Assembly: GCA_006384855.1 (NCBI GenBank)
Contig: VCJN01003215.1
Coordinates: 1 to 64,000 of the forward strand
Direction: 5' to 3'
Source: Tetraselmis striata
Lineage: Eukaryota > Chlorophyta > Chlorodendrophyceae > Chlorodendrales > Chlorodendraceae
Length of the DNA: 64,000 nucleotides
The notes under the pieces were generated by a model. The model saw only the letters and a program-made list of their open reading frames with translations. It did no database searches and was not told the DNA's origin. Shown in pieces: positions 1 to 64,000 of the stretch (positions within the stretch are counted from its first letter, which is position 1; the number at the start of each line of letters is the position of its first letter). The translations under genes were made by a program, and so were the position numbers.

Positions 1-845
1 GACAAAGGGGCTGGAACTTGTGTGGAGTTGTGTATCATCATCCAATTACGCACATGTATATGCGTGCTGACACACCACTTTCAAGAACGAGAATATTTGT
101 TGAAGACATGTGGGTGCCTGCAAAGTTTTCTTCGCTCCGTGATTACTCCTGCTTATTTCGTCTGATATTTAGCCAGAAAGGGGCATGGCAAGTTACAAAA
201 TTCGTTCTTCAAAGTGCGTCGACACTCGTATCGTATATATCATTCATATATGTAACCATTAATATCATCATCATCATTATAAAGGTCATTCTGTGGCGCG
301 GTACTGCCGGAGCGCAGCCAACAACGGAACATGAAAGTATGGGGCATGTATATCTATGCCGCCGCTTGATGACAGTCACTGCAGGCACAGTGGCGGCGCT
401 GTATCGGAACCGCACTGTGCTGCCGCATGTACGCGTACACCAAAAAGGCCCGATCACCTGAAGTACACCCTCATCGCCGTTCCATGGCGCACCGGCGCAG
501 CCTCCGCCAACTGCCCCCGTGGACCCGACATTCCGCACCACACATTGCATCAAGCGCGTTAGGGGTCGGGTCTTTTCGAGGTTTCGCACCCGCCTATATC
601 CTGCTGGAATCCACAAAGCTGCCAATCACGGGAAGCCGTAACGGATGGGCAGTGCCACGGGAAGGCAACACGGGACGGAGTAGTAGTGTCGCGGTGTATG
701 TGAGCGGCTGTAGCGCACTGCCAGCGAGTGAGGCGCCCCCAGATGTTTGGATGCATCCTCCACACGCCGACCCGCTGCGGCGGCTGCAGGGCCGCGCCGC
801 GCTGCCGTACGCCGGGCGCCCCTCTCTCGAGGCGGTGAGCGCCAG

Positions 846-1019
846 GGGCGCGCGGAGCTGGACCACCTGCTGGACCTCGCGGTGCCCGCGGCGGTGCGGC
901 TGGCGCTGGACTGGGTGCAGCACGGGGGGTCGGCGGGGGCGTACTCCGTCAGCCCCGGCGGGCCCGCAGAGACGGCGAAAGGCGCGATGGGCATCTTCAC
1001 CAGGCCGTCCCTGCAAGGG
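846..1019 (+). CDS. possible internal exon, unrecognised gene
   Basis: A 58-codon GC-rich open stretch lies between a plausible acceptor (gcgccag) and donor (gtaagc). It has normal composition for a coding exon here, including W, Q, H and D residues (for example LALDWVQHGG and GIFTRPSLQG). Codon use resembles the confirmed exons in the window. I do not recognise the family. It may join the segment near 2752-2860 (VLLLVEPRLEEG), which is in a compatible phase. No start or stop was placed, so this is at most part of a gene; an old pseudogene or a chance GC-rich frame cannot be excluded. Confidence 0.3.
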
Positions 1020-2751
1020 GTAAGCTCCCCAACAGTACTGCGTGACCGGCGGATGCCCGTACGCCCTCGCGTTTGGCTGTATACGTATTGCTGTGCGTTC
1101 ATGTGTTTGTGGTGCCGACACTAATAAAAAGTCTGAGCAGCCGCCGCTGGACAATGCACTGTCTAGAATTTATAGAGGCCTTGAACTCAATAGGGAATAA
1201 ATCAACATCCGTTGGAATGCCGACATACTCTGACCCATATAGTCTTGAGGCCCGGAGACACCCTTTACGGGTTTGCCACGACATGATATATTGTTTCTGG
1301 GGGGCCTTCCCCCCCCCCCCGGGCGCTGCTCCGGGCGGATCGAAGAGAGAAGCGCTACATTGATCTCGAAATAAATCACAATACACCCCGAAAAAGTACA
1401 CGGACAGTATCCCGACGCAAATGATGCAAACAAACGCCTGCGTCAGTTTGATTCCAACATCACCAAGCGAACCCAAATATATGATACGTGTTATGTACCG
1501 TAACTGTGAATCTCAATTTGATATCCATTGTGGATCCAACCTCCCAAAAGCACCCACAGACATCGAAATTTGATGTGAAATTTGTTATGATTTCATTTCC
1601 TGTCAGTCTCCAACTAACACATGCCCGCTGTCCTACGGCCCGGCTGTATGAACCCGCATAGGGCCGGCCGTGGCCCGTAGCATGCAGCCCTATGAAGGCC
1701 AATACCCGCAGACAATGATGGTTTCGGAGCTCGTGGGCAACCCACTACAGCGGAGCCATTTGGTACCGCAGTAACGCGCGCGCCGGGTAGCTACAAACCC
1801 ATGGTTTCGGAGCCGCTGCTCGGCCGTGCCGGCGCGCTCGCCATCATTCGCCACCGCGGCGTGTATGCTCGTTTGCCTCCACGTATCGCCGCCAAACCAG
1901 CGGCGGACCCCGTACATTGAGTACTGGAGGGTCTGCATTTTATTTGAGCAAGTATTCCAGCACCAGGCGACTGTAGCACCGGCTCTTATACCGCGCACCC
2001 TGTACGAAGGCGCAAGAATTTATGCGATGGTGAAACATGTGAGGCATTGCCGGCCGGTGCGAGCGGTCACCAAGCAGTTGCTCATCAGCAATCATTACAA
2101 CAGTGGGGTACCGGTACAATTCATGCGATAAGTGATTTTACTTGACATGTATCGTGGCGATTCCGGGGATAAAGAACTCGGTATTACGCACGTTGTAGTA
2201 GTGGATGTACGTTTTGGCAGTAGTAACTATAGAAGAGCTTATATGGGATAGTTTGAATTGCCACCACGACTGCACTTGGTTGGGTTCGCGGTATTTTTTT
2301 TTATCGTTTTTGCCCCCCCCCCCCCCCCCCCCCCCCCACCAACCCCCCGCGCGAAGAGAGAAACTATATTTATCTTTAAGAATTTACCAGAATACACCAC
2401 AAGTACCACACGGATAGTCCGACCCCGTTGCTGCAAAACAAATCATTTGTTGTTTCGACCCAGCGAACCCAATCAAAATGGTACGGTAAAGAGCCGACGA
2501 CCTCTAGGTTCATCCACAAACAATCATCCTCGATCAACAGCAAGTCATTCGGGTAGGCCGGCGCGTGACATGGTGATTCTTTCTGCTACTATTACGCTTA
2601 TCCCGGGAGAGCGCGTGCGCCAGCTAACCCAGTGGCGCCCACAGCCAAGCAGTCATATCATTCCCTACTCTCTGCAACTTGATTCAAGTGCGTGATGGAC
2701 CATATCTAAGTACCCCTCTCCCCGGTGCATGTGCAGGTGGCGCGCCCCTGA
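1020..2751. other. non-coding stretch with repeats
   Basis: No gene is recognised. It holds a C10 run near 1310, a member of the repeat family also seen at 57330 and 58175 (about 1595-1712), and a C25 run at about 2314-2338. If the flanking exons are real, this would be their intron. Confidence 0.4.
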
Positions 2752-2860
2752 CGCGAATCGCTCGCCGCGGAGGTGCTGCTGCTGGTGGAGCCGCGCCTGG
2801 AGGAGGGCTCCCCCGCGGAGCGGGCGGCCTGGGCGGACTGGGCGCAGGAGCGCATGCGGG
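2752..2860 (+). CDS. possible exon continuing the 846-1019 exon
   Basis: After an in-frame TGA the frame opens with ESLAAEVLLLVEPRLEEG and later AAWADWAQERMRA, a believable acidic/amphipathic sequence. A candidate acceptor (gcggag) at about 2772 gives the same phase as the donor at 1020. Beyond about 2860 the best-looking protein changes frame and becomes Arg/Gly-rich, so either the exon ends there or the gene is broken. Unrecognised family. Confidence 0.25.
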
Positions 2861-3245
2861 CTACAAGGAAGCGGCGCAGCGGCTGTCGAGGAGGAGGCTG
2901 CGCGGCCGCGGAAGAGGTCGAGGTCGAGATCGAGGGGGCCCCGGGTGGGGCAACGGCCGGGCAACTCCCGCTGAACAAGCGTAGAACCGCAGTGTTTTCT
3001 CGCACCCCGGCGGGGAGTAAATTATGGCATCGTTCTGCTGCTGAGGATATTCGTCGCCGCTGCTGGCGATCACGATTCGCAGTAGGACTCGCATGCCTGG
3101 TGATAATAACGCGTGGTGATCGATAACGATATCTTGCCGCTGTGCATCGGTCCGTATTCCTGTATTGCTGTATCTTATTTGAAAAATGTGCGGAACATGT
3201 TCTGGAAAATGGGTAGCGACTACCCGATCGAAGATCGACTGTACA

Positions 3246-3535
3246 TCCCTTGTCCGCTCGGTTGAGCGGTCGTCTTATGTCTTTTTGGTCACAGGGAGAG
3301 CGTCCAGAGCGGTCGTCTCGTACGCGAGAGGTCCGGGGTCGATTCCTGGCCGATGTATTTCCGGCAATATCGGCCCGGCGTGTCCCGGGTTTACTCCGGT
3401 TGATGCATTATTAGCCGTTTGGGGTTCGAATGAGGCAATGGTCCAAGGCTATGCCAGACCTACGACTGCAGTTGGCGCAAGAGGTCAAGTGCTGGGGCGG
3501 CTTCGGCCGATGTCCCGGGGAAAACTTTACTTTTA
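3246..3535 (+). repeat. tRNA-derived SINE, copy A
   Basis: The 5' part resembles a tRNA: a D-arm-like GCTCGGTTGAGCGG, a hairpin TCTCG-TACG-CGAGA, then a T-arm/B-box-like GGTCGATTCC. A conserved body of about 190 bp follows, ending ...GATGTCCCGGGGaaaacttta. The copy carries an extra block of about 45 bp inside the tRNA part that repeats the GAGCGGTCGTC segment. Confidence 0.75.
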
Positions 3536-5045
3536 CCCGTCCGAAGAATGCCCTCTGTTGCGATTGTCCGAGCAATTGGCAACGCGACCTAAACTAGTCC
3601 TGTCATCAGGTTGCTTTCAAGGAAAGGCAAAATATCAAGACATTATCTATTCTTTTCTGTTCTAACGTCCCCATCTGCGTCCTTATTACAGAACTGGTGA
3701 GTAGTATGTGTCACCAAGTATAATTGCTCCCCACCTTCCAAACGTTGTCTCGGTATTGATAAGATCTAAAAGGTACACCGGCTCGCTGATCCTAGGCGAG
3801 TCCCCGACAGACAGGAGGGTGCCCCATCTATCCTATCGTACCTATCACATCTATAGTACTATCCCCCACCATGACCGCAGGCAAGAAACCGGCATTGACC
3901 CTTAGCAGTTTATTGGTAGGGCGGGAGGGCAATGGCCGCGATACGGGCCGCGATGCACCCCCCCCCCCCCCCCCCCCACCTCAACCCTTCGGGAGGCTGT
4001 CACAAAATGCACAGCATGCCATATCGTTGCCTATCTAGAAGGTGGGGGGATGCAGGTAACAGCAGGTCTCTTGCCATTTCCGGCCGAACACTGTTATGAA
4101 TAAACACAGCAAAAGTTGTACAATTTCCAAGCTGCTTTTGGGTGCGTCGGCACCTGCAGATCCCGAGACAACGACCTATAGTTTGCTGAGCGTCCGCCGT
4201 GGTCACCAAGACATGGTTTATGCTTCTACCAAAGGGGGCCGACAGTCAGATCGGCGACCCATAGTTATGCCACACATGCAGTGCATGAATGGGCTCTGAC
4301 GAGGTGGTGCATGATATGGCGTGTTGCGATGCGCGCCCTGCTGGTCCCTGGCTGCTGGTATCAATATCGCATCCACGGTATATCCAACTGATTTCACCGC
4401 GGCTTAGAGGCAACTCGTACAGGAGTGACTAACTGGAGGCAGTGCGCATTGGAGGCCGGGTAAGCCCTGCTGACAAGCCGCTGCAGAAGCAAGAGACGGA
4501 AAAGGATAAACACAGATAGATAGAGCTTGAAATTGCCGCGCAAGGCAGCTATCTATAGGATTGCTTTTGACGTACGAGTAGCGCCTGTGCAGGAAAGCTG
4601 AGACGCGGGCGGTCATTGTGCCCCTCCTGTAACACCAGCCGTGTGTTGGAACTACTGATGAGAGGTGCGCTCTTCCTCCCCGGGCAATACTAAGTATTTG
4701 CACTCTGCCTGGCCCTACTTGAATGTATTTTCTCCCTGCCACGCCCCTGAGATTCCACGTGCAGGTGGTCGTATGGACGAACAAGGTCCATCGTTTGGGT
4801 ACTCCCCAGACGACAGGTGGAAACAACTGACGTTAGACGCGTGCGCCCCGCTCCCGGCGGGATGCCACTGGAACCGGCAGCAACCCGTCGCATGTTCCGG
4901 CTGCATCCCTCACCGTCTCTAGGCCCGTTGCCGTTTAAGATCAGCCGCCTGGGCCGTCTGGCTGCTGCTGTATGAGACAGTGAACGCGATACGCGATGGC
5001 GTGGGCAACAAGGTGTCGATGGTCGAGTGATTACATGTTTTACTG
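3536..5045. other. intergenic, no gene seen
   Basis: Contains a C run at about 3957-3977 and, at about 4095-4345, a diverged copy of a repeat also seen at 7310-7660. Open frames are short and unlike known proteins. Confidence 0.45.
4095..4345 (+). repeat. dispersed repeat (CACCCGTAG family)
   Basis: Resembles 7430-7660 over its length. Shared blocks include the TCGGCACCTGCAGATCC region, GACAGTCAGATCGGC, a 'tatgccacacatgcag...tgaatgggc' block and 'gatatggcgtgttg'. Identity is moderate, suggesting an old family. Confidence 0.5.
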
Positions 5046-5165
5046 CTATGAAAAGTAGAAGTTCGCCCCGCGGGACTTCGGCCGGAGCCGCCCCAGCACT
5101 TCTCGACCCCTGCTTGCGCCAACTGCAGTCGTGGGTCTAAAAAGCCCGTAGAGCATAGCCTCAAT
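5046..5165 (-). repeat. tRNA-derived SINE, copy B (truncated)
   Basis: Reverse-oriented 3' half of the SINE: gaagttcgccccg, cggccggagccgcccc, gcgccaactgcagtcgtgggtct. The tRNA-like 5' part is missing. Some 70 bp further on lies a block (tttttggttacagggagagc, 5234 onwards) that matches the extra block inside copy A. Confidence 0.65.
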
Positions 5166-5264
5166 CAGGTATAAATCCGTACTGCTATTACTGGTGCCAG
5201 GTCGGTAGTAAAAACAATACCGATATGTAGTGAACTTTTTGGTTACAGGGAGAGCGTCCGGAGA

Positions 5265-5795
5265 ATGCACGCAAAGTACTGGGGGAGGAAAAAGCCTACA
5301 TTTAAGCAGATATGTACCGACTACATACCGATATGTAGTCGCTCGACAGCGTAAAAAGTGCAGCATCGACGTATCATCGACGACGATTCGTTGGTTAAGG
5401 TCTCGCAAGTGTATCGTCTTATCATCTTGTCTATATCGTCGTTATAACGCGTCCAAATCACGGTAACGAATGATGTGTCCCATGTGCGCTCCAGATACGC
5501 GGTCATGGCTCGATCCCTCCCAAATCTGCATGCAATCTTTGCCTTCCTGGCGCCAGCGTGGCTGGGTGTTCGCTCGTCACTGGCTGGTGTCCGAAAACCC
5601 TGCCAACTTGTTTCGTGCTTTGCGCGGCGCCTGGGGGGGGGGGGGGGGGCTACTCACAAAGCTACCCGGGCATGAACAGGCCCCAGTCGCATACATATAG
5701 CTGCGAACCTCGTTGTGTCACTATCAGTCTTCTCACGCCCCAACCCTTCCCAAAAGAGCCCCTTCCGTTCCTTTCGTATCCTCACTTCCATCACT
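5265..5795. other. region upstream of the LHCB-like gene
   Basis: No gene recognised. A G16 run lies at about 5634-5649. The last 80 bp before the ATG are pyrimidine-rich, as expected for a 5' leader. Confidence 0.4.
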
Positions 5796-6557
5796 ATGGC
5801 TGCCATCGCTGCCCGCTCCTTCGCCGCCACCGTGGCCGGCCAGACCTCGGTCGCCACCCGCGGCCGCAAGCAGGTCACCCGCGCCGCCGGTCGAGTTTCT
5901 ACGGCCCCGACCGCGCCAAGTGGCTGGGCCCCTACTCCGGCAGCACTCCCTCCTACCTGACCGGCGAGTTCCCCGGCGACTACGGCTGGGACACCGCCGG
6001 GCTGTCGTCCGACCCGAGGACCTTCCGCCGCTACCCGCGAGCTGGAGCTGATCCACGCCCGCTGGCTATGCTGGGCGCTCTGGGCTGGCGTCACCCCCGA
6101 GCTGCTGGCCAAGAACGGCACCAACTTCGGCGAGGCGGTGTGGTTCAAGGCCGGCGCGCAGATCTTCTCCGAGGGCGGCCTGGACTACCTGGGCAACTCC
6201 AGCCTGAATCCATGCGCCAGTCCATCCTGGCCATCGTGTTCACGCAGGTGCTGCTGATGGGCCTGATCGAGGGGATACCGCGTGAACGGCGGACCCCGGC
6301 CGGCGAGGGCCTAGACCCGCTGTACCCCGGCGAGTCGTTCGACCCCCTGGGCCTGGCCGACGACCCCGACACCTTCGCTGAGCTGAAGGTGAAGGAGATC
6401 AAGAACGGCCGGCTGGCGATGTTCTCCATGTTCGGCTTCTTCGTGCAGGGCGATCGTGACTGGCAAGGGCCCCATCGAGAAACCTGGACGCCCACCCTGG
6501 CGGACCCAGCGGCGCCAACGGCTTCGCCATGGCCACCAAGTTGTGCCCGGCAACTAA
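5796..6557 (+). pseudogene. LHCII-type chlorophyll a/b-binding protein, frame-disrupted
   Basis: Encodes a plastid antenna protein that binds chlorophyll in thylakoid membranes. The ATG starts a transit peptide (MAAIAARSFAATVAGQ). The mature part starts near SSFYGPDRAKWLGP and keeps helix 1 ([16 protein letters not shown]), the middle helix ([19 protein letters not shown]) and helix 3 (EIKNGRLAMFSMFGFF), ending KFVPGN-stop. The family signatures and chlorophyll-ligand E/H/N residues remain, but only by switching frame. I count about 13 single-base indels, at roughly 5891, 6034, 6065, 6085, 6205, 6217, 6278, 6303, 6450, 6481, 6495, 6515 and 6541. No intron fits them. When frames are followed there is no premature stop and no lost ligand. 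This is either a very recent pseudogene or an unpolished stretch of a multicopy gene. Confidence 0.85.
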
Positions 6558-7956
6558 ATATCGCGTACAGATTCTAGAACATATCATTGTATGTAGCATA
6601 TAAATGCCCTTTTTAATCACTGCCTTGTATACTGGCGCTTACAGTTCTTTCCTCTGGTTGGTGCCGTGCTTCTGTGCAGCTCACTCGCATGAATGCCGTC
6701 CTCATTCACAGTCGCTAGTATTGCACAGGGAGATTGTGATGATACATTTTCTGACTATGAATTCTGCAGAGCACGAAGAGACCTATCGTGCGTGGCGTGA
6801 TTCACTTTGGCGCCAGTGTGTGCACTCTGTCAGAACACATAGTACTTGCAGTGTCAATTGTATCATAAGCAGCATCAGACAGACAACACGACGCAACCAT
6901 TACCACACAATCTGCCAGAGTTAGATGTCAGCCACGTATAAGTGAGTGTTCGAAGGAATTTATAGATAAACCTTCACTGACCTACGATCAGAAACATGAA
7001 ACATAAACTAGGTATGCTGCCAGGTACTGCGCACTGGATGCGGAATGCGTGGTGAACGGCCAGAGCGATATCTATGCATGCAAAGAGGGGGTCACTCCAG
7101 CTCTATACTGATGTGAGCTCCTTCGCTTCAAAACTGTTGCTTCTTTTTGAAATGCGCTCACCTGTACTGGCGCCTGCTCACCCACGTCTTACCCTTATGC
7201 TTTGCAGTTAAACACAGCTCACACTGGTATGGAAAGACACCTCTCAAGACAATTCAGTATAGTTCCGTTTTCTTCTGACCTCCGACAGGCAGCCGGGACT
7301 TGTTCTTAGTTGTATTGTAGGTGCCGATATAATAACAATGCGAATAAGAGCCCGCCCTGCCTGCCACAAGTAGACGAAACTACAGCGCGCCTGAGAGTGT
7401 TGTTGCAAGTTGCATGCGAGACCAGGATGACGCGTATCAGAAGGTTCTTACCGGCGCATCAGCACCCGCACATCCTGAAACAATACCTACAGTATGCCGA
7501 GTGTCCACCCCGGCCACCAAGATACAGTCCTGCTTCCACGGAAGGGTGTAAAAAGTCAGATTGGCAATGCAGTGCTATGCCACATACACACAGGCCTGAA
7601 TGGGCGCTGACAAGTTGCTCCGTGGTGGAGAATGACGATACGGCATGTTGTGGAGCTCGCCGCAGCTTCAACATCCTCGGGTGACGGTCATGTCTACACT
7701 AGGGAAAGGACGGGAGACGGAGACATGGAAGGGGGGGCGGGGGGGGGGGGGGGGGGGGGGGAGGGGGGGTATAGCAATCCTAGGGATTGGGGTCTCGTCG
7801 CGAGACAGGGCTGACTATCTAGGCAGTCATCAGGCAGGCCGTCTCGGAGCTAGGATGGGCGGCGTGCCAAAGGCGCCCCCTGGAGCGGCGGAAGCGCGGG
7901 TCCGTGGGGGGATGCATGTCCCGGCGCACGGGGCGGAGCGCTGCGTCGGCCGCCGC
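6558..7956. other. intergenic between LHCB-like gene and CSN3 3' end
   Basis: No gene recognised. A dispersed repeat covers about 7310-7660. G-rich runs at about 7731-7767 lie past the 3' end of CSN3, so they are C-rich on the CSN3 sense strand. No clear TGTAA was found here for CSN3. Confidence 0.4.
7310..7660 (+). repeat. dispersed repeat (CACCCGTAG family)
   Basis: Begins with an 'aacaatgcgaataagagcccgccctgcctgcc' type block (also near 56030 and, in part, 12410) and contains 'catcagcacccgcacatcc'. Its 3' half matches 4095-4345. Confidence 0.5.
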
Positions 7957-10900
7957 TCAGATGTAGATCGGCGCCGGCGCCTTTTCCATGTCCATCAGGT
8001 CCTCCAGGCGCTCCGTGTCCTCCAGCCGCCCACTGCCGCGGCCGGCGTCCTTCGCGATGATCTTGGTCAGGTACGCCTTGTCGCAGCTCACCGCCTCGTT
8101 GATCGCCTGCGCGGCGCATCGGTCCATTCAGCCAAAATTCGCCACAGCGGAGGTGGCTGTCCTTGGTCGCACTGAGAGTGGTTTTTATTGAGGCCATTAC
8201 CCTCCAAGTCATTACGCCATTCGTCACTAAGTCACTATGCCTTAAGGTCATTAAGTCATTAGGCCTCAAAGTCATCCAATCATTAAGCCATTAGTTGTTA
8301 TGTCTTAAGTTCAGTCAGTCATTACGCGTCAAAGTCATTACGCCATTCGTCATCGAGTCATTAATCATTACGTTACTAGTCAACAAGTCTTTCCGGTTAT
8401 ATGAATTCAACCGCTCCGTACTTTAGTCTGTCCTAGTCGGCAGCAATGGGCAGTCCGCAGACCGAAAGGTACCCGCAGGGAGGGGGAGAGGTGGATTCAT
8501 GGAGGCGCACCTGCAGCCGGGCGTCCAGCGCCATGGAGCGCCGGATCTGTGCGTCGATCGCGTCCGCCATCTCGGAGGAGCTGCGCGGGGCAGGCGGCGC
8601 GGCGGGGTTGGGGGGGGGAAGGTGTCAGGACTATCAGTGCTGGGTTAAGGCAAGCTGAAAAATAGGGCTTCCCTGTCTAGGGTTATATTTGGGGCTCAAA
8701 ACCCTAAAACTTCAAACAGCACATACAACCCTACAAATGGCCGGTCTTTTGTTCTCGCCATTAATTTTTCCCGCGAGTGGCATGACAGCACTGGCTACCG
8801 CCGCTGGCGATCATGTGAATCTACTCCCACTATTACGGGAGGTGGTGTGGACTGTGTACAATGACTTTAAACTTTAGACCTCCCAATAAACCTGCGCTCG
8901 GGCTCTCGGGGCACATCACCTGTACCGCTCCGGGTCCTCATGGAAGGACACCATCCCGTCGCGCGGGTTGATGGCCGCAAAGATCTCGCCCTGCGAGGCG
9001 GCGGGGCAGGGGTAGGGTTTTTAGGGTTAGCAACGCGCCTGTTGCGATCGAAAGGAATTCCGCACTTGCCCTTCTATATTGAACAGACAGCTGCTGGATG
9101 TGGCCAACGCACGCGATTGTGTAGTGCAACGAGCGGAGCGGGCGTTGTTTGCGCCAACTGCAGGTTTTAGGGTTTCATGGTTTGGAGTTAATGTGGGTTC
9201 GAAGGGTTTGGAAGTTCAAGGGTTTTGTGTCAGGGTTGTAGGGCTGAGGCTCACTCCAAAAACCTAGTACCTAATCATGAACCCTAAAGTATATGTGGAG
9301 AGAGCGCATGCTGCCGCGGTTTGTTTTTTGGAAACGTGTATGACGAGGACATTCACAGCATGCGCGCTGATGATAATGGATCAGCAACCGTCCCGGGAAA
9401 TCGCCTGTCTAGGGTCTGGGGTTGACCCCCCCTTTACCTGCTCCACCATCTGCAGGATGAGCTGCTCCGCGGCCTCGGGCCCCGCCAGCCCCGCGGTGTC
9501 GGCGATGCCCTGCCAGGCGCGGCGGGCAGCGAGTCAGTCAGGAGGCAAAGCGGGACCGCCGGATGGCACGGGAGGCATGCCAGGGATGGGGGGGGAGGTG
9601 GGCGGCGCTCGCCTGCAGGCTGAGGGTGAGGTGGGTGTGCGTGAGGCGGCCCACGATGCGCCTCTGCATGCTCTCGACGCACTGCCGGGCGAGGCCCCAG
9701 TTGCCGTGCGCTGCGGCCAGGGGGGGGGGGGGGGGGGGGGGGGACAAATCAGGCACAGACACACGCACACAGACAGGTGCGCATTACTGTGTGAAGGTTA
9801 CCGTAACAGTCGATCGGGTTTAATATGGGTAGAAGTAAAGTGAAGTTCGCCCCGGGACATCGGCCGAAGCCGCCCCAGCACTGGACCTCTTGCGCCAACT
9901 GCAGTCGTAGGTCTGGCATAGCCCGTAGACCATTGCCTCAGTCGAACCCTGAAGGGCTAACGCATCAACCGGGGAAATCACGGGGCCGATATTGCCGAAA
10001 ATACATCGGCCAGGAATCGAACCCCGGGACCTCTCGCGTACGAGACGACCGCTCACTGGAGCAGACCCGGGATGTGCTATTGTGGTCGTTTGCCAAAATA
10101 ACGAACTGTGTTGCATCATCGGAAGTGGCGGAGATTCGGCGATGTTGTCGTGGTGAATTCCGATAGCTTTCCTGGTATTTCATATATAGGTCACCCTGCC
10201 TAACTAAGGGGTCGGCATCAATGATATATTTAGGGAACCCAAAGCCTGGCGACGGCTGTGCCGGGACACGTATGAGCGGGTGTGGCATGGGGCGTTCATA
10301 CACGGGGTAACAGTACCGTAGAATCAAATACGGTTGAGGGGTCAAACAATAATGAACTGGTTTGCGCCTTTGCGTCGGAACATTCGTTATGTATTCGTGA
10401 TTTAGTCTGACTTATTTCTCCGTTTAATAGGGGGGTCAGAAACGCTTTTTATCCGCAGACCGTTTGTGCAGTGGTCCCGTTTGGTCGACTGCTGCAGGCT
10501 ATGAATAGGGCCGTGATTGCGGTTTTGTTATGGTGTGGCTTTGGCTGTGTGCAGGCGGTACAAGCGCACACTGGGTCGACACACAAGGGGCACGTCATCC
10601 CCTCATTGATGGCAGGTGTTTACGGTTAAAGTGCGAGGGTACGCGGGCATCATGCCAAAGTAGCACTATCGGGCAGACATGACGGTTCAAGTGGAGGTGT
10701 CGGGCTATGGGAGTGGGGCCGAGGGGGGGCGAGGGGGGGTACTAGCAAAGGCGTCCCGGTTGGAGTTGATGGCGGCGAGCAGCTCCTCTGACGACTTACG
10801 CACAAACGCGTGCGCCACGTCCTGCCACGCATCCGGCGAGCACAGCCCCTTGAGTAATCGCACAACAAGAGGTGGTGGGGGGAGGGAGGAGGGAGAGAAA

Positions 10901-13674
10901 TAGGCACGAACAGCCACATAAATATACGCACAACAAGAGGTGGGGGGGGGGGGTGGAGAGAAATAGGCACGTACACTCACCCACATGAATATATGCCCGT
11001 ATAGTGTATCATGAGATAGAGTATGGAATCGTGCGAGAGGGGCGAGGGGAAGCAAAGGCCGCCAAGGCGGGAAGAGACAAGGGGGGGGGGGGGGGGGGGC
11101 AAGACGGCGGGCATGGCACATGCGGCCCCCATTTCAAGCTGCACCACTATGCACAATGGGGTCCCAATACACCCCCGTTATGTGGCAGTACCTTAAGGAG
11201 CAACGCGAAGGTGAGGTGTGGGTGGGTGTGGGTGTGGGGGGGGGGGGTGGGGGGCGGGCGCACCGCGTAGATGACGCACTCCGACTTGACGTGGCGGTGC
11301 ACGATGGAGGAGGTGTACTTGGGCAGCGGGGGCGCGGCGCCCGTGTGGATGAGCGACACGAGCACCCACTTTTGGTACGCCGCCACTGCGATGGCGCTCA
11401 CCTGCCGCCAGCACGCAGCCCCCGGTCACGTCAGCATGGAGGTGTGTGTGTGTGTGTGTGTCGGGGCCCTCCCCGTGGGGTGGCTTCCCAACCAACGCGG
11501 CGGCTCAGGGACACCATCCAAACCATTCCCCCGCGGAGCCGCATGATCACCACCTGGGCAGAGCGGCGGCGCCCACACGCCACAGGCAGCGGTACGGGGT
11601 GCAACATCGCACCAGTATGGTACCCAGGTACATTGATGCTCGAGCAACCAAAGTGAGTCGTCCCCTAGCTATCCCAATCCCATTCCGATGCCGCACCGAA
11701 TGACATCGCTCCTGGCACTAATAATCCACGAAACAATATCGAACACTTGGATCTCGACAATGCTGTTTTCCAAATTCGCCTTGGAGCCGGGATCTCCTTC
11801 ATCGTCTTTGAAGTTGGCAGCCGCGAAGACCCTCCTACCGCCCGCGACTCGCATCCCCAAGACAGTGAATCCCGGGATGCTCCTCATGTATCACTTGACA
11901 TACGGTGGCAACCGCCCGGATGACATCTGCGGCTACATCAACACATCCCCATGTGGGCTAGCTCTAGGAGGGGGAGGGGTGCACTGGGGGAGACGGGCAA
12001 TGTGGGGGGGGAGGGGGGGGGAGGCAATAAGGGAGGGGGCGGGCGGATCGCGCACCGCGGTGGCAGGCGCCGTGACGGCGCAGAGCAGCAGCTCCAGCGC
12101 GCGGTCGTACTGCTTCAGCCCGGCAGCCAGCATGCCGCCGTAGTAGGCGTACAACAGAAAGTCCCTGCGGTGCGGCGGCGGTTGTGGGGCGGGCGGTGGT
12201 GGTTGGGGGGGGGGGGGGGGGGGGGGTTCAGCTGGCGGAGCACGCAGCCGGACTCGCCGCGCAGCACATGGCAACCTGCTTGAGATTCTGCCGACAACAA
12301 CCGGCACTGTACGGAGGAAGCCACGCTGCAAACTGCGGAGGGTCACGGATACATTTCTAACATCCATTTCAACTACCGGCGCCGAGGTCACAATAGGAAT
12401 GCTGCAAGCAGGATCCTGCCCTGCCTGCCAGAGGTCAAATCTTGACAACACCGCAACGGACCTACAGCGAATGTTCTTGTCGCCCGATTCGAGCCTGGAT
12501 GCAAGGGTTGTTATAGGTGCGGCAGCACCCGTAGCCTTCCACCTTCTCTCACCGGGTATCCTGTGTCTGAAATTTTCGGGCATGTGATGGTCCGAAGATC
12601 GGGAGGCGGGAGTGACGGTGTCAGGGGGCGGGGGAGGAGATGCACCGGGGCGTGGTGGCGCAGAGGTCGGGCGCGACGTTGTAGATCTCCTCCGCCAGGA
12701 AGGGCGCCGCCGCGTGGTAGCAGTGCGACAGTAGGCAGGCCTGCGTGGGGGACGGCCGCCGCCGTCAGGGGCGGATGATGGCGCATGACATCCTCCTTCG
12801 CATCCATCCACCCACCCACCCACCCACGCTCGGGGTTTGGTTGGATGGCTGTATTCACGTGCGGACCCTCAGCCCCCCCCCCCCCCCCCCCTCTTCTCTT
12901 CTCTCGGCCACCGAGGGGCATGGGGTTGCCTCCCTGGGCCGCTGTCTGGACCCGGCGCGCACCTGGAAGAGGTCGGCGTGCAGCGGGGTGAGGCACTCGG
13001 GCGAGGGGCGCAGCTTGGCGATGCCGGTGCGCAGGGGCGCCACCGCTGCTAGCGGCCGCCCGCCGTGCACTGCCCAGTCCTTCAGCCGGCGGCCCAGCTC
13101 CACTGCGCGATCCGGCGCCTGGCGCAGCGCCTCGCCGTCGCACACGCGGAAGAAGTGCGCCACCTGGGCGGGCACCCGGCGGCAGGGTGAGAGGGATTGG
13201 GCGTCGAATGGGGGTGGGGATGTGGGGGATGGCACGCGGGAGAGGCTCGCAAACCCCCAAGGTCCAGCCACATGCCCACATACTCTACGCATACCATGAA
13301 ACTCGCACATTCCGTCATTGCATTCCGTTTTCGAGGGGGGGGGGGGGGGGGGGGGGGGTGGTTCTCCTTGTCACCAACTCCCTAGATGCAACAAACTCCC
13401 ACATATTGACAGACTCTATGGACTGAGTCAGCTTCGCGGGGGGACCCACCCGCAGGTAGTCCGGCCCCGGCACGCCCGTGGCGCTCGCCAGCGCGTGCGC
13501 GGCGAACAGCCAACCCAGGGTGTGCGCGGCGGGGTCCAGCGCCTCCAGCGCGGCGGGCAGCGCGGCCAGGCCGGCAGTGGTGCGCACAGTGGGCGGCGTC
13601 GCCTCGCGTAGCCACGCCGCCAGCTCCGCCGGCCGACCCTCCCACCCGCGCACCCGCTCCAGCCATGCATCCAT
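7957..13674 (-). CDS. CSN3: COP9 signalosome subunit 3
   Basis: PCI-domain subunit of the COP9 signalosome, which removes Nedd8 from cullin-RING ubiquitin ligases. Exons on the minus strand: 13674-13450, 13163-12963, 12740-12646, 12164-12056, 11401-11264, 10848-10743, 9710-9613, 9509-9438, 8990-8920, 8580-8511, 8106-7957. They sum to 1335 nt (444 aa; family about 425) and every phase closes. Family hallmarks in order: [12 protein letters not shown] (exon 1), [14 protein letters not shown] (2), [21 protein letters not shown] (3/4), [13 protein letters not shown] and LPKYTS (5), [14 protein letters not shown] and [12 protein letters not shown] (7), [15 protein letters not shown] (9) and the MALDARLQ / [10 protein letters not shown] tail (10-11). 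Intron 7 has a GC donor (gcgagc). Introns contain C homopolymers on the sense strand, one SINE (intron 6) and telomere-like motifs (introns 8 and 9). Transcribed away from the coiled-coil gene at 14453. The start was chosen as the first ATG of the exon with N-terminal similarity. Confidence 0.93.
9829..10080 (-). repeat. tRNA-derived SINE, copy C (CSN3 intron 6)
   Basis: Near full length, in the same orientation as the CSN3 transcript. The reverse complement shows GAGCGGTCGTCTCGTACGCG, then a perfect RNA polymerase III B-box-type GGTTCGATTCC and the conserved body ending GGGGCGAACTTCACTTTAC. It is the best-preserved B box of the six copies. Confidence 0.8.
10303..10490 (+). repeat. dispersed repeat (CGTCGGAA...TTATCCGCAG family), copy 1
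   Basis: Shares an ordered set of blocks with 16105-16262 and 56668-56852: 'aaatacggt...gggtcaaa', 'tttgcgtcggaa.attcgt', 'ttatttctccgttt.aatag' and 'ttatccgcagaccgttt'. All three copies lie on the same strand. Lies in CSN3 intron 6 (antisense). Confidence 0.55.
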
Positions 13675-14452
13675 GCCTCCGGGGGCCACTGGGAGATCTA
13701 GCTGATGGTGGATCGTGCCGAGGGGGTGGCCTCCGTGCGTGTGTATCTGAGGGATCGGCGACGCAGCAGAGTGGTGGATGAGGACGTGGAAGGACGAATG
13801 ACTGACGATCAGCATCACCTCCCCTCGCCCCGCCATCGGCTCGGCCGGCCGACCGACTCATAGCTCCCAGCTCGTCTGCTGTTTTCATTTAATACAGTCC
13901 TGTATAATAGTAGCGATTATGTTTTCATTTTTATATACAATAAATACTCTTGGCGACTACCTACTCCGGATAATATCTGCATAAAATGTTATTAAAAATA
14001 TGGCGGATCAATATGCATCGCTAGCCAGGCGGTACAGAATTACCGGTACGGGTAGGGTCGTCGGGCGTGCAAAATTAAGGATTTTACTCTCGAGTGGGTC
14101 GTCCTGGCCGGATTAGTTGGCGCCGGCCGGGCGCAGGACTACTGTTGGGTTGCTCCGCGCAAGCTGATACTACCGTCTCGGTCTTCAGCGCCATGTCGTC
14201 GGCGGCGGCGCAGCACCACGGCAAGCGTCTCGCTGCCCCAATCTGCCGGACTGCTACTGACAAGCCAGCAGCGCTACCGCAACCAACGGCTGCGCGAGCG
14301 AGCCATCCGCGGCGGGGCAGAGCGCTTTAGAATAGACACACAAGTACGGGCACAAAGTACTGTTCACTAAGAGTTAACGCGGCGCCTGATATACTTCTGC
14401 GGCTTTGCCAACGGAACGGCTGCAGCTACAGCCCCGCGCGGTCAACGGTACC
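13675..14452. promoter_or_regulatory. shared upstream region of CSN3 and the Sfi1-like gene
   Basis: The two start codons face away from each other 778 bp apart, so this interval must hold both 5' leaders and promoters. An AT-rich core (about 13888-14010, with tatataca, ataataaata-like strings) sits inside otherwise GC-rich DNA and is the likely nucleosome-free part. No specific factor site is identified. Confidence 0.5.
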
Positions 14453-17400
14453 ATGGGGGCCACGCAGCAGCCGCGTCCGAGCGCCTCCCCATGCGCAACG
14501 TGTCAGATGCTCCAGGTGGCGGTGAAGGGCAAGGAAGCGGAGGTGTCGGCGCTCCTGGGGGAGCTGGCCGGCTGGGAGGAGACAGCGGGGCGTCTTGGCG
14601 AGGCGCTGACAGCCAGCGAGGCGCGCGGCGACGGTCTGGCGCAGGAGGCGGAGGCGGCCCGCAAGCTGGTGCGCGGCTATGAGGCGCGCCTGTCACACGC
14701 GATGCGTTCGCACGACGGCGCACTGAGTCAGCTCGAGGTGCGGGCCCTCTTCCGCCCCCGACCCCGTCCCTGCAGCTGCCCCTGACGCCCCGCTCTATCT
14801 GCCCGTTCCTTCGCTTGACATTGGACGCTCGCTGCTGGCTCGTACACCCAGGAGCTTGCGGCGCGGCAAGAAGCACAGGAGCTGGAGCTATCCGCCGCGC
14901 GGGCTGACGCGGCCTCCTGGGAGCGTCGAGCGGGGGAGCTGTCCGCCTCCATGGGCAGGGCGCTAGAGGTGGCGGAGAGTGTGGCGTCGGCGCTGCGGGT
15001 GCGGCTGGCGCACCGCCGTGGACGCAGGCCTAGGGGGTTGGGCATGTCGGCACAACTTCCAAACCGGTCCGGGGCACAATAATCGAATAACAACCATCAG
15101 GCTTGGCGCGGCACGCCTTATAACTGGCATGGCAATTGAATGCGGGCTGTGCCGGTCTAACGCCATGCGGGCGGTGTGCATGCGAAATCGCGGAATGTCA
15201 TGGCACATACATGACATGCGGGACCTCTATAAATCGCCCGAGCGGTGCATATGCACTCGTGTTGCAATTGTAGAGGTGGAGGGGGACCTCACACAGAGGT
15301 GGTGGTGGTACATGCATGTGAATTTGTGTATTGTGCCTGAAACCCCGAATCCACAACCTCAAACCCTAAGGTGCCACATCGCACCTATGCCATCTATAGC
15401 AGCAATATTAAGTGATCACCCACCACATTTGAGGTGTGCATAGCCTAGGTTCGGATACACACTGAATGCGCCGGCTTTGCGCAGGATGAGCGGGCGGCTG
15501 CCGAGGCGGAGGCGGCGGAGGCGCAGGTGGAGGTCAGCCGCCTCCGCAGTGCGCTCGCGCTGCATTCGGCTGCGGGGCAGGCGGCGCCGGGCGCGGACCT
15601 GAGGAGCGCAGCGGTTGAGACGGAGAGGGAGCGGGAGCTGTCGCTGCTGCGCATGCTGGCAGGCGGCAGCTTGTGCGAGGGCGAGCGACTGGATGGTGAA
15701 TACCGCCCCTGGGTGGCTCGCCCTTCGCTGTGCTCCAGACGCTGCCGTTGCCTCACCTCAGACCATGCGAGCGCCACGCTAGGGGCGATGCGGCACACAG
15801 CGCTGCCTGTGATTAGCCCACCGCTGACAGAACCGCCGCCTTGACACTTTCCGTCCCCACAGGCGCGCCAGCCTCAGTGCGGCAGCTGCAGTCGCGGCTC
15901 ACTGCGCCGCGGGAGCTTCTGGCCAAGGCGGAGTCGCCGCGGCGCAGCCCGGATGACACGAGGGCGCAGGCTCTGCAGTGGCAGCGGGACGTGCTGCAGG
16001 TATGCCCGTTTCCACTCCTCACCTTTTCCCTCTCACTACTCTCTGCAGCCTCCCTGAGCCACAGAGCCGATAGTACAACCCCCTCTGATACCGTCGAATT
16101 AATATACGGGTCGCAGGGCGATAACACAACGAATTGTTTTGCATCTTTGCGTCGGAGTATTCGTGCTGTATTATGACTTACCACTGCTCCGTTACAATAG
16201 TTTTTTCCTCATTGTGGGGGATCGAAAACGATATTTATCCGCAGCTCGTTTGTGTTTGTACGGTATCTCCTCTCACTCTGAGCGTGCCACTCTGGGGACC
16301 GACCACAACCTTGCGCCGTGCGCCACCCGTGCACCGCCAGGGGAAGCTGGCGCGCTCCCAGGAGGCGGCGGGGGAGCTGCAGCGGCGGCTGAGCGGCCTT
16401 GAGGCGCGAGAGGCAGCGAGGCGAGGCGACCCAACCGCGCGGGACGCGGCGCCCGGGGAGCTGCGGCGGTGGCTGCTGGGCGGCGTGGCGGAGCTGCACG
16501 CGCTGGTGGGGCCGCTGCGGCGGGAGGTGTCGGAGCTGGCGGCGGCGCTGGGCCTGCCTGCGGGCGACGCGGAGGAGGAGGAGTTGGGGGGCGGGGGCGA
16601 GGAGGACGAGCTGCTGGCGGGGATGGCGGGGCAGCTGGACGCCAGGCTGGCGGCGGAGAGGCGGGTGTGGGAGGAGGAGGGCGCGCTGGCGGGGCTCGAC
16701 GCGCTCGCGCTTCGGTGGGCGGAGCGGCGGTCGCTGGCAACGGCGTGGGCGGGCTGGGTGCGCCGCCAGCGCGCGGGGCGCGCCAGGTGAGTTTATTCAC
16801 TGTTTATTGTTCATGGTTGCCGACCCGACTGAAAGAACCAAACAAAATAAGAACGCGCTATGTCCTTGTTGGTCCGATTTTAGACGAATACTCACAACAT
16901 CATTACGACCATGACGAGCATTCGCTAGCACCCCATTTCCGAGAGCTAAAGCATGGGTTCTTGTAGTCGGGTCGGCACCCGTACATGGATGCCAACGCAC
17001 TTATTACAACTCGTATGAGAAGCCTCAAACTGGGCTTGCGCGTCACCTTCAGGATCAAAGTTACTTCTGCCACAGTCTCGTCTGTATCTGACCTCTTGCT
17101 ACAATTTTGGCGTGTCCTTATTCACAGTGTCCTGACCAGTACGCAGGCGCAGTGTTGTTTGGTGTAGTAGCCATCATAAACAATGAAACATATGACTATA
17201 TGACACAACTATGCGGATGACCTCTCACTAGACAGGAACTTTCTCATTCAAATGTTTCCGTGTTTGCAAGGTCACCCCCCTCTGCGCGTCCAGCAGAGCG
17301 GCAGCTCGCTTGGCGAACATGCTTCAGAAATCCTCGGAACCTCATCCCATGGGGGAGACCTCAGGGAAAGCGAATAGACACAATCGCCCGTTGATAGTAT

Positions 17401-20400
17401 CAATGTTTTTACGGTTGCACAAAAATTGACAATGTTACGTATTTGATTTGCCCATGGAACAACTGGCAATGGCCAGCGATCAAACATTCACTGCCTTTCC
17501 CATCGCATCCGACAGGGGAGGGTGGAAGGCAGGGGTGCTTGGGAGGGTAGGCCGGAGGCATGACGGGGGTGGTTGGAGTGGCATAGGAACACCATGTGGT
17601 TGTGCGTGCCCGGCTGAAAGCGGACGACCGCGCCGTTTGCCTCACTGTGACCCAGCCGCAGGACTCTCGCCGTGGCGCAGGTGCAGCGCGAGGCCCGCCG
17701 GCGCCTCTGCGCCTTCCACCGCTGGCGCCACCTGTCACTGTCCAGCCGGTGCGCCCTCATTGGCGCCATCTCGTCTTGTTTCCTCGCTTTCACTCGGCCG
17801 ACACACAGTTGCAAATATAATTATCACTTTCAGGGACCCGTCTTATTATACAAGGACCTTATTACTGTCACTGCCTCTAGGCCGCCATCCCGGGTTTGAA
17901 ATACATTACTCGTCCCGAACTGCCATAAAAATACCGGTAACACGCGCCTTTTTCTTAATGTTCTGATTTATACATCCTAGGTGCGTTCGATAATTATTGT
18001 ATAATTACAGACTATAAATTTGGGATTTGTAATAGAACCAGGATCCGCCATCACGGGAAATAAAACCGATATTATATTTTGGCACCCCGTGGTATTGAGG
18101 ATTGCACCAACGCAGAAATTGCATCGCTTTTGTTGTCAACACCCAACAATGCGAAATGCATGTGATGGTGTTCTCATCGCGGCCAGTACGTCGTCTCGCG
18201 CCAGCCCCTTCCACCCTGCCGGGGCACGCTGAGCGTGGCGGCTGACTGCTGCGCTGGCGCCAGGGTGGAGCTCATGGAGGCGGCAGGCGAGGCGGCGCTG
18301 GTGCTCTCCAAGGCGTGGGGGCGCTGGCGCGCCGCCTGCGGAGCCACACGCCTCGTGAGGCAGCACGTGGGCCGCCTGCAGGTCCGTCGCCCGCTCCCAT
18401 ATCGGCCCACATTCCTCGCGCGCCCCCTATCCCAGCGAGGCAGGCACCGTTTTGGGTGAATGTCATACGCCCGCCGGGACCCACACGTCACGTTTCGACG
18501 ACGAAATTAAATACGCTGCGATACGTCCAGCCCCGCCGGACACGTATTATTCTCCGACGAGAGGTACTCCTCGTTTTAGGAAACGGAACGGCGCGATGGG
18601 GCGCTCGTTCCTGGCTCGCGAGGCATGTCGCGATTGCTACAGAGTTGTCGTCGGCTCCAAGACGACCACTCGCGCTTAGACTCTCATAGTTTACGCCATG
18701 GTGGCATGATCGGTTGCGCCCGGCCGATAGCTCCCCGTCCAGTCGTCGCACATCCCGAGAATTTCGACGTGGATTTAAGACGTATCGCGACGTGTTCAAT
18801 AAATTACTTTATTTCTTCGCAATGCGATGTTTATTTATTTACGTAGTGATTCGTGACGTCAGCCAAAAGATTATGATGAGTTGCATCCTACCCGGGTGCA
18901 TAGATATACCCGGATACACCGGTAACAATATGATAGCATCTGTTTGCATTGGCCGAAAGGGGGGGGGGAGGGCGAATATTTTCGCGCCTGGCAGAAATAT
19001 CAAAGTGCCGGGGCTAAAACTGTGTTTTCAATTGTCGACGGGTCCTGATGTTAATATTACTACTGCCCAACGTAATAAGCACGTTTTATAGTATAATATG
19101 TGATCGTAATCATGGCTATATGACGGCATGATACCAAGGAGTATAGGCCGAAGGACGGGATCCTGAACCATTTTGAATGGCCAGGGAATAAAAAACCATG
19201 ATGATGTCGCACTGCTGCGAAAGACGGACATGGAAGTGTGGTCGCCCTGACGATGCGCCTGCGGGTTTCGCTCGCCGCAGGAGGAGGCCCGGGTGAGCCA
19301 CCTGCGCATGGCCTTCCACGCCTGGCAGCACGGCATCTCCCTCGCCGCCGCGAGCGGCAGCGACAGCCGGGGCGGCGCCACCACGGAGGAGGCCCTCGCC
19401 TGCGCCAAGCGCCACATGCTGCGAGGTGCGCGTCCCTCCCCTACTTTACGTGCTTTCCCTTGTCAGCTTTTGCCCCCCTCCCCCCCCCCCCCCCCCCGGC
19501 ACACACACACATCGTTGTTTCGCCACACAGCGAAGTCGTCAGGGCAGCGAGAGGGACCTGACCGGCGGTGTGTGCGTGCGGTGTGATGCAGCGACCACTG
19601 CGCGCGAGGAGGCCGCCCACTTGCGGGAGCAGCTGGCCAGGATGGCAGGCCATGTACGCCCCCGGCACCCATGAAGCACCCCCCCTGCCTTGCGCGAATG
19701 TACAATATGCCTCTGCGCTCTGAAACCCCTGGATTCTCTCACGGCGCGCCTTGGCCAACTGTCAAATTATTAAGTACGGAGCCGACGGACTCGTAAGAAC
19801 CAGCAATACCACGAGCCTGAAATTGGGCTTTCATGCAACCTATAAGAACATTCGTTTCAGTTCCCCGATAATTTCGTCTGAACTTCTGATGGACTGGGCA
19901 GGTTCTTATTCGCCGTGTTCTGGCTACCCTGTTGGCACTCGTGCCGCCTTCATGGGCCAATTTCTTCCACATCATTGCTACCGATGTACACGTATACTTT
20001 TCAAGATGATACTAAGTTATGTTGTCAAGGTGACACATGTGTGTGCAATGGGCTCCGATGCAGACTCACTGTATCGCTGCTCCACTCGCCAGGTGCGGCA
20101 GCTTCACCAGGAGGTTGTGCAGGCGCGGCGGTGCGGGGAAGAGGACACCGCCGCCGCGGAGAAGCTGGCGGTGCTGGTGCGCGGGCTGCTGCTGCGCAAG
20201 CGCGGCGGGCGCGGGGGCACGGCGCCGGCGGACACGCTCCCGCTGCTGGACCTACACGGCGCTCACCAGCACGACGCAGGTGCGATCAGTGCGGGCTGCC
20301 AGGGCACTCACTCACACACGTGGGTTAGCTCAGGCCTAGCGCAGCAGGCATTACTATCGGTACAGGGATCGACGCTTAGCCCGATGTTAATGGACAGCGT

Positions 20401-22390
20401 GCTGAGGCCATTGTTGTCAGCATGTCGAGAGAAGCGGCGCAAGAATTGCTTTCCGTGCAGCCCGGCTGTCGACATACAAAAAAGCACTCCCATCTAACAC
20501 GGAATGTTTCTGCCCGTGGCTGCAGAGGCCAAGCAGCTCCTGGCGCTGCTCGAAATTCACTTTGGACTGGAGGTGCCACGACCGGCGGCTGCCGTCGGCA
20601 GCAAGAACGCCGGCACCCGAGCGACTCAGTCTCGTGCGAAACCGCCGCCGAAGCCTGTAGAGCGTCCCAGCCAGCCAGTGCGTACTGCCGGTGAAGACCC
20701 GGCGCGCCCGCACGAGCGGCTGCAGAAGCCCGTCGGGAGCAGTGATGCCGCCGTCTCGACGAAGGCGGCTGCGAGCGCGCATGCAGCGCGCGTCGCAGCG
20801 TCCAAATCGACTCGCGATGCGGCTGCTGCCGCGGAGGATGGCGTCCTGGCTCGTGCCCCGCCGAGCCGTCCACGTCCGTTGCCAGTAAGCCAGCCGCGGC
20901 GGCAGCAGGAGGAGGCGCCGATGGCGCCTGCTTCGGCGAGGGAACAATTGGCCGCCAAGACTGCGGTGCACTTGGCGCTCCTACGGCAGCAGCGGCTCGC
21001 GGCGGCCGTGGCTGCGGCTCAGGGACAGACCAAGCCGGCAAAGTCTACGGCAAGCGGCGAGGATGCGGCGGAAGTCGGGCATGATGTGGCCGGCGGTGCT
21101 GCGGAGCCCGCGTCTTCTACTGATAAGGAAGGCATGTCCCCACAGACGGCACTGGCGGCGGCGCTGCTGCTGTCGCAGCTGCTGCCGGCCCCGCCTCGCA
21201 GCAGCGAGACTGACTTATCTCGCCGAGACGGCTCTTCCTGCACGTCCTCCTCAACGCGGCGAGAGGCGCTGCTGCGCTTGGTCGCCCGGCGGAACTTTCA
21301 GCAGGCGCGCCGTCCGGAGCGCCCCGACTCGACGAGCATTTCGGCAGCTGCCACTGCGACCTCCCCGTCGGCGAAGGAGGCCGCCGACGTCGCCTCCTCC
21401 ACGGGCTCGGCGAGCCTGTGCGCGCGCGCTTTGAGTGAAATTGCCGGAGATAACGACCTCTCGATGACCTTTGCCAGCTTAATGGCGCGCGACGCCTTCC
21501 TTCAGGATGCGCTTGATGCGTCTGTTGCGCTACATGGTGCTGGTGACCAGCGGGAGAAACATGGATCGGTGTCGCTCATTCGCGCGAGCGGCGACGGCGT
21601 GTCGACACGCGAGACGGCCAGTATCCGCTTGACGGCCAGCAACTCCTCGTCGACGTCGCTGCCATGCGCGATCAGCCCTCGCGAGAGTGAGGGCAGCCCG
21701 GTCGTGATGTGGTACAACCCCAGCGCGGTGATGGTGGAGGGGGATGAGCCGCCGAGCCCGAGCGGCGTCACTACCGACGCAAGCCCCACGCGGCTGACGG
21801 CGGACGGCGGCGCGCAGCTGATGCCGGCGCTGCAGCTGTTCGATGCGGCTCGGGAAGGCAATAAACCGGAGCGCGCAGGCGGACGAACGATGTCGGTGAT
21901 GGTGATGTGTCGCTCGCCGCGGTCGGCAGCCAAAATGAGCCCGCTCGCCGACGCTATGGGCTGGTCAGAGGATATGACGAGCTCGCCGCCGGCAGTGGCA
22001 TCCGCCAGTAGCGTCCCCCAGGCCGCACGTCGCCACAAGCGGACGAGTAGCGGCACGCCGAGCGTGGCGAGCCAGCATAGCACCCTCAGCGGAACGTTGG
22101 CGAGCTGGTGGCGCGCGCAGGAAGCGGAGTGGGACCATCCGACGACAAACGGCGATGCCTCGCTCGCGGCGGCCGACTTGCAAGTTCCGCGGCCCGCCGA
22201 CATGGAGGGCGAGGTGGCTAAGGTGTTGCAGCAGCTGGCGGTTGTCGGTCTGGCCGGAAATGCCGCTGTCGCCGCCCGTGGCGAAGCGCCCAGCCCCCTT
22301 CAGGCGCCCAGCCCGGCCTACGACTGCCTCGCACCCGTGTCCACCCCGCCTCCGAACCTCGGAACCCACCCGGGCGATCCCTTGTCATGA
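14453..22390 (+). CDS. long coiled-coil protein with Sfi1-like (centrin-binding) repeats
   Basis: Eleven exons: 14453-14737, 14852-14998, 15485-15695, 15863-15999, 16341-16786, 17662-17748, 18264-18381, 19281-19425, 19592-19653, 20093-20279, 20526-22390. Total 3690 nt (1229 aa), every phase closing. Residues 1-390 are Ala/Glu/Arg-rich coiled coil (EAARKLVRGYEARL, LEVAESVASALR). Four A-W/F-x-x-W motifs follow at about W399, W430, W459 and W492 (TAWAGWVRR, CAFHRWRHL, SKAWGRWRA, MAFHAWQHG), spaced 31, 29 and 33 residues. That matches the period and pattern of Sfi1 repeats, which bind centrin in centrosomes and basal bodies; the function here is inference. Another short coiled coil (REEAAHLREQLARM) comes next, then a disordered Ser/Ala/Pro-rich tail of about 650 residues from one large exon. 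The start at 14453 has a good context (accATGG) and opens the frame; an upstream exon is possible. TGTAA lies at 22641. Fewer than five repeats makes this short for canonical Sfi1. Confidence 0.8.
16105..16262 (+). repeat. dispersed repeat (CGTCGGAA...TTATCCGCAG family), copy 2
   Basis: In intron 4 of the coiled-coil gene, sense orientation. Blocks 'tttgcgtcggagtattcgtg', 'cgttacaatag' and 'tttatccgcagctcgtttgtg' match the copies at 10303 and 56668. Confidence 0.55.
18490..18810. repeat. possible MITE-like element in an intron
   Basis: Imperfect inverted ends of about 28 bp face each other about 270 bp apart: left 'ttaaatacgctgcgatacgtc' near 18507, right 'gacgtatcgcgacgtgttcaa' near 18778. 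No coding capacity. Lies in intron 7 of the coiled-coil gene. Confidence 0.3.
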
Positions 22391-23295
22391 TCTCCAATCG
22401 AAGCGAGCGCCCCACCCGGCTTGCGACAGCGACGAGGCAGCGCCGTGGGGCAGGATGTCTAGCCACCGGAGCCCAAGCCATCGCCAAGTGTTCTGTTTTG
22501 GGAACCGCGCGATTTGTCCATTAATCCATGCTTTGCGGAACTTGTGTTCATGTAGCAATGAAGTTCTCTCGTCTTCAGCACCTATTTTATGTCCAGCATT
22601 GGCCCTGCGAGACAGCGTTGATCACTGATTGCCGTGACAGTGTAATCCACGATAACTCTAGCATACATCACTGTGCACACTATCATCATCATTGTTACCA
22701 CATTCGCATGCTGCTGCGATGTCATTATTATATGCCAGATGTCGTACCTGTTCAATGTTGCAGGAGTTGAGGGTTTTAAGGCGACGGACCAACCGACGCG
22801 AATACCGGCACTAGTAATGCAAAACAGCAAAATAATGAAAATAGTGGCGATCGGTGGGCCCGCCGCGGACGTATGACCGAGAAATACCGCCGTCGTGGGC
22901 GCCACGTATAATATGCCATGCACCTGGCGCACCCTGCGACATATACCGACACCGGGCGCATGGATTGCAAAGGACGTCCACGTGTGTCCATTTCGAGCAC
23001 CATCACAGAGGTTGGCAGGTGACCATACTCGCCCGGACCCCACATAGCAGAACTTTCCGCAGACCTGTCGTCATCTTCGAGCAGACTGAGCGAGGTCGGA
23101 GCGCCTCGGACATTGAGAGCTGCCATGCAAAGGGTTATCAGGGATGAGCTTGATGCGCTTCCTGCAGCTTACAGGGTGTGAAACAGCGAGCAACCCCCAT
23201 TGGCCCTCCCGTGGCCCTGTCCATCGGAGATACCTGAGACTGCCGGGGCGGGTCAAAGTAAACCGCCTAGCTCTGTGGCCCCGTTCCCCCACTCT

Positions 23296-23360
<65 letters not shown>

Positions 23361-24769
23361 TCACTATAGTAAATCAAGTACAGTTAAGATCGCCCCAATA
23401 TTGTCAGGATTAATCAACCACAAACACATTTTCTATTTCTCTATTTTCTTCTTTTTCATTTTCCTTTTGTCTTTTCCTTTTCTTTTTAAATCTCGGTAAC
23501 CCTTGGAAATTCTCACCTGGTTTGCCGGTATTGATCCCCTTGCCCCCAAACTCATCTTATATTTCTTTATTTTCTTGTTTTTCCTTTTTCTTCTTCCTTT
23601 TCTTTTCAACATTTCTACTGTATTCATTTGTATATATTCTCTTCATAATACAACAGTTTTTTAACTATAATATTACTGGTTTTATTTACTTCTTTTTGTA
23701 TTTCTTTTCAGATCCATTTTATGTCTTCTAATTCAGTGGTATGTGGTATGGGTGACGGCGATGATGAATATGCTGATGGCGGCGACCAACGAGGCAAGAA
23801 TCCAGGATCCGGGAAGTGGCTCATTTATACCACACCACGTAACTGCCCTCCCCTGCCCCCCCCCACAAACCCACAAACCCCCACTTTGCGTCCCAGCATC
23901 ATGTTGGCAGTCCCCTACGGCGCCCCTGCCAGGAATGATGTGGAATGTGGAATGCGATGGCGGACTGATAAGACCTCATTGCTCATGTGCAAGCCGCAGG
24001 TGTGCTGACATCCTGTCGTCCTCGCCCTTGGCGGGGGTTTAGGGTTTTAGTAGGGTTTTAGTAGGGTGTTCTGGAGCTTGCCAGCCCGGGTGGAACGCAT
24101 CAGGGAGTGATGGACGAATGCTGCGTGGGATCTGAGTGGGCTGGGCCCACCGCTCAGGCCTCAGGGGGCTGCGCCTGCCGCACCGCCGCCCAGATGCACG
24201 CCCACAGCTGGCTCGCACCCGCCGCACGCAGCGATCGTCCCTCGCCCACCTTGGCGCGCGCCGCACGCGGTCTGTCCTCGAGGCCACCCACAGCGCGCTG
24301 TGCCCCCGGCCGCCACAGCATTTGCGGCGCTGGGGCCCGGGGCGTGGGAGTGCGACTGTGGTGGCCGCTAAGCAATACCGTCACCAGCTTTGTACCCCGG
24401 CGCGTTCCCAGTTCTCTGGCGGTGCGAGAAGGAGCTGCCTAGGAGCAAGCAGGACCCCCCCCCCCCCCCTTCATCCACCCCTCTTAGCATGGGAGGACTG
24501 CTGTGCCTCTTCGGACCCTGGCCCTGACAGGCAATCTCTGCGGCTGCAACCAGCAGTCACACCTCGCTGCCCTGATGGTCGCATCGCTGAAAGGATTGGC
24601 CAGGGGGGGGGGGGGGGGGGAGGGAGCGGCGTGACAGACCCGGCACATTTGCTCCAACAGCGTGTCGTGCTCGCGCCACTCTCCAGCTTACAGGCACAGC
24701 CCAATGCGGCGCGGTGCACCGTGCTGCCCCCTGGCGGCGCCCCCCCGAGACCGCAGCCCGGCCCGCCGC
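22391..24769. other. intergenic: microsatellite and pyrimidine-rich island
   Basis: No gene recognised. Contains the TGTAA at 22641 for the upstream gene, a (CA)n run at about 23298-23360, a T/C-rich stretch at 23420-23720, and telomere-like TTTTAG repeats at 24036-24070. C15 (about 24455) and G19 (about 24603) runs precede the 3' end of DSS1. Confidence 0.5.
23298..23360. repeat. (CA)n microsatellite
   Basis: About 31 uninterrupted CA units. Read in any frame it gives Thr-His or Val-Cys repeats, which are not genes. Confidence 0.95.
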
Positions 24770-25347
24770 TCACCGCTTGGCGGACAGCTCCGCCTTGAGG
24801 CGCGCCGTGAACTGGTCGCCCAGCTCCTCGTCCTCCCACTCGGGCGCCCAGAGGCTGGTGGGCCCCTCGCCCTCCACGTCCTCCACCGCCTCATGCTCAA
24901 ACTCCTCGAACAAGTCGTCCTCCTCCAGCGTCAGCTCCGCCTGCTTCTCCTCCGCCTCAACTACGGGGGAACCAACGGGGCAGCCGAGGAGCCAGAGGCG
25001 AGGGTCAAATTGATGCAGCGGCAAGCCGCGCTGGAGATCTACCGCCTGCTGGGGGACGCGGGCAGGCTCGCGAGGATCGCAGGCACCCAACCACCCCTCC
25101 TGGACGCACCGCGCGGCGTGGGCAGCAGATCCGCCCCGCTAGCCCGCGAGGATCGTCGTGGGAGCAGGCGGATATGTTGTGTCGGCGGGCCGGCAGATAG
25201 ATAGGTGGCGAACACATAAAACGGGGATAAGGGCGCGGGAATAGCGGAATCATTACGAATAATAGGTGGGCACAGCCACGCACCTGCGGCGTTTGCCTCC
25301 GCCGCTTTCTCCGCCTTGCCCTTGCTGTCAGCCTTGGGGCCCGCCAT
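24770..25347 (-). CDS. DSS1: DSS1/SEM1 (26S proteasome subunit RPN15)
   Basis: Small acidic protein that stabilises the proteasome lid and also acts with BRCA2-type and TREX-2 complexes. Two minus-strand exons, 25347-25284 and 24960-24770, with the phase closing across a GTT codon; 84 aa (family about 70-90). The exon 2 product has the family pattern: acidic LEEDDLFEEFE, then the Trp-containing SLWAPEWEDEELGDQF and a C-terminal helix RLKAELSAKR. The N-terminus is Lys/Ala-rich. Donor gtgcgt, acceptor gtag. A TGTAA on the minus strand (24692-24688) lies 78 bp past the stop. Confidence 0.93.
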
Positions 25348-25719
25348 GCTTTTAAAAGTGCTGCGACTGGAATGGGCTGCGGATTTTCACAAGGGGGCGC
25401 TGTCCACCTGTCTGCCTGTTCTGTCTGTCGATCTGTCTGTGGCCGGTTGAGGGTTTCTCGGTACCGGTACCCGTATGCGAACGTACAGGGAGTCGCTACA
25501 GGTGGTGCGGAGCCGCCAGCGACCGCTCGAGTGACTGCTGATGACCAAACGGGCAGCTAAGTTAAATAAAAGGAAACTCAGAAAAAATATCCTAGAGCAG
25601 GGTCGATCATGTAGAGAACGCTGAACCAGGCTGAACAACAGAACTGCTGGCAGCGCTTGTTTGCCGGCTAGAAAAATCGATGCGAACCGTGGTGCGGGAA
25701 TTTGACGACGAGAATTCGG
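25348..25719. other. upstream of DSS1, no gene seen
   Basis: Should hold the DSS1 promoter. A TCTGTCTGTC-type short repeat lies near 25410-25440, and AGTCGCTA at 25491 is one of several dispersed copies of that motif. Confidence 0.4.
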
Positions 25720-25994
25720 GGTAAGTAAAGTGAAGTTCGCCCCGCGACATCGGCCGAAGCCGCCCCAGCACTTGACCTCTTGCGTCAACTGCAGTCGTAG
25801 GTCTGGCATAGCCCTAAGACCATTGAAAAAACAAACCCCAAGGCCATTGCCTCATTCGAACCCCGAAGGGCTAATGCATCAACCGGGTAAACCAGGGACA
25901 CGCCGGGCGATACTGCCGAAATACAAATACCAGGAATCGATCCAGGGACTTCTCGTGTACGAGACGACCGCTCAACCGAGCTGACAAGGGATGT
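25720..25994 (-). repeat. tRNA-derived SINE, copy D
   Basis: Near full length in reverse. The reverse complement has TTGTCAGCTCGGTTGAGCGG, the TCTCGTACACGAGA hairpin, GGATCGATTCCTGG, and a body ending GGGGCGAACTTCACTTTAC. About 25 bp (aaaaaacaaaccccaaggcc) have been inserted or duplicated in the body. Its 5' end directly abuts the LINE tail at 25995. Confidence 0.8.
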
Positions 25995-26160
25995 AATTCC
26001 ATCACTGGGCTTCAATTAGTCTTGCAGAATGCTTTGGCAATTTCCTTGACTATAACCGAGCGTCGCCTACCCCGGGCTTTCCGTAATAACTGGATCGCTG
26101 CCTAAACGGCCGCCGTCGTAGAGACGCTGCAAGGGTTTCACTGGTGCCAGTCTTGTCCTG
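25995..26160 (+). repeat. LINE 3' tail fragment
   Basis: Matches the tails at 36385, 36905 and (inverted) 37570: 'aattccatcactggg.ttcaattagtcttgcag', 'agcgtcgcctacc', 'taaacggccg' and 'gcaagggtttcactggtgcc'. It ends in a G-run of about 19 where other copies have CCGGGGGCGG. Confidence 0.65.
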
Positions 26161-27019
26161 GGGGGGGGGGGGGGGGGGAGCGGATGTACGGAGTTCGGGG
26201 TGCGGGCCGACCCGGTCTGTGAATTGATAGGTCCGAATATCAACGAAGCATAAGGATATATAGAAAAACAATACATGCATGTCCCCACTCTTCACATATT
26301 TGTCAGATGGTGCTGCCCACGAATAGTACTTGTATTATTAACGAAACTATACCGGATTTACATGTTCCTCCACAAGATATGCGAAGTGCACTTTCACCGC
26401 CAGCGAGGACAGTACATGTACGATGTATTGCGAAGTTGCCGCTGCGGCATTATTAATCGCTCTTACAATGCGCAATAAAAACTCGCAAATGCACAATGAC
26501 ACCGGACTTGTGTTCGTTACTCTTCGCTTCATATATATTACATGCCCCTGCAAATCATGCATCGTGTTCAATTCTCCATTCTGTCCCGTCTTGAGAGACA
26601 TGCATGGTCGCACGTTAGGTAACATCAATTTGGGAATGGGTATTTCTAGTCTAAGAAGAACTCGAATTTTCGGCACATTGAATTTTTTAGATAGGAATTC
26701 ATACGAATGAACTGTTCAAAGAATGCAATTTCCGCAGGCGATTCGCCCTACACTCAATGCCCAACACAAAGCATTGAGGCATTTGGCGCAAGCAATTTGC
26801 CCATCGTTCGTCTTTGCACTATGACCACAGCAATTTTCGGTGACCTGAGTATATTTAAAGTGAAGGAAGTTGGAGGGAGCGCACATCAACGAGTAGGCGA
26901 ACGCTTCATTCCCGTTTTTGGTGCCGCCGTCGTGCCTTCGCGCCTTCGCGGCTCCGTCATGTGGAGGCCGTTGCACTTGGTTCTCAAGAGTGAACATAGT
27001 GGCGATATAAACTAGTTTT
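26161..27019. other. intergenic, no gene seen
   Basis: G-run at 26161-26179, then moderately AT-rich sequence with only short open frames and no recognised protein. Confidence 0.4.
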
Positions 27020-27760
27020 CGGTCAACTTTGAATTTTTTTGCTTGGCGCAATGATGCCGGAGCAAGCCAGTCCATGCTTCAACTAGTTTGGTCAACTTTG
27101 GTCAACTCTGCATCAACTTTGGATTTTTTGCTTGCCCCTGTGCAGCTAGTCTAGGCTTCGGAGTGCAGGGAACAAATACACACACACACACACACATACA
27201 CACACACACACCACTGCAAAGCGCGTGCAATAATGCGGGAGAACTGGGTGCACGACGTCCATGTGTTGCGGCGTTTTGACCCGGACAGTGCATATAAGGT
27301 GTACAACAGATTTCATTGAGCTGAAACGGCAAAACTGCTAATACTTAACGGACTGCGTGCCTTTCCCAAGGGCAAACACAGCTTAAGGCGATATACCAGC
27401 ATTTTCCGGTGATTGTGTCACACACAGCAGTCCTAAGGCAATCTTGGCCTTATAGCCCGAGTCAATATGTCAAGTGAATCACCCCTAAAAAAACTGAAGT
27501 TCACACCGATGTCCACTGCTTCGAATGTGTCGTTTATTCTCATTTGCCTTTGCTCATATTGGGTCAGTTTATTCGGTCAACTTTGGATTTTCACTTGGCG
27601 CAATGCTAGAGCAAGCCAGTCCACTCTCCGACTTTGCTAAGCTTTTCTTAACTTTGGATCAACTTCGGATTTTTTGCTTGACCCTATGCCATAGCAAGCC
27701 AGTCCAAGCTCCGGAGTGCAAGCAACAGACACACACCAGTGCAGATTTCGTGCAATAATG
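27020..27760 (+). repeat. pair of direct repeats of about 200 bp
   Basis: 27020-27240 and 27555-27760 share 'ggtcaactttg', 'cttggcgcaatg', 'agcaagccagtcca', 'tttggattttttgcttg', 'ttcggagtgca' and 'gtgcaataatg' in the same order. A (CA)n stretch (27178-27210) is expanded in the first copy. Confidence 0.65.
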
Positions 27761-27934
27761 ACAATGCTCGTAACAACATGTGATCGCGTGACTTCGCATG
27801 TACTCGATTGTCCCTCGCAGTAATTCGCATGTATTGTACAGATGGATTACTGCCAATTAACGGCTCCAGTACTTGCAAAAGTGCACACCCGCACCATAAT
27901 CATCCATGTACGGCCCGGCGGAATGTTCTAAACC

Positions 27935-28170
27935 AGTAATTATGGGGTTTCTCAACAATTGTGCTGTCCTAGTGCAACCCGTACGGTATGTTTGTGGTTT
28001 CAACCGGTTAAGTTACTAAACGTACCATCTTGTTTCAGTACGGGCTGCCCCATCGCCCACGAGCCTTGCGCTCCCGGCCGGGGAGCTACTTAAAAACAGC
28101 GCCACCACAAGCGGCTTCGCGTATTTGTGCGCGCGAGGATCGCATAGCTTGATCAAGTCGCAGGATTCAA
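27935..28170 (+). repeat. LTR-like repeat, copy 1
   Basis: Collinear with 43480-43775 and 45825-45960: 'tggggtttctcaaca', 'tggtttcaaccggtt', 'gtttcagtacgggctgcccc', 'gctcccggccggggagcta' and, with copy 2 only, 'cttcgcgtatttgtgcgcgcgagg'. Lies directly before the inverted-repeat arm at 28156. Confidence 0.6.
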
Positions 28171-29880
28171 GGACCCGCCACAAACGGCCACGCACCCCGC
28201 TCAGGCCCCTGCAGCACCCAGCCGGGCACGCGTGTGTTAGGGGTTAATAGCGCCAACCATATGGAGGTGGGGGTGATGCCGCCGGGCCTGCCGCACCCAA
28301 GATCCTCCGCTCCTGGTGGACCGCTGCCTGGCGGCGGGCGCCAAGCCCTTCGACCAGTGTCGACCAACAAATTGGAATTGAAATTGAAATTGATTACAAC
28401 TTCTAGTCTGCTTCATCCATTCGTTAAGACTGAGTTGTTCTTAGGACCTGCTATCCCTGACCACAATGGGGAACACGAAGTCTTATCACAGCTTATCTGT
28501 CATCCTCCTATGTTTCCTAGCCCCTCCTTCGTCGAGTGGGCTATAGCGAAGACAACAGCGCCCCCCTTCTGTCCCTACCTAATAAGTCCGACCCATCCCA
28601 TCCACAGCTCAGCAGGCACGCTAATGCAACTACAGGCGTCCCACCCGCTGCTACTGAGGTGTGATGGGGGAGGGGAGCTAACCGAAATAGCTGCATGGTG
28701 CTCAGTATTTATGTACCGCTGAGCCGGCTAGCTTGGTGGGGTGGGGGCTACAATGCCCTCCATCCCTAATCTTTTTAGCACAGTATATATACTGCGTTTA
28801 ATGGCATGATATATAACTTCGTCTGGTGCCGCGTGTACCAAGCCCGCGGGTCGGGCAATACACTGTCTATAATACTTGCGGGGAAAAGTGTTGGTAAATT
28901 CGAAAACATGCATTCCGGGCGTATCGGCTAAAAACGTCCGTAGTTCTTGGGTGGAGGCGCTGATAGTCGCGGGCGCGCGTCCGGCTTGGGGTTGGGCGCC
29001 TTGCCGGCGGAGAGTATCCGCAGACGGCCCACCTACGGCTGCAAGGGGGTCGTCCGGCGCGGGGGGCGACGGAGGCGCTGGGCCTCTGCCGCAATGCTGG
29101 GCCATGCGGGACGCCTGGGCTGGTGTGATGGTTGTGGAGGTATGCTCGAGGGGGGCGGTGGCCTCCGAGGTCTCTCCTGTCGCGGTGGGGGCTTGGGCTG
29201 CGGCCGGTGGAGCCGGCGGCTCGGAGTGCGGGGCTGGATCGACGCATGTCGCCGGCTGATCGACTTCCGGTGGCGGGTCGTCGTCGTCCATCTCCGTGTC
29301 TTGAGGGGCTGCCGCGGCCGGGGGGTGGCCGCTTGTAGCTTGCTACTTGGTGTTGGCGGAAGCTCCCAGGGGAGCTGCCGTGGTGCATCGCCGACTGGTC
29401 GGCTGTAGTCGGCGCCGGTTGATGAATAGTCTCCATCCTCTCCCGCCCATGTAGGTGCATGGTATTGGCTGCGACGAGTTTCGCGTCGGATCCCGTGTTA
29501 TTGGTGAGTCCAACTCTGCTCACCCCTGCCGGAGCGGCGGCAGCCGGTTTAGGGGCGCGTCGGGTCACCGCCCGGACGTCGTGAGCTGATGTGTATACCC
29601 CGAGCTTGGGGCCGAGGGTACGAATCGGGTTCATACACATACGGCTGCGGCGCAGGTCGACCCCCGTCGTTCGGTTGCGGGTCACCAGATCGCTGAATCA
29701 GGCAGCGGCCCACCAAGATCGGACGGAAGACCATGGGTGCGGTGGGCCTGGCGGCATCACCCCCACCTCCATATGATGGGCGTTGTTAACCCCTAAGACC
29801 TGCGCCCGGCTGGGTGCGGCAGGGGGCTAAGCGGGGTGGCCGGTTGTGGTGGGTTCTTGGATCCTGCGACGACTACCGGG
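28156..29880. mobile_element. inverted-repeat element with a gag-like ORF
   Basis: Arms 28156-28335 and 29700-29873 are inverted copies at roughly 80% identity by eye, sharing 'ggcatcacccccacctccat', 'taacccctaa', 'gcccggctgggtg' and 'aatcctgcgac' (as read on the + strand of the right arm). Between them lie about 1.36 kb with a 187-codon ORF on the minus strand. Long inverted ends with a gag-like ORF fit a non-autonomous DIRS-type or fold-back element; no polymerase or transposase is seen. Confidence 0.55.
28728..29291 (-). CDS. unrecognised gag-like ORF inside the inverted-repeat element
   Basis: 187 codons starting MDDDDPPPEVDQ. The first 110 residues are Pro/Ala-rich and probably disordered. 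The C-terminal 75 residues look folded (TQELRTFLADTPG, FEFTNTFPRKYYRQC, EVIYHAIKRSIYTVLKRLG). No domain is recognised. An overlapping longer frame upstream (29685) is Arg/Pro/His-rich and looks like a shadow, although its first 50 residues could be part of the same protein after a frameshift. Confidence 0.4.
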   Translation of the reverse strand: MDDDDPPPEVDQPATCVDPAPHSEPPAPPAAAQAPTATGETSEATAPLEHTSTTITPAQASRMAQHCGRGPAPPSPPAPDDPLAAVGGPSADTLRRQGAQPQAGRAPATISASTQELRTFLADTPGMHVFEFTNTFPRKYYRQCIARPAGLVHAAPDEVIYHAIKRSIYTVLKRLGMEGIVAPTPPS

Positions 29881-32578
29881 GATCCCTACTACTAGGGGCT
29901 TTTCAAATAATATTCGTATGCCCGCGGTAGCGCATTCTGCCCTGCAACAACCGTGTACAAGGGACTGCTAAAAACAACTACTCTTGTACGACCCCGGCCT
30001 TGCGTCGCCTCTTCGAGATCCGCGTATGAGTGGGGGAGGGGGGCGTGTACCACTCGGACGGGGGTAGCCTACTCGCGAGGGTTGTTCGAAATAAAATCGT
30101 GTTATCGTACCGCGGTATGACCCGTGGCGTGACCGCGACCTTCAGAAGACCCCCCCTCCCCCCCCCCAAACACCCGTATGTGTTGTACCTGTGAATCACT
30201 CGAATCCCGGCCTAGTGCAACGGAGTGTTCGGCGGTGCCCTGCGGCCGACCCGTTCGGAACACCTGGGAATCCCGTGAGAACGGGCAAGGGCGGCGAGCG
30301 CGAGGAGTTGGGAGCCCGGCACTCAAAAACGGGGCGGGCGTTTGGGGGTGAAGCGGCCGGGCATGGCAGCGACTCAGAGGCCATGAGACAGGAGCCGGGG
30401 TGCCCTGAGGGAGTAGCAGCCATATAGCGGGAGGAGCTAGCTGGCGGCCAGGTCGGTCAGGCCGTGGACGGGCGGAAAACCCTACATCGACGAGGCGCGC
30501 TGCGGAGGCGAGCGGCGCGCGGGCGAGTAAGACTGGCATGCCTACCACGGAGTGACGACACGAGGACCGAAGGGGGGGGGGGGGGGGGAAGGGGGGTTGG
30601 TGCTCGCCTTTTCCCCTCCAGTCCCCCCTTGGAGAACCTACTTCAATAGCTCAGGCGAGCAAGATGCATACAACATCGGCGGACCGCGGCCGGGGCCGGT
30701 GGACCGCCACAGCAACCGGCGCGGTGATGGGGCGATCAACGCTGCGACCTGTGGGATATTTTCAGCGATGGCGGCAGGTGGAGCCAAGAACGACGCAGCA
30801 CGACGACCGAAATTGCATGCGCGGTGCCGGTGAATTACATACGTACAAGCACATGCATTCGTAACCCCCGTACTGCCAATTGGCTGTAAACGCTCGTACT
30901 GGCGACTATCCGTAGTTCTCGGGAAGATAACACAACTACTAATCACGTGATGTTATTAGGAGTCGGGGTTTGGAAACGAAAGAGGATGGCCGGAAGCTTG
31001 AGCTGTAATTACACTATACGTGTTCCCTTCTATGGTTCGAGATGAAATACCCTAAGATCAATTCAGTCTGAGCGGTGGAGAGCAGCAGGGCAGCACGTAG
31101 TAATTAATTTCAATCTCAATTTCAGGTGTGCGGATGGTTGAGCCGCACTCGACTGTGGCTGTAAGAAGCGCCGCACCGAGGAAGGCCTAATTGAAGTATG
31201 TAGGGTTGGACGGTCCGGTCCGGACACGGGGCGCTCATCCCGTCGTTGAGCTGCTACGGTTTGCCGTGCGGCGGTCGACGAAGGGTGACTACCTCGCAAA
31301 GCGCAAGTAACTCCGACGGAAGGTGCCCCACGCCATCACTCGAGCTCACCTTCGCACGTCCACGGCCCCGACCGCCACAGCGCCCGCGTTCGCGCCCGGG
31401 ACCAGCGAGTGTCGCCGCTACGCGAGCAGTAGGAGCGGCCTTGTCGTTGCTGGTGATTGTCGCCCCGAAGACCCGACGCCCGTAGTCGCGCAGTCATCAA
31501 GTCTCCGACAATCGCAAAGCCCAAATGCTCCGCTGTGGGCTGAAAATGCTGAGCCCGCAGCACATCCAACACCCCCGGTCACCGTGCACACGATTGATCT
31601 CGTTGAACCTCCGTAGAATGGCTAGACGAAAACGAAACGCCTTGTCGATGGCCTCGGTATGGTTCCGAGCGCGCGCGAGCGAGGTAAGGGGTGAAGTCTT
31701 GATTAGCAGCTGAAACGTAGGGTAGCACTCAACTTGTCGAGAGCCTCGAATAGAGCGGCTGTGTGAGCCCCAAGACATGTCATCCGAATGTACAACCCCC
31801 CTCGTAAGTTAGTCTTGCCAAGTACGTATCTGTCCGTATCGCCACATTAGCACCGGCTCTAGCTGCGGACAGGCGAGAGGTTCAGTGGCGCATTTTTATG
31901 ACCTAAGTAACTTGTACTATTCATCAACGGCTTGAGATGTGATAGGTGGCGGAAGGGGGGGGGGGGGGGGGGGGGGGGGGCTGCCTGTTACGCTCCTGAT
32001 TCCGTTGTGCGCTGGTTCGAATCCTGCCCTCCCCCTCGGTGGAAATATAGCCGAGGGGGGTAGGGGGAAATATGACCAGTCATATCGCTATTCTTCGGCA
32101 AGCCACACGTTCCTTAGGGTGAAACGTCGCTATCCTGTAATCCTATTAGTCCATCGTCGCTAGGAGTTGCGCGTCGCTACGAGTCGCTATATTTATCGGA
32201 TGATGTGGCGATCACATGTGGCGTCGCCTCAGCCCCAAAAAGTACTGGGGTAACGCTGACGAGGGACGACGCATCGTCCGTCTTGCGCTGCCCATATCGG
32301 CAGCCTCGACTATGCTTGGTGCTGACACCGCGACAAAGCATCGTCGCCAGGCAGCCACACCCTGTCCGCCTGCTGTGCTGCCAACCTTCCAAGACCTCGA
32401 GTCCCCTCTTGCTCCACGGAACGAATAGGAACTCCGCTCACCTGTGCCTTCTCACCGCCTTCGACCCCGCTCTCGGCGATAGCCACCGGAGTTCAGTCAG
32501 CAGTGGCAGAATAAGCGCACGGGGTTTTCCGACAGCATAGGTCCGTGTATCAGCAGCGAGGTGAGTACGGCAGCGGCG
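29881..32578. other. repeat-rich intergenic before citrate synthase
   Basis: No host gene recognised. Contains C and G runs (about 30155, 30568, 31955), a stretch near 31100 that is an inverted relative of 28370-28430 (aattgaaattgaaattg), and weak minus-strand frames at 31336-31778 (for example LARARNHTEAIDKAF). AGTCGCTA motifs occur at 32173-32189. The last 100 bp should contain the citrate synthase leader. Confidence 0.4.
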
Positions 32579-33584
32579 ATGGGGGGCTCCGGGGAACCGG
32601 CGACGGCGACAGTAACGCTGCCGGGCGGCGAGACGTTGTCGCTGCCGCTCCTGACGGACGCGGCGGGCGGGCGCTTCCTGGACGTGCGCGGCCTGTACGC
32701 CTCCTCTGGCCTCTGCTGCTTCGACCCCGGCTTCGGCAGCACCGCCAGCTGCGAGTCCGCTATCACCTTCATCGACGGCGCGGCCGGCCTCCTGCTTTAC
32801 AGAGGTGCGTACGCTGAGCTATGTCGGCTTTGCGCTGTGGGGAGTGTGAGTGCACTTGGGTCGGCTTCGCCGAAATCATGGCATGCCAAGATCGATGAAG
32901 TGGAGTTTTTAATTTTTATTTTAGTATTCAAAGGTATAGGGCGATGGTAATGGCAGTGCAGCGCGGCAGTCTGGCGATCTACGACACGGCAGAAGCCTGT
33001 TGCAGCGGGGGCAGCGGTGGATGCCGCCCCCTGTGTAGCAGTGGATGGATTGATGGGTAGGGTGGATGTACAGAAGTTGGCCTCCCGGTGCGTCGGCCGA
33101 CATTCTGCTGGCTAGCGAAGACCCTGAGCTCCCCGTCCCTTGAGCAGGCTACCCCATCCAGCAGCTGGCGGAGAAGGGCGACATCGTGGACTGCGCGCTG
33201 CTGCTCTTCGACGGCGAGCTGCCGAGCGCGGAACAGCGCCTGGAGTTCCAGACGGAGGCTCGCGCGGCGCGCATGGTGCACGAGAGCCTCATCAAGTTCT
33301 ACTCTGGCTTCCGAAGCGACGCGCACCCGATGGCCATCATGGTGGGCGTCGTCGGCGCGCTCTCCAGCTTTTTCAACGACAGCTTTGACGTCACCTCCGA
33401 GGCCAGCCGCCGCGCCTGCTGCATCAACATCGTCGCGAAGATGCCCACGCTCGCAGCCATCGCGTACAAGACGTCGGTGCGCACACGCCATCAGATCGAA
33501 ACCTCACGCCATAATTCTAAGACTACGGGGAAGGAATCGTGACTGTTGATAAGAGAGAGGTTTAGGAAAGTATGAGATGGTGGG

Positions 33585-33615
<31 letters not shown>

Positions 33616-36600
33616 ACACCAAATCCTGTGGAATGATACCTGATTGAATGGAATGCGTATGACACTGTGCAGGTGGGCGAGCCCGTCGTCTACCCAAGGT
33701 GGGCATCCTTGGATTTGTCAATCAGCCGCAGCCGATCAACCTCCCGGAGTCTTGGGCTGACCTTCCGTTGCGTCGGCTGGCCCTCAGCCACCTGCTCCCC
33801 ACCTTACGCCCCCGCCCTTTCCCCCATCGCTTCCTCTCTATGCCTCCTCCCATGCTGGCAGAGACGACATGTCGTTTGCGGAGAACTTCCTCTACATGAT
33901 GCACGCCCGCCCCTGCTCCCCGTACGTCCGGGACCCTGTGGCCGCGCGCTGCCTGGAGGTGCGCCGCGCCCGCTGCCTCCCCATGCCGGCCCTTGTGTAC
34001 GTCCCAGCCGCGTGCGTGAGAATAAAGACCCAGGCGTGCTGCGTGGATCCAGGTGTAGCGCAGTGGTGTTGAGACTGTGCAAGCGCATGTTGGCGGGTTA
34101 CCGCACCCCTGGAACACCCCCATGGCATGGCTTGGCATCGTCACCCCTGTTAGAATGGATTAGAGCAGGGGGGCCCATGCAGGCATTGGTCTGAGACCCT
34201 CTCCCCTCCCCTTCCCCGCGGGCCCTGCCGCCTTTCACCAGGTCATCATGATCCTGCACGCCGACCACGAGCAGGTGCGCCCCCGCAGCCCTGCACGCCC
34301 CACGCTCTCATCACCGCACCGCACCCCATGGCTGACTGGCGCTGCGCCCCTCCCCGCAGAACGCGTCCACGTCCACAGTGCGCATCGCCGGCAGCTCCCA
34401 GGTGCGCCTGCGCGGGACACGGCTGCGAAAGTCCGAGGTTTAGGGAGCTCTTTTGAGAGACGCACTTTACCTCTGAACTATCTAAAGTCCAAATGTGGCA
34501 TCGGTACTTACATCTAAAAAGTATGTTTCACGCGCTGCCCCCCCTCTGCTCCCCTTCCCTTCCTCCGCCATCCACCGCCACATGCGCTCAGGCCAATCCC
34601 TTTGCGTGCATCGCCTCGGGCATCGCCTCGCTGTGGGGGCCCGCGCACGGCGGCGCCAACGAGGCGGTGCTGCGCATGCTGCGCGAGATCGGCACCCCCG
34701 ACAACGTGGCCGCCTGCGTGGCGCGCGCCAAGGACAAGGCGGACCCCTTCCGCCTCATGGGATTCGGACATAGGCACGCCGCCCTCCCCACCTCCCCCCC
34801 CCCCCCCCCCCTCTTACCTTCGCCTCTGCTCCTCCCAAGAGATGACTGCACCCCACTGTCTCTAGCGCCGGCGTAGCTTCCAGATCCCCATTCATCCGCA
34901 TGCGGATCTGCGTGCTATAACTGTTGTGTCCACATGCATGACCGCACGGACCAGGCACATGCTCGTGTTTGCCGCTACCGCGCACGACAACCATGTGGTA
35001 GCTCTTCGGAATATGCGCATTCGCTGTCTGCTACCTGTGACCATGCCATGACGCTCACCTCGTCTTTGGAGGACTGCACGCTACATTCCTTGTCCGCTCG
35101 GTTGAGCGGTCGTCTCGTACGCGAGAGGTCCCGGGATCGATTCCTGGTCAATGTATTTCGGCAATATCGTCCCGGCGTGTCCCGGGTTTACCCGGTTGAT
35201 GCATTACCCCTACTTTGGGGTTCGAATGAGGCCATGGTCTACGGGCTATGCCAGACCTACGACTGCAGTTGGCGCACGAGGTCAAGTGCCGGGGCGGCTT
35301 CGGCCGATGTCCCGGGGCGAACTTCACTTTACTGTACTTTGCACGCTACGATTAGTCGACCCCATGTGGGTGCGTGCACCCGGGCCGTAAGACAGCTGGC
35401 ATGGATCGCCCGGGAGCACAGTTGCCAGAAAAATCAAGTTGTGATGATTACCAGAGAGAGGAAGAACTGTCACCAGCGTGTAGTTCAGCGTGACATGGCG
35501 CATACAGACAGGAAGCTTGCGCCACTGGGTCGGTAGTCGCTTCGGATGGTGCCGGCCGCATGCGCCCGTTGGAAAGTCACCTGGACGGAGCAATGCGCCC
35601 CTGAGCCCGGCCGTCGGTGCGCGCCAGGCTGTACAAGGCGATGGACCCGCGCGCCAAGCTGATGCGCGAGATGTGCGGCACCCTGCTGGCGCACCTCCAG
35701 CTGGACGACCCGCTGCTGCACGTGGCGCAGGCGCTGGAGGAGGTGGCGCTGCAAGACGATTACTTCGTCTCGCGCAAGGTGGGGCGGCGGGGCTGCCCGC
35801 GGCTCAACCGCTGCTGCGTTGCATGTGGACATGCGCACCGGGCGGAAAGATGCACCTATAAGGATCCTGGGACACAGGATGCTTTAGATCTGCCTGGAGG
35901 CAGATTCCCCAAGATCGAAACATGGTCGTTTTTCCGTGGTATTGTCGTTTGGTTTTGGACGGGGCAAAGGTGGGTTTGTTTCTTCGAGGGACGGGGGGGG
36001 GGAGAAGAGGCGACCCTCTGCATTTAGCCAGGGCGCCGTCCGGGTACTGCCCACTCAATCTCGCCCCCACCTTGCCCACCCTCGGGCCCTTGAAGGGCGG
36101 TGCATGATCCTGCCCCGCTTGCCCCTCCGCGTTCTGCCCCCTGTCGGGTCCCAGTGGAAGACAAAGATGGCTGAACCCCCCCCCCCCCTCTCCCTCCTCC
36201 TCTCGGGGCGCTGCTTTCTTGAAATGGCGCGGCACTCCCTCCACGTTGGCGCAGCTGTATCCAAACGTGGATTTTGTGAGCCCCCCTCCTCCCCCCCCCC
36301 CCCCCCCCCCGTCCCGGGTCTCCTGCAGTGCCTGTTCCACAAAGCAAGGGGACAATGCCTCAAATTTGAAATGTGAGACATGTTGAAATTCCGTCACTGG
36401 CCTTCAATTAGTCTTGCAGAACGCTTTGGCAATTTGCTTGATGACTATAACGGAGCGTCGCCTACCTAGGGCTTTCCGTAACTGGATTGCTGCCTAAACG
36501 GCCGTGGTAGAGACGCTGCAACGGTTTCACTGGTCCCAGTCCTGTCCCGGAGGCGAAAAAACAAGTCGCGTACGCCCGTAGTCAGGAATTTTAATAGTAG

Positions 36601-38280
36601 TCAGGTTATTGCGCCAACACCTGAGGACTTAACTGCCTTTATTTTGGGCGGGGTCCCCCCCTCCCTTCACGGCGCCCTGGATTTTACTGGGAATGGGAAA
36701 TTTCTCCAGCTATGGCGTCGGGCCCTCCCTCACATTGCCTTTTTTGTTGCACATGTATCGCACTCCCGAAATGCTTTGCTCCGCGGGTTGGGGCTTGCCC
36801 CAACTCGCATTACTCGAATGGGCCGACGCCCAAACGGGTAGGGCGGACCTTTCGTGGTCAGTGCCGGGTACTTTTGATGGCATTGTTTTATACGGTGATC
36901 CAACAGTGTTGGAAATTCCGTCACTGGCCGCTAATTAGTCTTGCAGAATGCTTCGGCAATTTGCTTGATGACTATAACGGAGCGTCGCCTACCCAGGGCT
37001 TTCCGTAACTGGATTGCTGCCCAAACGGCCGTCGTAGAGTCGCCGCAAGGGTTTCACTGGTGCTAGTCCTGTCCCGGGGGCGGAAAAACAAATGTTGACA
37101 CTCACTCAGCCAGCTCATCAGTCCTATTGTATGACCCCTAGGTCCTATTGTATTGGTCGGACCTCCTGTATGCACACAGGGTCGGCTAGGCTGGCTGCGA
37201 GTCGCACTCTGAGGGCCAACCAGCACCCCGCTAAGCAACCGGCACCGCCTGCCCCTTCCGACCCCCCCCGCGCGCGGCGCAGTACTCGGGCATCTGCTTC
37301 CGCGCGCTCGGCATCCCGGAGGACATGATGACGGTCATCTTTGCTGTTAGCCGCAGCATCGGCTGGTTTGCCCCCCCCCCCCCCCCCCTTCTTGCCTGCA
37401 GCGAATGCATCGGCGTGTCGGAGCGTGTGTGCCTCGGACAACACATCCTTATCCACATGCGCGACCGCTTGCTTGAGGCATGTTGTGACGGCTCTTATAT
37501 GTGACCCCAGCGCCCAACGATGGTGGCAATGGGGACGGACAACTAGGTGCCCTGCTCTGCGGGTGGTGTTTTTTTTCCCGCCCCCGGGACAGGACTTGTA
37601 CCGGTGAAACCCCCAATGCAGCATCTCAACGACGGCCGTTTCGGCATCAGCAATCCAGTTAAGGAAAACCCTGGGTAGCCGACGCTCTGTTATAGTCATC
37701 AAGCAAATTGCCGAAGCATTCTCCTAGATTAATTGAAGTCCAGTGACGGAATCTCCAACACTCTTGGATCGCCGTCGTCTAAACCACCGCCATCAAAGTA
37801 CCCGGCATCACTGACCGCCCACGAAAGTTGTTGTGTTACACCTTACGGTGCCCTCGCGCGCCCTCGGCCCAGCGCGGCGTGCGCAGTGGCGCATGTCAGC
37901 ACGCTTGGATGGGCTACTTCTCGGTGGACATTCCCAACAAAGTCCCCTTTACTCCCCTCCACAAACATCTCGGGGCTCTCTCGTGATGCATTGTTAGCTG
38001 ACCACCCCCCCCCCCCCCTGCGCGCCCTCCCGGCTGCCCCCCCCCGGTCGCCAGGTGCGCGCAGTGGAACGAGAGCATGTCCGGGGGTCTGCCCCGCATC
38101 AGCCGCCCTCGCCAGATGTTCACCGGCGTGGCGGCGCCCCGCACGTACGAGTCCCCCACGGAGCGCGGCTGCCCGGCGCCCGGTGCGCCCGGCGGCGAGG
38201 ACGACGGCAGCGGCATGCCGCAGGCGGCGTCGGGGCCCGTGCGCTCCCTCAGCATCCGCCACGCGCGGGCGCGCCCCTGA
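32579..38280 (+). CDS. citrate synthase, bacterial/peroxisomal-like type II
   Basis: Condenses acetyl-CoA and oxaloacetate to citrate. Eleven exons: 32579-32804, 33148-33476, 33673-33698, 33862-33958, 34242-34274, 34360-34401, 34592-34773, 35628-35778, 36255-36275, 37283-37365, 38055-38280. Total 1416 nt (471 aa), every phase closing. Hallmarks: [20 protein letters not shown] (exon 1), [15 protein letters not shown] (2), [11 protein letters not shown] (4), [16 protein letters not shown] (5/6), catalytic His in [11 protein letters not shown] and FGHR (7), catalytic Asp in LYPNVDFYSGI (9/10), RPRQMFTG near the end. The short N-terminus ([18 protein letters not shown]) is type II-like and lacks an obvious mitochondrial presequence; the Pro/Gly/Ala-rich tail ending ARARP is not a PTS1. 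The frame is open upstream of 32579, so a targeting exon may be missed. Intron 7 has a GC donor (gcacgc). Exons 3 (26 nt) and 9 (21 nt) are microexons. TGTAA lies at 38369. Confidence 0.94.
35086..35332 (+). repeat. tRNA-derived SINE, copy E (citrate synthase intron 7)
   Basis: Full-length reference copy in sense orientation: CCTTGTCCGCTCGGTTGAGC, TCTCGTACGCGAGA hairpin, CCGGGATCGATTCCTGG T-arm, body with GGGGTTCGAATGAGGC and GACTGCAGTTGGCGCA, end GGGGCGAACTTCACTTTAC. Confidence 0.85.
36385..36560 (+). repeat. LINE 3' tail fragment (citrate synthase intron 9)
   Basis: Starts 'gttgaaattccgtcactgg', contains 'ttcaattagtcttgcagaacg', 'ctataacggagcgtcgcc', and ends 'ggtcccagtcctgtcccggaggcg'. 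Lies tandem to the next LINE copy. Confidence 0.75.
36590..37085 (+). mobile_element. 5'-truncated LINE 3' end plus tail
   Basis: Coding part to 36841 gives [33 protein letters not shown] and [20 protein letters not shown], nearly identical to 46790-47030. The tail from about 36905 ends 'gtcctgtcccgggggcgg' followed by aaaaacaaa. Severe 5' truncation is typical of LINE insertions. Confidence 0.75.
37570..37835 (-). repeat. LINE 3' tail, inverted (citrate synthase intron 10)
   Basis: The reverse complement matches the end of the LINE coding region (ggtactttgatggcggtggt) and the tail from 'tccgtcactgg' to 'cccgggggcgg'. Opposite orientation to the two copies in the preceding intron. Confidence 0.7.
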
Positions 38281-40427
38281 GCTCCCCCCCCCCGCCCCCC
38301 GCCCTGAGCCCCCTCGGTCTTCCTGCTCCTCCCTGGGCGGTTGTTCAGCCGCGCGTGTTGGCTCAGGCTGTAACCAACCTCCCCCCCCCCCCCCCCCCAG
38401 TCATGAGCATCACGAACACCAATATGCCATTCAGTCAGATCGGGGGTCCAAAAAAGTTGTATGTTGTCTCGCAGCGTCGAGCCCTGAGATCCGAAATTTG
38501 AAAAGATATTTGATATCTCTGACAAACCTGGTTCATCTTTCTGATGCTCAACGTGTCAGACTGACCATTGTCTTACGGCCTGACCGGCACAAACCCTCTG
38601 CTGCCCCCCCCCCCCCCCCCGGGTGGGTTTGCACGTATCGTGCGGTCCTCTGACGGCCAAGTGGAGATCCGAGTGATGTTCGTGGTGAACTCGGAGGCAT
38701 ATAAGCAACATGGCTTTTCACTCTTCGTGGAGGGAAATAACGAGGGTCCCCCGCGGGCCCATAGCCGGTGTCGGCACGCACCGGTGTGCTCAATGTCGCA
38801 ACAGCAGGCACCAATGCTCGCTTGCTTGTGAGGAGTGGTGTTGCGCGTGGCTTTAAACGTACGGCTGCCATCCATTCAGAGCTCACAGGGGTGGGGAGGG
38901 GTGGGGAAAAGGGGGCATGGCTCCACTCCCGAGCTGCAAGAAGTGTGGCAATGATAGCGCAGATAGTGCAGGATTGGTGCGCGGTAGGATGGCTAGCTCC
39001 GCTTGATGCCTCTTGGGGCTCGCGCCCCGGCCAGGAGCAGGGTAACAGTGGCGTGGTGCTCAGTCATGACGTGCGACAAATGCAAGCAGATGTGGCTTGT
39101 TGAATGCGCTGGCGCTGTCATCCGGCCCAGTGAAGAGGCTCCGGATGTGCCGCGATTGCGGACCGCCACCGGCACCGTAGGCGTGCACGGCCTACCCCGC
39201 GGCGAGCCTGCGGGACTCCAACGCGGACAGCTGCTTGCACCCCCCCCCCCCCCCCCCCCCCCCCCCCACTCTGGGGATGGGCCCCTGACACTTGGGCACT
39301 GCGCGGTAGGGGGCACCCATCCGCACGCGTAGATGGGCTGTGCTGTGCTTTTATAATCCATAGCACGGAGGGGTTGGCATGCGGAATCTGGCAGGCACAC
39401 CCGTCCGGAGGGGCATTGGCACAGCTTTGAATGCGTGCCAGTTCCGGCATGGTTTCATAACGACCATGCCGTGGGGGGTCAGCAACCCACAGCAGTCGCT
39501 GAGTCTCAGTGACAGGGGCCGACGGTCTTGGGCGAGGGGGAGCGGTGAGCCGAGCAAGCTGCCGTCAATGAACAACTGTGGGGAGGACAGCTCCTGCCGA
39601 AAATTCCCCCCCCCCCCCCCCCCCCACCATCAAACCTCTTTCCGCCCAGCCTTTCCTGTGCCCGCCCAGACCAAACGCCGCATGTGTCCCAGGGTGCAGT
39701 TCCGCATGCGATCCAGGAGATGTCCGTCCGTGAAGTATACGAGTGGACTGAGCCCCCCCGCCCGATCCATTATGATTCCATGATCTTGACTCGGGGCTTA
39801 AAGGGTAACGGGCGGAAGGAAGAGGGGGGAATCGGGATATAAGCTGCGTATACCGGGACGGGAATGGTGTTTATATCAACACACTGGGGGTGGTCGGGGT
39901 CGGCCAATAGCTCGCATTCCTTTCATGACGCTCCCCTTCCTGGGAAGAGCACTTTCGGGTAGAATAGCTGGCGGTGGACTGGCAGGGAGCCAGCCTTTCG
40001 CAGGAACTTGGCCGTAACAGTTTGGCTCTCTGCTCTCACAGCTGATCGGGCGCAATGGGTCTCAAGCCCACACTTTCCCCCCGCCCCCCATCTCAATCGG
40101 AGTGTACCGCGCACCGGCGCATCCATGGACGGGGAACCCGCTGCCGATATAGTGGTCCGGGTAATGGCGCAGAGAATGCCACTGACCGCTCAGCAGGACG
40201 CCGTGTAGTGTGAGGCTGGCCGCAGTAGGCAGGCTGGGCGGGGGGCAGAGGCGGCGGCTGCGTGACTTGCGGTTACCTTTTAAAAACATCAGCTATGGGC
40301 TGTATTGGTCGTAGAAAGGGGGGGGCTAGGGGCGTGGCCGGTGCGCCGGCGGTACGCCTGGGGTTGTATCAGGGGTGGGGCTAGAAGGGCAGGGCAGGCG
40401 GCGAGGGGGGGGCGGGGGCAGCCCTGT
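38281..40427. other. intergenic between citrate synthase and PGR5
   Basis: Holds the citrate synthase TGTAA (38369), C runs at about 38380, 38606, 39240-39267 and 39607-39625, and unrecognised minus-strand frames between about 38990 and 40126 (for example DINTIPVPVYAAYIPIPP near 39880 and RTDISWIACGTAPWDTC near 39700). These read like pieces of a decayed protein-coding element, but stops and frame changes separate them and I cannot assign a family. Confidence 0.4.
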
Positions 40428-41121
40428 TCACGCGAGGAAGCCCAGCGTCTCGCCGTTCTTCTTGGCCTTCTTGATCAGCTTCTGGATCATCTTGTTGTCG
40501 CCGCCTATCCGGCCGATAAAGGAGCGGATGACCTGCGCGCAGCGCGATTCACCGGAGTCACACATTCAGAGGCTGAACACAGGTTCCGCACTCCGGGGGC
40601 ACTCAGGGGGCACACTGACAGCCGCCGCGGTCCGCCACTGCGGGGGCACCATCGGCAGCACCTGGCCAGCATCTACTGAGGAAAAGGTAACAAGAAAAGG
40701 TGTACAGGGGTTCCTCACACACAACCACATTGCACTGCCCCCCACATCAGGCCAAGCGATCTCCGGCGGAAGGAGAGAAAGGGGCGCTGCCCACCTGCGA
40801 GTGGAGGGCGATGCCCTGGCCGCGGATGCTGTTGAAGCGCTTCTTGCCGGTGACGGTGCGCGCCACGCGCACGATGGGCGCGAAGATGCCGTTGGTGTTG
40901 GGGTTGCCCATCACCGTGACCTGACGGGCGGCGCCGGCGCGGGGTGCGGCCACGGTGGCTGCGGCGGCCAGGCGCGAGGTGTCGGCCCGGGCACGCGTGG
41001 AGGTGGTGAAGCCGCCGACCAGCTGCGAGGGCGCCAGGCGAGCGGACGGTGCGGGGGCGGCGCGGCGCGACGAGGGCGCGCGGAGCGCGAGGCTGGCGGA
41101 GGGTGCGGCGGCGGCCATCAT
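40428..41121 (-). CDS. PGR5: PGR5 (proton gradient regulation 5)
   Basis: Thylakoid-associated stromal protein needed for antimycin-A-sensitive cyclic electron flow around photosystem I. Two minus-strand exons, 41121-40795 and 40532-40428, total 432 nt (143 aa; the land-plant protein is about 133). Residues 1-68 form an Ala/Arg/Ser-rich plastid transit peptide. The mature core is family-typical: NTNGIFAPIVRVARTVTGKK, RFNSIRGQGIALHSQVI, then KLIKKAKKNGETLGFLA-stop. The intron falls after HSQ (donor gtgggc). Two adjacent ATGs give MM; either could start. No TGTAA was found in the 400 bp downstream. Confidence 0.95.
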
Positions 41122-43479
41122 TTTCCTTGCTGCAGTGAAAATATGCGTGGGCGGAGCGTGTCACCTGCATCAGAGAAGGGTTCGGCGGCGGGTCAGATGG
41201 GGGCGCTTGAAGTGGGACGAACCCGAGGCAGCCAGATGCGTTGCTGCTGTGGGCGAAGAATTCGGCGGACAGACGGGGTGCGCAGGGGCGGCCAAGCGAC
41301 TGCACCAAGACATCCGTGGTGAAAGAGCAACGATCGATCAAACGACAGACACGACAAACGTGGGATCCAGAACCGGGCAAGAGCGCACGGGGCGCCGCGG
41401 CGAAGTCGGGACAAGTCGGGCGCGGGTTTTGCAGTGGCTGCATCCGGCCGGGCGGCGCCATCAAAGCCGCCGCACGGCGAGGAGCGCCCGCAGGAACGCC
41501 TGAGCGGGCAGCGATGTCGCAGCCCATTCGCCCGAGCCCATATAGTGGCGACGCAGGGGATAAGCCTCGGGAGATCAGGATTGGCCAGAGACGCCGCGCG
41601 GGGTGGAGTATGCTCACAGCCTCGACTATGCTGGCAGGGTGGGCAGCGGCTCACTGCGCTCCGTCGCCGTAGCCGACTCAGAAACGCCCGCCAGCCGTGC
41701 CACAATTTCCGCGCCCTACGCCATGTCTCTCCGAGAAGCTGAAAGATGCGAGTAATATACCATGGCGTTTGTGGTGGGTCGGGCAGGTCGCGTACCTTGG
41801 AGGCAGTAACGCGGGTTGGGGACAGTGCGCAGAAAGCCAGAATGTTCGGTGAGGGTGGAGGGCGTCGGCTCCGCGGCTTTGATGGGGCTCTCAGTGTGCG
41901 GCCCGGCGGTAACAAAGGGGATAGGAGGCGACAACTGTGACAGCGCGGCGCTAGCAGATCCGTTGCTGTGATGCTCAATCCGTACGTTGTTCGGGCATTC
42001 CCTATTAAGCCTTTGCATATGGGTTTCAAATGCACGCAAGCTCCCGACTTCGATCGAGGTGTACGGACGGACGGTTTTGCCCATCCATGCCCCATTAGTC
42101 CCCCTGCTGAGCAGCGATCTGCGTACCAGTACTGTACTCGTATAGCGAGTATATGCGCTGCAAAGCTGGCACTCCTTCCGTTAACCGCGCGCGCGACAAG
42201 CTGATGGGGTGCGCGGCGCGACTTAACTTACTGGTATAGCAGGTACCTGTAATTCTTTATATGTGTCGCCCTCGATTTCATCCGCGATAAATAATACATG
42301 TGCTGGTACAAGGTACCTGGTTTGCACAGTATTAAACTAACGACAATTACGAGTATTAATATCGCGAATGACGACGATTTCTGACGGCTTGCTGCAGTCG
42401 TTGCATAATACTACACCTGATATCGCCTTCTGCTGCTGGCTCATGTAGCGACTAATGATCAGTTAAAAGTTAAAAGTTATAAATAACTGTAATAGCTCAT
42501 GCTGTAAAACAACATAATACTACACCTCCTACCACTAATCGGCCGTACGTTTACTGCTTCAAATGTACGACAGAACAATGTCTAGCTGGCAAACAGGCTG
42601 GCCTTGTGCTCGCTCAATGAGGCGCCACGATTTTGCCGAGCTCACGCACGCGGACAGCACGCGCCCGCGTAAGTACGCAACGTGCTGCCCGCCGCGCACG
42701 GCCACAATTACACCCCACACTATGTGCGCGGTCAACCAATGCGCGCGGTCCGATATGTGCGATATGTGCGATATGGGCCGACTAGTGCGCATGCTGCCGC
42801 CTTTTTCCGGGTCCCAGTACCCGGGTACTTGTGGGCTCTAGAAAGGGCCGGCAGGTGCGATGCTGGCCAGCGGCGGTGCTATGCTGGCGGCCAGGCAGTG
42901 TCAGTACAGTACCGGTACAGGGTTATTGCCCTTTGTTACTGCCCTTTTTGTAATTCACACCGGTACAGGGTATGCGTGGCTGTGAAGACATATTCTCGGG
43001 CGGCTATAAACGATACACTTTCGAAGTGTGTAATCCACGGATCCTCCGCGCTTTTGATAGAGCGCGGTTATCAAAATCTACCGACACTAAAGCGCGGAGT
43101 CCACGGATCGATTCCCGGTGTGGGTCGGTTTGCGGATGTCACGCAGTACAGACGATATGATATGACCAACCAACAGTGTCATACAGTGTCATACAATGGC
43201 CAACTAGCACGGACAACCGCTACCTACACCTACCTTCGGGGGGATGGAATGTGAGGAGATGCTTTTCTTATTACATATATATGATGCACTCTCGCAGTGT
43301 GTCATGTACGGATCCTCCCTGCATCTATCGAAAGCTACCTCCTTGCAGAGGTAGGCCCGGATTCGGAACGCTGCGCACAACACTCATTCATCCCGCCTCG
43401 TGCGGGATGCGGTCCGCTTTTATTAGGCGGCTTGCCGTGTTGATCTTTTAGGACTGCTGTAGCGGTGGATTTGTTATGA
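41122..43479. other. intergenic upstream of PGR5
   Basis: Should contain the PGR5 promoter. Minus-strand frames 41193-42095 and 41716-42084 are open but unlike known proteins; the second (MGKTVRPYTSIEVGSLRAF) is the more protein-like. A short element at 42418-42456 (gatatcgccttctgctgc...tagcgacta) recurs at 60346-60385. At 43016-43110 there are B-box-like GGATCGATTCC strings without a full tRNA. Confidence 0.4.
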
Positions 43480-43775
43480 TCTAAACTAGTTTTGGGGGTA
43501 GTTTCCCAACAATCTAGCTGATCTCGTAGTACGACCCGGACGGTCTGTTGGTGGTTTCAACCGGTTTAGTTACCCGGTACCCGGTACCATCATGTTTCAG
43601 TACGGGCTGCCCCATCGCCCGCGAGCCCGGCGCTCCCGGCCGGGGAGCTACTTAAGACAGCCACCAGCACCTCACCTGCCATCTTCCAGCTCGTTGCCTT
43701 CGGCTGCAACTTCGCGTACTTGTGTGCGCGAGGGTCACAGAGGTTGATTACGTCCTCGCAGAGGTTCATCCTTTT
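43480..43775 (+). repeat. LTR-like repeat, copy 2
   Basis: Longest match to copy 1, collinear from 'tttcccaacaatc' to 'cttcgcgtacttgtgtgcgcgagg'; it begins 'gatctaaactagtt' like copy 3 and contains 'tggtttcaaccggtt' and 'gctcccggccggggagct'. Confidence 0.6.
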
Positions 43776-45824
43776 CTAGGTCGACGAACATGCGGCGTTT
43801 CTAACACCTTAATTAAATGGCACAATTACCGTCCGCTCGTGCTAAGCAGTACATTATCCATATTCGTGACACATACAAACATACCGCAGACATATATATA
43901 GTACGAATGTATAATATATATATATGGATGCCGACGCACCCATAAGTTAGACTTATGTCGTCGTGCCGCGCACGTTATGCGTTACATCATCAGGTAGCGA
44001 TAGTCAGCCCGTCGGTAGTGTGGTTTTCCCGACTCGTGCGCCCGAAGTCGTTTGCCGTTTTGCCTTGGCTTTGCGGCTGGGACGTTTCCTGGGACGTTTT
44101 CGAGTGACGATGCGCACGTTCTGGAATAAATAGAGCACGGGGTCCACGTTGGTGGGGGGATGAGGGGGGGGGGGGTTAAACCTCAACACCCTAAGCCGAG
44201 TCGCAATATTACGTGTGCTCCCACGTGGAGCACCCTCTCGCAATAATCAAACTTTTGAGGTTAGGCGAGGCGGGCGCGCTCGGTACCATGGCCCATGCTT
44301 GCCACGGTTGTCAATGACGGCAATTACGCTTCCCGCAACAAATCGGCGCGGACGGAGGAGGGCGTCCGTGTTGTCAGGATGTCCGCTTGCCGCGTTCTGC
44401 AAGACGATTCAACCCGGTCCGCGTGTCCTCGCAGCAAGGCGTCGTGGCATCAACGGTCGTTACACGTTGTAGTTTTCGGAAACTACCCGCGTCATTGGTC
44501 CGTTACGGGGATGGCACCGCTCATGCGCCCGTGTATTGAGAGGGCTCGTTGCCCTCGCCCTAGCTAAGTGTGTCGCAGCAACGTTTGATGGGGTTGCAGT
44601 GCGAAGCGTCTGCGCGGCTCGGTCCGGCGCGTTTCCGACGCTTCCTACTGCAACGTCGTCGTCGCAAGGACCACGACGACCTGAAGCCGCCCGCCGGGGG
44701 ACCGCTCTACCACCAAGCGTGCTCGACGTCTCGTGGTGCATGCAACTACCCATGGAACCTTGGCAGCCGTCGCTGGTGCAGCAACGGCGGCCGCCTCGTC
44801 CTAATACTCTCGCCCCGGCGTCATTGGCATCGGTACGGGCCGGCATAGGCTACTTGAGCCTCTATGCCCGCCAACTCGTTCCCGACGTCGCGACATCTCA
44901 TCTCTGACAACACGAGCTGCCCGCCGGGAGGCAGCTCCGCCACTTTATATGCGACCTTTGCATTTCGTGGCGTCATCGTAGGTCTGCGTATCGTGAGGTG
45001 GTCAGCAACCGTCTTTACTGCAGCAGCGGCGGCCGCCTCACCGCACTCCGCGATGCGAGACCCGCGCCGACATATAACTTACTGAGTCGGCGGGTCTTCT
45101 ACGACGTCGCCGGCAACCGACCCCGACACACATAAGCACCGGTACGGCACGATCACACTGGGTCCCACGTGCCTGCGCCCCAATGCGTTGGAAGTTTCAG
45201 GTGCCGCCCCTCGTGCGAGGCGGCGAAACGACCTACGATGGTAGTGATGGGGGAGCCGTACACCGCCGTAATCGCGCGGGATTGCGTGTGCATCCCTCGA
45301 AATGTACACCGCCCGTACTTGTGCAGAGTTACCGTCGCGTCGCGTACAACGTACCGTACTTCACCTCGTTTTACGCGGGCGCGGTCGTGCTCCCGCGCGT
45401 GCAGCTCGTACTCGCCCTAGTGATACATGCGCCGCTCTGCAAGGCATTCGTGGCCAACTTGGCCGTACCTAGTGGCCGACAGTTCCGGTTCGTGTCGCAC
45501 GCCGCCACAAATGCACCACGAGAATAAGTGCGCAGCAAATACTTCATGGCGCCGTCGGGAGACGGCGCCTTGATTTCGCGACACTACGTCCGGCCTATGC
45601 CGCGCCGGGGTTCGCGCCGTCGACATCTCCCATCCGCGCATGTTCTGCGTATGCGCCTCGATCGAGGTCCCTAACCTCTCGGTGCAAGACCCTCCTACAT
45701 CTTTAGACACCTTCCGTCTTCGTCGTCTTGCCGACACGCCGTCCGACTGCCCACGCTCGCAGTTGTAAACGAACACCTTGTAACTGGCAAAACCAGAATC
45801 GATTGCAAGTTTGAAAATAATGAT
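43776..45824. other. sequence between two LTR-like repeats
   Basis: About 2 kb, with dense CGTCGTCG-type composition and overlapping frames of 80-125 codons (44295, 44536, 45183). None shows a recognised domain; FTSFYAGAVVLPRVQLVLALV at about 45360 is the most protein-like. Possibly the interior of a decayed retroelement. Confidence 0.35.
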
Positions 45825-45960
45825 CTAAACTAGTTCATGGGGTTTCCCAACAAAACAACTTACCTAGTGCGATCCGTGAGGTCTGTTGGTGGTTTCAACC
45901 GGTTGAGTTACCGGTACCATTATGTTTTAGTACGCGGGCTGCCCCCTCGCCATTTCGAGG
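45825..45960 (+). repeat. LTR-like repeat, copy 3, preceding a gag start
   Basis: 'gatctaaactagttcatggggtttcccaaca', 'ctgttggtggtttcaaccggttg' and 'ttttagtacgcgggctgccccctcgcc' match copies 1 and 2. It stops about 27 bp before the ATG at 45987, as expected for a retrotransposon 5' end. Confidence 0.55.
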
Positions 45961-45986
45961 CTGAGACAGCGAGAAGAGACGAGACA

Positions 45987-46440
45987 ATGGCCACCCCAGA
46001 CAACCAGCCACCACCTATCGACGGGGACGACCACGCGGGGCACCTACTGCGGTCGCACAGCCGACCCCGACAAGTGGTGCGCCGAGAGGCGAGAATCCTA
46101 CCTCGACATGTGAGTAGGCAACGAACAAGATGGTGGCGGCACTCCGCGGACTAATAACCGACCGAGTCGAGAAGATGTGTATGGAGTTCCAAAGGCGAGT
46201 ACATGCGGAAAGGATTCGCTCACTTTGAGGAGCGCACCAACCGTTCGCGTGCGGCGAAGCAGAAGATTAAGAAGGAGATGCGATCCGGTCATACCAGCGA
46301 CATGCCGGGACTTATGCCGAGCGATGTCAAGCCAACAAAGATCGGACGACTATCAAATACGAATACGGTATATCGACAAAATTCGGAATTGGTTTCGACA
46401 TGCGCGCGGACATCTGAAGTTCCACAATGTTAACCCGGAA
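45987..46440 (+). pseudogene. decayed retrotransposon gag, N-terminal part
   Basis: Begins MATPDNQPPPIDGDDHAGH. Alternative frames then give LITDRVEKMCMEFQRRVHA and HFEERTNRSRAAKQKIKKEM, so the reading frame is broken at least twice. Composition (charged, helical, with a disordered start) fits a gag N-terminus. Its continuation would be the gag core at 47101, beyond the LINE. Confidence 0.5.
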
Positions 46441-46504
46441 GGGCCCATGTGGGCGTGTTACGAATCGTCGGCATCGGTAACACGCACTAAAGCCTGGGGT
46501 ATAT

Positions 46505-47100
46505 ATGTTTAGGCGTCTTATGCGTCAAACCCGTTGCCACTGTACGGTGTGGGTGTCCCTGCGGGGGCTGTGGCCGGGCTTAACATTATGTTACAATTAC
46601 GCACCCGAGTATTTCCCACCGCCCGCCGATTGGCCCGGATTCATGCCATGCCTGAGCGGTTCCTTGAACACTGCCAAGCATGTGGCGGAGGTGAATCTGA
46701 GACTATCGAACATATGTTGGTGCAGTGCCCGCGGGTATCACCGTCATAATTTGGGGTTGTTGGTTCCGGAGGTTAGGGATTTTATTAGTAGTCATCAGGT
46801 TATTCCGTCAACACCTGAGGACTTAACTGCCTTTATTTGGGCGGGGTCCCCCCCCTCCCTTCACGGCGCCCTGGATTTTACTGGGGATGAGAAATTTTTC
46901 CCGCTATGGCGTCGGGCCCTCCCTCACATTGCTTTTTTTGTTGCACAAGTATCGCACTCCCGAAATGCTTTGCTCCGCGGGATGGGGCTTGCCCCAACTC
47001 GCATTACTCGAATGGGCCGACGCCCAAACGGGTAGGGCGGACCTTTCGTGGTCAGTGCCGGGTGTTTTCATGGCAGTGGTTTAGACGGTGACCCAACAGT
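46505..47100 (+). mobile_element. LINE ORF2 C-terminus, 5'-truncated
   Basis: Frame 46534-46749 gives LRTRVFPTARRLARIHAMP and the C-x2-C...H...C knuckle (HCQACGGGESETIEHMLVQC), a hallmark of the C-terminus of non-LTR retrotransposon polymerases. After a frameshift at about 46735 the protein continues HNLGLLVPEVRDFI ... [19 protein letters not shown] ... [11 protein letters not shown]-stop. No reverse transcriptase core is present. The 3' tail seen at 36905 is missing; sequence identity stops at 'caacagtgttgga'. Confidence 0.75.
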
Positions 47101-47450
47101 GTTGGAAAAAAATGGAAGAGGGTATGGTTCGAGAATTATGCGGTCGTACACCGGCAAAGCAAGCCCTTGTCAATTTGGATCGCGCTACACAACGAACTAC
47201 AGTACATAAGTACGCGAATTATTTTCGCGAGCAATTACAGGAGCTGCCACATCGGCACGAGGCTGACAACGTACACGATTTCCAACGCGGGCTGAAGCCC
47301 TGGATTCGGAAGGAAGTTGCCCTCAAGAACCCTAAGACCCGAGCAAATGCCGTACAATCAGCCATGGCTACTGTAGAGTTTGCAAAACGCGAGGCCGATT
47401 GCGACACCCGTCGCGGAATTGCTGACGAGTACACTCGTAATGTACAGTGA
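47101..47450 (+). CDS. Ty3-type retrotransposon gag core domain fragment
   Basis: Open frame from about 47111 (MEEGMVRELCG) with the arrangement of the retrotransposon gag domain (PF03732): ALVNLDRATQRTTVHKYANY, FREQLQELP, FQRGLKPWIRKEVAL, AVQSAMATVEFAKREAD. It ends at a stop without a CCHC knuckle or protease. The start abuts the LINE end. Probably a dead fragment. Confidence 0.75.
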
Positions 47451-47929
47451 TGCGGCTACGGTTGTGTTGTCTGGAAGCAACCAGAAGTAAGGAAACTTCT
47501 GTGAGCTCAATCCAGTAACTATATGTGTGGCCTATTTATGCCACAGCACTTAGTACCGGATTCCCGATATATAGGAAACCCGGTAATTATTGACTAGCCA
47601 CGAGGCAGGACACCTTGACGTAGGTACTCGTAGTCGCGAATAGCCAGTCTACTAGGACTAGCGGTGTTATACATGCCTGGAGCATGGAACACTACACAAG
47701 GAGGGGCGCTCACCTTGAAGCCCTAGCAAGGATGGAGGCTTAGATGCGCAGTGTGGGAGTGCACGGGCTCACGGGCACACCTCGACTGATTGCTGCGCCA
47801 CCTTTTAAGCGTTGCAGAAGTAGTCCGTGACCCCGCGAGCTACCGTTCGCGCCTCTAGCCACGGGAGCTATGTCGATCGCCGCAGATTGACATCGACCGA
47901 CACCCCAGCCGCCTAGACACGCCCCGCCC
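47451..47929. other. spacer between gag fragment and satellite array
   Basis: No gene or repeat match seen in the window. Confidence 0.35.
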
Positions 47930-50480
47930 TAGTGCAGTGAAGCGCGACCGAGCCCATGTTGGTATCGGTGGTATAGGCCAGCGAACGATGAGCAGCCGTA
48001 GTAACCTCGTACCGGTGGTACCGATGCACCGCGCCCGGCCGCGATGCGTACGCCTACACCGACAAATCGGGACTGGCAGCTTGTAGCGCCGCTAGTGACG
48101 CCCCGCCATGCGCAGCGTGTATACGCTGCAAGCCTCCGAGACGCTAGATAGGGCACGTTACGCTCAAGTAAGGTGCCGGGCATACGCACACGCGGGCCCT
48201 TGCGTGCTGTGGGGTGGGGGTCTATTCGCACCGGTAACTAGACCTAGCTTACATGCAGTGGGTCGCGCGCTGGTGCTTGATGACGTCTCGACGAGCAGTG
48301 CGACTGCGTATACATGTACCGGTACGTATACGCGTCGGCGTACACCTGGCTGGAGTAGCCGGTGTTATCCCGGACACTGCCGGTGTCTCCGGCGTAAACC
48401 TCAATCACCTCTTGAGTAGCAGCCGGAGTAACATCATACATACCGCCGCATGACATACGATCGCGTGTACATATGGCATGTGCGCCCACACGACGGACCA
48501 TGTGGAGCGCCTGCAGGTTGTCCCTCTCCTGAGAACATCTCGTCGTATTATATATGCGGCGCGTACATGCGGGCATGCCCTACGGGGCCCGCGAGGCACT
48601 ATTTCTCGTTGCGCGCCGGCAACGTTGTGACAATTATTGTAACTATGCTGAAAAAACAATGCAGCCTCTCGTCTCTGCACCGCCATTGCACACCCACCTT
48701 TGTTTGTCTTTGAGTCTCGACCGACCGAGACTGTCGCAACGTATCCATCATGCGCACCCGTGGAGATCAGCACGGGGGTCCGAGAAGTACTCCGAATCAG
48801 CTTTACTACCGGCAGAAGAGCACGCTGCTGATGACGCCGCGATGAGCGCAACTGCGTACACGTTGTCTTACACCTAGTTGGACCGGCGGATGTTAATTCG
48901 GGCGCCGTTGTCTACGGCGTATTCTAAGTCTCTACAGAATGGCAGCCGAAGTGGCGCCGAGTAACCTCGTACCGTCGTGCCATACACGATCGCGATGCGT
49001 ACATGTACGCTCACACGGACCATGTTAACATGCAGTCGGTCCTTCACTTGATGTCGCCTCGTTGTACGCACCGCATGCACGTTGGCGAGACTTACATGAC
49101 CTACCTGTGAGGCGCTATTAATCGTCGTCCTTCGACAATGTATCAGGTCATACACGCCCGTGGAGATCGATACGGGGGTCGGAGTAGTACGTCGAACTAG
49201 CTTACCGGCAGCGGGTCACGATGCTGATGACGCCGTGTTGAGCGCAACTGCATACACGCCGGCGTACACCGAGCTGAACCAGCGGGTGTTTGTATATTTC
49301 GGGCGCCGTTGTCTCCGGCGTAACCTGAAATCTCTGAGAGGTGGCCAATGTAACATTGTACCATCGCGGGACGTACAATCGTGATGCGTACGGCCGTACG
49401 CTCGCTCGGGCGAAGTGTGCCGGCAGAGGACCTCTCGGCTGATTGCGACCCGCCGTACGCTGCGCGTACACGCCGGCGGGCCTTGCAAAGCATGCACGGA
49501 GCTAGTTTTCGTCGCGCTCCTAACAACGCCTATGCGTTGGCCATACGCACTCGGCGAGATCGGCACGAGGGGTTGGAGATTTACGTCAAACTAACTTGCC
49601 GGTAGCAATTCGGCTGTTGATAACGCTGCGATGGGCGCGATTGCGCACACACCGGCGTACATGTCGATGGACCAGCGAGTGGTTATATTTCGGGCGCCGT
49701 TGGCTACAACGTAACCTAAATGTCTGCAGAGGGACAGCAAACGGAGTAAACTCGTATTGATATCAGCGCGCCATGCACGATCGCGATGCGTACATCCGTA
49801 TTGGTACCAGCACGCGTGCTCGGACGAAGTTTACCCTGCAACTATTGCTTCGTACAGCCGCGACACGCACGATCGCGATACGTATTACGCGCAGCACTCG
49901 GCGGACGCAAGTAACTACGGGCAGAGGGTCCCTATGTAGATGACGCCCCGTCGTACGCGGAGCGTACTCGCCGGCGTGCTTCGCAGGACCCGCGAGGCGC
50001 TTGTTCTTGTTGCACCCCACCTATGCGTCGGGCTGAGGCACCCGCGGATACCGGCACGGGGGTCGAAAAAATGCAGAACTAGCTTACCGGCAGTAAATCA
50101 CTGACCTTGTTGATGGCGCTGCGATGAGCGCAGTTGCGTACACGCCGGCGTACACCTAGGTAGACCAGCTGCGGTTAAAACCGGGCTTCGTTGTCTACGG
50201 CGTAACCTAAATCTGTGATGGCAGCCGAAGTAACCTCGTACTGTCGCGCCACGCACGATCGCGATGCGTACGCTCATTCGGACGAAGTTACCGGGCAGGC
50301 GTTCCCTCGGCTAATAACACCCCGTCGTACGTGGTGGCGTAACCACCGGCGTGCCTTGCATAACCTGTACGGCGCTACCTCTCGAGGCGCTCCACCGATA
50401 GGTGGATCATACGCACCGGGCGAAATTGGCATGAGGAGTCGGAGCAGTACCTCGAATTAGGGTACCGGCAGCGTTTCAAC
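47930..50480. repeat. diverged tandem satellite array
   Basis: A recurring string of blocks, 'cgatcgcgatgcgtac', 'gatgacgcc...cgtacgc', 'gagcgcaactgcgtacacgc', 'cggcgtacacctag', 'gggcgccgttgtctacggcg' and 'taacctaaat', appears about six times. The 'gatgcgtac' block falls at about 48041, 48465, 48990, 49376, 49780 and 50255, so the unit is about 390-525 bp. Copies differ by many substitutions and indels. No open frame is kept between units. Confidence 0.75.
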
Positions 50481-50514
50481 TGTTGATGATGATGCCATGG
50501 GCGTCACTATGGTG

Positions 50515-51197
50515 GCGGAATATTGCTCGCGGGGGAATTAAAACATTGTCGCCCGGATATATAGCCCCGCCCGAGACCGACTACGAATGGTTCAACGAGG
50601 GCAGAGGTGGCCGTCACCGCAACGCGGCTGGCCAAGTGGGCTGCGGTAGCCCACCCCGTCCGCAATTCGGCACCGGCCACGGGGTCGATACCGAGCGGGC
50701 AGTTGGACGGCCGCGGCCATCGGTAAGATGTAGTGGTGCACCGCCGTGTGAGCGATTTTCGAACAGTCTTGGGTCAAGTTTCATGCGACCCCCAACACGG
50801 CACGTGCCACGTTCGTATTGCCGACGTGGTTCTCGTTACCGTGGTGAAAACCGCTCGCTGGGGCGGAATATTGCTCGCGGGGGAATTAAAACATTGTCGC
50901 CCGGATAGTCCCGCCCGAAACCGACTACGAATGATTCAACGAGGGCGGAGGTGGCCGTCACCGCAACGCGGCCGGCCAAGTGGGCTGCGGTAGCCCACCC
51001 CGTCCGCAATTCGGCACCGGCACCGAGCGGGCAGTTGGACGGCCGCGGTCATCGGTAAGATGTAGTGGTGCACCGCCGTGTGAGCGATTTTCGAACAGTC
51101 TTGGGTCAAGTTTCATGCAACCCCCAACACGGCACGTGCCACGTTCGTACTGCCGACGTGGTTCTCGTTACCGTGGTGGAAACCGCTCGCTGGGGCC
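50515..51197. repeat. tandem duplication, two near-identical units of about 347 bp
   Basis: Unit 1 (50515-50861) and unit 2 (50862-51197) agree almost base for base from 'gcggaatattgctcgcgggg' to 'gaaaccgctcgctggggc'. Differences are a 6-7 bp loss near 'cccggatatatagcccc', a 13-bp loss of 'ccacggggtcgat' and a few substitutions. High identity points to a recent event, or an assembly duplication. Confidence 0.85.
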
Positions 51198-51209
51198 CGC
51201 GGGTTACTC

Positions 51210-51578
51210 GTGGGTTACTTTCGGCAGGCAAGGGCTATGTTTACGCTCCCGGACGGGCACCTCGCGTCGCGAAAGCGACCGGAACCGCAGCAGCGCATTT
51301 TTAGCGGCCTCACTAAGCGGGGCGTCGTGCGAATGCACTTGCTTGTTGTGTTGCTAGAGGGCAGTGCCCCGCAGGACGTCGACATGCTTCGCATGATAGG
51401 CAACAAACGTGTCGTGGTTTACCTATTCTGGCGCGGACAATGGGATGGCGATGGGATTTGTGCGCGAGCTGCGCGGGGCGATGAAGTGACACCGGCGTGC
51501 CTAATGGTGTATATGCTCAACGTGCGTGCAATTTGCCATCTGGAGCAGTTGGTCACGCTGCTGAATGGACAATCCTAG
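51210..51578 (+). CDS. unrecognised ORF, 122 codons
   Basis: Begins in the sequence following the tandem duplication. It has a hydrophobic middle (VVRMHLLVVLLEG, NKRVVVYLFWRGQW) and a helical end (CHLEQLVTLLNGQ). Codon use is less GC-rich than the host genes. It could be a piece of a mobile-element protein; no family recognised. Confidence 0.3.
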   Translation: MGYFRQARAMFTLPDGHLASRKRPEPQQRIFSGLTKRGVVRMHLLVVLLEGSAPQDVDMLRMIGNKRVVVYLFWRGQWDGDGICARAARGDEVTPACLMVYMLNVRAICHLEQLVTLLNGQS

Positions 51579-52679
51579 GGAAATTGGCGGCCAACCCGGA
51601 AGCACAGCGCCTCAGGTTGTCATCAAAGGAAACCTATGATGACTGGGCACTTTCCTGCGGTTTTATAGTGACATAGATGTGTCGCCCCTTCATGCAACGG
51701 TGGGACTTCTGCGACCATTTATTGCGCACTGCATTATGACTTCAAACACCAGCCTACAACGGTAGGAGGTAGAGTAGCCGCTAGCAGTGACTAGCATGGG
51801 CGCCGGCATCGGTCGCTCGCTGTCAGGCGCCGGTTGGTCGCTCGCAAATCCATGCCAGGAGGCTGATGTTAGAGAATTGCAAATGGTGGTTGCAAAACGG
51901 GCTGCGCACGCAAAGCCCGGCACACGTCTAGCACTCGCCTCAGTCGAATTCCGCAGTATTTACGGGCGGGGATTCAACCTCAGCCGGTCATATGGTTTCC
52001 GCCAGCCGTAATGCCTAGTGTTAAAAAAAAAACTTAGGCTGCCTGAGGAGGGGGTGCAGCGCTGCTTCGGATAAACTATTCTCTAGGATGCGTCCATACC
52101 ATTTGACCCAGCCACAGATGTGCAGATTTGCAGAGATGCACAATCCCCACATCCTTACATTCGCATGTACGTTGATGTCGAAAAAATGTGGACAGTAGGC
52201 AAGAGGCTTTTTCTTATATTCCATATGGCATCGCATCATCATTAGCATGCCAAACCAGTGCAGCTAATAGAACAACATCTGAAGGTATTCCGCCCCCCGC
52301 GACGTGCGTGCGGCTTCTTGCTCACACCTTCAACTACACCGGAGATGAGGCGAGCTAAATTTTCTGACAAGCCTTGTGCCGGATTTTCAGTAGCATTTAA
52401 GCAAACATATCTCTAGGCGTATCCCGACGCGGCAGCCTGCACCGCAGACATTTCGGCACGGGCTCCCCGCCATTCGGGCCAGAAGTCGCCTTCCACTTGG
52501 CTATATCAAAGTCGGATATCAAAGTCGGCGCTTTATCGCGAAGGTGGGCCATTGGGCATGTAGAGAGGATGCAATGGACGCGTATTTTCGCACATATGTG
52601 ACACATATTATGCTGTGGATTCGGAATTTATAATTACAAGCCAGCATTCAGTGCCGCGTCGCGCGGCGCGCGACACATG
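51579..52679. other. intergenic, no gene seen
   Basis: Mixed composition, short frames only, with an A10 run at about 52023. Confidence 0.4.
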
Positions 52680-53040
52680 CAGCATCATAACCTCGTGCCG
52701 TCGTGCCGTGCACGACCGCGCTGCATGAGCCTACACGGACGAGTTTTTCCGGCTTAATGCCTTCTCCGCTGATGACGCCCGGCTGTACGCAACGCGTACA
52801 CGCCGGCGTACCTCGCAGGTCTTGCGAAGGGTTTGTTTGAGGGTGCCCCACCAATACGCCAGGCAACAGCACTGGCAAGGATCGCATAATGGTACGGGGA
52901 GCGCACCTAGAACTCACATCCTGGCGGCGACCTCGCCGCTGATGACGCTACGTAATACGCGCAGCTTCGTACACGTCGGCGTACATTTAGCATACCAAGC
53001 GGGTGTTAAAACGGGCGCAGTTGTCCGCGGCGTAACCTAA
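52680..53040. repeat. detached piece of the satellite family
   Basis: Carries 'gatgacgcccg.ctgtacgcaacgcgtacac', 'gccggcgtacctcgcagg', 'acgtcggcgtacatttagc' and 'gtccgcggcgtaacctaaaa', as in the 47930-50480 array, 2.2 kb away from it. Confidence 0.65.
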
Positions 53041-53328
53041 AAGTATGAGAGTGGAGTATGTTGGGAGTCAGTAGATCTAAAGCATTGGGTTCTCTTCGAT
53101 AATATCGAATATCGATGAAGCTAGAGCCGGCACCGAAGTCCATCTATCCTCAGATGGACTGGCTACAAATAGTGTGCGGCAGGGGCCACTTCGAGCAAAC
53201 ACTGTAATGTACTTTGTTTACAACTCAATTGACTGTGGTGAAGCCCCTCCATAAGTATGAAACCCTGCTGAACGGTGCAGGCCATACGAGCAGAGGATTT
53301 CCCCTGGCTACCAGTAGGCTTCGTGAGG

Positions 53329-53550
53329 TAGTCGCTAGTAGTCGCTACCGTAGCAGGGCTGCGCCCGCGAGTCGCTAGTCGGCCCCGCGCGGGCGGCTCT
53401 TAAAAATGTTATTATATCCTTAAACAATCAATCTTCCTTACATGTGCAAAATTTGATTCGATATTATTATTTCATTAAAACACTACCTGTACGATAGATA
53501 AAATATAGCGACTATATACTCGCGCCTCGCGGCGCGATATAGTCGCTATT
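53329..53550. repeat. hairpin with TAGTCGCTA arms
   Basis: TAGCGACTATAT at 53506-53517 pairs with ATATAGTCGCTA at 53537-53548, and the inner CGCGCC/GGCGCG arms pair as well, giving about 18 bp of stem with a 3-nt bulge and a short loop. Further TAGTCGCTA copies stand at 53329, 53339 and 53369. Confidence 0.7.
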
Positions 53551-53831
53551 GCTCCCGCCTGCGAACTGACCGCCGAACGTACGGCGGGTACCGGTAGCTA
53601 CAGCCTGTAATCCTCAGTCGCTACCGCAGCCGTGCAATTCTTGCCCGTGCATGCCGCCACCGGTCGTCGCGCTTCCGATGAGGCCACTCACCCGCCACCC
53701 CCCGCGCACATCGGCAGCAGCGGTTTAACATCGCACAGATCTCATACGGTGGGGAGGATCCCAGGACTGCTGGAGCAACCCGTATCTAATTCCGCCGCCC
53801 CTGAACTAGCACACCTGGAGCGTTAGGGAGG

Positions 53832-56800
53832 ATGGCGCTGTTGGAGAGCGCGACCGTCCTCCAGGTCCCCCCCCCCCCCCCCCTCTCCGTCCGCTCCTCC
53901 GTGCCCATTCCCTCGAGCTAAGCTGCCCCACTCCGGCTACTCGCAAAAGGGCTCTATGTCTAACTGCCAGCAGCCAAACACGTGCTGGTCTGATACGGGT
54001 ACAGCCACAGGGCATGGCCACCCAAGGGCTTCCAGGCCCTCTGCGTGGATCAACTCGCGCGCTGCTGCTGCCGCTACTGTCAAACTTGCATCCGCCGCCC
54101 GCCAGCCTCCCCCGCGTCTCTGCGCGCCACCGATCCCCGTGCTCCCCCCATCCAGCGCCCAGTGACGCCCTGCACAGCCGCTCTCCATCAGTGATCACTC
54201 CGCTGCCCTCAACGCCGCCTCCCGCTCGCCCTGCCTCTGTCAGGCCCTGGGGGGCGCTGCCTTTGCAGCGGACAAGCTGCTGTCGATGGACGCGCCCTGG
54301 TGGGCGTACGCCGGCTTTGCGGTGCTCGTGATGGCGGCGATGGAGCTGCTGTGCTTCCTGGTGCCCCACATCGGCGCCGCAGTGCTGGCCCTGCAGGCAC
54401 ACCCCCCCCCCCCCCCCCCCTCTCCCCCCCCCCCCCCCCTCCCCATCCCCTTCCTTGGGCTATACCTCGGACGGCTATGTACCACTTACCCCCCCCCCCC
54501 CCCTCAAACTCTCACACTCCTGCCCCCATCTACACTGCCATGTGGTCTCCTACTCCCCGCTAAGGCTCCTTCCTGAGACCCGCCCCGCGCTCCCGCAGGG
54601 GCGCAAGGCCGCGGCCGCGATCCCGGTGCGCGGCAAGCACCTGGACGCCTTCAGCCCCACGGACCGCGCCTTCATCGCCTTCAACCGGCTCACCACGCCG
54701 GTGTTCACCTTCCACGCGCTGCGGTTCCTGTGGTCCAGCCCGCACATCCTGCGCAGCCAGGCGGACGCCACGCTGGCGTCCACCGCGGGCGCGCTGGTGG
54801 CGCTCTTTGTGGCGTACGACCTCACGTACTGCCTCTTCCACCGCGGGCTGCACCACCGCAGCGTGTACCGCCACGTGCACAAGCACCACCACCGGCAGAT
54901 GGCGCCCTCGCGCGGCAACGCGGACGCCGTCAACGTGCACCCGCTGGAGTACCTGCCCGGCGAGTACAACCACCTTCTGGCCATCTGGGCGGTGTCGCGC
55001 CTGATGCCGCTGCACGCCGGTAGCCCCCCCCCCCCCCCCCTCCCCCCTTCCCCGGCCGTATAGACTGAGGCGTTTCGATCCCCCCTCCCCCCCCCCCCCC
55101 CCTTTCTCTCCCCTTCCCTACCAGTAAATAAATCACTATAAGATGTACAGAAACAAACCAGTCTGTTAGGATGGAACTCCCGCGATTGAGAATGGGGATA
55201 GAATAGAATAGAATAGAATAGAAACTGTGTTGATGGTTTGGATTATTATGAAATATATCTGACAGATACATCTTTATTTGTATTGCGAATCGATCTGGGA
55301 TAGCACTGAGGACATGGTTTGGGTTTTGTTTTGGCCATATGTACTGGAAAGTGCACGTGCATTGGTTGAAATTAGAGAGTGATACAGGAAGGCGGACCGG
55401 TGCACGGCGATAAGACGACGACGTTGATTGTACTACACTCGGAACGCGATTACGTGTATTAGCAGGAGTACGCCTGGTGTTGTGTAGTATCGGGCAGTAT
55501 ATCCCTAGGATACATGGCAGCAATATTGCACACGAAGGATTACGTTGTATTCCTATGGCGTCCATAACAGTATATCACGATGGACCTTTAGCAATAACAA
55601 GAAGATGAAGTAGAATAATACCATAATAGAATAGAAACAGGGGGGAAACGCTAGGAGGGTGGCAAAAACTACACCGCCGCACCGCCGTTTGATCTCTCGC
55701 CACCTCCGCGCTAGTATATGAAATTACTCACATGTTTGAGCACACCGCGGAATTACGATGTGATGAAACAATTGAGACCTGCGCGCATGTTTGAGCACAC
55801 AGAAACGGCACGGTCTGCGTGGCCTGCCGCTGTCTCTATGCAGAGGCGGTTTGCCCCGTGGCTGCTCCGCCCCCGTATTTGCCCATAAGCCGCCCGCCAA
55901 CGGCTGCAGGGAATGTCGGCCATGGCGGCAGGGCGCCACCAACTGGTATCCGTCCCTATTGTCTGGCGGCGCCCTTTTCATGCTGCGGGGTGCTGGCTGA
56001 TGATTGGGTGGCGACACGGTAGTAAGAACAATGCCAATAAGGGCCCGCCCTGCCTGCCTGTCAAAGGTCAGATTTAGAGGAAGGTACAGTGTAAGTATAG
56101 CGCAGGTTCCTACAGGTTGCCAGCAAGCCCAACTTCTGGCTTTTAGTATGGGCTCTTGTAGGTGAGTTGGCACCCGTAGACCGGCCAATGCAATCGTACC
56201 AAACCAGGTGCGACTCTGAAACATCAGAGGGCTCAGGCTGACAGCACGACCAGCCAGGACGAGGTGCAGAATATGTCGATCCGCAAACTCTGCATGCTGT
56301 GCAAGGCACCAGCGCGGGCTTGTTGACCCCCCCCCCCCCCCCGGCACCCGCCTGCCCGCCGCGGCACAGGAACGGCGCTCTTCTTCATCGTCATCGGCGG
56401 TGTGATGGCCTCTCTGAACCACACGCGGCTGGACATCAAGTCGCCCCTGCTGACGAGCGTCTACCAGGTGAATCTGCCCCCCCCGGACCCCAAACCCCTC
56501 CCCTCTTGGTAGTACGTGGTCTTGTACGAGTAGCTGCGGCATGTTATACACGGAAGGTTGGCATGTCGCTGCGGCAGCGCCACGTGGGCAGGTTCACATA
56601 GAACAAGCGGTACTTGTTTGTTATCGGCAGCTGATGTGTTAATAATTAAGGAATGCAATGCTCATTCCGTAGGATTAAATACGGTCCGCGGGGCCAAAGA
56701 GCACTGAAGTGTTTTGCACTTTCGCGTCGGAATGTTTGTGATGTATTTGTGCTTTATTCTGAATTATTTCTCTCTTTCAATAGTTTTCCCACTCCACGAG

Positions 56801-57751
56801 GGGCCAAAAAAGTTGTTCATCCGCGGATCGTGTGTGTTTCTACAGTACTGCAACCCTGGTATGTCGCACTAAAAGTATAGTTCACCGGCCGAAGCCGCCC
56901 CAGCACACGACCTCGTGCGCCAACTGCAGTCGTAGGTCTGGCATAGCCCTAAGACCATTGCCTCATTCGAACCCGAAGGGCTAACGCATCAACCGGGTAA
57001 ATCCGGGACACGCCGAGACGATACTGCCTATTATACATCAACCAGGAATCAATCGAACCGGGGACCGGCTCTTGGATAGCAGACTGCCGCTCAACCGAGC
57101 GGACAAGGAGTGTACCTTGTCGCGTTGTCTGCTGCTGTCTCCGCACAACAGGTGCCGACGCGGTCGCAAGCGCATAGCAAATAAGGCCATGCTCCGCCTA
57201 TCATGGGTCACATGCAGGCGAACCTACAGGGGAACTCCAGCGACGTGCGTATTGTCCGCCGGGATAAACATGATTACGTCCGCGCCAGGCAGTCCAGTTT
57301 TGGATAGTCTCGCAGGGATTGCTTGACAACTTCGTTCCTCCGTGACAAATTTATAACAACTTCGTTCCTGCTTCGTCTTTGATGCTAAACATACCACCTG
57401 TCTTACGGCCCGGCGGCACAAACCCGCATAGTGTCCCCTAGCGTGCAGCCCTGTGAAGGCCAGGCTTGATGACACTACTCTCGCCGTACCCGCAACCATT
57501 GCCCTTCAGTCATTGAAAGCCGCGCCAGTCCGCGGATTTCGCATCGCCGGCTCAGGCTTGCCCGACCGCCTCGCCGCCTGCAGGTGAAGTACCACGACAT
57601 CCACCACTGGGACCCGAGCGTCAACTTCGGGCAGTACACCATGCTGTGGGACCACGTCTTCCGCTCGTTCCGCGCCTACCCGGGCGAGGGAGGCAAGGAG
57701 GCGGCGTGGGCCAAGGTGCGCCCCGGCCCCGTCGCCACCAAGGCGGAGTGA
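53832..57751 (+). CDS. fatty acid hydroxylase / sterol desaturase family protein
   Basis: Membrane di-iron oxygenase of the ER; the substrate (sterol, wax or other lipid) cannot be read from the sequence. Five exons: 53832-53864, 54244-54396, 54599-55019, 56370-56467, 57584-57751. Total 873 nt (290 aa), every phase closing. A hydrophobic segment lies at about residues 30-60 (YAGFAVLVMAAMELLCFLV). Histidine boxes: HRGLHH (143-148), HVHKHHH (154-160) and HDIHH (239-243), the last followed by NFGQYTMLWDHVF, the family C-terminal motif. A second membrane hairpin is TALFFIVIGGVMASL (204-218). Intron 2 starts with a GC donor (gcacac). Introns 1-3 have C16-C19 runs within 2-10 nt of the donor. TGTAA lies at 57951. 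Converges with the DusA-like gene. Confidence 0.92.
55199..55223. repeat. (GAATA)n short tandem repeat
   Basis: About five units of GAATA/AATAG in intron 3 of the hydroxylase gene; a related string occurs at about 55612-55636. Confidence 0.8.
56020..56195 (+). repeat. dispersed repeat (CACCCGTAG family)
   Basis: 'agaacaatgccaataagggc' and 'ccgccctgcctgcctgtcaaagg' match 7325-7375; 'gggctcttgtaggtgagttgg' plus CACCCGTAGACC match parts of 16945-16990 and 12505-12535. In intron 3 of the hydroxylase gene. Confidence 0.5.
56668..56852 (+). repeat. dispersed repeat (CGTCGGAA...TTATCCGCAG family), copy 3
   Basis: 'aaatacggtccgcggggccaaa', 'ttcgcgtcggaatgtttgtg', 'tttcaatagttttccc' and 'ttcatccgcggatcgtgtgtg' match the copies at 10303 and 16105. 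In intron 4 of the hydroxylase gene. Confidence 0.55.
56880..57118 (-). repeat. tRNA-derived SINE, copy F
   Basis: In intron 4 of the hydroxylase gene, antisense. The body is well kept (ggccgaagccgccccagca, gcgccaactgcagtcgtagg, cattcgaacccgaagggct). The tRNA part is more diverged (hairpin region altered to gctcttggatagcagactgc) but the GCTCAACCGAGCGGACAAGG end remains. Confidence 0.75.
57330..57480 (+). repeat. dispersed repeat (TACGGCCCGGC family)
   Basis: 'gtcttacggcccggcggcac', 'aacccgcatagtg' and 'gcgtgcagccctgtgaaggc' match about 1640-1712 and 58230-58315. Confidence 0.55.
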
Positions 57752-58407
57752 GCCGATGCCGGGGTGATGACCTGCGGGCGACGATTACACGGCCAGAGAT
57801 GACGCGACTGACGACCTGTCATAGTGCCTCTCCCGGATGGAAGCGGGCCCGGGGTCGAAGACGCTGTCCGCTAGGGTTTGTCATTGGTAGCGGGCCCTTA
57901 GAACATCGCTGGTTGGGCGGTACGCAACACGGAGCGGCACGTCGGCGCGCTGTAATGGATTCGGAATTTCAACTTGGCCGAGATGGAATGGTATAGTATT
58001 GTGAAACGCGCCCCGCTCTCCGGCGTGTGGAGCAGCTGAAGACGTCCCCATTGGGTACCTGGCGGTAGCCCTGGTGGTCCGAGTTTGAACATCCACATCA
58101 TCACCCATGGATGTTTCTACTGGCTGCTGTTGTGATGTGATCTTGGTCTGCTACATGCATCTCATCTTTAATGATAAAATCAATCGTACGGCTTTATTCT
58201 TGTTCGTTCCTCCAGAGCTACACAGGCCAGCTGTCTTATACGGCCCGGCTGCACGAATCCGCATTTGGTCCACTAATGAAAGCGCGTAGCTTGCAGCCCT
58301 CGGAAGGCCAGGTATGATCGATACTTGGTGCGGACAGGAAGTCTGCTTCCGGTGTACATGAAGAGCCACGCGCGTGCAGAAGTCGTGTGCTCCCGCATTA
58401 CCGTTCC
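57752..58407. other. convergent intergenic between hydroxylase and DusA-like gene
   Basis: Contains TGTAA for the hydroxylase (57951) and a copy of the TACGGCCCGGC family at about 58175-58325. No gene seen. Confidence 0.5.
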
Positions 58408-60045
58408 TCAAGCAATCATTCTCTGCAGCGATCCCGCTCTTTGGACAGCGCGATCGTGTGCGAACACGGCCTCCAGGGGCACCGTATACAGGAGCGGCCG
58501 CTCGAAGGATCCAGCCATCTGGACCTCGGTGCGTGCCGCCCTCAGCACGTCCGAAGCCAGGTAGGAGCGGCTCCGGAACTTCCCCGCCATGTTGCGTATC
58601 CGGCGCTGGTAGCGGTCACATCCCGCCTCCCCGACAAAAAGCGAGAAGGGCGGGCTGACCAGCTTCCGCAGCACCCCCTCTCGGCTGACTGGCGGCAGCC
58701 CTGTCAGGCCCCGCGCCCGCTCCTCCTCCTCGACGTACTCAATGTACCGGTCCAATACCTCCCCTCGTGTGGTGCACCTCCCGCCCGCACCGCCACCGTA
58801 CAGCTCCTCATCCAATCCCGCAAAGAGCACGGGGTGGTTGATTGCCGCGCGGCCGACCATGACTCCATGCACCCCCTCCCGCAGCTGCCCCAACGCGTCG
58901 GCCATGGAGTTGACACCGCCATTGGAGACCAGCTCCAGGTGTGGGAATTCCCGCGCGAGCTGATGTACGACCTCCGGCCGCAGGGGAGGCACGCTGCGAT
59001 TGGCGAGCGTGCGTGCGCGCGCGTGTTTCTGCTTCCTCGCTGCCTCCCGCTTATGATCCACCTTGCCGGCGGGGCCAGACTCGATCCCTTCGCCTGTTCC
59101 CCGGCCCTCCTCGGAGGGCACCCAGACCCCATCTTCCCCGCCGCTGCTGAGCAGCCCCTTCCGGGCATGCACCTGGAACCTCGTGACCCCGGCCGCCGAC
59201 ACGGTTTCGATGAAGCCTCGAGCGGAGCAGAGGTCGGCGTCGTAGCCCGCGGCGTGGTCCGCCGCGGCGTCATATGGCGTCGAGAGGGTGTCGTCCACGA
59301 CGCTCAGGCGGTGCTTCACCGTTACGAGGGGCGGCGCTGTGCCCCGCGCCGCCCCCTCCGCCTCCGCAGCCTCGAGCATCGCCGTCACGCACGCCGCGAC
59401 GTGATCCGGCTCCCGCATCATCGCCGCGCCCCCTCGTCTCGCACCGTTGGTCACGTGCGGCGAGGGGCAGCCGCAGTTGAGGTTGACGGCGTCGTAGCCG
59501 AGCGCAGCTGCGTGCCTCGTGGCGGTGGCGAGCTGCTCCACGTCGTGCCCCCCCAGCTGCAGCGCCACGGGGTGCTCGCAGGGGTCGAAGCGCAGGGCCT
59601 CCACATCCAGAGCCTGGCACTGTGACGCGGGGATCATCTCCGTGTACAGCCAGGCGCGCGCCGACAGGAGGCGAAAGAAATAGCGGTGGTGGCGGTGCGT
59701 GTGCGCCATCATGGGCGCAACGGAGAAGAGCTCCGCCGGGGCCGCGGGCGCGGCGGCTGCTGCTGCGGGTCTCTGCCGCACAGCACTGGGTATGGATGTA
59801 CCGAGGTGAAACGCTCGCCCCGCACCTGAAATTCTAGGGAGCGCCGGCACACAGCGCCTCAGCTGTTGAGGCCCGGCGAAGCTCTCGGGCTGTGGATTCC
59901 CACGGTGGCTGGTGTGGGGGCCGGCGGCGGTGCATATCCCAGCCGTCGCCATAATGCATCTGCCCGCACGCAGAGCGGTTGAGCGGGGCGATTGACTCCA
60001 ACGAGAGCAGGCGAGGCAGGGGAGCCTGCAGGAACGCAGATGCAT
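58408..60045 (-). CDS. tRNA-dihydrouridine synthase, DusA type
   Basis: FMN enzyme that reduces uridines (positions 20/20a in DusA) in the tRNA D-loop. Single exon, 545 aa against about 330 in bacteria. Residues 1-105 are an Arg/Ala/Ser-rich extension, likely an organelle presequence. The core starts LFSVAPMMAHTHRHHRYF (about 107), then HPVALQLGGHD (158), NLNCGCPSPHV with the catalytic Cys at about 193, VTVKHRLSV (241), FQVHARKGLL (290), NGGVNSMADAL (375) and GVMVGRAAINHP (394). Between HARKGLL and NRSVPPLRPEVV there is an insertion of about 35 residues (Gly/Glu- then Lys/Arg-rich) not found in bacterial DusA. The C-terminal 150 residues include YIEYVEEEERARG and a basic helical tail. Start at 60045 is the first ATG; 59952 is an alternative. 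It is the only intronless intact gene in the window. Confidence 0.93.
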   Translation of the reverse strand: MHLRSCRLPCLACSRWSQSPRSTALRAGRCIMATAGICTAAGPHTSHRGNPQPESFAGPQQLRRCVPALPRISGAGRAFHLGTSIPSAVRQRPAAAAAAPAAPAELFSVAPMMAHTHRHHRYFFRLLSARAWLYTEMIPASQCQALDVEALRFDPCEHPVALQLGGHDVEQLATATRHAAALGYDAVNLNCGCPSPHVTNGARRGGAAMMREPDHVAACVTAMLEAAEAEGAARGTAPPLVTVKHRLSVVDDTLSTPYDAAADHAAGYDADLCSARGFIETVSAAGVTRFQVHARKGLLSSGGEDGVWVPSEEGRGTGEGIESGPAGKVDHKREAARKQKHARARTLANRSVPPLRPEVVHQLAREFPHLELVSNGGVNSMADALGQLREGVHGVMVGRAAINHPVLFAGLDEELYGGGAGGRCTTRGEVLDRYIEYVEEEERARGLTGLPPVSREGVLRKLVSPPFSLFVGEAGCDRYQRRIRNMAGKFRSRSYLASDVLRAARTEVQMAGSFERPLLYTVPLEAVFAHDRAVQRAGSLQRMIA

Positions 60046-60740
60046 GGCGGACGCCTGAGGTCGTCCAGTCGGGAGCCTGGCGGCTCTGCCGAGTGAGTGG
60101 TATCAGGAGCGGCCCTGGCGCGCTGCTCATACCTCCAGCGGCGGCGGGGCGACAGAGCCACCAGTACCACTTATATCTGGGGACTGCCTGTAACGGAGTA
60201 CCGTACTTCTGTGAATTATAAATGGCCAGAACTAAAAAATCCAGCCCGGACTTTAAGCCCGGAGCATTAAGGATTAGCGAATACCTGTTGTACTCTTGTG
60301 AGTCACAGAAAGGACCTTTCTGATTGCCTTTTATTTTGGTGATTTCCGATATCGCCTTCTGCTGCCAGCTCATGTAGCGACTAATTAGTTACAGAAAGCC
60401 AGCCAGAAAAACATCCACCGCTAAAAGCAGTGATCCTTACTAAGCTTATTTAAAGCATTTCTCAAAACTGCACCGCTAACTAGAGGCAGTAGCAAGATCA
60501 ACACAATAATAAGCTCATTGTATTGTTATACAGTAAAAAAGGCCCGCAATCCCTCGTCGTTTTCATTAAGGATTAGTGATGGTAATTGAAAGATTGAGGG
60601 ATTGATTAATTATTACGATTTCAGTTGAGTGGGTAGACAACGGAGATTAGCCGAAAACTGCGCAGGCTTAGTTACATGGCAAGGCGGGGGACTCGCGGCG
60701 GAGGCACAAAAAGGGAGGGAGGGCGGGTTGCTTGTGCAGG
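60046..60740. other. intergenic, no gene seen
   Basis: Should hold the DusA-like promoter. The element 60346-60385 ('gatatcgccttctgctgcc' ... 'tagcgacta') recurs at 42418-42456. Confidence 0.4.
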
Positions 60741-60751
60741 CAGGAGGCCAG

Positions 60752-61240
60752 CACAAAACTAAGAGAGTGGTTCCAGCTAGCAGACGATGCCGGTTTTAAC
60801 ATTCGGCGGGTTCTGGGGTGACCGATGATTATGCCCAGCGCGGCACGCAATGTGCCGTACTGTGGAATAAATTCAAAGCGCCGTTGCTGCCGGTACAAGT
60901 GTGCGATTGCTCTGTGGCTGCCACGTGCCGGAGTTGTTGCGCTCGCTTCATGTCGATAACAGTTGGTCCGGTTGTTGGGGCGTCATTGCGACCGGTGTGA
61001 CGCAGGAATGTGTTGACGGCAAGGAGATAGTGCTGCGGGAAGCCGGCGCCAATGGTCCCGTGCTTCGCAATCCGGACGAGGTAGCGGAAGCACGTCGCGT
61101 CGTTACAGTCTAAAGCTAGCGGGGAGATGCCTTCCTCGTCGACGCAGAACTCAGCGAAGAGGCGAGTCTTGCCTCCGTAGTTGGAGTAGGTGCTGGCCGT
61201 CAGCGAGGTAGTCAGGAGGTCGAGCAACTTGGAACCCCGG
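60752..61240 (-). pseudogene. tyrosine recombinase N-terminal (SAM-like) domain, retroelement relic
   Basis: The minus-strand frame 61240-60829 encodes TSLTASTYSNYGGKTRLFAEFC, PLALDCNDATCFRYLVRIAK, GTIGAGFPQHYLLAVNTFLR and a G-P-x-V block. This is the core-binding domain pattern of tyrosine recombinases (S-x-x-T-Y...W/F-x-x-F-C...YL...G.I...T/P...YL.AVN), as in DIRS/Ngaro/Crypton elements. It is preceded by an in-frame TAA at about 61254; the frame opens again up to 61581. The catalytic domain is missing: after 60829 another frame continues (ALGIIIGHPRTRR, SWNHSLSFVLAS). Confidence 0.65.
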
Positions 61241-61251
61241 TCGTCCGTGCC

Positions 61252-61720
61252 TTAAAGGGCCTCGATGATACTTGCCTCGCATGAGCTCGCTCCACTGCGC
61301 CTTCGCCCCCGGCGTCCGCGATGAAGAATGTGGGAGGCTTCGTGGCGACGAGCACGCCGAGAAGCGCCGTACGCCACTGCGGGGTTGGCTGGCAGCCTCG
61401 ACCAAGCGGTGACTACGGGGCCTTGTGTCGCACGAAGATGATGCCATGAAGGTATAGGGTGTTGTAGCCGCCCACTTCGTAGCGGGCGTCCCGCGAGTAC
61501 CTGGCTCGGCAGGCCGCGCGGGAGAGGGACATGTGCAAGCGGCGGGCAAAGAGAGTTAGCGCGACAGGTCGGAACGGGCATGCTAGAAAGGAGGATTCCG
61601 TGTAGTAAGACTCTTGATGTAGGAGGGCAGGGCTAGGTGTGGAGATAATCACTCAAGCGAGGGTAGGGGGCGGGTGACAACCCAGACATTATGCGGGTCT
61701 CTATTAGGGAGTCCCGCTCA
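61252..61720 (-). pseudogene. upstream part of the recombinase relic
   Basis: The same frame as the recombinase domain is open from 61581 to the TAA at 61254 (AWSRLPANPAVAYGASRRARRH ... SCEASIIEAL). An overlapping frame gives YSRDARYEVGGYNTLYLHGIIF, so at least one frameshift has occurred. Function unknown. Confidence 0.35.
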
Positions 61721-61814
61721 TGACGACGCCTCCAGTGCAACGTCGCTTGGAGGGCACGCCCAGAAGCGTGTCCTCTAACGTTGCGGCGTGGATTTGGCAC
61801 GGTGGAGCACCCCA

Positions 61815-62750
61815 TCATTCGGCGTTGTCGGCCACCGAGGCCTCGGCCTTCGCATTGCCCTTGCTGGCGTACTTGGCGGTGTCCTTGGCAGGGGCAACTC
61901 GCGGTGCCGGTGCCTCGAGCGCCGAGCGCGCGGTCTTGAAGCTGTCGTGGTTGCTTGCCGCCGCCGCCATCCCGCGGTCACAGTCGTCGCCCCGATGGCC
62001 ACCATTGAAGTGCGGACGAGCCGACATTTTAGCGGCGCTCGCGATGTTTTCGTTGTAGATGCGGTCCTTTTCGAGCTCCAGCAGCTCGGTGAATAACTTG
62101 GGCGATCCTAGGTTATTCTTGGTGTCGAGGGCCAAGGTGTCGCCGTTGTGCATCTGCGTGTCCCAACTCTTGCGAAGGTAGCCCCAGCGGAACCGATATC
62201 CGTCGTCGACGGCCTCCATGATGTGGATGATGGCCTCGAGCCGATGTCCGAACGCAGGCGTAATCCGTAATCCCGCCGATGACGCATACTGTTGCCGGCG
62301 GCAGCTTACGCAACTCGACGACAACACCGACTTTAAAGGCTCCGAATCACATGGCGTGGTAGTACTTATCCGCTGCCGGCTGAAGACGAGGGTTACCAAG
62401 CATGTACTCGAGCACGCGGTCGAGGCCGGTGGAATTGAGCCTCGGGCGCCGCACGCTGTCGGGACCATGCCGTTCAGAGGTAGAGCAGTAGCAAGGGCGG
62501 GCTTCCAATCAATGTAACGGAATTCGCTCGAGGTAGCGAAGATCGCACGGACATTATGGTCTTTACCACCGGCGCGGGACTCGTCCCCGCCCGGAACGGT
62601 GTCCTCTTCGCCGGCGGCAGCCGCCGGCATATGAGTCTCTTGGGTAGCGAAGAACCTGGAGAGCTGCTCATGGGTGAGCAGCGGCATCCTCGCGTCGTCC
62701 GCCTCACGACGCCCCGCCTCGACGATGCGTTCTTGGGCAGTGGCAGATGT
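61815..62750 (-). CDS. gag-like ORF of the recombinase retroelement
   Basis: Frame open from about 62750; first ATG at 62687, 290 codons to the stop at 61815. Helical N-terminus (TSATAQERIVEAGRREADDAR, LLTHEQLSRFF), a middle with HRLEAIIHIMEAVDDGYRFRWGYLRKSW, then LFTELLELEKDRIYNENIA and a Gly/His- and Ala/Lys-rich tail. Placed just upstream of the recombinase on the same strand, which fits a gag-like first ORF. No CCHC knuckle is visible and no family is recognised from sequence alone. Confidence 0.45.
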   Translation of the reverse strand, partial: TSATAQERIVEAGRREADDARMPLLTHEQLSRFFATQETHMPAAAAGEEDTVPGGDESRAGGKDHNVRAIFATSSEFRYIDWKPALATALPLNGMVPTACGARGSIPPASTACSSTCLVTLVFSRQRISTTTPCDSEPLKSVLSSSCVSCRRQQYASSAGLRITPAFGHRLEAIIHIMEAVDDGYRFRWGYLRKSWDTQMHNGDTLALDTKNNLGSPKLFTELLELEKDRIYNENIASAAKMSARPHFNGGHRGDDCDRGMAAAASNHDSFKTARSALEAPAPRVAPAKDTAKYASKGNAKAEASVADNAE

Positions 62751-63115
62751 ATCGACGCCCTCTACAGCCGCCGCCTAGCCGGCGCGTCGACCAACTTGGG
62801 GTCGGTGGGTGAGCCGTTGCAAGACATATCGAAGGGGTCGTCCGGGAGGGAGCTGCGGGGAGAAGAGATTGAAGAGCCTCGGCTTGAGCTGGTCATGTAG
62901 TAGTAGCGAGAGCGGATGGGCGGATGGGTGGTGATACACGCCATTATGTGTACACATCACGACCACACCGCGCAAAGCTACCGAGATTCTTTATCTCAAT
63001 CTTGGTACATTCATCCGTGTCATCACACCAGCCAATCATAGAGGCATAGCTTTTGCGGTGCAATACTTTGTGGATTCATCAAATTGGGGGTCAAGCGTGG
63101 TAGTACTTAACGTCA

Positions 63116-63573
63116 TCACCTCCAATGACAACTTGGACTCCGGTACTTTGCGCTTATGAAGATGGCCATGTCACTTGTAAAGGTCGTTGCATCCTTCAAG
63201 TTTTGACCGTTTCCGAGGGCATGAGCACTGATCACGGTCCGAAACCGCGAGTTAGTGTTGCTTTTGTTCATGGAGGAGGCCAACACAAAACTAAGAGAGT
63301 GGTCCCATCTAGCGGACGATGATAATTTTATAACGTTCGGCGGGCGGGTACTGGGGCGACCACTGATTATGCCGAGTGCGGCACGCAAAGTGCCTTACTA
63401 CGGAATTCATTCAAAGCACGCACCGCGGCTGCCCGCACGTGTATGCGATTGCTCTGTGGCTGCGACGTCAATTTGGCGTGGTGTTGACGCCGCGGGCAGC
63501 AGATTTCGACACCCGCATACCCTATGGCTGGAGGATGAGGGGAAGGAAACCCCAAGAACATATCTCTAAACAT
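63116..63573 (-). pseudogene. second diverged copy of the recombinase-region segment
   Basis: 63280-63465 aligns with 60750-60925: 'cacaaaactaagagagtggt', 'cattcggcggg', 'cgaccactgattatgcc', 'gcggcacgcaaagtgcc', 'tgcgattgctctgtggctgc'. Both translated frames recur too (ALGIISGRPSTRP ... SSARWDHSLSFVLAS; ALNEFRSKALCVP). It therefore repeats, in direct orientation, the far end of the element 2.5 kb away. Confidence 0.6.
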
Positions 63574-64000
63574 AATTCGATGCGACTACGACGGCGGCAG
63601 CGGAGCGCCGGGATGAGTAACGAAGAAACTTCGTTAAACAATACTACCCGTGCGTACGTATAATCATTATCTTCATACTACATGTACCCGGGGTACTCGC
63701 TGTGTCGCGCGCACGAGGAGCCATGTACGCGATGATAGCCGCTAGCGGCTGTCTCATCTCTTCATTCTTATGGTCGCGCCGCACCCGTAGCGAGCAGTTC
63801 CTATATTTTGGGGGCAACTCTCTCTTAACCTCCCGATTCACCATAGTGCATGCTATCCCCCTTTTTGGCATCTCCTTCCGGATGATGTTGCTTGGATGCT
63901 GTATGCATCAACGTGTTCCATAGAACTCAATTTGACGAGGTTTGGGAATATATACCTTATTATGAGGGTGCAGGTCGGGCCTTTTTTTAATCGGCATTTG
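63574..64000. other. window end, no gene seen
   Basis: Short frames only; no repeat match found within the window. Confidence 0.4.

Follow-up and report, generated by a model that had tools for sequence, protein, structure and literature searches.

In Chlamydomonas reinhardtii, introns are reported to lack a polypyrimidine tract and to have C-enriched 3′ ends instead (PMC2830987). At the other end of the intron, U-rich elements downstream of 5′ splice sites are reported to be read by Nam8/TIA-1/RBP45d (PMC9813592). G-quadruplex motifs near splice sites are described for mammals and birds, with higher values on the non-template strand and a strand asymmetry that is larger at the 5′ splice site (PMC9065059). 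According to a review, G exceeds C in human and mouse introns (PMC10030826).

As in the published account of C. reinhardtii, the predicted introns of Tetraselmis striata are enriched in C, not in T, upstream of the acceptor; however, C runs also occur here, and more strongly, after the donor; the runs in the introns counted are 8 to 27 nt long. Their position just inside the donor is that of the elements described for Nam8/TIA-1/RBP45d. A pyrimidine element does lie directly downstream of the donor, but it is made by C only, in place of U, and one copy appears to do without its long form. A strand asymmetry of G/C-run motifs at splice sites is shared with the G-quadruplex motifs reported for mammals and birds, but the sign is reversed, C being on the RNA strand; judged by runs of at least 8 nt, no G-quadruplex-like excess is seen near donors, where 31 C runs stand against 1 G run. 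Like mononucleotide microsatellites, the tracts vary in length between near-identical copies and are scarce in exons, whereas long tracts here are formed by C/G only and A/T tracts are not long. Titles and abstracts among the matches listed in a literature search, which covered subscription literature in part, do not mention poly-C on the donor side of algal introns.

The window, i.e., the whole stretch of 64,000 nucleotides under analysis, belongs to contig C2599 of the genome searched (224 Mb, 2903 contigs). The window was scanned for runs of at least 7 C or G, and sequence contexts were taken for those of at least 8. Gene models were constructed using a small purpose-written HMM with an in-frame third-order coding model and a non-coding model that is strand-symmetric, so that C/G skew has no influence on strand assignment; Pfam matches and conserved window peptides served as anchors. 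The sample outside the window consists of 21 stretches of 8–9 kb around Pfam Mito_carr exons of the same genome. A WD40 search was overwhelmed by repeats, and its loci (L001–L038) were excluded from every count. After the removal of introns outside 50–3000 nt in length, of those flanked by a weak exon, and of one false 53-nt intron by hand, 120 predicted introns were retained.

The spliced citrate synthase protein, trimmed by hand and extended by a 21-nt micro-exon, shows a gap-free alignment over 345 of 345 residues to the citrate synthase of PDB 4e6y, which supports the models and splice junctions of this gene. The spliced carrier of locus L041 matches mitochondrial uncoupling protein 1 over residues 12–272 of 294, and in three of its five introns a long C run directly follows the donor. 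GC donors instead of GT were assigned to 28 of the 120 predicted introns, and the one at position 34774 of the window is backed by protein homology. The true rate of GC donors is uncertain, since the HMM tolerates GC and one pair could stem from wrongly called introns of a repeated gene. This pair, the introns at 6689–8604 of L047 and 5000–7235 of L052, is similar from the first base, and both introns may have been called wrongly in a gene that is repeated or mobile; the pair was kept in the set. A PDB search with the coiled-coil ORF returned no match, and an Rfam scan of the window revealed nothing at gathering scores.

The preliminary description had reported 26 C runs and 4 G runs of at least 8 nt on the sense strand of introns in the window. 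The independent gene models reproduced this count exactly for four genes (26:4, binomial p = 6 × 10−5), with C:G values of 10:1 in CSN3, 1:1 in the coiled-coil gene, 7:2 in citrate synthase and 8:0 in the hydroxylase. With a threshold of at least 12 nt, the ratio in the same introns is 19:2, and the other four window gene models examined contain 4:2. No exonic runs were found in any of the eight window gene models. Since CSN3 lies on the minus strand, the bias tracks the orientation of the gene and not the chromosome strand, as had been proposed; genome-wide, the strands are symmetric, with 197,721 overlapping placements of C18 on the forward and 196,947 on the reverse strand.

On the plus strand, one citrate synthase intron starts with GTTTG followed by C18 (37371–37388 within 37366–37388), and this junction is backed by the gap-free 4e6y alignment. 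The homology-placed micro-exon LYPNVDF of the same gene (36255–36275) continues through the donor GTGAGCCCCCCTCCT into C20 (36291–36310; whole feature 36255–36310); the HMM missed this micro-exon, so its donor-side C20 is tallied as interior. The homology-backed GC donor of citrate synthase is followed by C18 from 20 nt in (34794–34811 within 34774–34811). In the hydroxylase gene (plus strand), a GC donor precedes C19 (54402–54420) and C16 (54424–54439) within 54397–54439, the donor GTAG precedes C17 (55024–55040 within 55020–55040), and at a third donor, C8 begins 9 nt in (56468–56484). In CSN3 (minus strand), sense C12 begins 16 nt after the start of the donor GTGCGC (11236–11247 within 11236–11263), and sense C8 begins 17 nt into an intron with a GC donor (9588–9612). 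Acceptor-side runs include a sense C24 of CSN3 (9720–9743 within 9711–9743, minus strand) that stops 9 nt short of the intron end, and, on the plus strand, C8 and C9 of citrate synthase ending 13 nt (37262–37282) and 9 nt (38037–38054) upstream of the acceptor and C16 of the hydroxylase ending 27 nt upstream (56327–56369). The counter-examples are a sense G19 in a CSN3 intron (12873–12891, minus strand) and, on the plus strand, a sense G23 in the citrate synthase intron 33477–33672 (33588–33610) and sense G10 runs in a citrate synthase intron (35993–36002) and in an intron of the coiled-coil gene (18959–18968).

Outside the window, 90 predicted introns of the 21 stretches contain 51 C and 17 G runs; the 31 window introns contain 28 and 5. 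The intronic C bias is real and replicates elsewhere, but its size is closer to 3:1 than to the 6.5:1 first given for the window, an over-estimate due to the small sample. Gene by gene, C exceeds G in 18 cases, G exceeds C in 4 and the two are equal in 3 (p = 0.004). When no gene model is used, the ratio is 29:15 between Pfam-anchored exons (p = 0.049) and 35:10 up to 1 kb outside them, and at 1–4 kb there is no bias (27:35). Unassigned DNA, to which no gene orientation was applied, contains 21 C and 18 G runs. Predicted exons have 2:1 runs in 38.5 kb.

The excess of C at intron ends is absent from the preliminary account, which had suggested examining enrichment near donors. For runs of at least 8 nt in the 120 predicted introns, the C:G ratio reaches 31:1 in the 50 nt next to the donor and 15:1 in the 50 nt next to the acceptor, compared with 33:20 in the 58 kb of intron interior (p = 0.10). 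The difference from the interior is significant for both the 5′ zone (Fisher’s test, p = 2 × 10−4) and the 3′ zone (p = 0.027), and bootstrapping over introns gives a C fraction of 0.89–1.00 at the 5′ end and 0.46–0.78 in the interior. The first 20 nt of introns alone contain 23 C runs and 1 G run. The density of C runs per kb falls with distance from the donor, from 12.5 in the first 10 nt to 6.7 (10–20 nt), 3.3 (20–30 nt), 1.7 (30–50 nt) and 0.7 (beyond 300 nt), and G runs show no peak along this distance in the same introns. Comparing the donor end with the interior, density per kb is 5.2 versus 0.57 for C and 0.17 versus 0.34 for G. What makes up the bias is, for the most part, surplus C at the donor end, and less so a deficit of G.

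Six variants of the base HMM were compared with it, covering no run penalty, forbidden GC donors, no anchors, stricter penalties and a shortened donor matrix. The end effect persists in all seven settings, with 24–34 C versus 0–2 G runs in the 5′ zone. An HMM artefact, in which the run penalty or the GC donors would pull donors to C runs, is ruled out by these variants; in addition, G runs are handled identically and yet do not pile up at donors. The interior ratio ranges over the settings from 32:20 to 41:21 (p = 0.015–0.18); 41:21 is found with the strictest penalties (p = 0.015), and the short donor matrix gives 35:18 (p = 0.027).

This clustering at intron ends indicates that the strand bias tracks splicing signals more than transcription overall. 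Of the three causes proposed earlier, the link to splicing fits the ratios of 31:1 at donors and 15:1 at acceptors. The other two, selection along the whole intron against G runs in the nascent RNA (quadruplexes or R-loops) and transcription-coupled slippage that favours C in the RNA, predict a strong interior bias and are rejected as the main cause by the observed 33:20 and by the genome-wide C12:G12 of 184:144 at 70–100 nt from the word CAGGTGCG; at most, they can explain the mild interior excess. As an account of the asymmetry, we regard them as quite improbable. They could draw on this leftover interior bias (up to 41:21 in the strictest setting), on the ratio of 14:7 in 3′ gene flanks of up to 500 nt (p = 0.19), and on two genome-wide counts near the word CAGGTGCG, namely C12:G12 of 184:144 at 70–100 nt from it (p = 0.031) and fewer G12 near donors (107 at 0–30 nt versus 144 at 70–100 nt). 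However, the interior bias is small, it is close to the short-run ratio, and by gene it amounts to 10 cases of C above G versus 6 of the opposite, with 2 equal (p = 0.45). Moreover, C runs are equally frequent in introns with G runs (7 of 17) and overall (48 of 120), and avoidance of pairing between C and G runs within one intron is therefore not seen.

The intron ends are C-rich even where long runs are missing. In the 93 of 120 predicted introns whose first 60 nt are free of runs, C makes up 47%, 39% and 44% at nucleotides 7–10, 11–15 and 16–20, respectively, and 28% at nucleotides 101–200; this gain occurs at the expense of A and T, G remaining about constant. T is not raised at nucleotides 7–30 (16–20%), so the donor-side element is C-only and not U-rich. 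In the 106 of 120 introns whose last 60 nt are run-free, C reaches 39–41% and T 16–22% at 5–20 nt from the acceptor, that is, C is raised and T is not, as for a C-rich substitute of the polypyrimidine tract. Short runs follow the same pattern: C4–7 outnumber G4–7 by 82:24 in the 5′ zone and 72:17 in the 3′ zone, and only mildly, 309:219, in the interior. The interior ratio of long runs, 33:20, is not far from this last supply of short ones.

In 234 kb (the window and L039–L059), A/T homopolymers stop at 10 bases, and C/G homopolymers, the sole kind longer than 10, reach 31. Their run-length distribution in the same DNA drops to about 9–12 bases and is then roughly flat, with no decay, to about 25.

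On these compositional grounds, the asymmetry is probably, in the main, a by-product of C-rich splice-site neighbourhoods that seed poly-C slippage. The tens of nucleotides on the donor and acceptor sides of predicted introns, C-enriched on the RNA strand also where long runs are absent, would supply the seeds. Only C/G homopolymers exceed 10 bases in the DNA covered here, and they are scarce in exons; slippage on such seeds may generate long sense C runs beside splice sites, while in the interior, where C and G seeds are nearer to balance, both kinds of runs would arise. This turns the strand-bias puzzle into a testable statement, that poly-C microsatellites are seeded by splice-site neighbourhoods.

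The yield of long runs per seed leaves room for selection on the tract itself, since it is higher at donors: C12 or longer to C5–7 is 23:40 at the 5′ end and 27:97 in the interior (odds ratio 2.1, p = 0.037), and with C4–7 as seeds, the donor excess of long runs is 3.5-fold (p = 9 × 10−6). By analogy with known systems, the donor C tract might be a selected splicing enhancer at which a poly-C-binding protein recruits U1 snRNP, long tracts being kept for this reason; we consider this possible but doubtful. Such an enhancer would fit the sharp peak in the first 20 nt and the location shared with the U-rich elements described (PMC9813592). Donors followed by C runs also lean towards weakness, with a mean score of 3.0 versus 3.6, GC donors in 8 of 24 C-run introns versus 20 of 96 others, and G at +5 in 8 of 15 C-run versus 55 of 77 other GT introns, but these trends are not significant (p = 0.23; p = 0.22). 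The two contig copies of one donor differ: C5 is followed by C24 in the first, whereas the second has only C5; the long donor tract thus looks dispensable. An expansion of poly-C-binding KH-domain proteins, which it had been suggested to look for, is not seen, KH domains looking unremarkable with 18 exon matches on 11 contigs when judged within this one genome. It is rather unlikely that, in this lineage, the 5′ splice site is helped by a poly-C tract read by a C-binding RNA protein, as a counterpart in C of the U-rich Nam8/TIA element, and that poly-C microsatellites which lengthen and shorten beside many donors tune splicing between alleles. If the tracts do act in splicing, allele-specific splicing variation caused by unstable donor homopolymers would be directly testable.

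Pattern counts over the whole genome were made on the forward strand alone because the reverse-strand listing repeats each run many times. CAGGT followed by 1–15 nt and then C12 occurs 2174 times, and 764 times with G12. The control with the reversed word, GTCCA followed by 1–15 nt, gives 708 C12 and 380 G12 and is also C-leaning; hence, part of the CAGGT ratio reflects general context (odds ratio 1.5). Within 0–30 nt after CAGGTGCG, C12:G12 is 346:107, and the like-for-like comparison of near and farther positions after this word gives an odds ratio of 2.5 (p = 3 × 10−9). Some CAGGTGCG occurrences may not be donors, and the genome-wide ratios are probably diluted.

Many Pfam matches are paired over two contigs, as if alleles had been assembled separately. 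Four contig pairs (C2585/C2504, C1527/C205, C2442/C1030 and C354/C2820) are 97–99% identical. Most runs are common to both copies at the same sites, many with unequal lengths (30/21, 23/20, 24/17 and 17/19, next to equal pairs of 10/10 and 19/19), and some are missing from one copy. Such differences in length at the same site between close copies are those of mononucleotide microsatellites and speak for the slippage reading. The window sample is small, and run lengths are uncertain in long-read assemblies. An origin of the bias in chance or assembly artefact is nevertheless hardly credible: it is replicated in the 21 other stretches and genome-wide, most runs are shared by the contig copies, and gene orientation is invisible to an assembler. 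The artefact named earlier as a possible refutation is thus unlikely. In genomes of this type, poly-C tracts also have a bearing on gene prediction and on the polishing of long reads.

The offsets of donor-side runs resemble one another, as they would if introner-like insertions carried a C run at a fixed place. However, when the 120 introns were compared all against all by BLAST with their runs masked, hits were obtained for 52 pairs, and among the first 40 alignments listed, all but one pair are dispersed repeats away from intron starts; introns similar end to end were not found among these alignments, the one pair mentioned above being similar from its first base. We consider such insertions very improbable. 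A dispersed repeat of ~230 bp is present in several introns in both orientations (window ~35082–35332, 9834–10077 and 3307–3533; L047, L051 and L059). The open frames at 36482–36841 and 46481–47035 of the window, one of them within a citrate synthase intron, contain near-identical stretches of peptide and perhaps belong to a mobile element. At 5874–6455 of the window, a frame that we take to be LHC-like is broken by apparent frame shifts, where the HMM placed introns of 1 and 53 nt; this reflects either assembly indels or a pseudogene. Two adjacent open frames at 50435–51357 of the window share one peptide, resembling a tandem duplication of a unit of several hundred bases.
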